DNA of 64,000 nt from the NCBI GenBank assembly GCA_000411415.1, contig KE150450.1, forward strand, positions 45,055-109,054, given 5' to 3'. The position numbers were made by a program, and so were the translations under genes. The notes under the pieces were generated by a model. It was not told where the DNA came from, did not search any database, and saw only the letters and a list, made by a program, of their open reading frames with translations. How positions within the stretch are numbered: the first letter of the stretch is position 1; every line of letters begins with the position of its first letter. This document shows positions 1 through 64,000 of this stretch, in pieces. This DNA comes from Actinomyces sp. HPA0247. Lineage in GTDB: Bacteria; Actinomycetota; Actinomycetes; Actinomycetales; Actinomycetaceae.

Positions 1-440
1 GCATCGGACTGCACAGGCTCAACCACAGGCTCGGGCTCGACAACCGGCTCAGGCTCAACGACCGGCTGAGCCTCCTCAACCACGGGAGCAGCCTCAGTTT
101 GAGGAGCACCCCACGCATCGGACTGCACCGGCTCAGCCTGCACGGGCGCAGGCTCACCAGCGGGAGCATTTTGCGCCGTCGGCTCAGCGACCTGCGGGCT
201 GAAGGGGTCGGAGGGCTGCACGGGCGCGGAGGTGGGAGCGGGCTGAGCCACGGGGGGCTGCGCGGGAACGACACCTCGGTTAGCCAGCCACTGGGCAAGC
301 GCAGGGTACAGCGACGGGTGCGACGCCACATACGGATGCAGATCCGCACGAGCGGCGGTGATATCGGCGAGATCCTGTGCTGTCAGCGCCGGATTGCTCA
401 TGTCTGCAGCGGTGAGCTGCGACAGATCAATAGTGCTCAT
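1..440 (-). CDS. Variant leucine-rich-repeat N-terminal domain protein, C-terminus cut by window edge
   Basis: The gene starts at ATG 438-440 on the minus strand, preceded by a good GAGAGGAAT ribosome site, and runs off the left edge. The first ~57 residues (MSTIDLSQLTAADM... then ...HPSLYPALAQWLANRG) resemble the small actinobacterial variant leucine-rich-repeat domain, with the typical 'NP..T..DLA.I...RPDL...VA.HP..YP.L..WL' spacing. After this comes a low-complexity Pro/Ala/Glu/Gln region with repeats of the VVEPEP and VQSDAWG type. No catalytic domain is visible in the part present. Family assignment is from pattern recall; the rest of the protein is outside the window. Confidence 0.7.
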   Translation of the reverse strand, partial: MSTIDLSQLTAADMSNPALTAQDLADITAARADLHPYVASHPSLYPALAQWLANRGVVPAQPPVAQPAPTSAPVQPSDPFSPQVAEPTAQNAPAGEPAPVQAEPVQSDAWGAPQTEAAPVVEEAQPVVEPEPVVEPEPVVEPVQSD

Positions 441-548
441 CTCAATTCCTCTCGCACCCGAAGGCGCAGTTCCTGATGGCGAACATCCAATACTATCGCG
501 TCGAGACGCGGATTAGTCAAGGCGCTTACCCTTTGACATGCCGGTGGC

Positions 549-583
549 AAACAAAAGACCCGGCCCCTCACGGGACCGGGTCT
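549..583 (-). terminator. Intrinsic terminator of the tRNA gene
   Basis: An inverted repeat (AGACCCGG...CCGGGTCT) lies just downstream of the tRNA 3' end on the minus strand and is followed by CTTTTGTTT. This is the classical hairpin plus U-tract arrangement. Confidence 0.75.
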
Positions 584-587
584 GTGG

Positions 588-664
588 TGGTAGCGGGGAC
601 AGGATTTGAACCTGCGACCTCCGGGTTATGAGCCCGGCGAGCTACCGAACTGCTCCACCCCGCG
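588..664 (-). tRNA. Initiator tRNA-fMet (CAU)
   Basis: The minus strand reads CGCGGGGTGGAGCAG..., a CTCATAA anticodon loop on a GC-rich anticodon stem (CCGGG/CCCGG), a T arm containing GGTTCAAATCC, and an encoded 3' CCA. The 77-nt gene shows two initiator marks: three consecutive G-C pairs next to the anticodon loop, and an unpaired first acceptor position (C1 opposite U72). It delivers formyl-methionine to the P site. Confidence 0.93.
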
Positions 665-767
665 TCGGCTTTAGATACTTTAGAGCATCCAACGGGAGGA
701 CACAAACCGAACGCGGTGATGTACGTCCTAGCTACGGGACGCTGTCAGGAGCAGTCGAACCGAAGCT

Positions 768-1682
768 CTACTGCGGGGCCGACGCGGAATCATCCGGAGT
801 CCCGGGCACGACGGGCGCTCCACTCGGAGGCGCAAGGGTGGGACTCGAAGTCTGCACCGGCATCCCTTGGGGCGACGCGGGCTGGGTTGGCGACACCTGC
901 ATCGGAGCTCCCTGAGGGGGTGCAGGCTGATTCGTCGGCACCTGCATCGGAGCTCCCTGCGGCGACACAGTCTGCGCCGGTGCTGCCGCGTGAGGGTAAT
1001 AGCCGACCGGAGCACCGAAGGGGGCACCGACGGGGGTGGAAGCAGAGGGACGCCGGTCGGGCACAGCAAGGACAATGGCAATGATGACAATCGAGCGCAC
1101 GATCAGCCAGATCAGAACCATACGCACAACGAGCAAGGAGGCATACCAAACATCACCAAAGACCGACGGATGGAGCGTCGGAGGCATAAATAGCCAGTAC
1201 CAGCGCCCGCCTTCCAGGACGGCGAGCACCGGGTCAATGAGCAGGAAGGACACGAGAACGACGCCGACCAGAGCGTAGCGCACTGCGTTGCTTCGTTTTT
1301 GGAGCGCGACAGCGGACAGCACGATCGCCACGATGTACATAATGACTGACTCATAGAACCAGACGCTCGTAAAACGCTCGAAGAAGATGCTCAAGTCGTC
1401 GATGAAATAGGGAGTGAATTGGTTAACGAGCGCAATTACCGAAAGGATTAGCACAAGCCTCAGGCAGACCCGCACGCGCGTGGAGAGCGGTGGACGCTTC
1501 GGACTCGGCGCAGCCGCGTAGGGGCCCGGCTGTCCCCAGGCTTGCGGTGCGGGCATCGGTTGAGCGCCACCCTGGTACGGGCCCCCCTGAGCAGCACCGG
1601 AGAATTGACCGGGAGCAGTGAAAACCCCACGTGCACCGCCGGGAGGGTTGGGCAGGGGATTCGGGATTTGAGAATTGCTCAC
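768..1682 (-). CDS. Proline/glutamine-rich small multispanning membrane protein
   Basis: A 304-aa protein. The GTG start at 1680-1682 is chosen because GGAAGGA lies about 8 bases upstream; the longer open frame lacks such a signal. Residues 1-75 are hydrophilic and rich in Pro, Gly and Gln. About four hydrophobic helices follow (beginning VCLRLVLILSVIALV, then YESVIMYIVAIVLSAVAL, YALVGVVLVSFLLIDPVLAV and VVRMVLIWLIVRSIVIIAIVLAV). The C-terminal ~80 residues repeat a 'PQGAPMQV..QPA' unit three times. No enzyme motif is seen and the function is unknown. The tails resemble those of many actinobacterial envelope proteins, which is not informative about role. Confidence 0.7.
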   Translation of the reverse strand: MSNSQIPNPLPNPPGGARGVFTAPGQFSGAAQGGPYQGGAQPMPAPQAWGQPGPYAAAPSPKRPPLSTRVRVCLRLVLILSVIALVNQFTPYFIDDLSIFFERFTSVWFYESVIMYIVAIVLSAVALQKRSNAVRYALVGVVLVSFLLIDPVLAVLEGGRWYWLFMPPTLHPSVFGDVWYASLLVVRMVLIWLIVRSIVIIAIVLAVPDRRPSASTPVGAPFGAPVGYYPHAAAPAQTVSPQGAPMQVPTNQPAPPQGAPMQVSPTQPASPQGMPVQTSSPTLAPPSGAPVVPGTPDDSASAPQ

Positions 1683-1816
1683 TGTCAGGTTCCTTCCACG
1701 TGTGTTGGTGGCGCGTGAGCACGCATGATCTTCATCATATCGGCAGCGCACTACCGACATGACGAAACACACGGAGGGGCTTTCCCGACCGTGCACAAAC
1801 ACCACCGCACATGGGA

Positions 1817-1860
1817 CGCGCCCGGCCCACCTCACAACGTGATCGGCAGGGCCGGGCGCG
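1817..1860 (-). terminator. Hairpin terminator after the UPF0182 gene
   Basis: A perfect 12-bp stem (CGCGCCCGGCCC pairing with GGGCCGGGCGCG) sits directly after the minus-strand stop at 1878. There is no strong U-tract, as is common in high-GC actinobacteria. Confidence 0.6.
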
Positions 1861-1877
1861 CATCGCACAGAGAGCGC

Positions 1878-4800
1878 CTATGAGCCGCTTTGTGCTCCGC
1901 TCGTGGCGGATGCGCTCGGGCTCGGAGTGGGCGTCGGCGTACCTGAGTTCGGGGTCGCCGACGAGGATGTACCGAGCGCCGCCTGCGCGGCCTCCGCACG
2001 AGTCAGGGCATCGTGCAGACGCGTCTGAGCCTCGCCGTATGCCGTCCAGTCGCCCTTGCTCATCGCGGCATCCGCGTCACGCATGGCCTGCGCAGCGTCG
2101 CTAACGGCCTGGGACAGCTGGGTGCTCGCATCTGATGAGCTCGCACCCGACTGCGAGGTGTCCCCCGACGGTGGAGTCGTCGTACCGGGAGAGGTTGACG
2201 AGCCTGAATCGTCCGAGACAAGCTGGCGCAGCGACTCCTCGAGGGTCGGCGCGAATCCGACCTTGTCACCGAAGGCGGTGAGCACCGAGCGAAGCACGGG
2301 GTATGACGCCGACCCGGTGCCCTGCACGTAGACGGGCTGCACGTAGAGCAGACCGCCGCCGACCGGCAGGGTCAGGAGGTTGCCTCGGATGACCGTCGAA
2401 TCGGCCTGGTTGAGCAGGTTGAGCTGGGTGGCGATCTTCTCGTCAGAGTCGTACTTGTTTTGGACCTGGCCGGGGCCGGGCACGGTCGTCGACGAGGGCA
2501 GAGCGAGCAAGCGGAGCTTGCCGTATCCCTCACGCACCTGGCCCGGCGTGTTGCCCGTCTCCGAGTCCACCGCGAGGAAGCCCGCCATGGCCTCGCGACG
2601 CCCCTCGCCGCCGCCACCGGGGACGAAGACGGAGGTCAGTGAGAACTCGGCGCTATCCTGGCCGGGCATCTGCATGGTCAGGTAGTACGGGGGCTGCAGG
2701 GCGGTCGGTGCGGGCAGCGGGTTGCCTGCCGCATCCATGCGCGGGCTCGAGTCGGTGGATGAAGCCGCGCCGTAGGTGGAGGTCTCCTCGGCCAGACGCC
2801 AGCGGTCACCACCGGAGTAGAAGCCAGCCGCGTCGGTCACGTGGTAGGTGGCCAGCAGGTTGCGCTGCACCTTGAACATGTCCTCGGGGTAGCGCAGGTG
2901 GCTCATGAGGTCGCCGGAGATAGCGGACATAGGTTCGACGCTGCCGGGGTAGATCTTCTCCCACGTGCGCAGGATCGGATCCTGATCGTCCCAGCGGAAC
3001 AGGCGCACTGACCCGTCGTAGGCGTCGACGACGGCCTTGACGGAGTTACGCATGTAGTTGATCTTGTTCGCCTGCACATACTGGCCCATCTGCGTGGACT
3101 GCGAGTCGACCGTTGCATCCGAGAGCGACTCGTGCTGGGCGTAGGGATAGTTGTTCGTGGTCGTGTACGCATCGACGACCCACACGAGGCGCTTGGGGGT
3201 CGAGGCGTCCCCGTCCATGTCGACAACCGCCGGGTAGGCGGACTGCTCGAGCGTCAGGTAGGGCGCGACCTTGGACACGCGCAGCAGCGGGTCGCGGTCA
3301 TACAGGATTTGGGAGGCCTCGTTCGTCTGAGAGGAGAAGAAGAGGTCCGTGGAACCGAACTTGATCGCGTACAGGAGCTTATTCCACACGTTGCCCACGG
3401 ACGGGCCACCGTTGCCGGTGAACGTCGTGGAGACCTGGCCGCCCACCGCGGTGTCATCCGGGTAGTCGAGCTCCTGCGGGTCGGCGCCTTCGGGGGCTCC
3501 GACGATGGAGTAGTCGGGCGAACCGGGGCTGAAGTAGACGCGTTCCTCGTAGTCACCCATTTCACCGACCGAGGGCACGGACTGCTCCCAGTAGGACGGC
3601 AGGCCGTCGCTGGTCAGCTGGTTACCGTAGGCGGCGACAGCGCCGTAGCCGTGCGTGTAGACGGTGTGCTGGTTGACCCAGGTCTGCTGCTCGGCGGACA
3701 GGCCCGAGAGGTTGAGCTCGCGCACGGAGATCACCGTGTCGCGCCGTTCCCCACCCACGTTGTAGCGATCGACCTTCATGCCGGAGTTGAAGCCGTAGTA
3801 GAGGCGCGACTGCTGGAGCTGCTGGACGGTCTTCGTGATGACCTTGGGGTCCAGGAGACGCACCTGGGAGGTCAGTGCGTCGTTGTCGAACTGACCGGCA
3901 GAGGCAGTCGTCGCCGCGTCGTAGTTCGTCTGGTAGTCGACGTTATCGAGCCCGTATGCGGCCAGCGTCGCATCAATGTTTCGCTGAATGTAGGGCGACT
4001 CAAGGGTGCGCTGGTTGGGGCGCACGCGGAATTGCTCGACGAGGGCCGGGTAGGCGCCAGCCAGAACGAGGGCGGCGACGACAGTGACCGCCACGCCGGT
4101 GACCGGCAGGCGCCACGTGCCCTTGAAGGCCGCGACGACGAAGAGGACCGCGACGAGGCCGGAGATGACCGCCAGAATCGAGTGCGCCGGCAGCGTCGCG
4201 TTGATATCGGAGTACATGGCGCCGTGAATGGAGCCGGAATCCGAAGTGAGCAGCTCGTAGCGGCCCAGCCAGTAGTTCACGCCGATAAACAGGGACAGGC
4301 AGGCCGCCATCATGCCGGTCTGCAAGCGCGCCTGCTTGGAGGCGTGAGGACGCGGGGCGAGGCGAATCGTCCCGTACAGGTAGGACACGATGATTGCTGC
4401 GACCAGGCCGATGCTGGTGACCGTCATGAGGAAGGAGACGAGCACCTTAAGTGCGGGCAGGACGAACACAAAGAAGGAGATGTCCAGCCCGAACTGGGGG
4501 TCAACCTGCCCGAAGGAGGAACGGTTGAGGAACTGCAGGAGTGTGCGCCATTCGGTGGCCAGGCGCGCGCCGTTGGAGAAGCCAAAGAAGAGAGCGACGC
4601 CCCAGAACGCGAGGCGACGCATAGGTTCGAGTGCCTCCTGGTAGCCGCGCAGGGCAGCCGAGGCCTCGCCGCGGGTAGAGGACGCACGATGCCGGTAGGC
4701 GAAGGACATCGAGAAGAAGATCAGGGCCGTCGCCACGACGAAGCCAACGACAAATAGGCCGATGTGCGCTCCCCACTGGGTGAGGATGACGCGTGTGGCG

Positions 4801-4994
4801 CTCATCTGACGGAACCACAGGATCTCGGTCCACACGATGGATGCCGCGTAGATGATGGCTCCGATGATCGCCAGCGCCACAATCGTGATACCGGCGGGAC
4901 CCGGCTTGCGGACGGTCAGCTGCCTGGGCGCACGATCAGGGTCTCGCGGAGCGCGCGCTCCGCCCGGGGGAAAGACTGAAAAATCGAAGCTCAC
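1878..4994 (-). CDS. UPF0182 family integral membrane protein
   Basis: About 1038 aa. The GTG start at 4992-4994 is preferred: GAGAGG lies 6 bases before it, while the ATG six codons upstream has no ribosome site and overlaps that signal. The N-terminal third carries about seven hydrophobic helices (for example IVALAIIGAIIYAASIVW and IGLFVVGFVVATALIFFSMSFAY). The large middle part is predicted extracytoplasmic and contains the conserved UPF0182 region (YIQRNIDATLAAYGLDNVDY; TYHVTDAAGFYSGGDRW). The C-terminus ends in a Ser/Thr/Pro/Ala tail with a short helical stretch. The family is widespread in actinobacteria and cyanobacteria and its function is unknown. It neighbours the PDZ protease and zincin genes, as in mycobacteria. 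Confidence 0.93.
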   Translation of the reverse strand: MSFDFSVFPPGGARAPRDPDRAPRQLTVRKPGPAGITIVALAIIGAIIYAASIVWTEILWFRQMSATRVILTQWGAHIGLFVVGFVVATALIFFSMSFAYRHRASSTRGEASAALRGYQEALEPMRRLAFWGVALFFGFSNGARLATEWRTLLQFLNRSSFGQVDPQFGLDISFFVFVLPALKVLVSFLMTVTSIGLVAAIIVSYLYGTIRLAPRPHASKQARLQTGMMAACLSLFIGVNYWLGRYELLTSDSGSIHGAMYSDINATLPAHSILAVISGLVAVLFVVAAFKGTWRLPVTGVAVTVVAALVLAGAYPALVEQFRVRPNQRTLESPYIQRNIDATLAAYGLDNVDYQTNYDAATTASAGQFDNDALTSQVRLLDPKVITKTVQQLQQSRLYYGFNSGMKVDRYNVGGERRDTVISVRELNLSGLSAEQQTWVNQHTVYTHGYGAVAAYGNQLTSDGLPSYWEQSVPSVGEMGDYEERVYFSPGSPDYSIVGAPEGADPQELDYPDDTAVGGQVSTTFTGNGGPSVGNVWNKLLYAIKFGSTDLFFSSQTNEASQILYDRDPLLRVSKVAPYLTLEQSAYPAVVDMDGDASTPKRLVWVVDAYTTTNNYPYAQHESLSDATVDSQSTQMGQYVQANKINYMRNSVKAVVDAYDGSVRLFRWDDQDPILRTWEKIYPGSVEPMSAISGDLMSHLRYPEDMFKVQRNLLATYHVTDAAGFYSGGDRWRLAEETSTYGAASSTDSSPRMDAAGNPLPAPTALQPPYYLTMQMPGQDSAEFSLTSVFVPGGGGEGRREAMAGFLAVDSETGNTPGQVREGYGKLRLLALPSSTTVPGPGQVQNKYDSDEKIATQLNLLNQADSTVIRGNLLTLPVGGGLLYVQPVYVQGTGSASYPVLRSVLTAFGDKVGFAPTLEESLRQLVSDDSGSSTSPGTTTPPSGDTSQSGASSSDASTQLSQAVSDAAQAMRDADAAMSKGDWTAYGEAQTRLHDALTRAEAAQAALGTSSSATPNSGTPTPTPSPSASATSGAQSGS

Positions 4995-5086
4995 GGCATT
5001 CCTCTCTGTCAAACCGATAGCTTCAATCCAGTGTAGCTGCGCACAGGTCTAACTTCGCCTCGGTCTTATTCGCTCTCCGTGAGATT

Positions 5087-5665
5087 ATGGGAGGCATGAC
5101 TGTTGAGATGATGCCGAGTGCGCGCGAGATCGCGCTGGCCAACGTGGTTGTCGATATCGAGAAGGGCGCTGCCCGGGTGGGCTGGGATCACGCGCCTTCC
5201 ATCTATGCGCTGGTTCCCACGGCGACGCTGTTGGCTGACCCGAATCTGCCCGCCGACATCGCCGCACAGCTGCGCTCTGGCTGGGATGGCAGCGATGATC
5301 ACCTGAGCGCCATCATCCAGGAGGACCTGGCCGACGACGACATCGAGCAGGTCCTGGCGCACCTGGCGTGGCCCGAGACGGTGCCCGGTGCGGCGATCAC
5401 GGTCGAGCGCATCGTCGTCCCCCCGGAGGTTGAGGACGAGGCCCCCGAGGACCCCGAGGAAGCCCTCGCATTCGTGGCCAACCACCCGCTGCGCACCGAC
5501 GTGCGCCTGGCGGTGGGCGTCATGCGCACCGGTGAGTCCTGGTGTGCGCTGCGCACCCGCGCCTTCGACTCCGATGACAAGGTCGGGCAGGGCTCGAACC
5601 TCGTTCCCGCCCTGGTTGACGCCCTGCGCGCGTCGCTCGAGCCGGTGACGGACGAGCAAGCCTGA
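5087..5665 (+). CDS. PPA1309 family protein
   Basis: A 192-aa soluble acidic protein with no signal peptide or membrane segment. The pattern (IALANVVVDIEKGAARVGWD, then SIYALVPTATLLADP, and a C-terminal NHPLRTDVRLAVGVMRTGESWCALR) matches the actinobacterial PPA1309 family, whose members have no assigned biochemical role. The start is uncertain. ATG occurs at 5087, 5096, 5108 and 5111; the only good ribosome site, GGGAGG at 5089-5094, best suits 5108. The gene diverges from the UPF0182 gene and converges on the PDZ protease gene with a shared terminator. Confidence 0.85.
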   Translation: MGGMTVEMMPSAREIALANVVVDIEKGAARVGWDHAPSIYALVPTATLLADPNLPADIAAQLRSGWDGSDDHLSAIIQEDLADDDIEQVLAHLAWPETVPGAAITVERIVVPPEVEDEAPEDPEEALAFVANHPLRTDVRLAVGVMRTGESWCALRTRAFDSDDKVGQGSNLVPALVDALRASLEPVTDEQA

Positions 5666-5675
5666 GAATCACGAG

Positions 5676-5722
5676 GAGGCCCCGGCCTCGTCCCGGACCA
5701 GAAGGACGAGGCCGGGGCCCTC
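5676..5722. terminator. Bidirectional hairpin terminator between convergent genes
   Basis: Arms GAGGCCCCGGCCTCGTCC and GGACGAGGCCGGGGCCCTC form a near-perfect 18-bp stem between two convergent genes. Almost the same hairpin recurs at 19747-19791. Confidence 0.75.
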
Positions 5723-5764
5723 TCGTACCCTACCGGCCGAAGGCGGTGGGTGGGCTAACAAGCG

Positions 5765-6958
5765 CTACTGGCAGGTCGGCAAGCTATCCCCGGTGCCGTC
5801 GGCGATCGAGTGAACGGCGGAGACTGCCTGGTCGAGGGTGGACACCGAGACGACGTGCATGCCGTCGGGGACGTGCCCAACGACTTCGTCGCAGTTGGTG
5901 GAAGGGGCGAGGAACCACTGGGCTCCGTCGCGGTGCGCACCCCACAGCTTCTGCTGGATGCCTCCGATGGCGCCGACCTGACCGTCATAGGACATGGTTC
6001 CGGTGCCCGCAATCGAATTGCCGCCGGTCATATCTCCGGGGGTGAGGCGATCGATGATGCCCAGCGAGAACATCATGCCGGCGCTCGGGCCTCCCACACC
6101 CTCGATGTTGACGCTGATGGTGACGGGCAGGGAAGGATCGACGGAGAGGTAGATACCCAGCTTCGACCCGCTTTCCGTTGCCGAGGCTGCCACGGAGTCG
6201 AAGGTGAGCTCCTGGGTCTCACCGTTCCTCTCGACCGTCAGCGTCATCGTCGATCCCGCGGGGACCGTGCGCATGAGCGAGAAAGGCGTGACCGCGTCCG
6301 CGACCTCGTGGCGGGTCCCGTCCGGAGTAGTGATGGCACGCAAGATATCGCCCTGCTCGACGATCCCCTCGGCGTTCGAGCCCTCCACCGCCCCCTCGAT
6401 AGTGACGGTCGCGGGAACGTTCCAGCCGAGGTACTCGAGGGCTGCGACCTGGGACGTCGTCTGCGAGTTACGCATCATGGCCAGCTGAGCGTCGCTCACC
6501 TGCTGGCGTGTGGTTCCTTCGGGATACACCGACTCGTAGTCCATGATCTTGCTGTGAGGGTCGAGGTAGGCGGCGATCAGCTGAGCGAAATTCAGGCGGG
6601 AGTCCGGACTGCCCGACTCGGAGACCGTCACCATGCGCAGCTGACCCTGCCCGGGCTTCGCGGGATCGAGATACGAAGCGGACTGGGGTTCATCCTGCTC
6701 GACCGGTTCTCCCGTCGTCGGATCAGTCCCGTCGATCTCGAGGACCGGGACACCCTTATCCGACCCCAACACGTTGAACGTCGGGCCGGGGCTATTGACC
6801 ACGAAGGGAACAGGGACCAGGAAGAGGATCACGACCATCGCGAGAGCAGCCAGGATGGCTGTGAGGATACGCCAGCTGATGATCGGTGTACGTTTCGTCG
6901 GAGTCTGCTCGAAGGGCAGGATATTGTCGACTGACGAGGTCATGTGCGTGTCACTCAC
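5765..6958 (-). CDS. PDZ domain-containing Lon-like (S16) serine protease, YlbL type
   Basis: About 397 aa. One transmembrane helix (ILTAILAALAMVVILFLVPVPFVV) near the N-terminus anchors the protein. It is followed by a YlbL-type extracytoplasmic region, a PDZ-like segment (EGIVEQGDILRAI...) and a C-terminal Lon proteolytic domain. The S16 dyad is visible: Ser in GGPSAGMMFSLGI and Lys in GGIQQKLWGA. Lon family proteases degrade proteins, but here no AAA ATPase is attached. A GTG start at 6956-6958 with a CACAAT box six bases upstream suggests a leaderless message; an ATG five codons later is an alternative. It diverges from the zincin_2 gene, an arrangement conserved in actinobacteria. Confidence 0.88.
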   Translation of the reverse strand: MSDTHMTSSVDNILPFEQTPTKRTPIISWRILTAILAALAMVVILFLVPVPFVVNSPGPTFNVLGSDKGVPVLEIDGTDPTTGEPVEQDEPQSASYLDPAKPGQGQLRMVTVSESGSPDSRLNFAQLIAAYLDPHSKIMDYESVYPEGTTRQQVSDAQLAMMRNSQTTSQVAALEYLGWNVPATVTIEGAVEGSNAEGIVEQGDILRAITTPDGTRHEVADAVTPFSLMRTVPAGSTMTLTVERNGETQELTFDSVAASATESGSKLGIYLSVDPSLPVTISVNIEGVGGPSAGMMFSLGIIDRLTPGDMTGGNSIAGTGTMSYDGQVGAIGGIQQKLWGAHRDGAQWFLAPSTNCDEVVGHVPDGMHVVSVSTLDQAVSAVHSIADGTGDSLPTCQ

Positions 6959-7067
6959 CGTGTCATTGTGTCCCACGCGGGGCGCGGTTGCACGCGCGCC
7001 GGGCCCAACGCGTTCAGCTCTCAGCGTTTTCGCAGGGATTTGCCAGCTGAGTCGCACGAGCGCTCGC

Positions 7068-7079
7068 TAGGCTGAGCTC
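7068..7079 (+). promoter_or_regulatory. Leaderless-type -10 box (TAGGCT, 6 bases before ATG)
   Basis: TAGGCT ends six bases before ATG 7080 and no ribosome site is present. This is the usual actinobacterial layout for a transcript that starts at or next to the start codon. The same TAGGCT-N6-ATG occurs before pncB. Confidence 0.5.
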
Positions 7080-8546
7080 ATGAACGAGAACGAGTCCGGC
7101 ACCCCCTTTGAGGATTTCCTGCGCTCCGTGTTGGGCGACGAGGCCGCGGCCGAGGCCGCTCGCGCGCTACAGGCGCAGGGCTTTGACCCCGCAAACCTGC
7201 CCGCGGAGTTTTCCGATCCTGCGCGCATGCGCGCCGCGATGGGCCAGTTCCAGTTCCTCATGAACACGACGGCCGGTCCGGTCAATTGGCGCCTGGTGGA
7301 GGACGGCGCGAAGCAGGCCGCGTACGCCAGCGGCGACCCTGCCCCCACGGCCACCGAGGCAGAGGCTGCACGTCAGGCGATGACGGTCGCGGACCTGTGG
7401 CTCGACGCGGTCACGGACTTCGCATCGGGCCCGGTGACGCGCAATGTGTGGAGCAGGGTGTCGTGGGTCGAAAACACGATCCCCACCTGGAAGCGCATCT
7501 GCGAGCCAATTGCCCTGAACGTGTCGCGCGCGCTGTCTGCAGCGCTGTCTGAGCAGTTCGGGCAGGGCGGCCTCGACGATTCCGCTTCGCTTCCCGACGG
7601 CATGGCGGCGATGCTCGGCAAGACTCAGGAGATGATGCCGCGCCTGTCGGCGATGATGTTCTCCGCTCAGATTTCACGCGTCCTGGCTGCTCTGGCGGGC
7701 GAATCTTTCGGCACGTTTGACACGGGCATTCCCCTGTCGGATACCTCGCACGCGGCTCTCCTCCCCCACAACATCGCCCAGTTCTCCGAGGGGCTTGACG
7801 TGCCCTTCGACGAGGTGCGCCAGTTCCTCGCCGTACGCGAGGCTGCGCACCGGCGCCTCTTCGCGTCCGTGGCGTGGCTCGAGGGCGACCTTGTGCGCGC
7901 TGTCGAGCGCTACGCCTCTCAGATCGCGATCGACACAGAGGCGATCACCGAGGCCGCCCGATCAGTTGACCCCTCGGATCCGCAGTCCGTGGAATCGGCG
8001 CTCAGCGGCGGCGTGTTTGCGCTATCGACCACGCCGGACCAGCGCCGTGCCCTGACGCGCCTGGAGACAATGCTCGCCCTCATTGAGGGCTGGGTCGAGG
8101 TCGTCACGGCCCAGGCCACCCTGCCCTACCTGCCCCACGCGGATGCGCTGCGCGAAATGATGCGCCGTCGCCGCGCCTCGGGCGGTCCCGCCGAAGAGAT
8201 CCTGGGGACTCTCATGGGACTGAAGATGCGCCCGCGTCAGGCTCGCGGCGCAGCGTCCATCTTCACCCTGGTGGAGGCAGACGGCGGTCGCGAGGCCCGC
8301 GAAGCCCTATGGTCGCATCCGGACATGGTGCCCACGGAGACTGAGCTGGCCACGCCCGACACGTTCCTGACCCTGCGCCGTGCGGCTGCGGAGGAGGACG
8401 CGGATATCGACGCTGCGCTGACCTCTCTTCTCGACGGGACGCTCGGTTGGGCGGACGGACTGCAGCCCGGGGACGAGGCCTCGGCCGGTTCGGATGAGTC
8501 CTCATCGGACGCGGGGGAAGCGGACGATCCGGACGAGACGAACTGA
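7080..8546 (+). CDS. Zincin_2 family protein (zinc-dependent metalloprotease-like)
   Basis: A 488-aa soluble protein matching the actinobacterial family annotated as zinc-dependent metalloprotease or 'coenzyme F420 biosynthesis associated' (Pfam Zincin_2). Conserved blocks include PVNWRLVEDGAKQ near residue 65, WLDAVTDFASG, and the helix VREAAHRRLFASVAWLEGDL near residue 260. The HEXXH-like site reads R-E-A-A-H, so the first zinc ligand is not histidine and catalysis is doubtful. The last ~60 residues are acidic and disordered-looking. It has no signal peptide. Its neighbours (PDZ protease, ThiF-like protein, uvrD2, nudC) reproduce a known actinobacterial gene cluster. Confidence 0.85.
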   Translation: MNENESGTPFEDFLRSVLGDEAAAEAARALQAQGFDPANLPAEFSDPARMRAAMGQFQFLMNTTAGPVNWRLVEDGAKQAAYASGDPAPTATEAEAARQAMTVADLWLDAVTDFASGPVTRNVWSRVSWVENTIPTWKRICEPIALNVSRALSAALSEQFGQGGLDDSASLPDGMAAMLGKTQEMMPRLSAMMFSAQISRVLAALAGESFGTFDTGIPLSDTSHAALLPHNIAQFSEGLDVPFDEVRQFLAVREAAHRRLFASVAWLEGDLVRAVERYASQIAIDTEAITEAARSVDPSDPQSVESALSGGVFALSTTPDQRRALTRLETMLALIEGWVEVVTAQATLPYLPHADALREMMRRRRASGGPAEEILGTLMGLKMRPRQARGAASIFTLVEADGGREAREALWSHPDMVPTETELATPDTFLTLRRAAAEEDADIDAALTSLLDGTLGWADGLQPGDEASAGSDESSSDAGEADDPDETN

Positions 8547-8656
8547 GACGTTCTAAAGAGATCTGACAAGTTTTCCACAGATTTTCCAAACGCCCACACA
8601 CGATGGCCATTGAGGTTCATCATAGCTCCATCAGGTACAAACCGAAGGAGACTAAC

Positions 8657-9559
8657 ATGAACCTGGCACACAATACGGCGATCCTCTGGCGCGGCCCGGG
8701 CAGCGTCCAGGTCGGCGGCGACCGCAGCCGACACGTCCTGCTCGACAACCTGCACGCGGGCGACCAGATCTGGCTCAGCAATCAGGCGCACCCCGCCCAC
8801 GAGCGTGAGGAGACCCAGGCCTCGCCGGAGCTTCTCGCGGCCCTGACCCAGGCGCGCCTGACGGATTCCAGCGAAGCACTCCCCCACCTGGCACTCGGCA
8901 TCGTCGGGGCAGTGCCCGCAACCCTCCTTGCCCTCCACAGCCTCGTCGACACGTTCTCACTGTCGCTATCGATCGAGACCCACACCCTGGTCGACGAGGA
9001 TTGGGACCGCGTGTTCGGAGGCCACTACACGGGCACACCGCGCCATCGGGCAGTACGCCGCACCCTGCGCGATCTCATCCCACTCTCGCAGCTCTACGCA
9101 CAGGGCACACCCGAGCTTTCGATTGTTTCCGCGGATCGGGTCGTCGACCCAGGTATCCCCTTCGAGCTGACCGCGCACGATGCTGCGCACCTCATCGTCA
9201 CGCGCGGCGAACACTCCTACGAAGTGGGTCCGTTCGTTATCCCGGGCGTCACCCCCTGCTACCAGTGCTCACAGCACGCACGCGCTGCAGCGGACCCGTT
9301 CCACCTGGCACACCTGCGCGAGCTGGAAAGCTGGCCGCTCGCGCCACTGGCTCTGCTCGCTCACTTTGCGGCCGCTCAACGCATCGGCCAACTGGTCATG
9401 GACTTCGCCTCGGGGACGCTCACCGAATCGCAGTGCGCGCAGGTCGCGACGATTGGCGAGGACGGGTCGGTGCGCGTCGAAGAGGTGGAGCCCGCAACCG
9501 AGTGCGTGTGTGGCATCGACGGGCTCGCTTCCTCGCTCACGCCCCTTCGTCGACGATGA
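8657..9559 (+). CDS. TOMM leader-peptide-binding / ThiF-like family protein
   Basis: A 300-aa protein. ATG 8657 is chosen because GAAGGAG lies upstream. The block VGPFVIPGVTPCYQCSQHAR...DP and the C-terminal ECVCGIDG give two Cys pairs (CxxC and CxC), likely holding a structural zinc. This pattern matches the ocin-ThiF-like or TOMM precursor leader-binding proteins that partner with YcaO cyclodehydratases. No YcaO enzyme or precursor peptide is nearby, and the protein occupies its usual place between zincin_2 and uvrD2. It may therefore have a housekeeping role unrelated to peptide antibiotics. The 3' end overlaps the uvrD2 3' end by 23 bases. Confidence 0.7.
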   Translation: MNLAHNTAILWRGPGSVQVGGDRSRHVLLDNLHAGDQIWLSNQAHPAHEREETQASPELLAALTQARLTDSSEALPHLALGIVGAVPATLLALHSLVDTFSLSLSIETHTLVDEDWDRVFGGHYTGTPRHRAVRRTLRDLIPLSQLYAQGTPELSIVSADRVVDPGIPFELTAHDAAHLIVTRGEHSYEVGPFVIPGVTPCYQCSQHARAAADPFHLAHLRELESWPLAPLALLAHFAAAQRIGQLVMDFASGTLTESQCAQVATIGEDGSVRVEEVEPATECVCGIDGLASSLTPLRRR

Positions 9560-11552
9560 CTTCTTCGCCGCGCACAAGTGCGAGAACGGGGGCGGCGAAG
9601 CGCTGCACCTTCACGTCTCCGATGCCGCGAATGACGCGCAGCTGCGTCGTGTTCTTTGGCATGGCCTGCGCGATGTCGCGCAGCGTCTGATCGGTGAAGA
9701 CCGCGAAGGGAGGCACCCCCGCCTGGCGTGACACCTCGAGGCGCCAGGCCTTCAAGCGCCCAAACAGCTCGATCGCCTGGGGTGAGGCCTCCTCTTCGAA
9801 GGCCTGGTTGAGGGCACGCGTGGAGGCACGAGCCCTCTTCTTGGGGGCGCCCACACGCGCCTCCTCGGGCCAGATACCGTCGAGCAGGCGACTACGCTTG
9901 CGCTTGCCGCGCCCATCGGCCCCCCGCGAGCGCGCCCACGACACGGTCAGTAGGTCGCGCGCACGCGTGATCGCCACGTACAGCAGGCGACGTTCCTCCT
10001 CACGCGCCGCGGCTGTCTTTGCGTAGGAGATCGGCAGGAGGCCCTCGGCGACGCCAACGAGGAAAACGGCGTCCCACTCGAGGCCCTTGGCCGCATGGAT
10101 CGTGGCGAGCTCGACTCCTGCCTTGTCTGGTTCGACCTGATAGGCGACGCGCTCGTCGAGTTCGGCGACGAAGGCTGGCAGTGTCTGCGCCTGACTGTCG
10201 TCCGCCCAGCCGACGATCGCGTTCATGTTCGACCAGCGCTCGGAACCCGCCTGACCGGAGGGGGCCTCGGGCGCCCAGCCGACGCCCGACAGGACGTCGC
10301 GCACGATCTCGCCCACGCTCCCCTCATCGGTTGCTGCCGCCGCCGCGGCACGCAGACGCGAGATGGCGGTGCGCACGTCGTCGCGCGCAAAGAAGGGCTT
10401 GCCTCCTGCGACGGCCACGGGGATTCCGCGCGCACCCAGCGCCTCTTCGAAAGCCTGGGACTGGCCGTTGGTGCGCATGAGGACGGCAATCGAATGGGGC
10501 GCCATCCCCGCGTCGATGAGGTCGGCGATCGCGGCCGCAACACCCTCCGCCTCTGCCCGATCATCGTCGTAGGTCCGATAGGTGACCTGGGCGCCGCCGT
10601 CGCGCTGGCTCGACAGGCGCACCGTACCCTCGCGCTGGGATGAGCGAGCCAGGACGTCGTTCGCCAAGCTCACGATCTGCGGAGTCGAACGGTAGTCGCG
10701 GGTCAGCTCCACGATGCGAGCACCCGGATGCTTGCGTCCAAAACCCGTCAGGTAATCCGGGGACGCCCCCGTGAAGGAATAAATGGTCTGCGCGACATCG
10801 CCGACGACGCACACATCGTGGCGACCGCCCAGCCACAGGTCGAGCAGACGGGCCTGGAGGAGGTTGACGTCCTGGAACTCATCGACCACGAAGGAGCGGT
10901 ATTGCTTGCGCACGATGGAGGCGACGTCCGCGCGTTCCTGCAGCATGCCGCACAGGTAGATGAGGATGTCCTCAAAGTCGATGACACCGCGCTCGTTCTT
11001 CGCATCCTCATACACGTCGAGGAGGCGCGCCATGTCGGCCGCGTCCAGCCCGGCGGGCACGTCACGTCGCAGGCGAGCCACACGCGACGCGTAGTGCGCG
11101 GCGTCGACCATCGACACCTTCGCCCATTCGACCTCGGCCGCGATATCGCGTACGTTCGTGCGGTCGATCGTGATCCCCAGGCGAGCGGCTGAGGCCGCAA
11201 CGAGGGATGCCTTATGTGGGATGACGTCGGGCAGCGGCCCGCCCACGACGGTGGGCCAGAAGTGGCGCAGCTGGCGCAGCGCCGCGGAGTGGAAGGTGCG
11301 CGCCTGCGCCTTCGGGACCCCCAACTGCGCCAGGCGATGGCGCATTTCGAAGGCCGCGCGCTGCGTGAAGGTCACGGCCAAGACGTTCGATGGATCGAAG
11401 GCGCCGACGGCTGCCCCGTAGGCGATGCGGTACGTAATCGCGCGAGTTTTGCCGGTGCCCGCACCGGCCAGAACGGCGAGCGGTCCGGCTACCTGCGTGG
11501 CGACGGCGCGCTGATCAGGATCCAGGGCGTTCAGCAGTTCCTCGGGGTTCAT
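9537..11552 (-). CDS. uvrD2: ATP-dependent DNA helicase UvrD2
   Basis: About 671 aa from ATG 11550-11552; an in-frame ATG three codons upstream is also possible. It is an SF1A 3'-5' helicase for DNA repair. Motif I is AGAGTGKTRAITYRIA near residue 35, motif II VVDEFQDVN, motif III VGDVAQTIYSF, motif IV ELTRDYRST, motif V ATIHAAKGLEWDAVFL and motif VI YVAITRARDLL. A C-terminal HRDC domain (residues ~590-670, FGRLKAWRLEVSRQAGVPPF) distinguishes UvrD2 from UvrD1/PcrA; between the two lies a basic linker. It lies 26 bases after nudC on the same strand, so the two are probably cotranscribed. Confidence 0.95.
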   Translation of the reverse strand: MNPEELLNALDPDQRAVATQVAGPLAVLAGAGTGKTRAITYRIAYGAAVGAFDPSNVLAVTFTQRAAFEMRHRLAQLGVPKAQARTFHSAALRQLRHFWPTVVGGPLPDVIPHKASLVAASAARLGITIDRTNVRDIAAEVEWAKVSMVDAAHYASRVARLRRDVPAGLDAADMARLLDVYEDAKNERGVIDFEDILIYLCGMLQERADVASIVRKQYRSFVVDEFQDVNLLQARLLDLWLGGRHDVCVVGDVAQTIYSFTGASPDYLTGFGRKHPGARIVELTRDYRSTPQIVSLANDVLARSSQREGTVRLSSQRDGGAQVTYRTYDDDRAEAEGVAAAIADLIDAGMAPHSIAVLMRTNGQSQAFEEALGARGIPVAVAGGKPFFARDDVRTAISRLRAAAAAATDEGSVGEIVRDVLSGVGWAPEAPSGQAGSERWSNMNAIVGWADDSQAQTLPAFVAELDERVAYQVEPDKAGVELATIHAAKGLEWDAVFLVGVAEGLLPISYAKTAAAREEERRLLYVAITRARDLLTVSWARSRGADGRGKRKRSRLLDGIWPEEARVGAPKKRARASTRALNQAFEEEASPQAIELFGRLKAWRLEVSRQAGVPPFAVFTDQTLRDIAQAMPKNTTQLRVIRGIGDVKVQRFAAPVLALVRGEEVIVDEGA

Positions 11553-11578
11553 GGCCCCCATTCTTTCATCGCCCACGC

Positions 11579-12514
11579 TCACTTGCGTCCCGCACCCTCG
11601 GGCCCGCTCGGCAGGTCGGCGCCATACCATTCCCGAAGGAGCGCGTAAGCGATTGAGGCGCGACCCGGCGCGCTGATCTCACCGGATTCGAGCGCGCGCG
11701 TCAGCTCCTCGCGACTGTAGAAGCGCGCCCACTCGATTTCCACGCCGTCCGCCTGCGGTGTCGGGTGCGCCTCGAGTGTTCGCGCGCGGTATCCCATCAT
11801 CTGCGACCGCCCGAAAGGCCAGGGCTGCGTCGCAACGTACGTGGGCGTCTCGATATCGACGCCGACCTCCTCGGCAACCTCACGCGCAACCGTCACATCC
11901 GGGGACTCCCCGGCCTCGACGTAGCCGGCGATGATCGAGACAAAACCGGGCTGCCACAGCGCGTTATGCGCGAGGAGCACGCGCCCATCGTGGTCCTGGA
12001 CCAGGACGATGATTGCCGGATCCTGGCGCGGATACTCCAGGCGGTCGCACGTCTCACATCGCGCGGCCCACCCGCCGGACACCAGGTGCACCGGCGCCCC
12101 ACAGCGCGGGCAGTGCCGGTAATTCGCATGCCACCCCGCCAGAGCGAGCGCGGTCAGCGCCAGGGCCGCGTCGTCGCCATCGAGGCACCACCCAACCGCA
12201 CGCAGGTGCTCCCAGTGACCTCGGACCTCGTCCCGGCTGGTCTCGATCGCGACGACACTGCGTCCACCCGCCACACCGATGAACGAGGCAGTGGCCCCCT
12301 CGAGGCCGCGCGCAGCCTCATCCCCACGCAGGCGCCGCAGGACCGGGGTATCCGTGCGACGCGCCCCGGCCTCGTCGAGGAGGACGAAACCGGCAGCGTC
12401 AACGACGATAACGTCGGCCTCACCGGCGCGCACGAGGGCGGCGGGAGCCACGGAATCGCGCAGCGCGACCGCCGGATCAACGTGACCGCGAACGAGAGGT
12501 AGATCAAGACTCAT
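11579..12514 (-). CDS. nudC: NAD(+) diphosphatase (NudC), also a candidate NAD-decapping enzyme
   Basis: A 311-aa Nudix hydrolase that cleaves NADH/NAD to nicotinamide mononucleotide and AMP. The zinc ribbon is CPRCGAPV...RCETCDR near residues 135-157. The Nudix box is [20 protein letters not shown], with the expected REVAEEVG core. The NudC-specific signature appears as [13 protein letters not shown]. The start ATG has no good ribosome site but carries a TACCGT box six bases upstream, suggesting a leaderless transcript. It diverges from rph across only 36 bases, so the two promoters are packed together. Confidence 0.93.
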
Positions 12515-12550
12515 AACTCCACGGTAACGCGGTGGGCTACCCTAGGCACT
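12515..12550. promoter_or_regulatory. Overlapping divergent promoters of nudC and rph
   Basis: Two -10-like boxes lie in 36 bases: TACCGT (minus strand, 12521-12526) six bases before the nudC ATG, and TACCCT (plus strand, 12538-12543) seven bases before the rph ATG. Neither gene shows a usable ribosome site, and each -35 region must overlap the other promoter. Confidence 0.5.
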
Positions 12551-13318
12551 ATGACTGATACTCCCCTGCGCGCCGATGGGCGCACCCCGTCCCAGCTCCG
12601 TCCCGTCTCCATTACCCGCGGCTGGTCGGGTACCGGCGAGGGCTCTGCCCTCATCGAGTTCGGCAACACCCGTGTCCTGTGTGTCGCCTCTTTCACTGAG
12701 GGCGTGCCGCGTTGGAAGCGCGACTCCGGCGAGGGCTGGGTGACCGGCGAGTACTCGATGCTCCCGCGCGCGACCGAGCAGCGCTCCTCCCGCGAATCTG
12801 TCAAGGGCAAGGTGGGCGGACGCACCCAGGAGATTTCACGCCTCATCGGACGTTCCCTGCGCGGCATCGTGGACGTGGCCGCTCTCGGCGAGAACACCAT
12901 CGTCCTGGACTGCGACGTTCTGCGCGCCGACGGCGGCACCCGCACCGCGGCTATCACCGGCGCCTACGTGGCCCTGGCCGACGCGGTGTCCTGGGCGAAG
13001 GACCAGGGCATCCTCAAGCCCTCCGCGAAGGTCCTCACCGACTCGATCTCCGCGATCTCCGTGGGTGTCATCGACGGCACCCCAATGCTGGACCTTCCCT
13101 ATGTTGAGGACGTGCGCGCGCAGACCGACATGAACGTCGTCCAGACCGGCGACGGTCGCTTCATCGAGGTGCAGGGCACCGCCGAGCACGCGCCTTTCAA
13201 CCGCGATGAGCTGGGCGAGCTCCTCGACCTGGCAACTCTGGGCAATGCCGAGCTCGCCCGCGCGCAGAAGCTCGCGCTCGAGGCACCCCTCATGGAACGC
13301 GTCGAGGTGCGCCCGTGA
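12551..13318 (+). CDS. rph: Ribonuclease PH
   Basis: A 255-aa phosphorolytic 3'-5' exoribonuclease that trims tRNA 3' ends. Full-length for the family. Conserved stretches are [34 protein letters not shown], the phosphate-site region [14 protein letters not shown], and [19 protein letters not shown]. The stop overlaps the GTG start of rdgB by four bases (GTGA), so the pair is translationally coupled, as is usual in actinobacteria. Confidence 0.96.
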
Positions 13319-13929
13319 GCGCGCGCCTGGTCTTCGCGACCTCCAACGCTCACAAGGTCAGCGAGCTTGAGGCCATTCTGGCCCCCGCGTGGGAAGGCTT
13401 CGAGACAGGCTGCGTGGCTCGCATGAGCGATTTCGACGTGGCTTCCCCGGTTGAGGACGGAGTGACCTTCGAAGAAAATTCGCTGATCAAGGCCCACGCC
13501 CTGGCTCGCGCCACCGGCCTGGCGGCCATCGCCGACGACTCCGGAATCACCGTGGACGTGCTGGGTGGAGCACCCGGCATCTTCTCCGCGCGCTGGTCCG
13601 GATCCCACGGGAACGACGAAGCGAACCTGCATCTTCTGCTTGATCAGCTCTCCGATGTGCCCGACCGCCACCGCGGCGCCGCCTTCGTGTCGGCGGCCGT
13701 CCTCGTCACCCCCGATGGCCGCGAATTCATCAAGCGCGGCGAGGTACGCGGTACCCTGACGCGCACCCCGCGCGGCGAAGGCGGATTTGGCTACGACCCA
13801 ATCTTCGTCCCCGACGGCTTCGAGGTCACGACCGCGCAGATGAGCGCCGAGCAGAAGAACGCGATCAGCCACCGCGGCATCGCCTTCCGGGCGCTCATGC
13901 CCCACATCGTGGAGTATCTGCGCGGCTGA
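13315..13929 (+). CDS. rdgB: XTP/dITP diphosphatase (RdgB/HAM1 family)
   Basis: A 204-aa pyrophosphatase that removes non-canonical purine nucleotides (XTP, dITP) from the pool. The substrate-binding start is [16 protein letters not shown]. Other motifs are the metal-binding region [18 protein letters not shown] and [21 protein letters not shown], then [15 protein letters not shown] and the final [10 protein letters not shown]. Start is GTG overlapping the rph stop. Confidence 0.95.
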
Positions 13930-13949
13930 CACGCAGCGCAGACACAATC

Positions 13950-13977
13950 GTGCCGGGCACCCAAGGGTGTCCGGCAC
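13950..13977 (+). terminator. Hairpin terminator after rdgB
   Basis: GTGCCGGGCACCC and GGGTGTCCGGCAC form a 13-bp stem with a 4-base loop and one G-U pair, 20 bases after the rdgB stop. Confidence 0.7.
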
Positions 13978-14004
13978 TTGTGTGATGCGCCCGCAGGCGC
14001 GCCA

Positions 14005-14127
14005 TCAACGGGCGACGAGGTTACCGAAGATGGGGCGGTCCATCGAGAACTGCAGGGGATTGGTCTCTTGACGCACCCTGAAGTGATGGGCGAAGCGACG
14101 AAGGATATCTGCGACAAAACGAGACAT
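14005..14127 (-). CDS. Small 40-aa basic protein, unknown
   Basis: An ORF missed by size cut-offs. Its ATG at 14125-14127 follows AGAGGAGCACACC, one of the best ribosome sites in the window. It encodes MSRFVADILRRFAHHF then RVRQETNPLQFSMD then RPIFGNLVAR, ending in TGA. The first ~18 residues could form a basic amphipathic helix. A TATATC box about 50 bases upstream may be the promoter. The sequence is not recognised. It could be a small membrane-active or regulatory peptide, or a chance ORF with a lucky ribosome site. Confidence 0.45.
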   Translation of the reverse strand: MSRFVADILRRFAHHFRVRQETNPLQFSMDRPIFGNLVAR

Positions 14128-14248
14128 GGTGTGCTCCTCTTTGAGTACCGTGCGATGGATCTGTCACCGCGTCGTACTGATATAGTGCGCCTAAAATCGC
14201 GCGTTTTCCATCGACATTTTCTAATTTTTCTGTGAAGTGCAACTTACA

Positions 14249-14278
14249 GACTTTCCCTTGATAACACTTGAGAAAGTC
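14249..14278. promoter_or_regulatory. Inverted repeat upstream of the 40-aa ORF
   Basis: AGACTTTC and GAAAGTCT are separated by 14 bases in an AT-rich stretch with no gene. This could be an operator or part of a leader structure. It lies about 120 bases upstream of the small ORF. Confidence 0.3.
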
Positions 14279-14352
14279 TTGACCATGAAACGCTGATCGT
14301 CTTAATTAATCCGCCGGTGGATACACCCTGTTGGAGACGCTCCCGTGGACAC

Positions 14353-14387
14353 AGTGAGGGGGCAGGCCCTGGGCCCACCCCCTCACT
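14353..14387 (-). terminator. Hairpin terminator after the small membrane protein gene
   Basis: AGTGAGGGGG and CCCCCTCACT form a perfect 10-bp stem just past the stop of the minus-strand gene at 14408. Confidence 0.6.
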
Positions 14388-14407
14388 ACCCCCAATTCAA
14401 CGTCGAG

Positions 14408-14740
14408 TCAGCGGGCGCGCGCCAGTCGCACACGGCGCGGCAGGTAGCGGCGCACATCGAAGAAGCGAACGACCTGCATGATGCGGCGCGCGAGGCGGTC
14501 GCGCACACGCCAGATCATGGTGCAGCCGACGCCAATAAAGATGGCGTTCGTCAGGAAGGAGGGCCATGCGCCGGTCGAGGCGCAGGCGATCGCCAGCAGG
14601 ACGCAGCTGGAGACATTCAGGGAGTGGTAGCGCAGCGAGTCAGGGGCGAAGCGCTTGGAGGACACCAGGTAGTAGGCGGCGATGGAGGCGGCCGCGCCAA
14701 CCCATCCGAGGATCGTGATTGCGAGAGAGAAGATCGTCAT
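14408..14740 (-). CDS. Small three- to four-helix membrane protein, CBU_0592-like
   Basis: A 110-aa protein with three to four hydrophobic segments (FSLAITILGWVGAAASIAAYYLV; SLNVSSCVLLAIACAS; FLTNAIFIGVGCTMIW) and a very basic C-terminal tail (RDRLARRIMQ...RRYLPRRVRLARAR). Topology and length fit the CBU_0592 family of small membrane proteins, whose function is unknown. It diverges from the LysR-type regulator across 86 bases, so it is the natural first candidate for a target of that regulator. Confidence 0.65.
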   Translation of the reverse strand: MTIFSLAITILGWVGAAASIAAYYLVSSKRFAPDSLRYHSLNVSSCVLLAIACASTGAWPSFLTNAIFIGVGCTMIWRVRDRLARRIMQVVRFFDVRRYLPRRVRLARAR

Positions 14741-14826
14741 GACTCATATGATGCACCTTCCGCTAGTCAAGCACAATTGAATGGTTCTATAGTTATCTTA
14801 CAGTTTCACTTAACAAAGGAGTACGC

Positions 14827-15744
14827 GTGGACATCGACCCTCGCCGCCTGCCTTTCCTGCTGTCCGTCGCACGTGAGGGCGGCATCGTTGCCGCCGCAGA
14901 CATCCTCATGGTCTCACCCTCAGCAGTATCCCAGCAGATCCAAAAACTCGAGGAAGAAGTCGGCCTCAAGCTCGTTGAGCGCACCACCTCGGGAGCCATC
15001 CTCACCCCCGCCGGCACCATCGTCGCCGAGGCCGGGGAACGCATCAACGCAGACATCGCCGAAGCCCTCAAGGCCCTGCGCCCCCTGACGGGACAGGTCA
15101 CGGGAACGGTCACTATCGGCGCTTTCCTGACGATCTGCCGCTCCACCCTGATTCCCGCACTCCCCGACCTCGTCGAGGCTCTCCCGGGCGTCGACCTGCG
15201 CATTGAGGAAACCGAAGAGACCCCCGGCATGGCGGCGCTACGCACCGGCCACTACGACATCCTCGTCATCGAACGAGACGAGGACCCGGGCCTACCCCCG
15301 CGCGGATACACGGATATTCCATTCCTCGACGAACCCTGGGTGCTCGTCACCCCCGACTCCGCTCCCCCGATCGGGTCAATCGAAGACCTGGCCGACCTGA
15401 CATGGCTACGCGTCAATCCCGGGACCAGCGGCGATCACGTCATGCGCCGTATCACCAAGGCATTCCCAGATACACGCTGGGCCCCGCACCTGTACACGAC
15501 CTACGAGGCCGCCCGCTCCCTCGTGCGAGCACGCACGGGCTCGACAATCCTTCCCGCGATGGCACTGGCGGGAGCACATACGGAGGGCATGCGCATCACG
15601 CCCCTCCCGTCACTGGGCACTCGCAAGATCCTGCTGCGGCACAAAAATCACGGCTGGTCGAAGGCCGCAGGCCCCGCGCGCGTCACCGCCTATCTGGCCG
15701 AGTGGAAGCGCCACAACGCCACCTACTCGACGCCCTCGGACTGA
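14827..15744 (+). CDS. LysR family transcriptional regulator
   Basis: A 305-aa regulator starting at GTG, with AAGGAG five bases upstream. The N-terminal winged helix-turn-helix is intact (residues ~5-65: LPFLLSVAREGGIVAAADIL followed by VSPSAVSQQIQKLEEEVG and RTTSGAILTPAGTIV). Residues ~90-300 form the usual periplasmic-binding-like effector domain. No ligand can be read from the sequence. The only divergent neighbour is the 110-aa membrane protein gene. The short AT-rich gap between them contains T-N11-A type sequences. Confidence 0.9.
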   Translation: MDIDPRRLPFLLSVAREGGIVAAADILMVSPSAVSQQIQKLEEEVGLKLVERTTSGAILTPAGTIVAEAGERINADIAEALKALRPLTGQVTGTVTIGAFLTICRSTLIPALPDLVEALPGVDLRIEETEETPGMAALRTGHYDILVIERDEDPGLPPRGYTDIPFLDEPWVLVTPDSAPPIGSIEDLADLTWLRVNPGTSGDHVMRRITKAFPDTRWAPHLYTTYEAARSLVRARTGSTILPAMALAGAHTEGMRITPLPSLGTRKILLRHKNHGWSKAAGPARVTAYLAEWKRHNATYSTPSD

Positions 15745-15758
15745 CACGTGCGCACAGG

Positions 15759-15786
15759 CCTCGCCCCGCCGATCGACGGGGCGAGG
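15759..15786. terminator. Bidirectional terminator between convergent genes
   Basis: CCTCGCCCCG and CGGGGCGAGG form a perfect 10-bp stem between the LysR gene and the convergent MBL hydrolase gene. Confidence 0.65.
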
Positions 15787-15792
15787 GACTGC

Positions 15793-16593
15793 TCAGAGGC
15801 TGACCTCCATGCCGGAAACCGCGAATTCGAGAGGCCCGCTCCACGCCTGACGAATCTCCGAAGAGACCTGCTCACGGGGCGTCCACGGCTGAATATGGGT
15901 GGCGATCATGCGCCCGACCCCAGCCCTCGTCGCGAGAGTCCCCGCGCGCACACCGTCCATATGCATGTCGGGCTCGGTGGCTTCAGAGGTAAAGCCAACC
16001 TCACTCAGGAGGACGTCGACACCGGATGCCCCCTCGACGATCGTGTCGCACAGATCGGTATCGCCCGTATAGAACAGGGACACACGGCGGGAGGGATCAT
16101 CCTCGGAAGGCCCCTCAATACGCAGGCCAAAAGCCTCAACCGGGTGCAGGGCGCGGAACGGACGAATCGTCATCGGGCCAACCTGGTAGGACTCCCCCAC
16201 CTGCAGGTGAGTGAAAGCGAATTCAGCCTCGTAGCACTCATCCTGCGCGGCGCCCTCGATCTGACGGACACGATGCATCGTCTCCGCGGGCCCAAACAGG
16301 GACACGGGCCGCAGGGCGCAGGAGCCGGGACCCCACTTGCGGTACACCTGCAGCGAAATGATGTCACCCATATGGTCGGCATGGCAGTGCGACAGGGCCA
16401 ACGCATCCAGGTCACACGGACACAGGTGCGTCCACAGCGCCCCAAAAGAACCAGGTCCCAGGTCACACACGAGCGAAAACACGCGCTCCCCGCCCGATTG
16501 CGGGTCGATGCCGCGCGCTTGAATGAGGTAGGAGGATGCGGGGGACTCGGGCCCCGACATCGAGCCTGTCGCACCGATGACGGTCAGCTTCAC
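15793..16593 (-). CDS. MBL-fold metallohydrolase, Rv1339-like (candidate cyclic-nucleotide phosphodiesterase)
   Basis: About 266 aa. The GTG start at 16591-16593 overlaps the murI stop by four bases (GTGA). The metallo-beta-lactamase signature is LSHCHADHMGD (HxHxDH) near residue 75, with later metal-site candidates in FYTGDTDLCDTI and a final ATHIQPW. Position directly after murI is the same as that of mycobacterial Rv1339, described as an atypical class II cAMP phosphodiesterase. Family members also include RNase Z-like nucleases. The cAMP role is inferred from synteny and fold only. Confidence 0.82.
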   Translation of the reverse strand: MKLTVIGATGSMSGPESPASSYLIQARGIDPQSGGERVFSLVCDLGPGSFGALWTHLCPCDLDALALSHCHADHMGDIISLQVYRKWGPGSCALRPVSLFGPAETMHRVRQIEGAAQDECYEAEFAFTHLQVGESYQVGPMTIRPFRALHPVEAFGLRIEGPSEDDPSRRVSLFYTGDTDLCDTIVEGASGVDVLLSEVGFTSEATEPDMHMDGVRAGTLATRAGVGRMIATHIQPWTPREQVSSEIRQAWSGPLEFAVSGMEVSL

Positions 16594-17420
16594 GCGACAC
16601 CACCGCCGGTGCTCACGCGCACAACGGATCCCACCTCGGGGCCGAGGAATCGCCTGGCCAAGCGCGGGAAAGCGTCGGATGCACCCGTCGCCAGGAATTG
16701 ATGCTGCGGCCCCTGCCCGGCAGGCCATGGGTCATGCAAGAGCCCCCGGTCCACCAGCTCGTTGTAGGTCACGTTCGCTGTCGCCTCCGAGGAGGTGACC
16801 AGGGTGACGCCCTCACCCATGACGCGCCCGATCACGCCGGTGAGAAGCGGGTAGTGCGTACAGCCCAGGATCAGCGTATCCACGCCCGCTTCCTTCAGCG
16901 GAGTGAGGTACTCGCGCGCCACAGACTCGATTTCTTCGCCCGTGGTCACCCCGGCCTCGACGAAGTCGACGAAAGCGGGGCACGCCTGCTGGCTCACCGT
17001 CAGCCCAGGCACGGCCGCGAGCGCACGCAGGTATGCCTCGGACTGGATGGTCGCCTTCGTTCCGATAACGCCAACATGATGGTTGCGGGTGGCGATAACG
17101 CTCTGTCGGGCAGCCGGAGTAATGACCTCGATGACGGGGATGCCGGCGTCGATCCAGTAGCGTTCGCGAGCGTCCGCGAGGGCAGCTGCCGTCGCTGTAT
17201 TGCAAGCGATAACGAGGGCCTTCACGCCGCGCGAGGCCAGCTCGTCGAGAGCGGAGAGCGTCAGCGAGCGCACCTGCGCAATAGCGCGAGGACCGTAAGG
17301 CGTGTGCTCGGTGTCGCCCAGGTAGATGATCTCTTCATCGGGCAGTTTATCGATGACTGCGCGCGCAACCGTCAGCCCACCTAGGCCCGAGTCGAAAATT
17401 CCGATCGGGGCGTTGTTCAT
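16590..17420 (-). CDS. murI: Glutamate racemase
   Basis: A 276-aa cytoplasmic enzyme that interconverts L- and D-glutamate for peptidoglycan stem peptides. Both catalytic cysteine motifs are present: VIACNTATAAAL near residue 70 and LILGCTHYPLL near residue 185. The N-terminal FDSGLGGLTVARAV and LGDTEHTPYG are also intact. The ATG is preceded by AAGG at good spacing, 17 bases after the DUF2017 stop, so it belongs to the clpS-DUF2017-murI-MBL transcription unit. Confidence 0.96.
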   Translation of the reverse strand: MNNAPIGIFDSGLGGLTVARAVIDKLPDEEIIYLGDTEHTPYGPRAIAQVRSLTLSALDELASRGVKALVIACNTATAAALADARERYWIDAGIPVIEVITPAARQSVIATRNHHVGVIGTKATIQSEAYLRALAAVPGLTVSQQACPAFVDFVEAGVTTGEEIESVAREYLTPLKEAGVDTLILGCTHYPLLTGVIGRVMGEGVTLVTSSEATANVTYNELVDRGLLHDPWPAGQGPQHQFLATGASDAFPRLARRFLGPEVGSVVRVSTGGGVA

Positions 17421-17437
17421 GTATCCGACCTTATGCG

Positions 17438-18010
17438 TTACTGCGAATTATTGACGGCTTCCAGGAGTGAGTCCTGCCACCATGTGATGAGCATATAGAT
17501 GGCGGCGACAGTTTGCGAACGCTCCCCGGTCGGTTCACTCATCGCCAGTTCTTCAATCCGCTGCGCGTCACTTTCATCGGATAGGTCCAGTTCACCAGCC
17601 AAGCCGAGCCGAATGTCATTGAGGGCGCCCAGCCACGACCACACGTCACCGGGCCGTATCACGAGGGTGTCCGTCTCGCCGTGAACGATGTGGTCAAGAT
17701 CGCTGACGATGGAGCGCAGTCGCACCGACTTCTCACGACGCAGGAGATCCTCGGTGAGGGCACGCATCCGGGCGGCATCGTCCCCGTCCTCGCTCATGGA
17801 AGGAAGGAGCATCCGCAACGTTCGTTCTGGCGGAGCTTCCCGACGCTGTTCGGTTTCCGTCAACGCGCTCAGCGTCGACGGAGTCACGCCGAAGTCTCCC
17901 GGGTCATCAAGGACAACGAGGACCTCGGTGGCAAGTTGGCGCAGGAGAAGCGCTTCGCCACTACTCATCGACGAAGCAAAGCCGCCGTCTCGAGGAGCGA
18001 AACCTTCCAT
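17438..18010 (-). CDS. DUF2017 family protein
   Basis: A 190-aa soluble protein. Features of the actinobacterial DUF2017 family include an early LLLRQLATEVLVVLDDP, a central RMRALTEDLLRREKSVRLRSIVSDLD and a C-terminal TVAAIYMLITWWQDSLLEAV. It begins three bases after the clpS stop and precedes murI; the clpS-DUF2017 pairing is conserved in actinobacteria. Function is unknown, and a role linked to Clp adaptor activity is only suggested by this neighbourhood. Confidence 0.85.
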   Translation of the reverse strand: MEGFAPRDGGFASSMSSGEALLLRQLATEVLVVLDDPGDFGVTPSTLSALTETEQRREAPPERTLRMLLPSMSEDGDDAARMRALTEDLLRREKSVRLRSIVSDLDHIVHGETDTLVIRPGDVWSWLGALNDIRLGLAGELDLSDESDAQRIEELAMSEPTGERSQTVAAIYMLITWWQDSLLEAVNNSQ

Positions 18011-18013
18011 CGT

Positions 18014-18301
18014 TTAGTCTCTGTCTTCTTCGATGGTGGCGCGCAGCCCGTAGGAATGCATGGCCATGACGTCGGCTTCGATGCGCTCGCGCACTCCCGT
18101 GGAGACGGTGGCGCGCCCGCGCGTATGGACGGCCATCATGAGCTCCTCCGCGCGCGCGGCGGAATAGCCGAAATACTGCCGAAAAACGGCGCTCACGTAG
18201 CTCATGAGATTGACGGGATCGTCCCACACGACGGCACGCCAGCGCGGCACCGCGGTGGGTGCTTCCTGCGCGCGGGACGCTGGTTGGAGGATCGTTGTCA
18301 T
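18014..18301 (-). CDS. clpS: ATP-dependent Clp protease adaptor ClpS
   Basis: A 95-aa adaptor that delivers N-degron substrates to the ClpA/ClpC unfoldase. The family core is present: WRAVVWDDPVNLMSYVSAVF with the binding-pocket acidic pair, then MMAVHTRGRATVSTG and the final YGLRATIEED. The disordered ~20-residue N-terminus is usual. There is no ribosome site; TAGTGT lies six bases before ATG, so a leaderless message is likely. Confidence 0.93.
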   Translation of the reverse strand: MTTILQPASRAQEAPTAVPRWRAVVWDDPVNLMSYVSAVFRQYFGYSAARAEELMMAVHTRGRATVSTGVRERIEADVMAMHSYGLRATIEEDRD

Positions 18302-18382
18302 ATGTCAACACTACGGGCAATGAACGTGTCTGGGAAGCGAATTCGCACCCCGGTGACACGGTTCTCAGGGTAGGCTCACAGT
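18302..18382. promoter_or_regulatory. Divergent leaderless-type promoters of clpS and pncB
   Basis: TAGTGT (minus strand, 18308-18313) ends six bases before the clpS ATG, and TAGGCT (18371-18376) ends six bases before the pncB ATG. No ribosome site is visible for either gene. Confidence 0.5.
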
Positions 18383-19726
18383 ATGCCTGCATCGACATCT
18401 ACTTCATTGCTGACTGATATGTACGAGCTCACGATGCTCGACGCCGCCCTCAAGGATGGCACCGCGCATCGTCGCTGCACGTTTGAGCTGTTTGGGCGCC
18501 GCCTGCCCGCCACGCGTCGCTTCGGCGTCGTGGCCGGTACCGGTCGCATTCTCGAGGCCCTGGAACGCTTCGAGTTCGACGCCGAGCAGATCGATTGGCT
18601 GCGCGACCAGGGGATCATCTCCGAGGAGGCCGCCCAGTTCCTGTCCTCGTGGCGTTTCACCGGAGATATCTGGGGTTACGCCGAGGGCGAGTGCTACTTC
18701 TCCGGATCGCCTCTGCTCACCGTTGAGGGCACCTTCGCGGACTGCACGCTCCTGGAGACGCTGCTCCTGTCGATCCTCAACCACGACTGCGCGGTGGCCT
18801 CGGCTGCCTCGCGTATGACGATCGCTGCCCACGGCCGCCCCTGCATGGACATGGGTGCACGCCGCGCCCACGAGCGCGCCGCGGTGTCCGCCGCGCGCGC
18901 CGCCGTCATCGGTGGCTTCCAGGGCACCTCCGACCTCGAGGCCGCGAAGCGCTACGGGATCCGCTGCATCGGCACGGCCGCCCACGCCTTCACGCTCCTG
19001 CACGACACCGAGCGCGATGCCTTCGATTCCCAGGTCGCCAAGCTGGGCGCGGGCACGACCTTGCTCGTGGATACCTACGACATCAGGCAGGGCGTCATCA
19101 ACGCGGTCGAGGCCGCGCGCGCTGCGGGCGGCGAGCTGGGCGCGGTTCGCCTGGACTCTGGCGATCTGGTCGCTGAGGCCTTCAAGGTGCGCGGACAGCT
19201 CGACGCGATGGGCGCCACGACCACCAAGATCACGGTGACCTCCGATCTGGACGAGTACGCGATCGCCGCCCTCGGCGCGGCCCCCGTGGACTCCTACGGC
19301 GTGGGCACCAAGCTGGTGACGGGCTCTGGCGTCCCGACGGCCGCCCTGGTCTACAAGGTCGTCCAGCGCGAGGATTCCAACGGCGAGACCGTGCTCGTTG
19401 CCAAGAAGGCCGAGTCGAAGTCCACGGTCGGCGGGCGCAAGGTCGCCGGCCGCGTCCTGGGCGAGGACGGCTACGCGACCGAGGAGCTCCTGCTCGTCGG
19501 CACGTCCTTCGAAGAAGGCCAGGCACTCCTCGCCGAGCGCGGCGCCCGCCCGCTGCAGGTCCAGCTGGTTCGCGGCGGCCAGATCGACGCCGCTGCATGG
19601 GGTTCCGAGGCTCTGTCCCGCGCCCAGGAGCACCACCTGCGTGCCCGCAACGAGCTGCCCTACCAGGCGTGGCGCCTCTCCGAGGGCGAGGCCGCGATCC
19701 CCACGCGCTACGAGAAGGTCGACTGA
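18383..19726 (+). CDS. pncB: Nicotinate phosphoribosyltransferase
   Basis: A 447-aa enzyme of the NAD salvage pathway, converting nicotinate and PRPP to nicotinate mononucleotide. Recognisable blocks are LLTDMYELTMLDAAL at the N-terminus, MGARRAHERAAVSAARAAVIGGF with FQGTSDLEAAKRYGI, the PRPP-site region LGAVRLDSGDL, and ITVTSDLDEYAI with VGTKLVTGSG. It sits divergent to clpS, as in mycobacteria. Expression is probably from a leaderless transcript. Confidence 0.95.
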   Translation: MPASTSTSLLTDMYELTMLDAALKDGTAHRRCTFELFGRRLPATRRFGVVAGTGRILEALERFEFDAEQIDWLRDQGIISEEAAQFLSSWRFTGDIWGYAEGECYFSGSPLLTVEGTFADCTLLETLLLSILNHDCAVASAASRMTIAAHGRPCMDMGARRAHERAAVSAARAAVIGGFQGTSDLEAAKRYGIRCIGTAAHAFTLLHDTERDAFDSQVAKLGAGTTLLVDTYDIRQGVINAVEAARAAGGELGAVRLDSGDLVAEAFKVRGQLDAMGATTTKITVTSDLDEYAIAALGAAPVDSYGVGTKLVTGSGVPTAALVYKVVQREDSNGETVLVAKKAESKSTVGGRKVAGRVLGEDGYATEELLLVGTSFEEGQALLAERGARPLQVQLVRGGQIDAAAWGSEALSRAQEHHLRARNELPYQAWRLSEGEAAIPTRYEKVD

Positions 19727-19746
19727 CCGCTTCACGCACTGCGGCC

Positions 19747-19791
19747 AGGCCCCGGCCTCGTCCTTCGCTCAGAGGGACGAGGCCGGGGCCT
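19747..19791. terminator. Bidirectional hairpin terminator after pncB
   Basis: AGGCCCCGGCCTCGTCC and its exact complement GGACGAGGCCGGGGCCT make a 17-bp stem between the convergent pncB and helicase genes. The sequence is almost the same as the hairpin at 5676-5722. Confidence 0.75.
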
Positions 19792-19832
19792 CGTGATACG
19801 TCAGTGTGCGCCGAGTGCGACGCGGCCGCGCG

Positions 19833-21575
19833 TCAGTGGCGGCCGACGAACCATTCGCGCAGCAGGGCGATGCGCGCCTCAATCTGCTCGGTCGTGGCCT
19901 GGGCGACCTCGGGGCCGCCGCAGCGCGAGCGCAGGCGCGAGTGGATGGTCGCGTGGGTTTCGCCGGATCGGCGCGACCACGTGGAGACCAGGTGCTGGAG
20001 CTCCTTGCGCTTGGCGGCGCGCAGCTTGTGAGCCGGGATGCCCGCGTTCTCCTCACGCATCTTTTGGGCGGCGCGGCTCTTCTTTTGGGCGGCAACCTGG
20101 TCGGCCTGGCGGGCGCGCAGCAGGGTCGTTACCTGGTCGGCGTCCAGCAGGCCGGGAATGCCCAGGTATTCCTGCTCCTCCTCGGATCCGACCTCGGCAC
20201 CGGCGCCCCATGCGGCGCCGTCGAAGAGGACGCCGTCGAACTCGGCGTCCGCTCCCAAGACCTCGAACTGGGAGAGCAGGTCAGAAGATGCCTTTTCCTC
20301 GCGGTTTGCGGCCGCGACGAGGGCATCCTCGGGGTTCCACATGTCGTCTTCGCTGGCTTCCTCGCGCTTGGGGCGATCCAGCGCGTGGTCGCGCTCGATC
20401 TCCATGCCGCCGGCGAGGGTCAGGAGGGGCACGACGGAGGGGATGAAGACGGTGGCGGTCTCACCGCGGCGGCGCGCTCGCACGTAGCGACCGATCGCCT
20501 GGGCGAAAAACAGGGGCGTGGACGCATTCGTGGCGTAGACGCCCACGGCCAGGCGTGGAACGTCGACACCCTCGGACACCATGCGCACGGCGACCATCCA
20601 TTTGTCGGTGGAGTCCGCGAACTCGGAAATACGGTCGGAGGCGTCCGCATCGTCGGAGAGGACAATCGTGGGGGCCTTGCCGGTGATGAGGCGCAGGTGG
20701 CGGGCGTAGGCGCGCGCGTGCTCCTGGTTCGATGCGATGACGAGGCCGCCCGCGTCAGGCACGGCGCGGCGCACCTCCTCGAGGCGCAGATCGGCGGCGC
20801 GCAGGACGGCGGGGATCCACTCGCCCTTGGGGTCGAGCGCGGTGCGCCACGCCTGCTTCATCATGTCCTTGGTGAGGGGCTCGCCCAGGCGGGCACTGAC
20901 CTCATCACCCGCGTTGGTACGCCAGGCCATCTGTCCGGAGTAGGACATGAACAGGACGGGGCGCACGACGCCGTCCTTGAGGGCGTCGCCGTAGCCGTAG
21001 GTGTAGTCCGCGCGCGAACGTCGTATACCCTCCTCGTCTTCCTCGTAGGTGACGAAGGGGATCGGCGAGGTGTCAGATCGGAAGGGCGTGCCCGTCAGGG
21101 CCAGGCGGCGCGTCGCGTCCGTGAAGGCCTCGCGCACGCCATCGCCCCACGACAGGGAGTCGCCGGCGTGGTGGATCTCGTCGAGGATGACGAGGGTGCG
21201 GTAGGCGCGGGTACGGGCGGCATGGACGGCCGGATTGGAACCGATCTGCGCGTAGGTGACGGCCACACCGTCGAAGTGCGAGCCGGCCACGCCCTGGGAG
21301 TTCGTGAAGTCGGGGTCGATGTGGATGCCAAAACGCGCGGCGCTCGAGGCCCACTGCCCCTTGAGGTGCTCGGTGGGGCACACGACGGTCAGCTTGTCGA
21401 CAACTCCGCGCGCAATCAGCTCGGTCGCAAGCGTCAGGGCGAAAGTCGTCTTACCTGCGCCCGGGGTCGCGACCGCCAGGAAGTCGCGCGGGGACGAGGC
21501 CATGTAGCGGTCCAAGGCAGCGGCCTGCCAGGCGCGCAGCCTGCCAACGGGTGCGCGCCGGGTCGTCTCGCTCAC
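19833..21575 (-). CDS. DEAD/DEAH-box (SF2, XPB-like) helicase
   Basis: A 580-aa SF2 helicase. Walker A is ATPGAGKTTFALTLA near residue 37 and the DExH box is LVILDEIHHAGD near residue 145. The helicase C domain contains MVSEGVDVPRLAVGVYAT and the arginine-finger region FFAQAIGRYVRARRRG. The C-terminal ~190 residues are charged and helical with no recognised domain. The GTG start overlaps the stop of the DUF3039 gene by four bases, so the two are coupled, an arrangement seen in other actinobacteria. The substrate (DNA repair or other) is not shown by the sequence. Confidence 0.88.
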   Translation of the reverse strand: MSETTRRAPVGRLRAWQAAALDRYMASSPRDFLAVATPGAGKTTFALTLATELIARGVVDKLTVVCPTEHLKGQWASSAARFGIHIDPDFTNSQGVAGSHFDGVAVTYAQIGSNPAVHAARTRAYRTLVILDEIHHAGDSLSWGDGVREAFTDATRRLALTGTPFRSDTSPIPFVTYEEDEEGIRRSRADYTYGYGDALKDGVVRPVLFMSYSGQMAWRTNAGDEVSARLGEPLTKDMMKQAWRTALDPKGEWIPAVLRAADLRLEEVRRAVPDAGGLVIASNQEHARAYARHLRLITGKAPTIVLSDDADASDRISEFADSTDKWMVAVRMVSEGVDVPRLAVGVYATNASTPLFFAQAIGRYVRARRRGETATVFIPSVVPLLTLAGGMEIERDHALDRPKREEASEDDMWNPEDALVAAANREEKASSDLLSQFEVLGADAEFDGVLFDGAAWGAGAEVGSEEEQEYLGIPGLLDADQVTTLLRARQADQVAAQKKSRAAQKMREENAGIPAHKLRAAKRKELQHLVSTWSRRSGETHATIHSRLRSRCGGPEVAQATTEQIEARIALLREWFVGRH

Positions 21576-21913
21576 TTGTCGGAGCCCTTTCCTCCATCGG
21601 AGAAGGGCCAGTTACGCCCGTTCTTACCCATCGAATCACGCAGCTCCTTGCAGGTGGGGCACACCGGGTACTGCGAGGCGTCGCGGGTGGGGATCCACAC
21701 CTTGCCGCACAGGGCGACGACGGGCTGGCCCGTCACCATGGAGGAGTTCGCCTTGTCCTTGCGCACGAAGTGGGCAAAGCGGTCGCCGTCCCCGTCCGTG
21801 CGCTCCTTGCGGGTCTCGGTACGCTCCAGCAGACCGGTCGAGGACGCGGTGGAGGGACCGGAGGGCGCGGAGGGGCCGGTGGGTTCGTCGAGGGCATTAC
21901 GCATGGTGTCCAT
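21572..21913 (-). CDS. DUF3039 domain protein
   Basis: About 113 aa, starting at ATG 21911-21913; a second ATG three codons on is possible. The N-terminal ~45 residues are Ser/Pro/Thr-rich. The conserved C-terminal domain reads RFAHFVRKDKANSSMVTGQP then VVALCGKVWIPTRDASQYPVC then PTCKELRD, with a CxxC pair plus an earlier Cys that could bind zinc. This is the actinobacterial DUF3039 family of unknown function. Translational coupling to the helicase suggests a shared process. Confidence 0.8.
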   Translation of the reverse strand: MDTMRNALDEPTGPSAPSGPSTASSTGLLERTETRKERTDGDGDRFAHFVRKDKANSSMVTGQPVVALCGKVWIPTRDASQYPVCPTCKELRDSMGKNGRNWPFSDGGKGSDK

Positions 21914-21985
21914 TGTACGTGCCTGGGGGTGCTTCCAACGGGTGGCACGCGTGCGCTCGAAGCGAAGAAGCAACGCTCACAATAA

Positions 21986-22016
21986 GGCCCCGACCTCGCA
22001 TTCACGAGGCCGGGGC
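21986..22016 (-). terminator. Hairpin terminator after nagB
   Basis: GGCCCCGACCTCG and CGAGGCCGGGGC form a 12-13-bp stem with one wobble and a 6-base loop, between the nagB stop and the DUF3039 start on the same strand. It separates the two transcription units. Confidence 0.65.
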
Positions 22017-22038
22017 ACGGTCGGATGGGGAACCTATC

Positions 22039-22812
22039 TCACAGGTGTTCCTTCTCCCAGACCTCCTTGTAGAAGTCTGCGAGCTCGAGCTTGGAGGCGG
22101 CGGCCTCGTCGAGGAGCACGGTGACATCGGGGTGGTGCTGGAGGATGGACGCGGGCCAGCGCTGGGTCACGCCGCCCTCGATCATGGCCTTGACCGCGTC
22201 GGCCTTGCCTTCACCGGTGGCGATGAAGATGTGGGCGCGCGAGTCCATGATCGTGCCCAGGCCCTGGGTCACGCAGTGCGTGGGGACCTGGTCGATGTCG
22301 CCATCGAAGAAGCGTGCGTTGTCGCGGCGGGTCTGCTCGGTCAGGACGCCCACGTGGGTGCGCGACGCGAGGGTGCCGCCGGGCTCGTTGAAGCCGATGT
22401 GGCCATCGCTTCCGATGCCGAGGACCTGGATATCGATGCCACCGTCGGCCTTGATGGCCTCATCGTAGGCGGCAGCGCCGGCCTCGAGGTCATCGCACCA
22501 GCCGTCGGGGCCGTGTGCCGCGCCCTCGGGCATGTCGACGAGGTCGACGAGGTTGCGGTGGATGAAGTTCGCGTAGCCCTCGTAGTGGTCGCGGGGCAGG
22601 CCTACGTACTCGTCGAGGTTGTAGGAGCGAACCTGGGCAAAGGAGATCTGACCGGCCTCGTAGCGGCGCACGAGCTCTGCGTAGAGCTTCAGCGGCGAGG
22701 AACCGGTGGCCAGGCCGAGCACAAAGTTCGGCTTAGCGCGGTAGACCTCGAGGATGCGGTCCGCTGCGAGGGATGCGATCTGATCTTCGTCGTTGAAAAT
22801 TCCAATTCTCAT
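22039..22812 (-). CDS. nagB: Glucosamine-6-phosphate deaminase
   Basis: A 257-aa enzyme converting glucosamine-6-phosphate to fructose-6-phosphate and ammonia, the exit step of amino-sugar catabolism. Key motifs are LGLATGSSPLKLYAEL, the catalytic SYNLDEYVGL, and LGIGSDGHIGFNEPGG with the active-site acidic and His residues. It lies 75 bases downstream of cutC, and the gap holds a palindrome and a possible promoter, so nagB may be both part of and independent from the upstream operon. No nagA is present in the window. Confidence 0.95.
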   Translation of the reverse strand: MRIGIFNDEDQIASLAADRILEVYRAKPNFVLGLATGSSPLKLYAELVRRYEAGQISFAQVRSYNLDEYVGLPRDHYEGYANFIHRNLVDLVDMPEGAAHGPDGWCDDLEAGAAAYDEAIKADGGIDIQVLGIGSDGHIGFNEPGGTLASRTHVGVLTEQTRRDNARFFDGDIDQVPTHCVTQGLGTIMDSRAHIFIATGEGKADAVKAMIEGGVTQRWPASILQHHPDVTVLLDEAAASKLELADFYKEVWEKEHL

Positions 22813-22836
22813 GTGTTTAACCTTACACTGCTGACG

Positions 22837-22857
22837 TCGATTTGTCAGACGAATCGA
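22837..22857. promoter_or_regulatory. 21-bp palindrome in the nagB promoter region
   Basis: Arms TCGATTTGTC and GACGAATCGA flank a single central A, with one mismatch. On the minus strand the site overlaps a possible -35 (CTGACA), 17 bases before TAAGGT, which ends seven bases before the nagB ATG. This layout is typical of a repressor operator. The regulator could be the ROK protein encoded upstream or a GntR-type factor elsewhere. Confidence 0.45.
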
Positions 22858-22887
22858 TGATGATTTTCCACAAATGTGTGAGCTGGG

Positions 22888-23568
22888 CTATCCGTGCAGG
22901 GCAGCGACGATTCGCTCGACCTCCGCCTGATCGGTACCGGAGGTCCCCGGAGCACGCATGTGGACCTCGCGAGCGCCCGAGGCTGCCACAACCTCGGCGA
23001 CATTGTGAGCACGCAGGCCACCCGACACCAGGATGATGATGTCGTCTCCCCCGCGCTCAACGAGCCGAGCGAGAGCCCCCGGCTGCGCGACCGCCGGATC
23101 ACCGCCCGTCGTCAACACTCGGTCGTAGCCAAGTTCCATCAGCACGTCGAGGCCGCGATCCTGGTCCACGACCTGGTCGAAGCCACGGTGGAAGGTCAGC
23201 GGCGCATCCTCGGCCACATCGCGCAGGCGTGCGGCCGCATCCACGTCGATCTGCCCGTCACGCGTGATGACTCCGACGACGAAGCCGAGGGGCACCGACG
23301 CTCCCCGACCGATCGACGCCAGGGTCACGATGTCCGAGGCGATTCGGTCCACCTCTTCACGCGTGTGCACGAAGTCCCCGGGGCGCGGGCGCACAAGCAC
23401 CTGCACGCCCCCGGCCGGAGCCACCTCGAGGGCGGCCGCCACCTCGTCGAATGCGGGGGTCAGGCCACCGCACGACAGGTCAGTGCAGATCTCGATGCGA
23501 TCCGCTCCCCCGTCGCGCGCACGGCGCACGCCGAGCGCATCTTCCACGCAAATCTCAACAACGGTCAC
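22888..23568 (-). CDS. cutC: CutC family protein (copper homeostasis CutC-like TIM barrel)
   Basis: A 226-aa TIM-barrel protein. The GTG start at 23566-23568 overlaps the ROK kinase stop by four bases and has GAAAGGTGG eight bases upstream. Family motifs are VEICVEDALGVRRARDGGADRIEIC at the N-terminus (split here as VEICVEDALG and GADRIEICTDLSCGGLTP), VLVRPRPGDFVHT, GFVVGVITRDGQID, LTFHRGFDQV and RVLTTGGDPAV. The name comes from an old E. coli copper phenotype; the biochemical activity is not established. Its place among amino-sugar genes suggests an enzymatic role in sugar metabolism. Confidence 0.88.
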   Translation of the reverse strand: MTVVEICVEDALGVRRARDGGADRIEICTDLSCGGLTPAFDEVAAALEVAPAGGVQVLVRPRPGDFVHTREEVDRIASDIVTLASIGRGASVPLGFVVGVITRDGQIDVDAAARLRDVAEDAPLTFHRGFDQVVDQDRGLDVLMELGYDRVLTTGGDPAVAQPGALARLVERGGDDIIILVSGGLRAHNVAEVVAASGAREVHMRAPGTSGTDQAEVERIVAALHG

Positions 23569-24497
23569 GGCTGCCACCTTTCGTAGCACGTCGAGCCACC
23601 CACGCGGGCGGCCAGGATCGCCGCACCCCAACGGCCGCCCGCTCCCCCAAGGGAAGCACGGACGATCTCGGGGGCGTCACGGAATGTCAGCATCGAGGCA
23701 AACTCTTCGCGCAGCGGCGCCAGCAGGTGCTCACCCGCGTGCGACAGGCCGCCGCCGATGATGATGCGTTCGACGTCGACGGTGAGGGTCATGTGGGTCA
23801 GCGAGAGGGCGAGGGCGCGCACGGCGGTGTTCCACACCTCGGTCGCCACGGGATCGGTGCCGATACCGTCCTCGACGGCCTTCGCGCCGATATCCTCGCC
23901 GGTCGCCTGCTCGTAGCGCCGGGCAATGCCCTTCGCCGAGGCGTAGACCTCCAGGCAGCCGCGCGAACCGCAGCGACAGGACTCACCGCCCGGGAAGACG
24001 GGGGCGTGCCCGACCTCTCCGGCGCTGAACGTCGCGCCGCTCCACAGGCGATCGCCCAGCATGAGGGCCACGGAGATACCGGTGCCGATGGGCATCATGA
24101 GGAAGGAGGAGGCTCCGCGACCAGCACCGAGGAGCCCCTCGGCCAGGCCGGCGGCGCGCCCGTCATGCATGAGCGCGGCGGGCACTCCCGTGGCCTCCTC
24201 GACTGCGCGCGCCAGCTGGACGCCGCGCAGCTCCAGGTTCGCCGCATACACGACGGTCCCACTCTCCTCATCGACGAGGCCGGGGCAGATCAGGCCGAAA
24301 CCGACCAGTCCCGGGTAGTCGCTGGCAAGCCGGGCACCGATGCGCCCCACCTGCTCGGCCACGGCCTCACGATCGGTGGGTTCGTTTCCCTGCGTGAGGA
24401 TCGATCCCGCCTCATCGACGATCATCCATTTAATGGACGTGCCGCCGATGTCAATGCCGGCAAATACCGGGCCCTGGGAATCCTTCACGGCACTCAT
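23565..24497 (-). CDS. ROK family sugar kinase
   Basis: A 310-aa ROK kinase. The ATP-binding start is AGIDIGGTSIKWMIVDE and the catalytic region contains the expected Asp in a family-typical position (ENLELRG... then LMHDGRAAG). The zinc motif GHAPVFPGGESCRCGSRGCLEVYAS is complete (shown as GHAPVF, CRCGSRGC, LEVYAS). Likely substrates are glucose, N-acetylglucosamine or N-acetylmannosamine. The downstream nagB makes an amino sugar the better guess. It overlaps the M81 gene before it and cutC after it by four bases each. Confidence 0.88.
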   Translation of the reverse strand: MSAVKDSQGPVFAGIDIGGTSIKWMIVDEAGSILTQGNEPTDREAVAEQVGRIGARLASDYPGLVGFGLICPGLVDEESGTVVYAANLELRGVQLARAVEEATGVPAALMHDGRAAGLAEGLLGAGRGASSFLMMPIGTGISVALMLGDRLWSGATFSAGEVGHAPVFPGGESCRCGSRGCLEVYASAKGIARRYEQATGEDIGAKAVEDGIGTDPVATEVWNTAVRALALSLTHMTLTVDVERIIIGGGLSHAGEHLLAPLREEFASMLTFRDAPEIVRASLGGAGGRWGAAILAARVGGSTCYERWQP

Positions 24498-25951
24498 GGT
24501 TCAACGACCTGTGCATGCAGATCAGGATCTGCCATATCGGGATCGAAGGGGAACATCGGGCGGTCGATCTTGTGGTGCCCGAGGCGGATGAGATCCTGGT
24601 CAACACCACCCGGAGTCAGCGCCATGAGCCAGCCCTTCTGGGTCTCGTACAGGTCGGGCTCAAGGTAGCCGATCTTGACGACGACGACGTCGGCGGTCGT
24701 GATGTCCACGCCGAGCAGCTCGAACTGGCAGTACATCGTGTACTGGTTGCGGTTCGTGGTGACGATGAAGCGCAGACCACCAGTGCGCAGCAGGGCGGTG
24801 TGGCCACCCATCGGGTCGTCGGCCAGGGCCTCGACCGTGGCATGCACGTTCAGGGTCCCGGGCTCGCGGGTGTCAATGTGTCCACCGACCTCGAGGTCCA
24901 CCTCAGCACCCACACCGGCCTCCCACGCGACCGCGGCCGCGGCGGGGTCGATGATCGAGGCGTAGATGACATCGAGCGTCGCTTCCTGGACGGGCTTCCA
25001 CGCAAGGAGGGCCGCGAGCGCGACCGTCACGTCGTCGGCGCCACCGGCACCCGGGTTGTCGCCGGAGTCGGAAATGAAGAAGGGCTTGGGCCCCTCCTCG
25101 GCGGCGGCCAGGCACTCTTCCATGGAAGCGACGGGGGCAACGAACTCGAAGCGGTCGTGCACATCCCAGAAGTACTGGCCGATGCGCTCGGCCTGCTCCT
25201 TGACGAGCTCCGCGTCATCACCCGTGACGACGACCGCGCCCTTGCAACGCGGCTGGTCGGCCCACGCAAAGCCGATCCAGATCGCGGCGTCCAGGATGCC
25301 GTCCATCGCTTCGATGGGGTCGATCATCTTGTACAGGGACTTGGCGGGTTCGATGCGGGTCGAGGTCTTCTCGCCCGGCAGCAGGACGGGGACGTGGACG
25401 AGGGCCTTGACGGGCTTGGGCTGCCCGTTCAGGAGGCGCATGCCCAGGTTGTAGGCGGCACGACGACGCGACTCGAGGGCATCCTCGTGGGGTGCGAGGC
25501 GGTAGCAGGTGAGGATGTCACAGCCGTCGAAGAGGTCTTGGGAGACGTTTCCGTGCAGGTCCATCGAGGCGCTGACCATGGGCTCCGGGCCGATGACACC
25601 GCGGATGGCGTTAATGAGGTCGCCTTCGGCGTCGTCCATGCCCTGGACGCTCATGGCACCGTGGATGTCAAAAAAGAGGCCGTCGAGGGGACCGGCAGCT
25701 GCGAGGCCTTCGAGGATTTCGGCCTTCCAGGCGTCGTAGGCGCCACGCTCGACGACGCCGCCGGGCAGGGCGCGCGAGTGCAGGACGGGGATCCACTCGA
25801 TCTGGGTGGCCCAGTCCTCGTCGCGCCAGTAGAAGCGATCCATCAGTTCCTCGCCGCGCGTGACGATGAAGTCGTCGGCCGTCGAGATGTAGGGGGTAAA
25901 CGTCGAGGATTCGATGTGAATGCCGGCAACCGCGATGCGGGGCTTGGTCAT
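24494..25951 (-). CDS. M81 family metallopeptidase (MlrC-like)
   Basis: A 485-aa protein of the M81 family (DUF1485 plus MlrC C-terminal domain), named after the microcystin-linear-peptide hydrolase MlrC. Visible conserved parts are GIHIESSTFTPY, DIHGAMSVQGMDDAEGDL with a likely metal-ligand Asp-His, SMDLHGNVS, and DSGDNPGAGGADDVT. No signal peptide is present, so it acts in the cytoplasm. Between a ROK repressor and a ROK kinase, and opposite a peptide importer, it may hydrolyse an imported peptide or an amide-linked sugar conjugate. The natural substrate is unknown. Confidence 0.87.
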   Translation of the reverse strand: MTKPRIAVAGIHIESSTFTPYISTADDFIVTRGEELMDRFYWRDEDWATQIEWIPVLHSRALPGGVVERGAYDAWKAEILEGLAAAGPLDGLFFDIHGAMSVQGMDDAEGDLINAIRGVIGPEPMVSASMDLHGNVSQDLFDGCDILTCYRLAPHEDALESRRRAAYNLGMRLLNGQPKPVKALVHVPVLLPGEKTSTRIEPAKSLYKMIDPIEAMDGILDAAIWIGFAWADQPRCKGAVVVTGDDAELVKEQAERIGQYFWDVHDRFEFVAPVASMEECLAAAEEGPKPFFISDSGDNPGAGGADDVTVALAALLAWKPVQEATLDVIYASIIDPAAAAVAWEAGVGAEVDLEVGGHIDTREPGTLNVHATVEALADDPMGGHTALLRTGGLRFIVTTNRNQYTMYCQFELLGVDITTADVVVVKIGYLEPDLYETQKGWLMALTPGGVDQDLIRLGHHKIDRPMFPFDPDMADPDLHAQVVEP

Positions 25952-27096
25952 GAGCGATTCTCCTTTGAGATCTTCGAGGGGGTAAGTGTGGAGAGTCCCC
26001 AGAGCGCGGCTTCGCGCCCTGATCGAGACGATTCGATCACGAGGTGTTCCATGATCGAGGGGAGGCAGGATTGGTGGAGTGCGGCGCGCACTCCCGCGGT
26101 GAAGGCATCGACGGCGGAGAGTGCTCCTCCGACGATGACTCCCTGAGGCGCCAGGAAGGACACGAGGTGGGCGACGCTGTGGCCCAGAAGGGTTCCCGCC
26201 TGGCGGATGGCCGTCGCAACTTCGGGAATACCGTCGCGTGCGGCGGCGAGAAGCTGTGCGTTGTTCTCATAGACGAGGCCGGTGGCGGCCAGGTCTGCCC
26301 GGATCGAGTCGGCGGACGCGATTGTTTCGAGGCAGCCGACGTTACCGCACTTGCAGGGGCGTCCGGCGGCGGCCTCGACGGGGATATGCGAGATATCCCC
26401 GGCCAGTCCGCCCTGACCCACCTGGGGCACGCCCTCTACGAGGTAGGCGCCACCGATGGCGGAGCCAGCCTTGATGTAGATGAGCGTGTCGATGGGGGCG
26501 ACGCCTTCCAGCCGGCGCCGGTAGACGGATTCGCCGATGGCTCCCGCGCGCGCGTCGTTTTCGATGAGGGCGGGCAGACCGCTTTGCTCCGTCACGGCCT
26601 CGGCGACGTTGATTCCATCCCACCCGGGCATGCGGGCGGGGCGGATGACGCGCGAACGGTCAGCGTCCACGGGGCCTGGAACCGCCAGGGCAAGGCCGCC
26701 GACCCGCACGCCGACAGCTTCTTCCTGGCGCGCCACTTCCTCCATGACGGCGTCCAGCACCACCTGGGGGCCTTCCGCAATATCGATGAGGAGGCTGCTC
26801 GCCACACCTATTCCGCGCGTGGGATCCGTCAGGGCGACGAGGCCGTGGTGGGCTCCCAGTTCAACGAGAGCGAGAGCGCCGGCTCCGTCAGAAGTAACGA
26901 GTCGACGCGCCCTGCGCCCGCCGGTCGAGACAGACTCGTCCGCTTCCGCGACTTTGCCCGCCTCAACGAGGCGGGAGACGGCCGCCGAAATCGTTGACGG
27001 TGCAAGGCCAGTTTGCTTGACAATTGCGGGACGCGTATCCGCCTGACCGGATCCGATCAGCGTCAGGACGGTCTCATCGACGTCATGCGTGGCCAT
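25948..27096 (-). CDS. ROK family transcriptional regulator (NagC/XylR type)
   Basis: A 382-aa repressor. The N-terminal helix-turn-helix occupies residues ~15-65 (TRPAIVKQTGLAPSTISAAV with SRLVEAGKV). The ROK fold follows, with a zinc motif GRPCKCGNVGCLETIAS near residue 250. The ATG has GGAGG at ideal spacing. It is the first gene of the minus-strand operon and diverges from the peptide ABC transporter, so it probably controls both from the intergenic region. The inducer is likely a sugar or sugar phosphate. Confidence 0.9.
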   Translation of the reverse strand: MATHDVDETVLTLIGSGQADTRPAIVKQTGLAPSTISAAVSRLVEAGKVAEADESVSTGGRRARRLVTSDGAGALALVELGAHHGLVALTDPTRGIGVASSLLIDIAEGPQVVLDAVMEEVARQEEAVGVRVGGLALAVPGPVDADRSRVIRPARMPGWDGINVAEAVTEQSGLPALIENDARAGAIGESVYRRRLEGVAPIDTLIYIKAGSAIGGAYLVEGVPQVGQGGLAGDISHIPVEAAAGRPCKCGNVGCLETIASADSIRADLAATGLVYENNAQLLAAARDGIPEVATAIRQAGTLLGHSVAHLVSFLAPQGVIVGGALSAVDAFTAGVRAALHQSCLPSIMEHLVIESSRSGREAALWGLSTLTPSKISKENRS

Positions 27097-27345
27097 GACA
27101 CCTCCTTCACATAGATATGCGGTAACTCCAACGTTACACAGCGCTCATCGTCGAGAACACCTTAATTATGCCCCATCGAAGAAAGTGTGGCACTTCTTTC
27201 GCCAACATTCTTCGTTATTTTTTCGCAACATTCCGGATTTTGGTCATAGTGGCAACATCGGCCGACAAACTGTCATATGATGTATGCCATCTGGCAGGGT
27301 CCACTCCCGTCAGTGTCCCCCGATCAACGTTGATTTGGAGCAGTC
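27097..27345. promoter_or_regulatory. Divergent regulatory region between ROK operon and peptide importer
   Basis: This 249-base AT-richer gap contains an imperfect inverted repeat (AAGAAAGTG...CACTTCTTT, 27179-27199), two direct repeats TTTCGCCAACATTC (27197-27210) and TTTCGCAACATTC (27221-27233) spaced 24 bases, and a TATGAT box near 27279 that could drive the transporter. The repeats are reasonable candidates for the ROK regulator operator. Confidence 0.45.
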
Positions 27346-29142
27346 ATGAATCTCAGTAAGAAGCGGTGGATCGCCACCGGAGCGGCGCTCGCAATGGTCG
27401 CCACTCTGGGCCTGTCCGCCTGCGGCGGCAGCAACCGCGCGGCCACCTCGGAAACCGGAAAGAACGAGGTCACGATGGCCTCGCGCACCCCGAACTGGAT
27501 CTTCCCGGTCTCCGCCAAGGGCTACACCCAGGGCGAAAACGGACAGTTCATCCAGGCGATGTACCGTCCCCTCTTCGCCTACAAGTCCACCTCCGACACC
27601 CCCTACAAGATCAACCTGCCCAAGTCCCTGGGCACGGTCCCCGAGGTCTCCGAAGACGGTAAGACCTTCACCATCAAGCTGCGCGACGACGCCAAGTGGT
27701 CCGACGGCACCCCCGTCACCACCCGCGACGTTGAGTTCTGGTGGAACCTCGTCACCAACAACAAGGACGAGTGGGCCTCCTACAAGAAGGGCTTCTTCCC
27801 CGACGGCGCCGAGCTGAAGATCATCGACGAGCACACCTTCTCCATCACCACCGAAGAGAAGTTCGCACCGGCCTGGTTCATTGACAACCAGATCAACAAG
27901 GTTGCCCTCCTCCCCCAGCACGCCTGGGACAAGTCCAGCGCCGACGAGGCCGTCTCCGACCTCGACCGCACCCCCGAGGGCGCCCAGAAGGTCTTCTCCT
28001 ACCTGCAGGGCGAGGCCAAGAACCTCTCCTCCTACGCCACCAACCCGCTATGGCAGACGGTGAACGGCCCCTGGAAGCTCTCCTCCTTCACCCCCGACCA
28101 GGGCCTCGAGCTCGTTCCCAACGAGAACTACTGGGGCGAGGACAAGCCCAAGATCGACAAGCTGATCTACAAGGCCTTCACGGGTGACGACGCCGAGTTC
28201 AACTCCGTGCGCTCGGGCGCCATCGACTTCGGCTACATCCCGGCTGCTCAGTACAACCAGCGCAAGGCCGTTGAGGACAAGGGCTACCAGGTCTTCCTCT
28301 GGCCCGGCAACTCCATCACCTACCTGGCCCTGAACTTCTACGACAAGGCCCCCGGCTCGAAGTTCATCAAGCAGAAGTACATCCGCCAGGCCATGCAGGA
28401 GCTCATCGACCAGCCGACCCTGTCTGACAAGATCTGGTCCGGCACCGCCTCCCCGACCTGTGGCCCCGTCCCCATGGCGGCTGACAAGGTCGGCACCACC
28501 GAGGGCTGCGCCTACAAGTTCGATCCGGACAACGCCAAGAAGCTCCTCGAGGACCACGGCTGGAAGATCAACCCCGACGGCGCCAGCACCTGCGAGAACC
28601 CCGGCACCGGTGACAACCAGTGCGGTGAAGGCATCGCGGCCGGCGACGCGCTGAACTTCAAGCTCGTCTCCCAGTCGGGCTTCGTCTCCACGCACCAGAT
28701 GTTCGAAGAGATCATCTCCCAGTTCGGCAAGGTCGGCATCAAGATCGACATGAGCGAAGTTCCCGACTCGGTCGGCGCCTCGCAGGCATGCGACGACGAG
28801 ACCCCCTGCACGTGGGACATGTCCTTCTTCGGCTCCCAGACCTCGTGGGGCTTCCCCATCTACGCCTCCGGCGAGCGCCTCTTCGCCACTGACGCACCCG
28901 TCAACCTCGGCCAGTACTCCAACCCCGAGGCCGACAAGCTGATCGAAGAGTCGACCCGCTCCTCCGAGCCCGACGCCCTCCAGGCATACAACGACTACCT
29001 CGCGGAGGACCTCCCCGTTCTGTGGATGCCCAACCCGTACTACCAGATCACCGCGGTGAAGAAGACGCTCAACCTGGGCGACATCGACGCCACCGGCGAC
29101 ACCTGGCCCGAGGATTGGTCGTGGTCGACCGAAGGTAAGTAA
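27346..29142 (+). CDS. ABC transporter substrate-binding lipoprotein, peptide family (SBP_bac_5)
   Basis: A 598-aa lipoprotein. The signal peptide ends in a lipobox LGLSACGGSN (Cys 26). The mature part is the family 5 peptide/nickel binding fold, with DDAKWSDGTPVTTRDVEFWW near residue 115 (typical SBP_bac_5 signature region) and YLALNFYDKAPGSKF. It captures di/oligopeptides or related ligands outside the membrane. GGAG lies nine bases before the ATG. It starts an operon with two permeases and a fused ATPase, but a strong hairpin separates it from them. Confidence 0.92.
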   Translation: MNLSKKRWIATGAALAMVATLGLSACGGSNRAATSETGKNEVTMASRTPNWIFPVSAKGYTQGENGQFIQAMYRPLFAYKSTSDTPYKINLPKSLGTVPEVSEDGKTFTIKLRDDAKWSDGTPVTTRDVEFWWNLVTNNKDEWASYKKGFFPDGAELKIIDEHTFSITTEEKFAPAWFIDNQINKVALLPQHAWDKSSADEAVSDLDRTPEGAQKVFSYLQGEAKNLSSYATNPLWQTVNGPWKLSSFTPDQGLELVPNENYWGEDKPKIDKLIYKAFTGDDAEFNSVRSGAIDFGYIPAAQYNQRKAVEDKGYQVFLWPGNSITYLALNFYDKAPGSKFIKQKYIRQAMQELIDQPTLSDKIWSGTASPTCGPVPMAADKVGTTEGCAYKFDPDNAKKLLEDHGWKINPDGASTCENPGTGDNQCGEGIAAGDALNFKLVSQSGFVSTHQMFEEIISQFGKVGIKIDMSEVPDSVGASQACDDETPCTWDMSFFGSQTSWGFPIYASGERLFATDAPVNLGQYSNPEADKLIEESTRSSEPDALQAYNDYLAEDLPVLWMPNPYYQITAVKKTLNLGDIDATGDTWPEDWSWSTEGK

Positions 29143-29163
29143 CCCTTCGCCTTGACGCCTCAT

Positions 29164-29203
29164 GGGGCAGGCGCCCGCACCCGCACATGCGGGCGCCTGC
29201 CCC
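29164..29203 (+). terminator. Intercistronic hairpin between binding protein and permease genes
   Basis: GGGGCAGGCGCCCGCA and its perfect complement TGCGGGCGCCTGCCCC form a 16-bp stem with an 8-base loop, 21 bases after the lipoprotein stop and 18 bases before the permease start. No U-tract follows. It could act as a partial terminator or a 3' stabiliser so that binding protein exceeds permease. Confidence 0.6.
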
Positions 29204-29221
29204 CTTACTGTGGAGTTCGCA

Positions 29222-30181
29222 ATGATCCAATTCATCCTCAAACGCCTCGGCCAGGCAGTCATCGTCGTCTTCCTGGTCACCATCATCACCTTCATCCTTC
29301 TCCAGTCCCAGCCGGGCGGCGCAGCCCGAGCTGCCCTCGGTAAGGATGCGACCCAAGAACAGCTCGCGGCCTTCGACCATGAGAATGGATACGATCGCCC
29401 GATCCCCGAGCAGTACGTCACCTACCTGAACAAAATTGCGCACGGCGACTTCGGATACTCCTACCAGCACAACCAGTCCGTGAACGACCTGCTGGCCGCC
29501 CGCCTGCCGCGCACCATCTTCCTGTCCCTCCTGTCCACCATCCTCGCCCTCATCGTCGCGATTCCCCTCGGCGTATGGCAGGCAGTGAAAAGAAATAAAG
29601 CGCCCGACTACGTGGTCACGATCGCGTGTCTGCTCGCCTACTCGACCCCCATCTTCTTCGCGGGCCTTCTGCTGATCGTCCTCTTCTCCCAGGTGTGGCC
29701 CATCCTGCCCAACGATGCGCCACAGGGCGAGGACCTCGCGGTCATGTGGGAGCAGTGGGATCACCTGATTCTGCCCGTGTGCGCCCTCTCGATTGGAACG
29801 ATCGCCGCCTACGCGCGCTACGTGCGCTCCTCCATGGTGGACAACCTCAACGAGCAGTACGTGCGCACCGCCCGCGCGAAGGGCCTGTCGGAGTTTCGCG
29901 TTGTCTTCGTGCACACCCTGCGCAACGCCATGTTCCCCGTCATCACGATGATCGGCCTGTACATCCCCGCGATGTTCTGTGGCGCCCTGGTCATCGAGAC
30001 GCTCTTCAACTTCAACGGCATGGGCTACCTGTACTACCAGGCGACCGGCAGGCGCGACTACCCGATCCTCCTCGGCGTCGCCCTCATCGTCTCCTTCGCG
30101 ACCGTCATCGGCGCGCTCCTGGCAGACTTCCTCTACGCCCTCGCTGATCCCCGCATCCGACTGGCAGGACGTGCCAAATGA
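29222..30181 (+). CDS. Peptide ABC transporter permease (DppB/OppB type)
   Basis: A 319-aa permease with about six transmembrane helices. ATG 29222 is chosen because GTGGAG lies six bases upstream. The EAA loop characteristic of ABC permeases appears as YVRTARAKGLSEFRVVFVHTLRNA. The N-terminal helix LKRLGQAVIVVFLVTIITFIL is typical of the DppB subfamily. It overlaps the second permease by four bases (ATGA). Confidence 0.92.
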   Translation: MIQFILKRLGQAVIVVFLVTIITFILLQSQPGGAARAALGKDATQEQLAAFDHENGYDRPIPEQYVTYLNKIAHGDFGYSYQHNQSVNDLLAARLPRTIFLSLLSTILALIVAIPLGVWQAVKRNKAPDYVVTIACLLAYSTPIFFAGLLLIVLFSQVWPILPNDAPQGEDLAVMWEQWDHLILPVCALSIGTIAAYARYVRSSMVDNLNEQYVRTARAKGLSEFRVVFVHTLRNAMFPVITMIGLYIPAMFCGALVIETLFNFNGMGYLYYQATGRRDYPILLGVALIVSFATVIGALLADFLYALADPRIRLAGRAK

Positions 30182-31077
30182 CCACAGCAACCGCACCAGT
30201 GAGCGCGCCAGCGAAGGCGCGCACCGCCCGGAAGTCGACGAAGCTTCAGGGCCTGCAGGTCTTCATGGAAAACAAGCTCGCCGTCTTCGGCGTGTGCTTG
30301 ATCCTCATCCTGATGGCCTTCTCGTTCATCGGCCCCATGTTCTATGTGACCGACCAAGTCCACACCGACCTGGCGAACTCAGCGCTGGCCCCCTCCGCAG
30401 AGCATCCGCTCGGCACCGATATGGTCGGTTACGACCAGCTCGGACGCCTCATGAAGGGCGGCCAGACCTCGATTATCGTCGGCCTCTTCGCAGGCATCTT
30501 CGCGACAACGATCGGCACCCTCTACGGTGCGATCGCCGGCTTCGTGGGCGGCTGGATCGATGCGGTCATGATGCGTATCGTTGACGCACTCATGTCCGTG
30601 CCCGTCCTGTTCCTCTTCATGCTGATCGCCACGATGATCCCCCCGACCGTCCCGGTCCTCATCATCATCATGTCGGCGCTGTCCTGGCTGGGCACATCCC
30701 GATTGATTCGAGGCGAGGCCCTCTCCCTGCGCACGCGCGAGTACGTCGTCGCAATGCGCGGTATGGGCGGATCGATGCCCCGAGCCATTCGCACGCACAT
30801 CGTGCGCAACACGATCGGCACCGTCATCGTCAACGCGACCTTCCAGGTCGCCGACGCCGTCCTCTACGTCGCCTACCTGTCGTTCCTCGGCCTGGGCGCG
30901 CAGCCTCCCGCCACTGACTGGGGAGCCATGCTCTCCAACAGCCAGTCGCACGTCTACTCGGGCAACTGGTGGCTGCTCTACCCGCCGGGCGTCCTCATCA
31001 TCCTCCTGGTCCTGTCGTTCAACTTCATCGGCGACGGCCTGCGTGACGCCTTCGAAGTTCGACTGCGCAAGAGGTGA
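30178..31077 (+). CDS. Peptide ABC transporter permease (DppC/OppC type)
   Basis: A 299-aa permease. A ~35-residue cytoplasmic N-terminus precedes helix 1 (FGVCLILILMAFSFIGPMF). The OppC/DppC N-terminal block HPLGTDMVGYDQLGRLMKGG and the EAA loop REYVVAMRGMGGSMPRAIRTHIVRN are both present. It pairs with the upstream DppB-type subunit to form the channel. Confidence 0.92.
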   Translation: MTTATAPVSAPAKARTARKSTKLQGLQVFMENKLAVFGVCLILILMAFSFIGPMFYVTDQVHTDLANSALAPSAEHPLGTDMVGYDQLGRLMKGGQTSIIVGLFAGIFATTIGTLYGAIAGFVGGWIDAVMMRIVDALMSVPVLFLFMLIATMIPPTVPVLIIIMSALSWLGTSRLIRGEALSLRTREYVVAMRGMGGSMPRAIRTHIVRNTIGTVIVNATFQVADAVLYVAYLSFLGLGAQPPATDWGAMLSNSQSHVYSGNWWLLYPPGVLIILLVLSFNFIGDGLRDAFEVRLRKR

Positions 31078-31087
31078 GCACTGAACT

Positions 31088-33139
31088 ATGAATACTCCAC
31101 TCCTTCAGATCAAAGATCTGCACACCGACATTGAGATCCGTTCCGGCGTCGTCCGCGCCCTCTCCGGCGTCGACCTGCACGTGAACCCCGGCGAAACCCT
31201 CGGCATCGTGGGCGAATCCGGCTCCGGTAAGACCATGACCGCCCTATCCCTCATGGGGCTCCTGCCCCAGGGTGGCAAGGTCTCCTCCGGCTCGATCATC
31301 CTCGACGGGCAGGACCTCACCCAGCTGCCGCTCAAGGAGAAGCGCAAGCTGCGCGGCACCAAGGTCGGCATGATCTTCCAGGATCCTCTCACCTCTCTGA
31401 ACCCGACCATGAAGATCGGCCTTCAGGTGTGCGAGCCGCTGCGCGTGCACGAGGGCCTCTCGAAGAAGGAAGCTCTCGAGCGCGCCGTCGAGATCCTCAA
31501 GCGCGTTGGTATGCCTCGTCCCGAGGTGGTTATCAACAACTACCCGCACCAGCTCTCCGGCGGCATGCGTCAGCGCGTCATGATCGCCATGGCCCTCGTG
31601 TGCAAGCCGCGCATCCTCATCGCGGACGAGCCCACGACGGCCCTGGACGTGACGACGCAGATGCAGATCCTCGACCTCATCGACGAGCTGCGCGACGAAT
31701 ACAAGATGGGCGTCATCCTCATCACCCACGACCTGGGTGTTGTGGCCGGTCACACCGATCGCGTTGCCGTCATGTACGCCGGACGCATCGTTGAGACCGC
31801 CCCAACGAAGACGCTGTTCACCGAGCCGAAGCACCGCTACACGAGCTCGCTCATGGCGGCCCTACCCGAGCGCGCCCTCGCGGCCGGCACCAAGCTCTTC
31901 TCCATCCCCGGCGCTCCCCCGTCGCTGACCAACCTGCCCGTGGGCTGCCGCTTCGCAGCCCGCTGCCTGTGGGCCACTGACGAGTGCCGCGCGGGATACC
32001 CGGACCTCAGCGGCGACGAGACCCACACCTTCTCCTGCTTCCACCCGGTTCAGGAGGGCGACGAGTCTCCCGCGGTCCTCCAGGGCAAGTTGGATTCCAA
32101 CAAGACCAACGGTGCGGCCGAGAACGTCCCGCAGATCTCCCACGAAACACTGCTCGACGTCAAGGAGGCTTCGCGCGAGTACGAGTCGGCCGGATCGGGC
32201 TTCTTCAAGCGCGAAAAGGGCGTTGTCTCCGCCGTCGACCGCGTCTCCATCACGGTGAAGAAGGGCGAGACCTACGGCCTCGTCGGCGAGTCCGGCTGCG
32301 GTAAGTCCACCGTGGGCCGACTCATCGCCGGCCTCGAGCCGCCCTCGGGTGGCGCCATCGAGCTCGATGGACGCGACCTGGCCACGCTCAAGGGACGCGA
32401 CGCCGTACGCATCCACCGCGACGTGCAGATGATGTTCCAGGACTCCTACGCGGCGATGGACCCGCGCATGCGCATCGACCAGATCCTGGCCGAGCCCATG
32501 AGCATCCAGAAGACCGGCAACGCTCGCCAGATCGCCGAGCGCATCATGGAGATCCTCGAGCAGGTCGGCCTGACCGAGGAGATCCTCGACCGCTACCCGC
32601 ACGAGTTCTCGGGCGGACAGCTCCAGCGCATCGGCTTCGCCCGTTCGCTGACCCTGGCACCCGACCTGATCGTGGCGGACGAACCCGTTTCCGCATTGGA
32701 CGTCTCCGTCCAGGCACAGGTCCTCAACCTCATGAAGGACCTGCAGCAGGAACTGGGCCTGTCCTACCTGTTCATCAGTCACGACCTGGCGGTCGTCCAG
32801 TACATGGCGGACCGTATCGGCGTCATGTACCTGGGCCGTATCGTCGAGGAGGGCCCGGCTTCCGAGGTCGTCAAGAATCCGAAGCACCCCTACACGAAGG
32901 CGCTCATCGACTCGATCCCCGTGCCCGACCCGGAGTTCAAGCACGACGAGAATGCCATCAAGCTCACCGGCGAGCCGCCGAGCGCCGTCAACCCGCCTGA
33001 GGGTTGCCGTTTCCGCCCGCGCTGCCCGTTTGCGGGCGAGGAGTGCAAGGTGCAGCCCATGCTCACGGATGAGACGCACCGCGTGGCCTGCCACCACCCG
33101 CTCCTGTCGCTGAGCGTGAAGGAAAAGGTGGACGCCTGA
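31088..33139 (+). CDS. Fused double ATPase subunit of peptide ABC transporter (DppD-DppF)
   Basis: A 683-aa protein with two complete ATP-binding cassettes. Cassette 1 has Walker A GESGSGKT, signature LSGGMRQR and Walker B ILIADEPTTALD. Cassette 2 (from ~residue 355) has GESGCGKST, FSGGQLQR and LIVADEPVSALD. Each is followed by the oligopeptide transporter C-terminal Cys-containing region (GCRFAARC; GCRFRPRCPFAGEEC). Fusion replaces the usual separate D and F subunits. It completes the importer encoded by the three preceding genes. Confidence 0.94.
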   Translation: MNTPLLQIKDLHTDIEIRSGVVRALSGVDLHVNPGETLGIVGESGSGKTMTALSLMGLLPQGGKVSSGSIILDGQDLTQLPLKEKRKLRGTKVGMIFQDPLTSLNPTMKIGLQVCEPLRVHEGLSKKEALERAVEILKRVGMPRPEVVINNYPHQLSGGMRQRVMIAMALVCKPRILIADEPTTALDVTTQMQILDLIDELRDEYKMGVILITHDLGVVAGHTDRVAVMYAGRIVETAPTKTLFTEPKHRYTSSLMAALPERALAAGTKLFSIPGAPPSLTNLPVGCRFAARCLWATDECRAGYPDLSGDETHTFSCFHPVQEGDESPAVLQGKLDSNKTNGAAENVPQISHETLLDVKEASREYESAGSGFFKREKGVVSAVDRVSITVKKGETYGLVGESGCGKSTVGRLIAGLEPPSGGAIELDGRDLATLKGRDAVRIHRDVQMMFQDSYAAMDPRMRIDQILAEPMSIQKTGNARQIAERIMEILEQVGLTEEILDRYPHEFSGGQLQRIGFARSLTLAPDLIVADEPVSALDVSVQAQVLNLMKDLQQELGLSYLFISHDLAVVQYMADRIGVMYLGRIVEEGPASEVVKNPKHPYTKALIDSIPVPDPEFKHDENAIKLTGEPPSAVNPPEGCRFRPRCPFAGEECKVQPMLTDETHRVACHHPLLSLSVKEKVDA

Positions 33140-33165
33140 CACATACGTTCATGCGAACTCCAAGC

Positions 33166-33201
33166 GGTGCCCCCGGCCTGAGTCATCAGGCCGGGGGCAC
33201 C
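33166..33201 (+). terminator. Operon terminator after the ABC importer
   Basis: GGTGCCCCCGGCCTGA and TCAGGCCGGGGGCACC form a perfect 16-bp stem with a 4-base loop, 27 bases past the ATPase stop. Confidence 0.75.
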
Positions 33202-33292
33202 GTCATGCAGGGCAGAACACGATGCGCTTCCAACGGCCACGACCGCGCCGGGGCGCCACTGCCCATCGCGGCGGCATCATGGCCACAAAGAC

Positions 33293-33330
33293 GCGTGTGG
33301 GGCGCGACCACGCGGTCACGCCCCACACGC
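33293..33330 (-). terminator. Terminator after the HU gene
   Basis: GCGTGTGGGGCG and CGCCCCACACGC form a perfect 12-bp stem just past the minus-strand HU stop. Confidence 0.65.
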
Positions 33331-33348
33331 TTCGCTGTCGTCAGCGCG

Positions 33349-33630
33349 TCACTTGGAGACGGCCTTCTTCAGGGTGGAGCCAGCGGAGAGCTTGACGCCG
33401 TAGCCAGCGGGGATCTTGATCTCTTCACCGGTGCGCGGGTTGCGGCCGGTGCGGGCGGCGCGCTCGACACGCTCGACCGAGAGCAGGCCGGTGACCTTGA
33501 CGGCCTCGCCCTTAGCCAGGGACTCAACGAGGACAGCCTGGAAGGCGGCCAGGGCCTCGTCAGCCTTCGCCTTGGTCAGGTCGGCGCGTTCGGCAATCTG
33601 AGCGACAAGCTCGGTACGGTTCACGGACAT
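33349..33630 (-). CDS. hup: HU family DNA-binding protein
   Basis: A 93-aa nucleoid protein. The signature region is present (GRNPRTGEEIKIPAGYGVKL), with the N-terminal helical half NRTELVAQIAERADLTKAKADEAL. It lacks the long Lys/Ala-rich C-terminal tail of mycobacterial HupB, so it is of the short bacterial type. It binds and bends DNA without strong sequence preference. The 5' region contains a 14-base perfect palindrome. Confidence 0.95.
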   Translation of the reverse strand: MSVNRTELVAQIAERADLTKAKADEALAAFQAVLVESLAKGEAVKVTGLLSVERVERAARTGRNPRTGEEIKIPAGYGVKLSAGSTLKKAVSK

Positions 33631-34225
33631 TGAGAAACCTCATTCCTGTTCGTTCTTGGTTACCACTTTCGTGGCCACGAATGACACACTACGAAATCTT
33701 CGACGATTTCGCCGACTTTAGGGCCAGATTTCGCGGATTTCACGAAAAATTCTCAATTTTTTGCTCGAAAACCGTCAATTCTGTGCATCAGATCACTCAA
33801 ACTTGCCGGGTGGTCCTCATTCCACGGCGTCCAAATACGGCTCCACCGGCACGTTTCCCGGTAAAGGCAAGACCTCCCGCAACCGAGGCTAAACCCCTCT
33901 CATAACACCTGACAAACATCCAGTGTCGACCACTCCCCCGAGGGCATCCGAACATCCCCAACTCCCCGCCTCATCGTTCACGAAGCGAGACGAAGGCCAA
34001 CGACGGGCGACGACTCAATCAACCACCTTCACGACCATCGGCGGAGGGACAAAGCGCGACATTTCAGCCCCCACCTCCAACAACTGGCCCGCCTCACGCC
34101 AGCCACGACGAGCAGATACAAGATATAACTCGCCACACTTTTTAAATAACTCGTAAAATCTGCTGCCCGATCACAGAGAATGGATGCGTCCCTTCAACAC
34201 TTGGATAAAGGTCCAGGAGACACAG
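33631..34225. other. Gene-free region with divergent promoters of HU and the NCS2 permease
   Basis: No convincing gene lies here. Near HU it contains a perfect palindrome TTCGTGGCCACGAA (33668-33681), several ATTTCGC-type repeats and a minus-strand TTGACG (33773-33778) that could be a -35 element. Near the permease it contains a direct repeat ATAACTCG (34125-34132 and 34146-34153, exactly two helical turns apart) inside an inverted repeat AGCAGAT/ATCTGCT (34111-34117 and 34158-34164), with TAAAAT as a possible -10. This part is distinctly more AT-rich than the coding DNA. Confidence 0.5.
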
Positions 34226-36166
34226 ATGGCATCACGCCCCTCGTCCGCTCCCCATCCCGTCGATCAAGTTCCTCCCTTTGGAAAACTCACCATTCTGGGC
34301 ATTCAGCACGTCCTCGCGTTCTACGCGGGTGCCGTGGTCGTCCCGCTCGTTATCGCTTCCGGACTCGGACTCGATAATCACACGCTGGTCCACCTCATCA
34401 ACGCAGACCTGCTCACCTGTGGCATCGCCACCATCATCCAGTCGGCTGGCATCGGCCGATTCATCGGCGTGAAGCTCCCCCTTATTCAGGGCGTCACCTT
34501 CACTGCCGTCTCCCCACTCATCGCAATCGGCGCGGCGGCCACGCCCGCCGGCGCAGACCCCAGGATCGGCCTGGCCACCATGTACGGCTCCATCATCGCC
34601 GTCGGCCTCATCGTCTTCCTGGTCGCCCCGTTCTTTGCCAAGCTCCTACGCTTCTTCCCGCCGATCGTCACGGGCACCCTCCTGACGGTCATGGGCACGA
34701 CCCTCCTGTCCGTCTCCGCCGGAGACATCGTCGCCTGGGCGGACAAGGCTACCGACGACGCAGCGAAGACGGCCCTGACGTACGAGGGTCTCGGCCTTGC
34801 ATTCGGCACGATCGCCATCATCATCATCATTCAGCGCCTCTTCAAGGGCTTCATGGGAACGCTCTCCGTCCTCCTCGCGCTGCTGATCATGACGGCCGTT
34901 GCCTTCGCAATGGGCAAGACCGACTTCTCCGGCGTCGGCGAGGCCAGCTGGGTCGCTATTACCACCCCCTTCTACTTCGGCATCCCGAAGTTCTCGGTGA
35001 CCGCCATTATCGCGATGATCATCGTCATGGCAGTGACCGCCGTGGAGACCACCGGCGACGTCTTCGCCACCGGTGAGGTCGTGGGCAAGCGCATCGCCCC
35101 ACGCGATATCGCCAACGCCCTGCGCGCCGACGGCCTGTCCACCCTGCTGGGCGGCGTCCTCAACTCCTTCCCCTACACCTGCTTCGCGCAGAACGTCGGC
35201 CTGGTGCGCCTGACCCGCGTGAAGTCTCGCTGGGTCGTGACCGCCGCGGGTGTCTTCATGATCGTCCTCGGCCTGCTGCCCAAGGCGGCAGCCATCGTCG
35301 CGGCGATTCCGCAGCCCGTCATCGGCGGCGCCTCCCTGGCCATGTTCGCCAACGTTGCCGTCGTCGGCATCCAGACCCTGTCAAAGGTGGACCTGCGAGA
35401 CAACCGCAACGCGGTCATCGTCTCCACGTCAATCGGCCTGGCCCTCCTCGTGACGCTCAAGCCCGGCATCGTCACGGTCATGCCCTCCTGGCTGCAGATC
35501 ATCTTCGGTTCCGGTGTCACCATCGGCTCGCTGACGGCGATCATCTTGAACCTGCTGTTCTTCCACATCGGACGCCCCGCCTCGCCGGACGTGGCCGTGG
35601 TGGACGGCAGGAAGATCAACCTGGACGACGTCAACGCGATGGATCGCGACCAGTTCGTCGCGACCTTCTCCTCGATGTTCTCCGCTCACACGTGGCCGGT
35701 CGAGCGCGCCTGGGAGTCCCGTCCTTTCGCTTCCGTGTCCGAGCTGCGTTCCTCCTTCGAGGACGCGGTCCTGTCGGCTTCCCCCGAGGAGGCCGAGGAG
35801 CTCATCGCTTCCTACACGGACGTCGTTTCCCTGGTCCTCGACGGCGCGGGCGACGAGCAGGCGAGCTCGGATACCTCATCCCTGTCCGTGGGCGATGTGT
35901 CCTCCGAGGAGGCCGACGAGCTGCGCGCTCTGGCAGCCGCCTACCGCGAGAAGTTCAATCGTCCGCTGGTCATATGCGTGGATAACGTGGTGGACCGCAA
36001 GCACCTGCTGTCGTCGGGCTGGCGCCGCGTCGAGCACTCCCCCGCCCGCGAGGCTCGCTTCGCGCTCGGCGAGGTTATCGACATCGCCGACCTGCGTTTC
36101 GACCAGCTGGTTGCCGATGCGAACCCCATGCGCGCCGCGTGGGACGCGGGTTTTGAGCGCCTCTGA
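34226..36166 (+). CDS. NCS2 nucleobase permease with C-terminal degenerate OHCU decarboxylase-like domain
   Basis: About 646 aa; ATG 34226 is chosen for its AGGAG. Residues ~15-450 form the NCS2 xanthine/uracil permease, with about 12-14 helices. Visible signatures are ILGIQHVLAFYAGAVVVPL, IGVKLPLIQGVTFTAVSPL and the transport motif region AVTAVETTGDVFATGEVVGK. Residues ~480-640 are extra. The run DRDQFVATFSSMFSAHTWPV, ERAWESRPFASVSELRSSFEDAV and EEADELRALAAAYREKFNRPLVICV follows the pattern of 2-oxo-4-hydroxy-4-carboxy-5-ureidoimidazoline decarboxylase. The usual EHSPW and HPDL catalytic segments are replaced (SAHTW, YTDV), so enzymatic activity is doubtful. Substrate is probably xanthine or urate. 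Confidence 0.85.
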   Translation: MASRPSSAPHPVDQVPPFGKLTILGIQHVLAFYAGAVVVPLVIASGLGLDNHTLVHLINADLLTCGIATIIQSAGIGRFIGVKLPLIQGVTFTAVSPLIAIGAAATPAGADPRIGLATMYGSIIAVGLIVFLVAPFFAKLLRFFPPIVTGTLLTVMGTTLLSVSAGDIVAWADKATDDAAKTALTYEGLGLAFGTIAIIIIIQRLFKGFMGTLSVLLALLIMTAVAFAMGKTDFSGVGEASWVAITTPFYFGIPKFSVTAIIAMIIVMAVTAVETTGDVFATGEVVGKRIAPRDIANALRADGLSTLLGGVLNSFPYTCFAQNVGLVRLTRVKSRWVVTAAGVFMIVLGLLPKAAAIVAAIPQPVIGGASLAMFANVAVVGIQTLSKVDLRDNRNAVIVSTSIGLALLVTLKPGIVTVMPSWLQIIFGSGVTIGSLTAIILNLLFFHIGRPASPDVAVVDGRKINLDDVNAMDRDQFVATFSSMFSAHTWPVERAWESRPFASVSELRSSFEDAVLSASPEEAEELIASYTDVVSLVLDGAGDEQASSDTSSLSVGDVSSEEADELRALAAAYREKFNRPLVICVDNVVDRKHLLSSGWRRVEHSPAREARFALGEVIDIADLRFDQLVADANPMRAAWDAGFERL

Positions 36167-36195
36167 GTAGTACGCAGCGTCTCCCACTGACGAGG

Positions 36196-36237
36196 CCGGG
36201 GCGCGTCGGGCAATACGCCTGGCGCGCCCCGGTTTTT
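36196..36237 (+). terminator. Intrinsic terminator of the NCS2 permease gene
   Basis: CCGGGGCGCG and CGCGCCCCGG form a 10-bp stem followed directly by TTTTT. Confidence 0.85.
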
Positions 36238-36307
36238 CATGCCCAGCACAGCCCGCAGCAAGACCCGCAGCAAAGCCCTCACCTCATGCGGCCTTAGCTA
36301 TACAAAG

Positions 36308-36390
36308 TCGCATGCAATTCCAAAACACAAGTGACACGGCGACACGTACTGATACAGACGAACAAGATCGTTCAGGGGAATTGCATGCGA
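36308..36390. repeat. Long inverted repeat, copy 1
   Basis: TCGCATGCAATTCC (36308-36321) is perfectly complementary to GGAATTGCATGCGA (36377-36390), 55 bases apart. The 3' flank reads AATTGCTGG. The related copy at 36556-36660 has the same outer TCGCA/TGCGA and inner AATTC/GAATT but a different middle triplet, changed in both arms. Confidence 0.6.
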
Positions 36391-36555
36391 AATTGCTGGA
36401 GGAGACCGAGACGGGGGGAATTGCGCTACACAAGGGTCCGACACGACGACACGCCGTCAGAGGGCTTCGTGTCGTGCAAAACCCCCAACGGCGCCCAGCG
36501 CGGAGGCCACCGATAGGCCTACAACACCCCCGCCATAACCACAACCAGACAAAAC

Positions 36556-36660
36556 TCGCACGTAATTCGACTGCGTGAACATTCAACAACATCCAGAAAC
36601 GTTGCAATTCCAACGACCACAATTCAATGTTTGAAGCAGTCGCGAGGGAATTACGTGCGA
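36556..36660. repeat. Long inverted repeat, copy 2, with nested stems
   Basis: TCGCACGTAATTC (36556-36568) pairs perfectly with GAATTACGTGCGA (36648-36660). Inside, in nested order, GACTGC (36569-36574) pairs with GCAGTC (36636-36641), AACATT (36578-36583) with AATGTT (36626-36631), and CGTTG (36600-36604) with CAACG (36611-36615). The whole 105 bases can fold into one long interrupted hairpin. The 3' flank AATTGGTGG resembles that of copy 1. Confidence 0.6.
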
Positions 36661-36871
36661 AATTGGTGGCACTGGGAAACAGATCCACAACAGGGTTTTC
36701 CCGCAGCGCAAACTCCTCACGACACTCCGCGGCGCAGGCTCCTCACCACACTCCGTACTACAGACCCGTCACACAAAACCCCACCGCACACACTCAGCTG
36801 CACGGACGACGAAGCCACCGCCAACACATCACGCTCTTCACCCACAGTTCCCACGAGTCGCTCCAGATGCA

Positions 36872-37013
36872 GATACGCCGAGGGGCCGACCTGGCGGTCG
36901 GCCCCTCGGCGTATCCCATCAACACAGTGCAAGTAGTCCCAGTAAGCTCCTCAAAACGTCTCTCGTCGGCATTACCCGAGCCCGAGTGGCCCGTGCCGTA
37001 TTCCCTTGTGACG
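36872..37013 (-). ncRNA. Candidate structured small RNA, copy 1
   Basis: About 142 nt on the minus strand. A TACAGT -10-like box (37020-37025) is followed by ACAAGGGAATACGG, a 30-nt hairpin (36968-36997, closed by GGCA/TGCC with an inner GGGCC/GGCTC stem), a conserved linker ending TGCACTGTGTTGATGGGAT, and a terminal perfect 20-bp hairpin (36872-36915). The same order, spacing and most of the sequence recur at 41330-41465. Substitutions in the inner stem keep pairing. Location is just downstream of the terminator of the first subtilase gene. It does not match any RNA family I recognise. Confidence 0.45.
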
Positions 37014-37112
37014 ACATCTACTGTAGGCACCCAACCTTGCGGCAACAGCAAGGGCAGCTGAGAAAATCCTGGGATTTTGACCCCACAGATAATTGGACAC
37101 AGAACGAGTGTT

Positions 37113-37196
37113 CTCCCCTGACATCCATCGACCAGATGGCTTGGTGTTTGGGTGAGAAAAGGCCCGCGCCCCCGGAGGTCATCCGGGGGCGCGGGC
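37113..37196 (-). repeat. 84-bp repeat spanning a surface-gene terminator, copy 1
   Basis: The 84 bases starting CTCCCCTGACATCCATCGAC and ending in the hairpin below are repeated at 48748-48831 with two differences. They lie directly 3' of surface genes on the minus strand in both places. Confidence 0.85.
37155..37196 (-). terminator. Intrinsic terminator of the first subtilase gene
   Basis: GCCCGCGCCCCCGGA and TCCGGGGGCGCGGGC form a perfect 15-bp stem, followed on the minus strand by CCTTTTC. Confidence 0.85.
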
Positions 37197-37215
37197 ACAC
37201 GGTCTCGCAGCGAGG

Positions 37216-40200
37216 TCAGCTCAGGAGGCGCCCCGAATCGGCGAAGTTGTACCACTTCCAGCCGATCCAGTGGCCGCCGGTATACATCGCACCCGAGTCG
37301 GTGCTCAGGTAATACCAGGAACCACGGTCCTGCACCCAACCGGTGGTGAGTGCCCCACTGGGAGCCATGAAGTACCAAGAGGAACCGTCCTTGACCCAGC
37401 CAATCGCCATCGCACCACTACCGGGCATCAGGTAGTACCAGGTGAGGCCATCGAGCAGCCACCCGGTCACCATCCGACCCGATGCCGGATCCAGGTAATA
37501 CCAGGACGCACCGTCCTTCACCCAACCACTCGCCTGAGCACCCGACGCGTCATGGAAGAACCACGAACCGTCCTCACTCACCCAACCAGTACGCATGTAA
37601 CCGTCCGCACCGAAGCGATACGTCGAATTGCCGATCTGCACCGCCTGGCTCGCCGGATAGGTCCCATCCGCATAGCGGTACCACCAGCCGACCGAATCCT
37701 TGATCCACGCACCACCCTGCGGGGCAGGAGCAGGCGTCGGGTCCGGAGTCGGAGCAGGCGTCGGATCGGGCGTGGGAGCCGGAGTCGGGTCCACACTCGG
37801 AGCAGGCATCGGATCACCCTGGAGGCGAACCTCCTGCTTCACGGGGTTGACGCCCCAGTCCCATGCGTACAGGTAGGGGGCCCCCGGGGCCTCGTCGGTG
37901 CGCCCCTGCTTCGCCCACGCGCTCGTGAGCTCGGAGACGGGCACGTCGAAGTGGTAGCGGTGCGTGCCGTCGGCCAGGACCTCACCGTCGTCCTCGACGA
38001 GCTTGCGGTAGTACCAGGCGCCGTCGGCATCCTCGTGGAAGTCGATGCCGGCCACGGGCGAGGCGTCGGTGACGTCGAAGGACACGGTGCGGGCATCGCC
38101 CTCGCCGCTCACCGTCAGGTTGGAGATGACGGGTGCGTTCGTGTCCAGCGTGAACTCGTAGCTCATCTGCTGCGTCTGCGAGGACGGGCCGTCCGTCGCG
38201 GCCTCAATCGTCAGGGTGTAGCGACCGTCGGGCAGCGCGTGACCGGATTCATCAAGCCCATCGAAGAAGGGTTCCTCACCGGAAAACTCGCCCGGTTTTG
38301 TCCAGCCGGTCTCGAGGTCGTAGAGGGACTTGCGCACGCGGTTGATCGTGTAGGAGCGCACAGACTCGCCCGCGGAGTTGCGGTAGGTGAGCGTCATCGA
38401 GGGGACGGAGCGCAGCATGCCGGTCATCGGCGCGATCTTGTCGGGGGCACCCGCCCACTTGGCGCGCGAGGTGATGAGGCGCTGCGTGTTGATCGTGGTG
38501 ACCAGGTTCGAGTCCTGCTTGTCCGACAGCGGGTTGAGCGCGCCCAGCGGGATGGACGAGTGGGCGTTGACCAGCGCGGAACGGTAGACGTGCACGGGCG
38601 TCGTCTCGTCATCCGACCACTTGCCGTCGAAGACATTCGGGGCGCCCCAGGAGCCGTAGAAGCCCAGGTAGGGGACGGTCAGGCTCGGCGTCCCGTCCTC
38701 GCTCGTGAAGGTCACGGCGCCGTCGATGAAGGTTCCCTTGGGCGTGTTCGCCGAGGCGAAGGCCGCGAACTCGGACTCGGGGGTCACCGCGATGCTCACG
38801 GTGGCGGTCGACTTTGCGGGGACCGTGATCTGCTGGGCGTCCCCGGCCTCGGACACGCCATCGCCGGAAAAGGACAGCGAGATGCCCGCGCCCGCCCAGT
38901 TCTGCGAGTGCTCGAGGAAGAGGCCCTCCTCGACCATTTCGGAGAGCGCTTGGCCACCGAGCGTGTATGTGTGGGCGGCGTCGGAGAGGTTGGTCAGGCG
39001 CACCTGGAAGGTCCAACCGTTCGTTCCATCGCCGAGGTCGGCCTTGGGTCGGGAGGTATCGGCGGCTCCGACGACGGTCGGGTAGACGGTCGCGGTGGTG
39101 GCAGCGACCGCGTCAACGGCACCCGCACCAACCTTGCGCGGCGAGTAGTAGGTGCCGTCCCCCAGCTCGACGTCGATGAGCGGGTGGGCGGTGCCCATGA
39201 GGAGGTTGGTAACGACGGCATTCTTCTCCTTGGCGCTCATGCCGGAGAATGCGGGGTCACCCGCGATGCGCTGGCGCACGAGCGCGCTGATGCCGGCGAC
39301 CTGCGGGGAGGCCATCGAGGTGCCCGACAGGCGCTGGTACTCGTTACCGAGGTAGGCGGACATGATGTCGCCGCCGGGGGCCGCGATTTCGGGCTTGAGC
39401 GTCAGGTCGGGGGCCACACCCCACGCCGAGAATTCCGAGGCCGTCGGGTTGTTCGAGGCCAGGACGATACCGGAGTGTGTGACTGTGAGGTACACGTCCG
39501 CGCCGCCCGCGGCGGCCAGCGCCTCGCGGATCGCTTCGCCGTCCTTCTTGGTGATGGTCACCGTGGGCATCGAGGTGGTGGCACCCAGGATCGACTGGTA
39601 GGGCGTGGCCGAGTCGTCAGTGTCGGCGATCATGAGGGCCGCGGGTGTTGACGGGAAGCCCGTCAGGTACGAGGCCTTGAGGTCGTCGGTCATTGCCGTG
39701 CCGGTCCGGGTGTCGGTGCCGCCCTTGTCTTCGAGGACGATCGCGTCGGCGAGGCTCAGTCGGTTGGTGCCCGCGTACTTGTCGAGCTCGTCACCGCCGC
39801 CCGCGCCGGCATCGACGACACGGTAGCTCTTCTCGGGGATGTCACGCAGGCCGCGCACGGCCTCTCCCTGACCGTCGAGCGCGGTGCGGTAGGCGATCTT
39901 ACGGTCCCCTAGGGTCACGTAGGACAGGGCCTCCTGATTGTCGACCGAGGCAACGGCCAGCGTGGACTTGTAGGAGGCAGGCTCTCCGAGCGTGCCCGTG
40001 TCGGGGTCGGTCGCGAACGGCTTGTTCTGGCCACTGTTGTTGCCGTACGCGTTGGAGAATGCGTTGCCCGAAGCGGCGTTGACGGTGATTCCGGCGTCGT
40101 TCAGCGCCTCGTAGACGCCCGCGAAGACGCTGCCGGCGTCGCTGCTCATGCCGGCGTCATCGCCCAGGGAGAGGTTGATGACGTCGGGCTTGATGACGAG

Positions 40201-41172
40201 GGCATCATCGAGGGCGGCCAGGAGGGCGCTATCGGGCATCGATCCGTCCGCGTCGGAGGCCACCTTGGCGACGACGATCTGCGCGTGGGGCGCGGTGCCC
40301 TGCAGGACGTCGGCGTTGGCGGCTGCGATCGCGGTGACGTGCGTGCCGTGGGACAGGTCCTTCTCGGAGTGGGGAACGACGTCAGCGTCGTTGTCGGCGT
40401 AGTCGTAGGCGAAGGGGATCTTGCTGTTGACGTACGTGCCGGAACTACCGTGCGGCAGCTTGCTCGCGAAGGCCTGAACGTCGGCCTGGCTCAGGCGCAC
40501 GTCAACGCCGTCCATCGAGCCGTCGAAGGCGTCGTGGTCGGTCTGCAGTCCGGAGTCGATGACCTCGATGACCTGACGGTCACCCTTCTGGGCAGCCTCG
40601 GCCGCGCGCGTCATTGCCAGGGACGAGGCGTTCTTGAGGACGGGCGCACCCGCGCCATCCGCGCTGGTTTCCAGCGGCTTGTGCACACCCTCGATGAACG
40701 CGACCTTCACGCCCTGGGTCTTCTGGATGGCGGAGAGGGCGGAACCGGGTGCCTCGATGGCGAAGCCGTCGAGCGCATTCGTGTAGTCGCGCACGGTGGT
40801 GACCTGCGCGCCGGGCACGGCCGCCTGAACCGCCGAGGCAATGCGGGCCTTGACCTCGTCGCGCGTGGCCGTTGCAGAGCCGCCGACCGCGCCGTCCTCG
40901 AGCTGGACGATGATCGTCGTCGGGGTGTCGTCAGCCGCCTCCTGCGTAGAGGCGGCGTCAGGCAGGGTCACTCCCCCGGCCTCGGCCTGACGGATGGAGA
41001 GGAGCGGGTCCTCGACGCGCGTGCCCGTGCGCGCCTCGGGGGACGAGGCCTGGGTGGGGTTGGCGGGGAGGACGCCGCCCGGCTGGGGGCTCGCTGCGAG
41101 CGCCGGGACGCTCACGCCGGTCAGGGCGAGGGCGGCGGCGAGTGCGAGTGCCGGGGTGGAGTGATGGGACAT
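37216..41172 (-). CDS. Secreted C5a-peptidase-like subtilase with wall-binding repeats (active type)
   Basis: 1318 aa from ATG 41170-41172; the in-frame extension upstream lacks a ribosome site. Signal peptide residues 1-27, inhibitor I9 prodomain ~80-165, S8 subtilase domain ~195-700. The catalytic set is intact: Asp206 (VIDSGLQ), His275 (LSHGTHVT), oxyanion Asn370 (AASGN) and Ser619 (LSGTSMASPQVAG). A PA-type insert lies at ~440-580 and an Fn3-like domain follows at ~740-870 (TFQVRLTNLSDAAHTYTLGG), as in C5a peptidase and lactocepin. After a PTPAPTPDPTP linker come six or so WYYL repeats (residues ~1160-1318). No LPXTG is present, so attachment is probably non-covalent. It likely cleaves host or bacterial surface proteins. 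Confidence 0.9.
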   Translation of the reverse strand: MSHHSTPALALAAALALTGVSVPALAASPQPGGVLPANPTQASSPEARTGTRVEDPLLSIRQAEAGGVTLPDAASTQEAADDTPTTIIVQLEDGAVGGSATATRDEVKARIASAVQAAVPGAQVTTVRDYTNALDGFAIEAPGSALSAIQKTQGVKVAFIEGVHKPLETSADGAGAPVLKNASSLAMTRAAEAAQKGDRQVIEVIDSGLQTDHDAFDGSMDGVDVRLSQADVQAFASKLPHGSSGTYVNSKIPFAYDYADNDADVVPHSEKDLSHGTHVTAIAAANADVLQGTAPHAQIVVAKVASDADGSMPDSALLAALDDALVIKPDVINLSLGDDAGMSSDAGSVFAGVYEALNDAGITVNAASGNAFSNAYGNNSGQNKPFATDPDTGTLGEPASYKSTLAVASVDNQEALSYVTLGDRKIAYRTALDGQGEAVRGLRDIPEKSYRVVDAGAGGGDELDKYAGTNRLSLADAIVLEDKGGTDTRTGTAMTDDLKASYLTGFPSTPAALMIADTDDSATPYQSILGATTSMPTVTITKKDGEAIREALAAAGGADVYLTVTHSGIVLASNNPTASEFSAWGVAPDLTLKPEIAAPGGDIMSAYLGNEYQRLSGTSMASPQVAGISALVRQRIAGDPAFSGMSAKEKNAVVTNLLMGTAHPLIDVELGDGTYYSPRKVGAGAVDAVAATTATVYPTVVGAADTSRPKADLGDGTNGWTFQVRLTNLSDAAHTYTLGGQALSEMVEEGLFLEHSQNWAGAGISLSFSGDGVSEAGDAQQITVPAKSTATVSIAVTPESEFAAFASANTPKGTFIDGAVTFTSEDGTPSLTVPYLGFYGSWGAPNVFDGKWSDDETTPVHVYRSALVNAHSSIPLGALNPLSDKQDSNLVTTINTQRLITSRAKWAGAPDKIAPMTGMLRSVPSMTLTYRNSAGESVRSYTINRVRKSLYDLETGWTKPGEFSGEEPFFDGLDESGHALPDGRYTLTIEAATDGPSSQTQQMSYEFTLDTNAPVISNLTVSGEGDARTVSFDVTDASPVAGIDFHEDADGAWYYRKLVEDDGEVLADGTHRYHFDVPVSELTSAWAKQGRTDEAPGAPYLYAWDWGVNPVKQEVRLQGDPMPAPSVDPTPAPTPDPTPAPTPDPTPAPAPQGGAWIKDSVGWWYRYADGTYPASQAVQIGNSTYRFGADGYMRTGWVSEDGSWFFHDASGAQASGWVKDGASWYYLDPASGRMVTGWLLDGLTWYYLMPGSGAMAIGWVKDGSSWYFMAPSGALTTGWVQDRGSWYYLSTDSGAMYTGGHWIGWKWYNFADSGRLLS

Positions 41173-41329
41173 CAATGGCTCACTTACGTATCGACAAGGT
41201 GGCGATGACATGCGCGTCCGTGTGGCGCGCCGTCCCATTATGCGTAAGTTCTGCCAGTTGTGCAGTATGCATGTCCGCTAGACCATCGTCGTGTCCACCC
41301 ACTGACATTTTGTGCACGGCAGCGCATAA
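41173..41329. other. 5' leader of the first subtilase gene
   Basis: About 160 bases between the gene start and the candidate RNA hairpin. GTGAGCC before the start is shared with other genes of the cluster. No ORF or clear promoter box is visible. Confidence 0.4.
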
Positions 41330-41465
41330 GCTGAGGGGCCGACCTCGCGGTCGACCCCTCAGCCTATCCCATCAACACAGTGCAAGTTTTCCCAGAAAGC
41401 TCCTCGTAAAAGTCTCGTCGGCATATCCCGGACCCTCGTGGTCCGTGCCGTATTCCCTTGTGATG
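41330..41465 (-). ncRNA. Candidate structured small RNA, copy 2
   Basis: About 136 nt on the minus strand, homologous to 36872-37013. TACACT at 41472-41477 is the -10-like box. The inner hairpin (41420-41449) has GGACC/GGTCC where copy 1 has GGGCC/GGCTC. The terminal hairpin (41330-41363) contains one pair that is U-G only on the minus-strand RNA, which supports transcription in that direction. Conserved upstream sequence (CGCAAGG, then CCTGGGA) extends to about 41530. It lies between two surface-protease genes, so it could also be a leader of the downstream gene. Confidence 0.45.
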
Positions 41466-41554
41466 ACATTCAGTGTAAAGGGCGAACCTTGCGACAACGA
41501 CAAGACAACCTGAAAAAACCCTGGGAATTTTAGCGCTCACGCCCTTGACAGACG

Positions 41555-41597
41555 CCAGGCCCGCGAACCCGGCGTCACGCTGGGTTCGCGGGCCTGG
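41555..41597 (-). terminator. Terminator of the first pseudo-subtilase gene
   Basis: CCAGGCCCGCGAACCC and GGGTTCGCGGGCCTGG form a perfect 16-bp stem just past the stop at 41616. Confidence 0.8.
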
Positions 41598-41615
41598 GGC
41601 AGGCTCAGAGGTGAT

Positions 41616-44600
41616 CTAGCTGATCAGCTGTCCCGTCTCCGAGAATGTGTACCAGGTCCAGAAGATACGCAGCCGACCCGTGGCCATCGCGCCGCTTCCG
41701 GTCTTCAGGTAGTACCAGGCGCCGCCGTCTTTGAGCCACCCCGTCACCATCTTGCCGGTGGAGGGGTTGAGGTAGTACCAGGTCTCACCGTCCTTGACCC
41801 AGCCGGTCGCCATAACGCCCGTAGCGGGATCCAGGTAGTACCAGGAGACGCCGTCGAGGACCCATCCGCTCGCCTGGGCGCCCGAGGCCTTGTGGTAGTA
41901 CCAGGAGCCCTGTTCCTTGACCCAGCCGGTACGCATGTAGCCGCGCGCATCGAAGCGGTAGGTGGCCCCGTCAATGGCAAGGGTCGTGTCGGCCGGGTAG
42001 GTCCCGTCCTCGTAGCGGTACCACCAGCCGCGGCCATCCCGTTTCCACGTTCCCGCCTTCGCGGCGGGGGCGGGAGCGCTCACGTGAATGGTGGCGCTGG
42101 CGGACACGCTGGGCTGCGTCGGGTCGGTCACGGTGATGGTCGCGTCGCCCGCGCCCACCGCACTGACTTCGCCGGTCGCGCTGACGGTTGCCACGGCCTC
42201 GTCCGAGGAGGACCAGGAAAGCTCCGTCACATTGGCGTCCGCGGGTTCGTGGGTGGCGCTCAGCGTCAGCGTCTCACCGACGCGCAGCGTCGCGGACGTC
42301 TGGGAGAGTGCCAGCGACGTCATGGGGATCGCCTTGAGGGCAACCGGAGCCGTCCCCTTGTTGGCGGGCCAGTCCCACACGTGCAGGTAGATGGACGATG
42401 GGTCCCCGCCGATGCTCGTCAGCACGTCCTTCAGTGGGACGTCGAAGTGGCGGTGAACCAGCCCGTCCTCCCCGCGTTCGGTCGGGTAGACCTCGGCTCC
42501 GCGTTCGACGATGGGACCATCAGCGGTGGCCGAGAAACCGACGGCCGATATGGGCGAGGAGTCAGCGACGTCGAAGGAGAGCGTGCGGTCGTTACCGTCA
42601 CCGCTCACCGTCACGTTCGAGATGACGGGGGCCTTGCTGTCCAGCGTGAGACCGTAGCTGATCTGCTGGGTTGAGGGCGAGGGTCCCTCGGTCGTGCCCT
42701 CGATCGTCAGCGTGTAGCGTCCGTCCGGCAGCTCGCTTCCATCGGGCGCGTAGCCGGAGAACCAGGGGTCGCATCCGGGCACAGAGTCCTCGACAGTGCG
42801 CGGCGAGCGCTCCTGCACGTCGTAGATGGACCGATCCGCGCGCCCGCACGTGAAGGTACGGATGGTCTGTCCGGCCTCGTTGGCGAAGGTGTAGGTCAGG
42901 GAGGACACGGAGCGCAGCAGCACGGTGCCCGGGTGCACACCCCTGCGCGCGTTCTCGCCCGTCGAACGGGTGATGATGAAGAGGTCGGGATCGACCCCGT
43001 TGATCATCCGCTCGTCCTCGACATCGAAGGGGCTCTGCTGTCCGAACGGGAGGTTTCCGTCCATGAAGGTCGACCCGTAGCCGCTGATGTGGTTGTTCGG
43101 GGTGACCTGGTCGAAGATGGCGGGCGCGCCCCAGGAGCCGTAGAAGCCCATGTAGGGGACGGTGAGGTTCGGAGCTCCGTCGGTGCTCGTGAAGGTCACG
43201 GCACCGTCGATGAACGTTCCCTTGGGGGTGTTCGCGGCCGCGTACGAGGCGAAGGCCTCGCGCGGGGTCACGGTGACGGTCACGGTGGCCTCCCCCTTGG
43301 CGGGCACGGTCACCGAGTCCGCGGAGAACGTCAGGTCAATGCCCTTCCCCGCCCAGTTGGTCGAGTGGTGCGACAGCAGCATGCTCTCGACCTTTTCGGA
43401 CAGCGCCTGGCCGCCCAGGGTATAGGTGCGCGCACTGTCGGAGACGTTCGTGAGGGTGACCTGGAAGCTCCAGCCGGAGGTGCCCTCACCCAGGTCGGCC
43501 TTGGGACGCGACGGGTTCGCCGCACCAACGACGGTCGGGAACACAAACGAGGTCGTGGCCCCCGCAGCGTCAACCAGGCCGGCACCCACTCGGCGAGGCG
43601 AGTAGAAGGTACCGTCATCCTGCTGCGCGTCCGCGATCGGGCGGGCAGTGCCCATCAGGAGCTTCGTGACAACGGCGTTCTTCTCGGCGTCCGACAGACC
43701 CGCGAAGGCAGGGTCGGATGCCACGCGTTGACGCACGAGGGTAGCGACCGCGGCGGCCTGACCCGAGGCCTCGGCCGTACCGGACTCGTTGTCGTAGTCG
43801 TTTCCGGGCGTGGCGGAGGCGACCCTGCCGCCGGGGGCTGCGACCTCGGGCTTGAGCCGCAGGTCAGGGGTGGCGCCGGTCGAGGAGAAGTCCGACGCGG
43901 ACAGGCCCTCGGGCACGGTGAGGGTCGTGGAGGGAGAGACACTGACCTCGATCGATCCAGTGCCGGAGGCCTTGATAGCGTCGTAGAGCCGGTTGCGATC
44001 CGAGGTCGTGATGGTCCCCATCGGGATGCTAAACCAGCGGTCGACCGACCACTTCACGGGGGTTTCGGTGTCGTACCAGTGGCCGAGCAGAACGCCGGCG
44101 GGCTTGCTCGTCAGGGATTTCAGGGCCTTGATCTTATGCGGGAGTTCCACGTCCTTGCCCCGCGAGTCGGTGCCTCCCAGTTCTTCGAGGAGGATCGTGT
44201 GGGACAGGTCCCCATAGTCCGCGCCCAGGTACTTCGTCAGGTCTTCGCTCGAGCCGTTTCCGGCGTAGACGACGCGGTAGGTTCCCGCGGCAAGAGAGTC
44301 AAAGCCCGGTCCGTCGCCCTTGCCCATGCGGGTCACGGGACGATATCCGATCAGGTGATCGCCGAAGGTGATGGCTCCCATGATCTCCTGCTCGTTGACC
44401 GAGGCGACCGCGAGGGTCGAGGAGAAGGCGGCGGGGAAACCGAGCGCGCCATTGTCCGGGTCGTCCGCGCGCCCATAGCGCTCAACGTCCCCGGCGGGCG
44501 CGTAGACGGTCGTGCCCTGCGCACCGAGGGTCTCATAGACCTGGGAATAGAGAGACGCGGCGGCGTCACTCATTCCTTCGGTCTTGGAAAAAGACACGGA

Positions 44601-45530
44601 GATGACGTCGGGGCGCAGGACCATCGCGTCGTCGAGCGCCGCCAGCAGGTCGACATCGCTGGCGTGATTGCCCGGATCCTTCGTTACCTTCGCGACGATG
44701 AGCTGCGCCTGGGGTGCCGCCCCGGAGAACTGTCCCCCGTTGGCCGCCGCGAGCGCGGCGACGCGCGTGCCCTGGGTGTTCGCAGCGCGCGCATGGTCGT
44801 CTCCTTCGTCCGTGGCGAGCACGTTCGTGTCCCCGTCAGCGTAGTCATAGGCGAAAGGAATCTTGGGGCTGACCCAGACTCCCGCCTTGCCCGCGCCCAG
44901 CTGGGAGGTCAGGGAAGCTGCCGCATCCTGCGTGAGGCGCAGTGACGCGGCATCCATGTCGCCGGCAAAGGCCTCGTGCGAGGTGTCGATACCACTGTCG
45001 ATGAGCTCGATGACCTGGCCCTGCCCCTTCTGGGAGGCCGCGTTGGCTCGCATCATCTGCGCCGCCGCCCCGGGCGTGATGCCGGAGTCTCCACCGCCGG
45101 CAGCGGCGCGGTACTGTCCGTTGATCTCCTCGTCGGTGACGAAGGAGTTGTCTCCATCGAGGAAAGCGCCCTTGACGCCAGCCGTCGCCCGGATCGCACC
45201 GAGAGTCGAGGCAGGTGCCTGGATGGCAAATCCATCGAAGGCGTGGAGGTAGTCGCGCACATCGGAAATGGTGGCGCCCGGACTGGCCGCAGCCACGGCC
45301 TCGCCGATGCGCGTCTTCATCTGCGCGTAGTACGCGGCGCGGTCGACTCCGTCATCACGCGCGTCGAGTTGGACGATGATCGTGCTGGGCGAGTCATCGC
45401 CGGCCTGCTGGGACGACGAGGCCTGGGTTGCGTCGGCGTCGGCCCCGAAGGCCGCGGGCACGCCGGTCGTCGTGAATGCGAGGGCGCCGGCCGCTATCAG
45501 CGTCAGCGCTACGCGTCGGTAGTGGAACAT
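41616..45530 (-). CDS. Secreted subtilase paralogue with lost active site (pseudoprotease), Big2 domain and wall-binding repeats
   Basis: 1304 aa, starting at ATG 45528-45530. Signal peptide ~1-30, I9-like prodomain ~48-125 and S8 fold ~170-660 align well with the neighbouring active protease, but key residues differ. Asp178 is kept (LIDSGID). The catalytic His position is Gln253 (NTQGTRVA for SHGTHV). The oxyanion Asn is Asp348 (APAGD), and the nucleophile Ser is Ala586 (ESGTAEASGQAA). The PA-type insert and Fn3-like domain are retained. A Big2 Ig-like domain (LALSQTSATLRVGETLTLSA) precedes about six WYYL repeats (~1145-1304). The frame is intact, so this is not simple decay; a binding, decoy or regulatory role is possible. 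Confidence 0.88.
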   Translation of the reverse strand: MFHYRRVALTLIAAGALAFTTTGVPAAFGADADATQASSSQQAGDDSPSTIIVQLDARDDGVDRAAYYAQMKTRIGEAVAAASPGATISDVRDYLHAFDGFAIQAPASTLGAIRATAGVKGAFLDGDNSFVTDEEINGQYRAAAGGGDSGITPGAAAQMMRANAASQKGQGQVIELIDSGIDTSHEAFAGDMDAASLRLTQDAAASLTSQLGAGKAGVWVSPKIPFAYDYADGDTNVLATDEGDDHARAANTQGTRVAALAAANGGQFSGAAPQAQLIVAKVTKDPGNHASDVDLLAALDDAMVLRPDVISVSFSKTEGMSDAAASLYSQVYETLGAQGTTVYAPAGDVERYGRADDPDNGALGFPAAFSSTLAVASVNEQEIMGAITFGDHLIGYRPVTRMGKGDGPGFDSLAAGTYRVVYAGNGSSEDLTKYLGADYGDLSHTILLEELGGTDSRGKDVELPHKIKALKSLTSKPAGVLLGHWYDTETPVKWSVDRWFSIPMGTITTSDRNRLYDAIKASGTGSIEVSVSPSTTLTVPEGLSASDFSSTGATPDLRLKPEVAAPGGRVASATPGNDYDNESGTAEASGQAAAVATLVRQRVASDPAFAGLSDAEKNAVVTKLLMGTARPIADAQQDDGTFYSPRRVGAGLVDAAGATTSFVFPTVVGAANPSRPKADLGEGTSGWSFQVTLTNVSDSARTYTLGGQALSEKVESMLLSHHSTNWAGKGIDLTFSADSVTVPAKGEATVTVTVTPREAFASYAAANTPKGTFIDGAVTFTSTDGAPNLTVPYMGFYGSWGAPAIFDQVTPNNHISGYGSTFMDGNLPFGQQSPFDVEDERMINGVDPDLFIITRSTGENARRGVHPGTVLLRSVSSLTYTFANEAGQTIRTFTCGRADRSIYDVQERSPRTVEDSVPGCDPWFSGYAPDGSELPDGRYTLTIEGTTEGPSPSTQQISYGLTLDSKAPVISNVTVSGDGNDRTLSFDVADSSPISAVGFSATADGPIVERGAEVYPTERGEDGLVHRHFDVPLKDVLTSIGGDPSSIYLHVWDWPANKGTAPVALKAIPMTSLALSQTSATLRVGETLTLSATHEPADANVTELSWSSSDEAVATVSATGEVSAVGAGDATITVTDPTQPSVSASATIHVSAPAPAAKAGTWKRDGRGWWYRYEDGTYPADTTLAIDGATYRFDARGYMRTGWVKEQGSWYYHKASGAQASGWVLDGVSWYYLDPATGVMATGWVKDGETWYYLNPSTGKMVTGWLKDGGAWYYLKTGSGAMATGRLRIFWTWYTFSETGQLIS

Positions 45531-45660
45531 TGTCGGCTCACTTTCTTCACACCTAAAGTGTTGAGCTGCATGAGGGTAAGTGATCGCGCGGCACATCCCC
45601 GTGGACGCACGATGTGGCGGGCGCAGCGAGAGGTTGCGCCTCACGTGTTCCCCTCGCGGG

Positions 45661-45702
45661 CGCGCCCGCTCCCCCGGAACGAGTCCGGTGAGGGCGGGCG
45701 CG
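45661..45702 (-). terminator. Terminator of the first LRR surface protein gene
   Basis: CGCGCCCGC and GCGGGCGCG form a 9-bp stem with an inner CCGG/CCGG pairing, about 30 bases past the stop at 45732. Confidence 0.65.
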
Positions 45703-45731
45703 ACGCGTGGGTATGCATTGTCGTCAGGCGC

Positions 45732-48347
45732 TTAGTGGATCCACTGGCCCGAGTCAGAGAAGCGGTAGTACTTCCATCCGATCCAGACGCGGCCCGTCAC
45801 CATCTGGCCGCTTCCGGGCTTCAGGTAGTACCAGGCGTCGCCATCCTTCACCCAGCCAGTCAGCATCTTGCCGTTGGCAGGGTTCAGGTAGTACCAGTGC
45901 ACGCCATCCTTGACCCATCCCGTGACCATGGTGCCCGTGGCGGGATCCATGTAGTACCAGGAGACGCCATCAAGGACCCAACCGCTGGCCTGCGCGCCCG
46001 AGAGGGTGTGGTAGTACCAGTTGCCCTGCTCGAAGACCCAGCCGGTACGCATGTAGCCATCCGCGTCGAAGCGGTACACCTGGCCGTCGATGGTCTTGGT
46101 GGTGCTGGTCGGGTAGGTGCCATCCGCGTAGCGGTACCACCAGCCGCGAGCGCCCCAGGCCCACGCGCCCTGGGCAGGCGTCGTATCAGACGAGGTCTTG
46201 AGGGTCACGGTCGTCGAGGTGACGGCGTGGGGGTCCTGACGCACGTCGACGCGCAGGGAAACATCAGCGCTGGTCGGGGTCCACGTGTAGGAGTCGGTGG
46301 ACGCGCTCTCGTCCGAGCTGCCCTGCATCGAGTCCCAATCCTGGAGGACCGTTTCGGTGCCGTCAGCACCGATCTGCACGACGCGCAGCTCGCGTCCGCC
46401 CAGGGTGCCGCCCTGCGCGGAGACGTTGATGGTCGTCGGCGTGCCCATGGTGGTGGTGAGCGTGTACCCGGCCCCGGCCTCGTTGATGCCGGTGCCCGAG
46501 ACCGTGACCTGGGGGGTCGTGTACTCGAAGAGGTTGGCCGTGTTGTAGCCGGCGTCCTTCATGGCAGTCTCGGTGAGCGTCCACGCCTTCGAGCCCTTGG
46601 GGGCGGCGACGTAGATCTCGGTGCCCGCCTTGAGGTCATCGTCCATGTCGGCGGCGAGCTTGATCTCCTCGACGGTCGAGGGCAGGACCAGGACGCGGGG
46701 AGTGTCGAACCAGAAGGTGAAGCGGGTCATCCCCTCACCGAAGTAGGCGCTGTCGGGGCGCCCGTTGGAGGCCTTGCCCTCGTAGTAGAACTCGCCGTCG
46801 TTACCGCCGCCCACTATGATGTGGCGCGGGGCTGCGCTCTCGCGCGGGGTCATCCACAGTTCCGTGACCTTCGAACCCAGCTCGATCGTGTCCAGGCCGT
46901 TGCCAACGAGGCCGCGGGCCACCGTCACCGAGTCAGGGATGACGAGGTCGGTGAGGTTCGCGTCGCCGTCGAAAGCACCGTAGCCGATGGTCGTCAGGCC
47001 CTCGGGCAGGACGACGCGACGCAGGGACGTGTTGTGCGCGAATGCGGCATCAGCGATAGCGGTCGTCCCCTTGGGAACCGTCACGTCTGTGTCCGTCTTC
47101 GTGGGCAGGTACAGGACCAGGGTACGGCCAGCGTCGCCCTTGCCGTACAGGGCACCGTCTTCCACGGAGTACACCGTGTTGGCGGGGTCCACGGTCAGCG
47201 AGGCGAGGTTGTTCGCGTCCACGAATGCGGATTCTCCGATGGTGGCAATGCCCGAGCCCAGGTGGACAGAGGTCAGCGCGGTGTCGTTGGAGAAGGCACC
47301 CTTACCGATCGAGGTCACCGAGTCGGGGAGTGTGGCGGAGGTGAGCGCGGTGGTATCGAAGGCGTTGTCGCCGACCTCGGCCAGGCGATTCAGGTCGGGA
47401 CGGAAATTCACCTCGGCGAGGGACTTGTCGTAGCGGAAGGCACTATCCGGCAGCATCGTGGCACCACCCAGGTCAACGCGCTCCAGCTTGGGCATGTACC
47501 AGAAAGCCGTGTCGTCCATGGACTCGAAGGCGTCAGGCAGGGTCAGGGACGTGATCCGCGCCCCCACGAACGCACCCTTGCCAACGTTACGCAGATGCGA
47601 GGGCAGGGTCACGGAGGTGATCTGCGCAGAGGCGAAAGCACCCTCGTCGATGAATGCGGTTTCCTCGGCAACGGTGTACGAGCCGCCCGAGTTCTTCGCC
47701 TGCGGGTATGTCGCCAGGTGCGTCAGATCCTTCGTGTACAGGACACCGTCGAGGCTCTGGTAGTTCTGGTTCGCCGCGTCAACCTCGATGCTCTCCAGGA
47801 GCGGGGTGCGCGCAAATGCTGCGAACAGGCCGTCGGCCTGGACGTTCGGGCCGACGTGGACGGAGCGCAGCTTGTCCATATCGCTGAAGGTCTCGAGGCC
47901 TGCCGTCTTAAGAGATCGAGGCAGGGTGACGCTCTCAAGAGGGGTGTAGGCGAAGGCGCGCTCTCCGATCGTCTCCAGCTGCGAGGGGTGCGCGTCGTCA
48001 TCCTGGAAGGTCACCTGGGTCAGCGGCTGGCCCGCGAAAGCAGAGTCGTCGATTGCGCGCACGCTCGCGGGGATCCACACGCTGGTCAGCTGCGCACCAC
48101 TGAAGGCGTTCGTGCTGATCTCGGTCACCCCCTCGGGGATGCGCACCTGCGTTGCGCTACCCGTGTACGACACGAGGACGCCGTCGTCGATGGTGAAGCC
48201 ATCGGCATCGGCGCGCAGCGGGGCGGCAGCATTGACCTGACCGAATGCGCCCGTGTCGGCCGCAAGCGCGGCAGGGACACCTACCCCGGTCAGGGACAGG
48301 GCGCCGGCGAGCGCAAACGCCAGCACAATTGAGTTGCGATGGGACAT
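45732..48347 (-). CDS. BspA-like leucine-rich-repeat surface protein with wall-binding repeats
   Basis: 871 aa, ATG 48345-48347 with AAGGGG upstream. Signal peptide ~1-29. Residues ~50-560 are LRR_5 (BspA/TpLRR) repeats of the form 'I...AF....L.SV.LP.SV..IG..AF', for example VTEISTNAFSGAQLTSVWIP and VTSIGKGAFSNDTALTSVHL. A beta-rich region (~590-715) follows, with no Pro-rich linker. The last ~150 residues contain about six WYYL wall-binding repeats. BspA-type repeats in oral bacteria bind fibronectin, fibrinogen or other bacteria, so an adhesin role is likely. No LPXTG motif is seen. Confidence 0.9.
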   Translation of the reverse strand: MSHRNSIVLAFALAGALSLTGVGVPAALAADTGAFGQVNAAAPLRADADGFTIDDGVLVSYTGSATQVRIPEGVTEISTNAFSGAQLTSVWIPASVRAIDDSAFAGQPLTQVTFQDDDAHPSQLETIGERAFAYTPLESVTLPRSLKTAGLETFSDMDKLRSVHVGPNVQADGLFAAFARTPLLESIEVDAANQNYQSLDGVLYTKDLTHLATYPQAKNSGGSYTVAEETAFIDEGAFASAQITSVTLPSHLRNVGKGAFVGARITSLTLPDAFESMDDTAFWYMPKLERVDLGGATMLPDSAFRYDKSLAEVNFRPDLNRLAEVGDNAFDTTALTSATLPDSVTSIGKGAFSNDTALTSVHLGSGIATIGESAFVDANNLASLTVDPANTVYSVEDGALYGKGDAGRTLVLYLPTKTDTDVTVPKGTTAIADAAFAHNTSLRRVVLPEGLTTIGYGAFDGDANLTDLVIPDSVTVARGLVGNGLDTIELGSKVTELWMTPRESAAPRHIIVGGGNDGEFYYEGKASNGRPDSAYFGEGMTRFTFWFDTPRVLVLPSTVEEIKLAADMDDDLKAGTEIYVAAPKGSKAWTLTETAMKDAGYNTANLFEYTTPQVTVSGTGINEAGAGYTLTTTMGTPTTINVSAQGGTLGGRELRVVQIGADGTETVLQDWDSMQGSSDESASTDSYTWTPTSADVSLRVDVRQDPHAVTSTTVTLKTSSDTTPAQGAWAWGARGWWYRYADGTYPTSTTKTIDGQVYRFDADGYMRTGWVFEQGNWYYHTLSGAQASGWVLDGVSWYYMDPATGTMVTGWVKDGVHWYYLNPANGKMLTGWVKDGDAWYYLKPGSGQMVTGRVWIGWKYYRFSDSGQWIH

Positions 48348-48747
48348 ATGAGACCCCTTCTATTGACAGCTGGTAAGGGCGGGCTCCGTGCTCACAACAC
48401 GATCCCCGGTGTCAAACATATCCCTTTGGAGGGTTTTCAGATACCCCCTGAGACGCACCTTCTCACCATGTGTCGGTGAGTGTATTGCTTCTTTGCATGG
48501 AGTACCCTGCATCAACCCACGCAATCGGGGAACACGCAGGGATCGGGCACGGGGACGATTTCACCCGATTTATCTAGGGTTTTACAGCATCTTTCCAACG
48601 CATCTGACAAATCGACCAGGCGCGCAGATTATGCTGATAGAGTCCAACGATTAGCCGCATACAAGTGTCCCCCTTGTCGATGGATCGACCTAATGGTCGA
48701 AGAGGCAATGAACGAGTCCCTCCCCTGCCCACTCTTCCTCGCGCAGA
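48348..48747. other. Gene-free region between two LRR surface protein genes
   Basis: No supported gene. It contains the leader of the downstream minus-strand LRR gene, including CCAGCTGTCAA, a motif shared with other leaders of the cluster, and TTGACA on the minus strand near 48410. Two small hairpins occur at 48661-48677 (ACAAG/CTTGT) and 48685-48700 (TCGACC/GGTCGA). Confidence 0.4.
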
Positions 48748-48831
48748 CTCCCCTGACATCCATCGACCAGATGGCTTGGTGCATGGGTGAGAAAAGGCCC
48801 GCGCCCCCGGAGGTCATCCGGGGGCGCGGGC
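48748..48831 (-). repeat. 84-bp repeat spanning a surface-gene terminator, copy 2
   Basis: Matches 37113-37196 at 82 of 84 positions. It contains the perfect GCCCGCGCCCCCGGA hairpin and T-tract that terminate the LRR gene starting at 51659. Confidence 0.85.
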
Positions 48832-48866
48832 GCATAGTCTCACAGCTCGGTGTTGCGCCTTATCTG

Positions 48867-51659
48867 TCAGCTCATGAGGCGCCCCGAATCGGCGAAGTTG
48901 TACCACGTCCAGCCAATCCAGTGACCACCCGTGTACATCGCTCCCGAATCAGTGCTCAGGTAATACCAGGAACCACCATCCATCAGCCAACCGGTCGCCA
49001 TCGCACCACTGGACCCCAGGTAGTACCAGGTAGAGCCATCCTTGACCCAGCCGGTCGCCATCGCACCACTGGGCATCAAGTAATACCACGTCGAACCATC
49101 GAGCAGCCAACCCGTGGCCATCCGACCCGACGCCGGATCCAGGTAGTACCAAGAACCACCATCCTTGACCCAACCACTCGCCTGAGCACCCGACGCATGA
49201 TGGTAGAACCACGCACCGTCCTCGCTCACCCAACCAGTACGCATATACCCGCGGGCGTCAAAACGATAGACCGAGTCGCCAATCCGCACCGACACACCAG
49301 CCGGGTACGAACCATCCGCGTAGCGATACCACCAGCCGACCGAATCACTGATCCACGCCCCACCCTGCGGCGCGGGCGCAGGCGTCGGATCCGGAGTCGG
49401 AGCAGGCGTGGGAGCCGGCGTCGGCTCGGGCGCAGGAGTCGGAACCGGATCCACAGTCGGCTCGGGCGCAGGAGTCGGAGCACCGCTCATCGTCAGGTTC
49501 GCCGAAGCCACCAGGTACGAGGCGTCACGCGCGTCAATGCGCAGGTGAACATCTGTCACGGCTGGCGTCACCGTCACATCCATTGAGGCTGTATCCGCCT
49601 CACTATCCGGCATGTCGGTCCAGTCCTGAAGGACAGATTCAGCGCCATCCGTACCGATCTGCACGACGCGCACCTGTCGTCCACTCGGAACACCGCCCGC
49701 CACGGTGGCTGTCACGGTCGCAGGCGCACCCGACGGTGGCTTCATGGCGTAGTCTGCCCCCGCCTCGGCAATACCTGAACCAGACAGCGTCAGAGACGCA
49801 GGAGCGAAGGAGCGCAACTGCGACGTGTCGTAACCCGAAGCTACCATTGCGGCCTTTGCAACTGACCACGCGTGAGATCCTTCGGTTCCCGCCACATAGA
49901 CGTGCGTGTCGTCTCGGAATTCCTGGTTCTCGTAGCCACTGAGGTCAAAAGTCGTGAGGCTCGCCGGGAGGATGATGAAGCGCGGGGCGATACCCAAATA
50001 GGAAATACTCGTCATTCCCTCACCGAAGAAGGCACTCTCTCCGCGCTTGCCATCTGCTGGCCCAGTGTGCACAAATGAGCCATCGACACCGCCTCGTACG
50101 ACGAGGCGAGGAACCTGTCGCACAAGCAAATCGTATATCTGGATTTCCTTGATCTGCTGCCCAAACACAAGGGTCTGTACCCCCACATCATGAAAGCCGT
50201 TGGCGACCTGCAGAGAGTCGGGGATGACAATGTGACTCAACTTGGTACAGCCTTCAAACGCCGTGTTTTCAATGGTTGTCAAGCCATCGGGCAGGTTGAT
50301 GCTCGTGAGCAACCTGTTTCCTGCCAGGCTCGACTCGCCAAGAATACGCACCGTGGAAGGCAGCGTGATAGAGGTGAGATTCGTGTACGAAAGCGCATAA
50401 TCGTCTATTTTCTCGGTCCCATCCAGGACCTCGTAGGAGCTACCGATGTCCAAGCGTCTCGGGAAAAAAACTAAGTGCTTATGGTCCTTCGTGTAGAGGA
50501 CGCCGTTGACAGTCTCGTAGTTCGGATTATCCGCATCCACCTCCAGGTGGGACAGACACCAGAACATGTCAAAACTAACGCTCAGCGAACCCATTTCAAC
50601 TTTGGGCCCAACATGAAGGGAGTTCAGCAACCCCATGCCGTAAAACGCGCCCTGTTGGAGCTGCTCGACCGAGCGAGGCAGCACGAGGTCCTCAACCCCC
50701 GTAAAATCGAATGCCCTGTACTCGATGCGCCTCAGCTGGGATGGATGTTCATCGTCGTCCTGGAAAGTGATCGTCTTCAGTTCGGAACCGCTGAATGCGC
50801 GTTCTCTCACCTCCTGAACGCTAGCGGGAACCCAGACGTGTTCGACGTCCTTCTTCTTGAAGGCTTCTTTGCCGATCACGGTCACGCCGTCAGGGATCGC
50901 AATGTCCGTCGCCTCACCCGTGTAGGCAGTGAGGACGCCGCCCGAAATCACGAAGTCGTCGGCCGAAGAGGGACGCACGTCAATCACGGCCGAGGCGACT
51001 TTGACCTCACCTGCGGGGGTCGTGACGCTAGCAGTCAGCGTCGCGCTCGCCGGCCCGCGAGGGGCATACAGCGTGGCGGTCGGCCGGTCCTCCTCGGTGG
51101 TCAGCGTCCCCACCGAGGAAGAGTCAAGTGCCCAAGACACGTGACTCCCTTGAAGTGAAGGGGCTAAAAGCGCGTTGACGAGCAGTTTGCGGCCCCCTGC
51201 GACCGTCAACGTGGATTCCGGCAGCTCGATCCCAGTCTCCTCGGATACGGAACGGACCTGGATGTGAACAGTGTCTGTTACGTCATGGGCCCCGTCGTAG
51301 ATCGCGGTTACCTGCGCATCGCCCGGGGTGAGGGCGGTAACGACACCGTTCGCATCCACGGTCGCCACGGACTCGTTCGCAGACTCCCAGGTGAGAAAGT
51401 CGGAATTCTGACGTGGGTTCTCATGACCGAGGGGCTCGACAGCGACGCTCTGGCCCGGGGCCAATGCCGTGCTGTGTGGCCATAGCTGCAAAGACGGATA
51501 GAAGTCCGGATCAAATGGGATCTTGCATTCCGCTGTGCGGTGACCGACCGGATCGTCGTCTTCAATAGCGGCACCATTGGCCGCCGGGACACCGACAATG
51601 GTAAAAGCTAGAGCACCGGCCGCGGCGAGCGCCAGCGCCTTCAATGTTCGTTGGGACAT
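48867..51659 (-). CDS. BspA-like LRR surface protein with Ig-like domains and wall-binding repeats
   Basis: 930 aa. Signal peptide ~1-30. Residues ~50-135 form a Big2 Ig-like domain (DFLTWESANESVATVDANGV, VVTALTPGDAQVTAIY) and ~140-235 a second Ig-like domain. LRR_5 repeats run ~235-620 (VTVIGKEAFKKKDVEHVWVP; VRILGESSLAGNRLLTSINL). A beta-rich domain, a Pro-rich linker built from PTPAPEP units, and about seven WYYL repeats (~765-930) follow. Its Ig2-LRR section parallels the corresponding part of the 2170-aa protease, so the two share a module set. Codon and base use are slightly less GC-rich in the LRR region than in its neighbours. Confidence 0.9.
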   Translation of the reverse strand: MSQRTLKALALAAAGALAFTIVGVPAANGAAIEDDDPVGHRTAECKIPFDPDFYPSLQLWPHSTALAPGQSVAVEPLGHENPRQNSDFLTWESANESVATVDANGVVTALTPGDAQVTAIYDGAHDVTDTVHIQVRSVSEETGIELPESTLTVAGGRKLLVNALLAPSLQGSHVSWALDSSSVGTLTTEEDRPTATLYAPRGPASATLTASVTTPAGEVKVASAVIDVRPSSADDFVISGGVLTAYTGEATDIAIPDGVTVIGKEAFKKKDVEHVWVPASVQEVRERAFSGSELKTITFQDDDEHPSQLRRIEYRAFDFTGVEDLVLPRSVEQLQQGAFYGMGLLNSLHVGPKVEMGSLSVSFDMFWCLSHLEVDADNPNYETVNGVLYTKDHKHLVFFPRRLDIGSSYEVLDGTEKIDDYALSYTNLTSITLPSTVRILGESSLAGNRLLTSINLPDGLTTIENTAFEGCTKLSHIVIPDSLQVANGFHDVGVQTLVFGQQIKEIQIYDLLVRQVPRLVVRGGVDGSFVHTGPADGKRGESAFFGEGMTSISYLGIAPRFIILPASLTTFDLSGYENQEFRDDTHVYVAGTEGSHAWSVAKAAMVASGYDTSQLRSFAPASLTLSGSGIAEAGADYAMKPPSGAPATVTATVAGGVPSGRQVRVVQIGTDGAESVLQDWTDMPDSEADTASMDVTVTPAVTDVHLRIDARDASYLVASANLTMSGAPTPAPEPTVDPVPTPAPEPTPAPTPAPTPDPTPAPAPQGGAWISDSVGWWYRYADGSYPAGVSVRIGDSVYRFDARGYMRTGWVSEDGAWFYHHASGAQASGWVKDGGSWYYLDPASGRMATGWLLDGSTWYYLMPSGAMATGWVKDGSTWYYLGSSGAMATGWLMDGGSWYYLSTDSGAMYTGGHWIGWTWYNFADSGRLMS

Positions 51660-51783
51660 CGTTGTCTCCCCTTGTGCTACACGTGGGTCAAGGATGGGCG
51701 TGAACCGCGACTATGCGGCCACTCTCTCACAATAGGACGCCAAAGATTCCTCCGTAAGTCTTTTGGTTGTTTTCGTGGAAATT

Positions 51784-51822
51784 GCCCCGCGCCCCCGGAC
51801 GCAGTGTCCGGGGGCGCGGGGC
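51784..51822 (-). terminator. Terminator of the second pseudo-subtilase gene
   Basis: GCCCCGCGCCCCCGGAC and GTCCGGGGGCGCGGGGC form a perfect 17-bp stem with a 5-base loop, about 25 bases past the stop. Confidence 0.8.
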
Positions 51823-51846
51823 AGGATCAGCCATCTCAGTCGCTGA

Positions 51847-54800
51847 CTACGCGATCAGCTGACCATTATCAGCAAAGTGGTACCAGGTACCCCAGATGCG
51901 CAGCCAGCCCGTTGCCATCGCGCCGGAGGGGCGATTCAGGTAGTACCAGTGCCCGCCCTCCTTGAGCCAGCCCGTCGCCATCGCACCATTGGAGGGCGAC
52001 AGGTAGTACCAGGTGGCCCCAACTTTCACCCATCCAGTGGCCATGACGCCAGTTTGCGGGCTCAAGTAATACCAGTGCACACCGGAGAGCAGCCAGCCGC
52101 TGGCCTGCGCCCCGGAAGCCGCGTGGTAATACCACTGCCCGCCGTCGAGCACCCAACCGGTACGCATGTAGCCCGAAGCATCGAAACGGTACACATTCCC
52201 GTCGATGACGACTGACTCTCCCGAGGGGTAGGAACCGTCGTCGTATCGGTACCACCAGCCTCGACCATTGCGTTTCCAGGTGCCCGCCTTGTGCGCGGGG
52301 GCCGGGGCGCTGACGTGGATCGTGGCGCTCGCCGATACGAGCGAAGGCTGCGTCGGGTCGTAGACGGTCACCGTCGCTTCCCCCGCGCCCACCGCTGTCA
52401 CGGTGCCGTCCTGACTGACCGTGGCCACGGCCTCGTTCGACGAGGACCACACCACATCGGTCACGCTCGCATCCGCGGGCTCGTGGGTGGCGCTCAGCCC
52501 GACGCTCTCCCCTACCGACAGGGTCGCGTCAGTCTGCGAGAGCGCAAGCGACGTCATGGGAACGGGCTTCAGATCCACCTTCACCGTCCCCTTGTTCACC
52601 GGCCAGTCCCACACCTGCAGGTACACGGTCGCAGGATCGCCACCCGAACGCTCGGCAATCTGAGACAGCGGCACCTCGAAGTGACCGCCGTGTTGCCCAT
52701 CGTCCCCGTGTTCGTCCGAACCGTAGACCTTCTCGCGCATGAATGGCTCGCCGTCCGCGCTCCACGAGAATCCGTACGCGGCGATAGGCGAGGAATCGGT
52801 GGCGTCGAAGGAGAGCTTACGGTCGTCTCCCTCGCCCGATATCTTCACGTTGGAAATAACGGGCGGGGCCGTATCCACCGTCACCACATGGGTGAGGCGC
52901 TCGGTACGAGGCGACGCGCCGCCGGTCGTGCCTTCGATCGTCAGCGTATAGCGTCCGTCGGCCAGCGCACGGCCTTGCTCGTCATACCCGTCGAAGATCG
53001 GTTGACTACCGAACGTAGCTTCCGCGGTGCTCACCTCAGAGTAGCGTCCATTGAAGACAGTCCGGCTCTTCGGCGCTCCGCCCAACGTGTATGAACGCAC
53101 GACGTCGCCAGCCTCGTTCCGGTAGGTGTAGGTCAACGACATGACGTCGCGCAGGAGTACCGTCGCCGGGGTCGCGTACGTCCGGGCGTTTTCTTCCGTC
53201 GACCGCGAGACGATGTACAGATGACGATCATTCGTGCTGATCGCCGCAGCTTCTTCGACGTCGAACGGGTTCAACTGCCCCAGAGTCAGCCCGTGGAAAG
53301 TCATCGTGGACGTGCCGATCGTTCCCTCGCCGTACACGGGGCTGTCGAAGATCGGGGTCTCATCCGCCGACCCGTAGAAACCGAGGTACGGGACCGTCAG
53401 GTCGGGTTGCCCATCCGCGCTCGTGAAGGTCACCGCGCCGTCAATGAACGTGCCCTTGGGCGTCTTCTCAGAGACGATCGAGGCGAACTGCGGCGTCGGG
53501 TTCACGCTGACGGCCACGGTCGCACTCGACGCCGCGGGCACGGTGACCGTGTCTGCAGAGAAGGTCAGGTCGATTCCCCTGCCGGCCCAGTTCGTCGAAT
53601 GCTTCGCATAGAGCAGACCGGTCACGTTTTCAGAGAGCGCCTGTCCGCCCAGCGTGTATGTGTGGGCAGTGTCGGACAGATTGGTCAGCCGCACCTGGAA
53701 GGTCCACCCGCTGGTGCTCTCGCCCAGCTCAGCCTTCGGTCGCGACGGGTCCGAGGCGCCCACAACGCTCGGGTACACCGACGAGGTCGTGGCTGCCTGC
53801 GCGTCCACCATGCCTGCGCCGACCCAGCGCGGGGACCAGAAGGCGCCATCCGCTGCAGACGTATCGACGATCGGGCGCGCGGTCCCCATCAGGAAGCTGG
53901 GAACCAACGCGGACTTGTCCTCGTCGCTCAGCCCCGCGAACATCGGATCGGTCGCCATGCGCTGACGCACGAGGGCAGCGACACCGGCAACTTGAGCCGA
54001 CGCCTCGCCGGTACCCGGCATCCGTCGATAGTCATTGCCGGGGATGGCAGCGTTGACGTTGCCGCCGGGCGCGGCGATCTCCGGCTTGAGCCTCATGTCA
54101 GGGCCTGGACCCCACGAGGAGGAACTCCACGGCGCGAGGCCATCTGTCCCCTGCAGCGTGGATCCGCCGACGGCAGCCACGGCGAGTACAGAGGAATAGG
54201 AAGCGGGTGCACCAATTGCACCCAAGTCACGCACGCCCGTGCGCCACTCGGCTCGCCCACTGTCTCCCGCTGGCGCGTCAACCGTGATACCCGCGCCGGA
54301 AAGCCGGGCAAAGACGTCGTCGTACAGTGCCGACGCTTCACCGTCGAGATCACGATTCGCCATGAAGGACACGCAGACCGTGTCCGGCTTCAAAACCATC
54401 GCATCATCGAGGGCCGCCAACAGGTCACTGTCACGCACGGTCCGAGTGCTATTAGAGAGAACCTTGGCGAGGATGAGCTGCGCATCGGGCGCACTCCCCT
54501 GATAGGTCGCTCCGTTGGCTGCCGCGAGCGCCGCCATCCGAGTGCCATGAGCGTGCACCGTAAAGTCTTGCGGACCATAGCCATAGCCGATGGATGTGTT
54601 CGTGTCACGGTCCGCATAGTCGTAGACGAAAGGAATCTTGTCACTAACCCATGCGCCACCCTGACCGGCATCCAGCTGGGACGTGAGGGACTCCATCTCG
54701 GCCTGCGGGAGGCGCAGCGCGGCGGTGTCCATCGTCCCGGCGAAGGCCTCGTGCGAGGTATCGAAACTCGCGTCAATGACTTCGATGACGCGCCCGCGCC

Positions 54801-55278
54801 CCCGACCAGCTACCTGATCGGAACGAGTTTCCTTCGCCGGATCGACAACTGCCACGCCGCCGTCCCCCCACATTTCGGGATAGAAGACCGGCTCACGCTC
54901 CCCGTCGAAGAACGCGTCCTTGACCCCCTGCACACTCTTGATGGCCCCGAGTGCAGACGCGGGAGCGGTGATCGCAAAACCGTCCAGGGCGTGGTGGTAA
55001 TCGCGCACATCCCCGATGGTGCTCCCCGAGGACACCTGGCTGACGGAGCGCGCGATACGCTGCTTGACGTCCCTGTACGCGCCCGCTTGATCGTCGCCGA
55101 CAACGCCCGGCGCAAGCTGGACGATGACGGTGGACGTCCCATCCGCCGCGGTCGCACCGGGCGCCGCAGCCTCGGTACTGTCCGTATCGGCCGCAAACGA
55201 GGGCGCCACGCTCATGGCCGTGATAGCGAGGGCGCCAGTGGCGACTAACGCCAGCGCCGACAAACGTCGATGACACAT
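51847..55278 (-). CDS. Secreted short subtilase paralogue with lost active site (pseudoprotease), Big2 domain and wall-binding repeats
   Basis: 1143 aa. ATG 55276-55278 is chosen because GGAAGTGAG lies six bases upstream; a TTG two codons earlier is less likely. Signal peptide ~1-30, I9-like prodomain ~48-125, S8 fold ~160-500. Asp169 (VIDASFD) and His244 (AHGTRMA) are kept. The oxyanion Asn is Asp339 (APAGD) and the nucleophile Ser is Gly424 (MPGTGEASAQVA). The PA-type insert present in the relatives is absent. The Fn3-like region, a Big2 domain (LALSQTDATLSVGESVGLSA) and about six WYYL repeats follow. Frame is intact over the full length. Confidence 0.88.
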   Translation of the reverse strand: MCHRRLSALALVATGALAITAMSVAPSFAADTDSTEAAAPGATAADGTSTVIVQLAPGVVGDDQAGAYRDVKQRIARSVSQVSSGSTIGDVRDYHHALDGFAITAPASALGAIKSVQGVKDAFFDGEREPVFYPEMWGDGGVAVVDPAKETRSDQVAGRGRGRVIEVIDASFDTSHEAFAGTMDTAALRLPQAEMESLTSQLDAGQGGAWVSDKIPFVYDYADRDTNTSIGYGYGPQDFTVHAHGTRMAALAAANGATYQGSAPDAQLILAKVLSNSTRTVRDSDLLAALDDAMVLKPDTVCVSFMANRDLDGEASALYDDVFARLSGAGITVDAPAGDSGRAEWRTGVRDLGAIGAPASYSSVLAVAAVGGSTLQGTDGLAPWSSSSWGPGPDMRLKPEIAAPGGNVNAAIPGNDYRRMPGTGEASAQVAGVAALVRQRMATDPMFAGLSDEDKSALVPSFLMGTARPIVDTSAADGAFWSPRWVGAGMVDAQAATTSSVYPSVVGASDPSRPKAELGESTSGWTFQVRLTNLSDTAHTYTLGGQALSENVTGLLYAKHSTNWAGRGIDLTFSADTVTVPAASSATVAVSVNPTPQFASIVSEKTPKGTFIDGAVTFTSADGQPDLTVPYLGFYGSADETPIFDSPVYGEGTIGTSTMTFHGLTLGQLNPFDVEEAAAISTNDRHLYIVSRSTEENARTYATPATVLLRDVMSLTYTYRNEAGDVVRSYTLGGAPKSRTVFNGRYSEVSTAEATFGSQPIFDGYDEQGRALADGRYTLTIEGTTGGASPRTERLTHVVTVDTAPPVISNVKISGEGDDRKLSFDATDSSPIAAYGFSWSADGEPFMREKVYGSDEHGDDGQHGGHFEVPLSQIAERSGGDPATVYLQVWDWPVNKGTVKVDLKPVPMTSLALSQTDATLSVGESVGLSATHEPADASVTDVVWSSSNEAVATVSQDGTVTAVGAGEATVTVYDPTQPSLVSASATIHVSAPAPAHKAGTWKRNGRGWWYRYDDGSYPSGESVVIDGNVYRFDASGYMRTGWVLDGGQWYYHAASGAQASGWLLSGVHWYYLSPQTGVMATGWVKVGATWYYLSPSNGAMATGWLKEGGHWYYLNRPSGAMATGWLRIWGTWYHFADNGQLIA

Positions 55279-55497
55279 CTGCAACTCACTTCCTTAACAG
55301 CTGGTTCAATAGGGAGCGCATAGGCGCCGCTCTCCTGCTTTTAGAGTAAGCCCTGATCAGCCGCCGAAGCATAGTTGTCGCGAATTTCTCACACCGTCCG
55401 CCAAACAGTTCTCGCGCCCATTTGTCGCATACTGCATCACCTTGTTGAATCCCACGCCAGCATGATGGAGATCTACCCGGTCACTCCATCGGGCCAC
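55279..55497. other. Leader of the second pseudo-subtilase gene up to the IS fragment
   Basis: It contains the shared leader motif AACAGCTGG on the plus strand (CCAGCTGTTAAGGAAGTGAG on the minus strand) just before the start codon. No gene is seen. The IS3 remnant begins right behind it and may have removed or replaced older promoter sequence. Confidence 0.4.
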
Positions 55498-55531
55498 TGT
55501 CAAGGACTTGCCACAAGTTTGACCAAATGTA

Positions 55532-56038
55532 TTAAATAGGGCCTGTTGGGGGAGGAGGAGAAAGCCGTATCACTGGGCCTGTGTGCAAGTTGTTGACGGT
55601 TTGTTTGTGCGGCTGTTCTCCAGGCCGCTTGGTGTAGTTCGTATTCGATGGGGATTTGCCGCCGAGGCTGGTGTGGATGCGGCGGCGGTTGTAGAAGTCT
55701 TCGATCCAGGTGGCGACCCCGGTGTAGACCTGGTCGCGGGTGGTGAAGGCGCGCCGGTAGTAGTACTCGGTTTTGAGGGTGGCCCAAAAGGATTCGGCCA
55801 TGGCGTTATCCCAGCACACTCCGGCCTGCCCCATCGACACGGTTCCTTTCACGGCGCGCATGTAGTCGGCTAGCTTCTGGGAGGTGAACTGTGTTCCCCG
55901 ATCAGCGTGGAGCACGACCCCACGGGGGAAGCCACCACGGGTGGTAGCGGCCATGTCGAGCGCGGTGATGACCAGGTCGGTGCTTTGCTGCTCACCCATG
56001 GCGTATCCGAGCACTCTACGCGAGTGCGCATCGCGGGG
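55532..56038 (-). pseudogene. IS3-family transposase (OrfB), C-terminal remnant
   Basis: About 168 residues of the integrase core remain: SRRVLGYAMG, then HADRGTQFTSQKLADYM with the second catalytic Asp, and CWDNAMAESFWATLKTEYYY with the catalytic Glu. The region with the first Asp and the N-terminal helix-turn-helix is gone, cut at the junction with the IS256 element. It cannot be active. The IS150-like subgroup is suggested by the GVCWDNAMAESF pattern. Confidence 0.85.
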
Positions 56039-56086
56039 CATGTTTAATTGTCTGTGTATCCGTCTTTTGTTTGAAAGGATTGATGC

Positions 56087-57220
56087 ATGATGAATGATGA
56101 TGTTGTTGTGGCTCGCGCTAGTGGGCGTGAGGCTATGGAGGACCTGCGTCGCTCGGGGGCGTTGGATGCGTTGTTTGAACGTCTTGATGCTGGCGAGGTC
56201 GAGATGACGGGCAGCCAGGGATTGTTGCCCGCGTTGCTCAAGGAGGCGTTGGAGTGCGGGTTGGCTGCTGAGCTTTCTGAGCATTTGGGGTATGAGAAGG
56301 GCCAGACCAGCGCGCAGGCGCGCTCGAACACGAGGAACGGCACGACGAAGAAGACCGTGATGTCGGAGGTGGGAGCCTTCAAGATCGAGGTCCCCGGGAC
56401 CGGGCAGGCTCATTCACCCCGCGCCTGGTACGCAAAGGACAGCGGCGCCTCGATGGCTTGGATTCAATGATTATCAGCTTGTACGCCGGGGGGATGACGG
56501 TACGCGATATCCGCCATCACCTGGCTTCGACCATCGGCGTGGAGGTCAGTGCCGCAACGATTTCCACGATCACTGAGGCGGTGTGCGACGCTGTCTTGGA
56601 GTGACAGCACCGCCCCTTAGAAGCGTTCTACCCGGTGATCTACCTGGACACGATCCGCATCAAAATCCGAAGCGATCACACGGTGGAGAACCGGGCCGCT
56701 CACCTGGCGGTCGGAGTGGACATGGAGGGCGTCAAGCACGTGCTGGGCATCTGGGTCCAAGCCGATGAAGGCGCGGCTTTATGGGCCCACGTGTGCGCCG
56801 AGCTGGCCAACCGGGGCGTGCGCGATGTCCTGATCGTGTGCTTCGACGGATTGGCTGGTCTGCTCGAAGCCATTGAAGCGCGCCTGGCAGCGTTTCACGC
56901 CGTTCTTAGCGTTCCCGCCCATGGCGCGCCGCGTCGTGTACACCACCAACGCTATCGAGTCCTTGAACTACCAGCTGCGCAAAATCACTAAGAATCGCGG
57001 GCATTTCCCCAGCGAAGAAGCCGCCGTCAAACTCTTGCGGCTCGCCATCTGCGACATCGAAGACAAACGAGCTGCCCAGCGCCTCACAGACGCAGGAAAA
57101 CCCGCCAACAAACGAACAGCCCCCACACGCCTCATCCAAGGACACACCACCACCAACTGGAAACAAGCCCTCACCCAACTCACCACCGCCTACCCCGACC
57201 GAATCACCCCCTACCTCTAA
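56087..57220 (+). pseudogene. IS256-family (mutator) transposase pseudogene
   Basis: Three separate lesions are visible. A one-base deletion near 56394 shifts frame: the proper reading ...SFTPRLVRKGQRRLDGLDSMIIS continues in another frame. A TGA at 56602-56604 replaces the Trp codon in VLE-W-QHRPLEAFYPVIYLD. A deletion of roughly 80 codons near 56880 joins DVLIVCFDGLAGLLEAIEA to AWQRFTPFLAFPP in a shifted frame. The C-terminus (RRVVYTTNAIESLNYQLRK) is intact. Catalytic Asp residues remain in VIYLD and VCFDG, but the protein cannot be made. Confidence 0.9.
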
Positions 57221-57270
57221 CCCCATACACAGAACAATTGACAGGCTCGCACTGAGCTCGGAGAATATGC

Positions 57271-57305
57271 GCCCGCGCCCCCGGAGATTCTCCGGGGGCG
57301 CGGGC
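57271..57305 (-). terminator. Terminator of the 2170-aa protease-LRR gene
   Basis: GCCCGCGCCCCCGGAGA and TCTCCGGGGGCGCGGGC form a perfect stem of 15 or more pairs, 20 bases past the stop. It has the same core as the hairpins at 37162, 48797 and 51784. Confidence 0.8.
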
Positions 57306-57324
57306 GAGCAGTCTCGCAGCTCTA

Positions 57325-60300
57325 TCAGCCGTTCCACTGTCCAGACTCGTTGAAGTAGTACCACTTCCAGCCAATCCAATGACCACCGGTATACATCGCG
57401 CCCGAGTCAGTGCTCAGGTAGTACCAGGAGCCGCCATCCTTCAGCCAACCGGTCGTCAGCGCACCGCTGGGGGCCATGAAGTACCAGGAGGAGCCGTCCT
57501 TGACCCAGCCGGTCGCCATCGCGCCGCTTCCCGGCGTCAGGTAGTACCAGGTCGGACCATCAAGTAGCCAACCACTGGCCATCTGTCCGGTCGCCGGGTC
57601 CAGGTAGTACCACGCGGAACCGTCTTTGATCCAGCCGCTCGCCTGAGCGCCAGACGGATTGTGGAAGTACCACGCGCCATTCTCACTCGCCCAGCCGGTG
57701 TGCATGTAGCCATCCGCGCCAAAGCGATAGGTGGAGCCTCCGAGCTGTACCGTCTTGTTCGCCGGATAGGTGCCATCCGCATAGCGGTACCACCAGCCAA
57801 CAGAGTCACTGATCCACTGGCCTCCCTGCGGGGTAGGAGCAGGAGACGGGTCCGGCGTCGGCTCAGGCGCGGGCGTCGGCTCAGGCGCCGGAGTCGGATC
57901 CGGCGAGGGCGCGGGCGTCGGGTCCGGCGTACCCGGCAGCTTAATCACGAGGGTGCTCGTCAGGTAGGAGGCGTCGCGCACTTGAACCCGCAGACTCACG
58001 TCCGCTCCCGACGGGGTCCACGGGAAGGTCACGGAGGAGGCCGCGGCACGGTCCCCGCCGTCCGCCACCGTCGTCCAGTCGCGCACGAGCGTCTCGGTGC
58101 CGTCCGCGCTGATCTGCACGGCGCGCACCTGCTGCGTCCCGGCGATGCCACCGGCAATCTCAGCCGTCACGTCGACCGACGCGCCGACCTCGCCCGTGTA
58201 CGTGTACGCTCCCCCGGCCTCGGCAATGCCAGCCCCGGACAGGGTCATCGACGCAGCCGTGAACGTGTGCAGGTGCGAGGCGTCGATGCCGGCCGCCTCG
58301 AGGGCGTCCTTGGCGACATTCCACGCCGGCTCCCCCTCGGCCGCGGCGACGTACACGTGGGTGTCGTCCTTCTTCTCGTCGCTCAGCTCCGGCTCGAGGT
58401 CAAGGCGGGTGAGCGTGGAGGGCAGGACGAGGACGCGCGGGACGTCCACGCCGAAGGACACGCGGGTCATGCCCTCGCCGAAGTAGGCGCTCTGGCGGCG
58501 TCCGTTCGTCGGGCGACCGTCGTACACGAAGGAGCCGTCCACGCCGCCGCGCACGACGATGCGACGAGGCATGGGAACCCAGCTGCCTTCCATGCGGATC
58601 GAGGTCACCTTGGAGCCGTACTCGACGAGCTCCAGGGAGTTGCCGACGACGCCGCTCGAGCGCTCGACCGATTCCGGGATGACCAGCTCAGTCAGGGCGG
58701 TGGTTCCCGCAAAGGCATCGTCACCGATGGCCTTCAGGCCCTCGGGCAGGACGACGCGGGTGAGCGTCTTGTTGTTGGCGAACGCGCTCGCGCCGATCTC
58801 GACCGTGCCCGCGCGCACCGTGTAGTCGGTGAGCGTATTGGCGGCCGGGGACAGCATCAGGTGCAGGCCATCGTCCGCCTTGCGGTACAGGACGTTGCGC
58901 TCGGCCGAGTACACCGGGTTATCGGCGGATACGGTCAGCGTCGCGATCTTGCGGTCGTTGTACAGGGCGGTCTCGGCGAAGGAGGTGACGCCCGCTCCGA
59001 TATGGAACGAGGTCAGGGCTGTGCTCTCCGAGAAGGCCTGCTCACCGACCGTGGTCACCGAGTCCGGCAGGGTCACAGACGACTGCGCCGTGCGGCTGAA
59101 CGCAAAGTCGCCGATCGTCGTGAGGCGGCCGAGCTCGGGCCGGAAGTTGACCCCTTCCTTGGCACTCGTGGACTCGAAGGCGCTGCCGCCCAGGGAGATC
59201 GTGCCACCCAGGTCGATGCGCGCGAGCTTGTCGGCGGAGCAGAAGGCGCAGGTGCCGACCGTCTCGAACTTCTCGGGCAGGGCAACGGCGGTGAGCGCGG
59301 AGAGGCGGAAGGCCTCGTCCCCGATCGAGCGCAGGCTGTCGGGCAGGGTCACAGAGGTGATGCCCGCCTTCTGGAATGCCTTGGGCGCGATCGTCGTGAC
59401 ACCGTCCAGGACCGTGTACGTGCCTCCCGTGTTCTTGGCGGCCGGGTACAGGATCAGGCGCGAGTGGTCCTTGGAGTACAGGACACCGTCAACACTCTCG
59501 AAGTTCGGGTTCGCAGGATCGACCTCGACGCTGGTCAGCGCGGTGGTCTCGGCGTAGCCCGAGGTCACCGAGTCGGCGGCGACGTTGGGCCCCAGCTTGA
59601 TCGTCGTGAGTGCCGAGTTGTAATCGAAGACCTCCGCGCCAATCGTCACCACGGAGCGCGGAAGCTCAATGGACTCCAGGCTCGTGTTGGCGAATGCGCG
59701 GTCGGCGATCTTGGTCAGCTGGGCCGGGTGGGCCTCGTCGTCAACAAAGGTGATCTTCTTCAGCGAGCTGTAGATGAAGGCCTCCAGGCCGATCGAGCGC
59801 ACCGAGGCGGGGACCGTCACGGACTCCACGGTGGAGCTCGCGAAGGCGCGCTCGCCGATGGAGGTCACGGTGTCGGGCAGCGTGACCTCGGTGGCCGAGC
59901 CCTTGTACTTCACGAGGACGCCGGCCTCGTCGATCTCGAAGTCGTCGGCGTCAGCGGCGCGCACCGTAACCGGGATGGACGCGCTCTTAGTAGCGCCAGC
60001 CTCGGTGGTGACGGTGGCGGTCAGCGTGCCCGAACCAGCGTGATCGCCGGCGGTCAGGGTCGCCTTGCGCGTGTCTGCGTCGGCGGCGACCGTGGCCAGG
60101 TCGGCCGGCTCCACGCTCCACGTCACCGCGCGGTCCTTCAGCGAGGGCGCCAGGTATACCTTCACGGGGGCGGTCTCGCCCACCTTGACGCTCACCTGGG
60201 TGTCAGCGAGCTCGATGCCCGCATCCTCGGAGATGGTGCGCACGCGGATCTGGGCGCTGGCCGACAGGGTCGGCTGGGACGCGTCGGTCGCGGTGATCGT

Positions 60301-63300
60301 CGCCTCGCCGGCGGCCAGGGTCCGGACCTCGCCGTTTTCGTTCACGGTGGCCACGGCCTCGTTCGAGGACGTCCATACGAGGTCGATGACATTCGCGTTC
60401 GCCGGCTCGTACGAGGGGCTCAGCGTGACCGTCTCGCCCGCGACGACCTCGGAGTCCTGCGGGGTGAGGGTCAGGGAGGTCATCGGGATCGTGCTGAAGC
60501 GGATCACCTGGCGGGCCTGGTTCTTACCCCAGTCCCACGCGAACAGGTAGGCGGTCGCCGGGTCGGAGGAGTCCGCGCGGTCGATGAGGTCTGCCCACTT
60601 GATCTCGTAGTGCTTGGCGTAAGTACCGTCGGCCTGGCGGTTCGCACCCACGGCCTCCTTCTCGTCGTAGTAGCGACGCGAGGTCGGAGACTCAGAGAAA
60701 GCGATGCCGGCCAGCGGCGAGTTGTCGGTGACGTCGAAGGAGACGACACGATCGTCGCCCTCGCCGGTCACGGCCAGGTTGGAGATGACGGGAGCCTGGG
60801 TATCCAGGGTGAAGTCCCAGGTCAGCTGCGAGGCAACACTCGAGGGCGCGACCGATGCCGCATCGATCGTCAGCTTGTAGCGGCCTGCGGGCAGCTCCTT
60901 GCCATCCTTGTCGAAGCCGTCGAAGACCGGGTTGTTGCCTTCCTGGCTTTCAATGGGCTCGACCTTGCTGGCGTGGTAGTTGAACAGGGACTTGCGGGCG
61001 CGCTCGAAGGTGTACTCACGCACCACCTCGCCGGCCTCGTTCGTGTAGGTGTAGGTCACCTTCGGGGAGTTACGCAGCAGGCAGGTGCGCGGCAGGATGC
61101 GCGAGGGGGCCTCGGGCAGCGCGGAGCGGGACATGATGAAGTACGCAGGGTCGACCGCGCGCACGTCGTCGATTTCCTGTCCGACGAGGGGATTCAGGGC
61201 ACCCAGGGGTACCTCGGTCGAGGGGTTCATGAGGGTCGAGGAGCATGCGTGCGCCGTGCTCGTCGTGCCGTCGTACCACTTACCGTCGAAAACGGCAGGC
61301 GCGCCCCAGGAGCCGTAGAAGCCCATGTAGGGGACGGTCAGGTCGGGCTGTCCGTCGGCGCTGGTGAAGGTGACGGCGCCGTCGATAAACGTGCCCTTGG
61401 GAGCGTTCTCATTCGCGTACGAGGAAAAGGCCGAGCGCGGGGTCACGGTGACCGTCACGGTCGCAGTGCCCTTGGCAGGCACGGTCACCGAGTCGGCGGA
61501 GTAGGTCAGGTCGATGCCCTGACCCGCCCAGTTCTTGGAGTGCTCGGTGAACAGGCCACCCTCGACGATCTCTGAGAGCGCCTGGCCGCCCAGGGTGTAC
61601 GTGTGGTCGGCGTCGGAGACGTTCGTCAGGGTGACCTGGAAGGTCCACCCGTTCGTACCCTCACCGAGGTCGGCCTTGGGGCGCCACGGGTTCTCGGCGC
61701 CCGCGACGCTCGGGTACACGGTCGTGGTCGTGGCAGCGAGGGCATCCACCTGGCCTGCACCCACGCGGCGCGGCGAGTAGTAGGTGCCATCGTTCTGGTC
61801 GATGTCGAGCAGCGGGTGGGCGGTGCCCATCATGAGGGTGGTGACAATCGCGGCCTTGTCCGCCTCCGACAGGCCGGCGAATGCCGGGTCGTCGTTCACG
61901 CGCTGGCGCACGAGCGTAGCAATGCCCGCGACCTGCGGGGTCGCCATGGACGTGCCCGACATGGACCGGTACGTGTTGCCCAGGACGGCGGCAACGATGT
62001 TGCCACCGGGGGCCGCGATCTCCGGCTTGAGCTTGAGATCGGGCGTGACACCCCACGAGGTGAAGTCGGAGACCGACGGGTTGGTCGAGGCGAGCTTCAG
62101 GCCCGCGTGCGGATTGGAGATCGTGATGGAGCCGGACTCGCTGGCCTTGATGGCCTCGATGAGCGCGTCCTTCTCCTTCTTCGTGATGGTCACGGTCGGC
62201 ATCGTGTGGGTGGTTTCAATGGTCGCCACGTAGGGGTTTTCGACCACCTCGGAGTCGCCGATGATGAGGGCGGCGGGCTTGGAGGTCAGCTGGGTGAGTC
62301 CCTTGACCTTGGCCTCGTGGGTCATGTCCGCGCCCGTCGCACTGTCGGAGCCGCCGCGGTCTTCGAGGACGATGACCTTCGACAGGTCGCCGGGGTGCTC
62401 GGCGACGAGCTTCTCGAGTGCGGCCGCGTCACCGATGCCCGCGTAGACGAGGGTGTAGGTGGCCTCGGGGATGTCGAGGAGGCTCGGCACGACGGCGTCC
62501 TTGAGGCCGCGCGACTTGCGGTAGACGACCTGGCGGTCGCCCACCGTCAGGTAGGGCAGGGCGTCCTGGTTGTTGACCGAGGCGACGGCCAGGGTCGAGG
62601 CGTAGGACCCGGGCTCGGAGACCGTGCCGGCGTCGGGGTCGGTAGCAAACGGCTTGTTCTTGCCGCTGTAGTTGGAGTATGCGCTGGAGTAGGAGTTACC
62701 CGCGGCGGCGTTGACGGTCACGCCGGCGGCAGCGAGGTTCTTGTAGACCTCCGCGTACATGGTTCCGGCCTCGGTGCCCATACCCGCGTCCTCGCCGAGG
62801 GAGAGGTTGATCGAGTCGGGCTTAATGACGACCGCGTCGTCAAGGGCCGCCAGGACAGTGTTGTCGGGGATCGATCCATCCTTGTCGGAGGCGACCTTAG
62901 CGACGATGATCTGCGCGTGGGGCGCGGTGCCCTGCAGGTCGGCCGCGTTGGCGGCGGCGATCGCAGCGACGTGGGTGCCGTGCGACAGGTCCTTGCTGGA
63001 CTTGGGCAGCACGTCCGCGTCGTTATCCGCGTAGTCGAAGACGAAGGGGATCTTGTTGTTGAGGTAGGCACCGGTCTTGCCGTGCGGCAGCTTGCCGACA
63101 AGGGCCTCGACGTCCCCCTGGCTCAGGCGCACGTCGACGCCATCCATGGAGCCGGAGAACGCCTGGTGGGTGGCCTCGATGCCCGTGTCGATGACCTCGA
63201 CGACCTGATGATCCCCCTTCTGGGTGGTCTGGTTCGCGCGCGTCATCTCCAGGGAGGAGGCGTTTTGCAGGGCGGGATCCACGGCCTCGGAACCCAGCGC

Positions 63301-63837
63301 GCCCGCGTCCCCCTCGACGACCATGGGCTTGTGGTGGCGCTCAATGAACGCGGCCTTGACGCCCTCGGTCGCCTTGATGGCGTCCAGGGACGAGGCCGGG
63401 GCTTGGATCGCGAAACCGTCCAGTGCGTGCGTGTAGTCGCGCACATCGGTGATGTCCGCACCGGGGACCACTGCCTCGACCGAGGTTTCGATGCGGTCCT
63501 TGACCGTCTCGTGCTTGGTTGAGGACGACAGGCCGAAGACCCGCTGGTACCACGGGATTCCGACTGAGCCGTCCTCGAGCTGGACGATGATCGTCGTCGG
63601 GGTGTCGTCGGCGGGGACGGTCTCGGGGGTGGCGGTCGGGTTCGGGGCCCCGGCCTCGTCGGCAGCTCCCGACTGCGGGGTGCCGGACTGGGCGTCGACG
63701 GACGAGGCGGGGGCGGGGGTGCCCGACTGGCTTTCCTCGGGGCTGTTGGCCGCGAAAGCCGCCGGGGTGGTCACGGCGGTCATGGCAAGGGTGCCCGCGG
63801 TTAGCAGCACCAATGCCGAGGTTGTGCGATGGGACAT
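57325..63837 (-). CDS. Giant secreted subtilase fused to Ig-like, BspA LRR and wall-binding modules
   Basis: 2170 aa, ATG 63835-63837. Signal peptide 1-30, a Pro/Ser-rich stretch ~31-75, I9 prodomain ~78-165, S8 domain ~205-710. The active site is intact: Asp217 (VIDTGIE), His286 (LSHGTHVA), Asn381 (AAAGN) and Ser630 (MSGTSMATPQVAG). A PA-type insert (~440-590) and Fn3-like region (~740-880) resemble C5a peptidase. Then come a Big2 domain (~1130-1210, LTLTPQDSEVVAGETVTLSP), a second Ig-like domain, LRR_5 repeats (~1300-1800), a beta-rich domain, a PTPAPEP linker and about seven WYYL repeats. It combines modules found separately in the other five cluster genes. It is probably both an adhesin and a protease. 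Confidence 0.9.
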   Translation of the reverse strand: MSHRTTSALVLLTAGTLAMTAVTTPAAFAANSPEESQSGTPAPASSVDAQSGTPQSGAADEAGAPNPTATPETVPADDTPTTIIVQLEDGSVGIPWYQRVFGLSSSTKHETVKDRIETSVEAVVPGADITDVRDYTHALDGFAIQAPASSLDAIKATEGVKAAFIERHHKPMVVEGDAGALGSEAVDPALQNASSLEMTRANQTTQKGDHQVVEVIDTGIEATHQAFSGSMDGVDVRLSQGDVEALVGKLPHGKTGAYLNNKIPFVFDYADNDADVLPKSSKDLSHGTHVAAIAAANAADLQGTAPHAQIIVAKVASDKDGSIPDNTVLAALDDAVVIKPDSINLSLGEDAGMGTEAGTMYAEVYKNLAAAGVTVNAAAGNSYSSAYSNYSGKNKPFATDPDAGTVSEPGSYASTLAVASVNNQDALPYLTVGDRQVVYRKSRGLKDAVVPSLLDIPEATYTLVYAGIGDAAALEKLVAEHPGDLSKVIVLEDRGGSDSATGADMTHEAKVKGLTQLTSKPAALIIGDSEVVENPYVATIETTHTMPTVTITKKEKDALIEAIKASESGSITISNPHAGLKLASTNPSVSDFTSWGVTPDLKLKPEIAAPGGNIVAAVLGNTYRSMSGTSMATPQVAGIATLVRQRVNDDPAFAGLSEADKAAIVTTLMMGTAHPLLDIDQNDGTYYSPRRVGAGQVDALAATTTTVYPSVAGAENPWRPKADLGEGTNGWTFQVTLTNVSDADHTYTLGGQALSEIVEGGLFTEHSKNWAGQGIDLTYSADSVTVPAKGTATVTVTVTPRSAFSSYANENAPKGTFIDGAVTFTSADGQPDLTVPYMGFYGSWGAPAVFDGKWYDGTTSTAHACSSTLMNPSTEVPLGALNPLVGQEIDDVRAVDPAYFIMSRSALPEAPSRILPRTCLLRNSPKVTYTYTNEAGEVVREYTFERARKSLFNYHASKVEPIESQEGNNPVFDGFDKDGKELPAGRYKLTIDAASVAPSSVASQLTWDFTLDTQAPVISNLAVTGEGDDRVVSFDVTDNSPLAGIAFSESPTSRRYYDEKEAVGANRQADGTYAKHYEIKWADLIDRADSSDPATAYLFAWDWGKNQARQVIRFSTIPMTSLTLTPQDSEVVAGETVTLSPSYEPANANVIDLVWTSSNEAVATVNENGEVRTLAAGEATITATDASQPTLSASAQIRVRTISEDAGIELADTQVSVKVGETAPVKVYLAPSLKDRAVTWSVEPADLATVAADADTRKATLTAGDHAGSGTLTATVTTEAGATKSASIPVTVRAADADDFEIDEAGVLVKYKGSATEVTLPDTVTSIGERAFASSTVESVTVPASVRSIGLEAFIYSSLKKITFVDDEAHPAQLTKIADRAFANTSLESIELPRSVVTIGAEVFDYNSALTTIKLGPNVAADSVTSGYAETTALTSVEVDPANPNFESVDGVLYSKDHSRLILYPAAKNTGGTYTVLDGVTTIAPKAFQKAGITSVTLPDSLRSIGDEAFRLSALTAVALPEKFETVGTCAFCSADKLARIDLGGTISLGGSAFESTSAKEGVNFRPELGRLTTIGDFAFSRTAQSSVTLPDSVTTVGEQAFSESTALTSFHIGAGVTSFAETALYNDRKIATLTVSADNPVYSAERNVLYRKADDGLHLMLSPAANTLTDYTVRAGTVEIGASAFANNKTLTRVVLPEGLKAIGDDAFAGTTALTELVIPESVERSSGVVGNSLELVEYGSKVTSIRMEGSWVPMPRRIVVRGGVDGSFVYDGRPTNGRRQSAYFGEGMTRVSFGVDVPRVLVLPSTLTRLDLEPELSDEKKDDTHVYVAAAEGEPAWNVAKDALEAAGIDASHLHTFTAASMTLSGAGIAEAGGAYTYTGEVGASVDVTAEIAGGIAGTQQVRAVQISADGTETLVRDWTTVADGGDRAAASSVTFPWTPSGADVSLRVQVRDASYLTSTLVIKLPGTPDPTPAPSPDPTPAPEPTPAPEPTPDPSPAPTPQGGQWISDSVGWWYRYADGTYPANKTVQLGGSTYRFGADGYMHTGWASENGAWYFHNPSGAQASGWIKDGSAWYYLDPATGQMASGWLLDGPTWYYLTPGSGAMATGWVKDGSSWYFMAPSGALTTGWLKDGGSWYYLSTDSGAMYTGGHWIGWKWYYFNESGQWNG

Positions 63838-63902
63838 CTATGGCTCACTTGGTTGACAACTGGGTCAGGGCATGGCCGTGGATACGGCATAACCCAGCGT
63901 CT

Positions 63903-63922
63903 AGGGTAGGGTTCCCTACCCT
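63903..63922. promoter_or_regulatory. 20-bp perfect palindrome upstream of the giant protease gene
   Basis: AGGGTAGGGT and ACCCTACCCT... meet as a symmetric AGGGTAGGG-TT-CCCTACCCT type site about 66 bases before the start codon. It lies within the presumed promoter-leader region and could bind a dimeric regulator. Confidence 0.4.
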
Positions 63923-64000
63923 TACTGAAAAGCCCCACCCGGTTTTCTTCTCAGCATCCGTCAAGGGCTTTACGTGGACATTTATCCGCCGTAAACTATT

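What the first reader, a model, noticed from the sequence alone, without database searches (positions are those of the whole stretch)
37216..63837. Six-gene modular surface locus mixing active proteases, dead proteases and LRR adhesins
Six genes on one strand share a signal peptide type, WYYL wall-binding C-termini and near-identical GC-rich terminators. The modules are combined differently: S8-Fn3-WYYL; dead S8-Fn3-Big2-WYYL (twice); LRR-WYYL; Ig2-LRR-WYYL; and S8-Fn3-Big2-Ig-LRR-WYYL. This looks like a locus that makes new surface proteins by recombination between shared modules. It is the best candidate in the window for an undescribed system, perhaps interspecies attachment and processing in dental plaque.
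Basis: partly seen in the sequence, partly recalled or inferred. Interest (0 to 1): 0.75.

Follow-up and report, generated by a model that had tools for sequence, protein, structure and literature searches.

The report
Choline-anchored surface proteins with exchanged tails
An oral-type actinomycete carries a row of six surface proteins built from shared parts, two of them former proteases that lost their catalytic residues but are still kept by selection, and related species differ in which of the six they carry, with signs that the genes recombine through their shared wall-binding ends.

Summary
The six-gene locus is real: two intact subtilases (g1, g6), two inactive ones (g2, g5) and two LRR proteins (g3, g4), all ending in choline-binding repeats. 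Nine of 12 fetched relatives (Schaalia odontolytica group) have the locus at the same site, with differing gene content. G005/G006 g3 has the g2 end and downstream flank; G020 g1 and g6 share a 604-nt block at 96%; window g1 has a g4-like tract of about 125 nt at its end. The S8, Fn3 and LRR bodies show no recent exchange in the window, and the long g6 layout is old. Inactive subtilases: Ser lost in 9 of 9 copies, dN/dS of the S8 domain 0.13-0.22. A Lic-1-like locus is present and co-occurs with the repeats in 35 genomes. No sign of a programmed system was seen. Binding, activity, expression and within-species variation were not testable. New variant of a known kind.

The parts
37216..41172 (-). 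g1: secreted S8 subtilase with intact D/H/N/S, fn3_5, choline-binding tail (listed ORF runs to 41238)
39187..40581 (-). S8 domain of g1
37219..37722 (-). choline-binding tail of g1; most of it like g1 of other species
37113..37238 (-). g4-like tract (last codons, stop, terminator) with g1-like DNA on both sides
37162..37196 (-). terminator stem-loop of g1, identical to that of g4
41616..45530 (-). g2: inactive S8 (His->Gln, Asn->Asp, Ser->Ala), fn3_5, Big_2, choline-binding tail (listed ORF runs to 45644)
43578..45026 (-). inactive S8 domain of g2
41619..42062 (-). choline-binding tail of g2; its relatives form the end of g3 in G005 and G006
45732..48347 (-). g3: signal peptide, BspA-type LRR_5, choline-binding tail
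48867..51659 (-). g4: Big_2, BspA-type LRR_5, choline-binding tail
48797..48831 (-). terminator stem-loop of g4, identical to that of g1
51847..55278 (-). g5: inactive S8 (Asn->Asp, Ser->Gly), fn3_5, Big_2, choline-binding tail (listed ORF runs to 55284)
53917..54801 (-). inactive S8 domain of g5; lacks a long stretch that g1, g2 and g6 have
55532..57220 (.). degraded IS3-like (rve) and Mutator-type transposase pieces between g5 and g6
57325..63837 (-). g6: S8 with intact D/H/N/S, fn3_5, Big_2, LRR_5, choline-binding tail; old layout
61753..63213 (-). S8 domain of g6
58303..60009 (-). LRR region of g6 (boundary set by hand)
57328..57831 (-). choline-binding tail of g6
57271..57305 (-). terminator stem-loop of g6, close to those of g1 and g4

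Best explanation
A chromosomal array of choline-binding surface proteins in an actinomycete of the Schaalia odontolytica group. Each protein is secreted by a signal peptide and held on the wall by C-terminal choline-binding repeats, most likely on phosphocholine made by a Lic-1-like locus elsewhere in the genome (genes shown, binding inferred). g1 and g6 are intact cell-envelope subtilases and probably cut surface or host proteins (inferred). g2 and g5 form one clade that lost catalysis and are kept under purifying selection as non-catalytic binding proteins (loss and selection shown, binding inferred). g3 and g4 are BspA-type LRR adhesins (inferred from family). The array grows, shrinks and is re-tailed by ordinary homologous recombination through the similar 3' ends (products shown, process inferred). 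One product is a g3 body with the g2 end and g2 downstream flank, as expected if g2 was deleted by crossing over between neighbouring tails; the reverse order of events is not excluded.
For: Domains. Same site in 9 of 12 fetched relatives, with variable content. S8-Fn3 bodies: g1 (8 rows), g6 (9), g5 (3) and g2+g5 (9) are starred clades in a 38-row tree. Last 50 codons of 40 tails: grouping by gene is rejected for g1 (AU p 6e-4), g6 (4e-7) and g2 (0.005). Local alignments: G005 g3 and G026 g2 88% from 265 nt before to 248 nt after the CDS end, while G005 g3 and G026 g3 align only to the stop; G020 g1/g6 96% over 604 nt; G018 BL1/g6 90% over 550 nt including 250 nt of flank; G022 g1 and a second tail 100% over 558 nt; window g1 g4-like from about -19 to +105, g1-like on both sides. 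Maximum chi-square: 0 of 1000 shuffles in six triplets that stand for three events, not significant in four control triplets. Inactive residues: Ser lost in 9 of 9 g2/g5 rows, D/H/N/S intact in 29 of 29 others. dN/dS of S8: g2 0.13-0.16 (3 species), g5 0.14 and 0.22 (2), g1 0.10-0.17 (6), g6 0.07-0.19 (7). Lic genes; co-occurrence with the repeats in 35 genomes: 16 both, 4 repeats only, 4 Lic only, 11 neither, Fisher p 0.0024, kinship ignored.
Against: Choline binding, proteolysis and adhesion were not tested. In the last-50-codon tree g3 is not rejected as one group (p 0.12), and in the first part of the CBD none of g1, g2, g3, g6 is rejected (27 of 41 tails could be anchored, the hybrids not among them). 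The triplets were chosen after seeing odd tails, and repeats can be aligned out of register. An earlier tail tree gave stronger rejections but was spoiled by unequal repeat numbers and is not relied on. Window g1 is closer to g1 of other species over most of its CBD. Repetitive ends can be misassembled: G022 and G001 are fragmented, but G006, G013, G018 and G020 are single contigs and G005 has two. One genome per species, so no rate. Eight of 35 genomes break the Lic-repeat pattern. No structure was predicted.
Confidence: 0.75

Rival explanations
1. A dedicated diversification system: the locus is organised so that recombination between modules continually makes new surface proteins.
For: Variable content and hybrid ends between species.
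Against: All six window genes are complete and no partial cassettes were seen. Bodies show no low-divergence tracts between window paralogues. Only transposase remnants were identified in the locus; recombinases were not searched for. No within-species data.
Confidence: 0.1
2. A static array of old duplicates with loss but no exchange.
For: Bodies cluster by gene; the first part of the CBD does not reject grouping by gene.
Against: Last 50 codons reject grouping for g1, g6 and g2; long near-identical blocks between paralogues in G020, G018 and G022, and g2 flank behind g3 in G005 and G006.
Confidence: 0.08
3. g2 and g5 are decaying pseudogenes of proteases.
For: Catalytic residues lost; g5 also lost a long stretch.
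Against: Long open frames in several species; dN/dS of the dead S8 0.13-0.22, near that of active g1; the changed motif GT[AG]EAS is itself kept in 9 of 9 rows.
Confidence: 0.04
4. The hybrids are assembly errors at repetitive ends.
For: G022 contigs break at the tails.
Against: Hybrids also lie in G005 (2 contigs), G006, G018 and G020 (single contigs); G005 and G006 show the same hybrid.
Confidence: 0.06

Closest known systems
Pneumococcal choline-binding proteins, notably PcpA (LRR plus choline-binding repeats), CbpJ and CbpF
   Same: Choline-binding repeats at the C-terminus; g3 matches PcpA (4cp6), CbpJ (6jyx) and CbpF (2v04) by sequence; variable presence of several CBPs among strains is stated for pneumococcus in PMC3218663 (passages seen)
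   Different: An actinomycete; S8 and dead S8 modules carry the choline-binding tail; genes stand in one array with exchanged ends
Cell-envelope proteinases (C5a peptidase, chemokine protease C / SpyCEP, SGO_0316 family)
   Same: S8 plus fn3_5; g2 body matches C5a peptidase (7edd, 1xf1) and chemokine protease C (5xxz)
   Different: Choline-binding tail; 174-250 bits against the NF040553 cut-off of 1400; two of four are catalytically dead
CspC and CspA pseudoproteases of Clostridioides difficile
   Same: Subtilases kept after loss of catalytic residues; CspC has Gly at the Ser position, as g5 has (PMC6636752, passages seen)
   Different: Another subfamily (23-41 bits against 675 for NF040808); here secreted and wall-bound; separate origin is inference
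BspA-type LRR proteins
   Same: LRR_5 in g3, g4, g6
   Different: Choline-binding anchor; fused to S8 in g6
Choline-binding proteins of Actinomyces odontolyticus XH001
   Same: PMC6166536 (passages seen) says that CBP genes of XH001 rose with the epibiont TM7x, citing He et al. 2015 (not read)
   Different: The passages seen do not describe this locus, dead subtilases or exchange of ends; whether these genes are among the induced ones is unknown

Membership tests
choline-binding protein | choline-binding repeats at the C-terminus | tested here: met
   6 of 6 over Pfam cut-offs
choline-binding protein | organism has phosphocholine (Lic-1) genes | tested here: met
   LicC-LicA-type fusion, EamA transporter, two LicD; genes only, no chemistry
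choline-binding protein | protein released from cells by choline | not testable with these tools
   needs a bench test
cell-envelope proteinase (C5a peptidase-like) | S8 followed by fn3_5 | tested here: met
   g1, g2, g5, g6; PDB matches for g2
cell-envelope proteinase (C5a peptidase-like), g1 and g6 | catalytic Asp-His-Ser and oxyanion Asn | tested here: met
cell-envelope proteinase (C5a peptidase-like), g2 and g5 | catalytic Asp-His-Ser and oxyanion Asn | tested here: not met
   so g2 and g5 are not filed as proteases
SGO_0316/0317 LPXTG-anchored serine peptidase (NF040553) | curated family score | tested here: not met
   174-250 bits against 1400
BspA-type LRR protein | LRR_5 over cut-off | tested here: met
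   g3, g4, g6
CspC-type pseudoprotease (NF040808) | curated family score | tested here: not met
   23-41 bits against 675
programmed antigenic variation locus | silent partial cassettes beside an expression site | tested here: not met
   six complete genes, no partial copies seen in the window locus
programmed antigenic variation locus | dedicated recombinase | not tested
   no search was made for one
programmed antigenic variation locus | variation among clones of one strain | not testable with these tools
   one genome per species is held

The most novel reading that the evidence does not exclude
The shared choline-binding end plus terminator acts as a common docking cassette and recombination hotspot: it lets these actinomycetes delete, fuse and re-tail surface proteins while always keeping them on the wall. 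The conserved dead subtilases are surface receptors or decoys made out of proteases, and the resulting repertoire sets which partners (other plaque bacteria, or Saccharibacteria epibionts such as TM7x) can attach.
Probability: 0.15. Interest if true: 0.75.

Novelty: new variant of a known kind. Interest (0 to 1): 0.5.

Why it matters
It shows a pneumococcus-like set of choline-anchored surface proteins in an oral-type actinomycete, next to a Lic-1-like locus in the same genome, protease domains turned into conserved non-enzymes, and readable products of exchange between neighbouring genes. If the proteins mediate attachment, the variable content could explain partner differences between close species, and gene removals in a laboratory strain would test that directly.

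Tried and rejected
Rejected: one operon (each gene has its own stem-loop after the stop; the promoter scan gave 4 sites against 2.3 expected and says nothing). Rejected: g6 as a late chimera (the same S8-fn3-LRR body stands in Rubneribacter, Berryella, an Actinomycetaceae MAG and G008; by eye G012, Rubneribacter and an Eggerthellaceae MAG end in a membrane-type tail; Berryella has CW_binding_2). Rejected: recent exchange of bodies between window paralogues.

Withdrawn: the tail tree. It cut the last 420 nt of each gene, so tails with different repeat numbers were out of register (near-identical g3 of G005 and G006 fell apart). It was replaced by the two trees and the local alignments, which narrowed the claim to the later part of the CBD and the terminator; confidence went from 0.78 to 0.75. 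The CBD values for tails of unequal length are not used either.

Led nowhere: structure prediction (not completed), so no fold comparison; a regex survey of the Ser motif in 83 S8 frames of the named loci (76 matched) was too crude and is not used. Literature searches: (0 papers; 3; 4; 37, 10 listed; 11; 124, 15 listed; 434, 12 listed; 0; 1), 72 (137, 15 listed); none of the listed titles describes this locus. The library is open-licence PubMed Central only.
Full report
What is there. Six minus-strand genes fill 37216-63837. In order of transcription they are g6, g5, g4, g3, g2, g1. Pfam gives S8-fn3_5-CBD (g1), S8-fn3_5-Big_2-CBD (g2, g5), LRR_5-CBD (g3), Big_2-LRR_5-CBD (g4) and S8-fn3_5-Big_2-LRR_5-CBD with two Big_2 stretches (g6), the CBD being Choline_bind_3/1 repeats.

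Who carries it. A search of 35 genomes of the genus with g2 found matches at E 1e-30 or better in 15, the window's own included; I fetched the places of 12 of the 14 relatives (G021 and G030, with weak matches, were left). No tool names the window's own species. In G001, G005, G006, G013, G018, G020, G022, G023 and G026 the same two flanks are found beside the locus (a gene that I take from its sequence for a permease, and an upstream stretch; in G022 on separate contigs); in G007, G008 and G012 they were not found in the stretches fetched.

Gene content differs. The window has six genes. G023 and G026 have g6, g3, g2, g1. G005, G006 and G013 have g6, g3, g1. G018 has g6 and two Big-LRR genes and no g1. 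G020 has g6, g3, g2, g5, two Big-LRR genes and a g1 whose frame is split in the Fn3 part. G022 has g5, g4, g3, g2, g1 on several contigs and no g6. G001 is fragmented. G007 and G008 have a long g6-like protein and one LRR gene; in G012 only the long protein was seen.

The long protein is old. The S8-fn3-LRR body occurs in Rubneribacter, Berryella (with CW_binding_2), an Actinomycetaceae MAG and G008. G012 has the same body but no match for choline-binding repeats or for the LicC-LicA fusion, and a membrane-type tail by eye. So the body is kept and the anchor changes. In a tree of 38 S8-Fn3 rows the g2 and g5 copies form one clade (100/100) beside g6 (96/95), with g1 outside them. This fits duplication followed by loss of the LRR part and, once, of catalysis; the order is inference. 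g3 and g4 bodies were not placed in a tree.

Dead subtilases. The Ser is Ala in 6 of 6 g2 rows and Gly in 3 of 3 g5 rows; the other 29 of 29 rows keep Asp, His, Asn and Ser. The His is lost in 6 of 6 g2 rows and kept in 3 of 3 g5 rows; the Asn is lost in 8 of 9 (G020 g2 keeps it). dN/dS of the S8 domain against the window copy is 0.13-0.16 for g2 (three species), 0.14 and 0.22 for g5 (two), 0.10-0.17 for g1 (six) and 0.07-0.19 for g6 (seven). They are kept, not decaying. CspC of C. difficile is a precedent for a subtilase that works without catalysis (PMC6636752, passages).

Recombination. A first tail tree was spoiled by unequal repeat numbers. In the corrected trees, the last 50 codons of 40 tails reject grouping by gene for g1 (AU p 6e-4), g6 (4e-7) and g2 (0.005) but not for g3 (0.12), although g3 of G005, G006 and G013 fall among the g2 tails (97/94). 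The first part of the CBD, anchored in 27 tails, rejects none of g1, g2, g3, g6. So the exchange lies mainly towards the 3' end. Local alignments show the products. G005 g3 and G006 g3 match G026 g2 at 88-89% from 227-265 nt before the CDS end to about 248 nt behind it, whereas they match g3 of G026 over the body and no further than the stop; G013 g3 is colinear with that of G005 (88% over 1756 nt) and may share the origin. G020 g1 and g6 share 604 nt at 96%, after bodies of about 40-55%. G018 BL1 and g6 share 550 nt at 90%, 250 nt of flank included. G022 g1 and a second tail are identical over 558 nt, in a draft. Window g1 matches g1 of G026 at 88% up to 19 nt before the CDS end and again from 102 nt behind it; the tract between is g4-like (92% over 104 nt). 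The maximum chi-square was reached by 0 of 1000 shuffles in six triplets, which stand for three events chosen because they looked odd, and was ordinary in four control triplets. Where tails have equal length, silent divergence of the CBD is 1.8-2.4 times that of the S8 domain for g1 (five species) and g6 (two), and 0.9-2.2 times the body value for g2, g3 and g5 (lengths). Bodies of window paralogues are diverged at silent sites in every 100-codon window (lowest pS 0.34).

Anchor. The genome has a LicC-LicA-type fusion with a winged helix, an EamA transporter, two LicD and glycosyltransferases together. In 35 genomes the fusion and the repeats co-occur: 16 both, 4 repeats only (G008, 70% complete; G010, G019, G021 with four matches or fewer), 4 Lic only, 11 neither (Fisher p 0.0024, kinship ignored). 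PMC10434233 (passages) reports Lic-1 enzymes in A. viscosus and A. gerencseriae. Attachment to phosphocholine is the likeliest reading; it was not tested.

Function. By family g1 and g6 should be surface proteases, g3 and g4 adhesins, g2 and g5 non-catalytic binders. PMC6166536 (passages) states that choline-binding protein genes of A. odontolyticus XH001 rise with the epibiont TM7x, citing He et al. 2015, which I did not read; a role of this locus there is speculation.

Verdict. The recombination idea holds for gene number and for the 3' ends; a programmed system is not shown. New variant of a known kind.

Noticed in passing
window 55532-57220: Degraded IS3-like (rve) and Mutator-type transposase pieces between g5 and g6.
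   Followed up: partly
window 36873-37087 and 41326-41539: Direct repeats (80 nt at 89%, 127 nt at 76%) flank g1; one copy lies downstream of g1, the other downstream of g2.
   Followed up: no
G000:C1:744000-763900 (L157): A second cluster of S8 plus choline-binding proteins; relatives show different numbers of S8 matches there.
   Followed up: no
L156:6128-13212: Lic-1-like locus with a winged helix-LicC-LicA-type fusion, EamA transporter, two LicD genes and glycosyltransferases.
   Followed up: yes
L071 (G001:C2 end): g2 of G001 has silent divergence 0.20 from the window copy, while its g6 (0.61) and permease (0.62) are far more distant: transfer between species or contamination (assembly 84% complete).
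   Followed up: partly
L072:10462-15042: In G001 the g6 protein lacks the LRR part (1527 aa) and separate LRR frames follow it; assembly error or real rearrangement not resolved.
   Followed up: no
L067:2606-6720: g1 of G020 is split into two overlapping frames in the Fn3 part.
   Followed up: no
L158:4430-7321: GH66 protein with CBM_6 and ricin-type lectin matches, outside the window.
   Followed up: no
L081, L083, L086, L094: Records titled Sanguibacter keddieii 250_SKED and Xylanimonas cellulosilytica 352_XCEL carry this locus (identical probes to same-genus G022 and G023) and are probably misnamed.
   Followed up: partly
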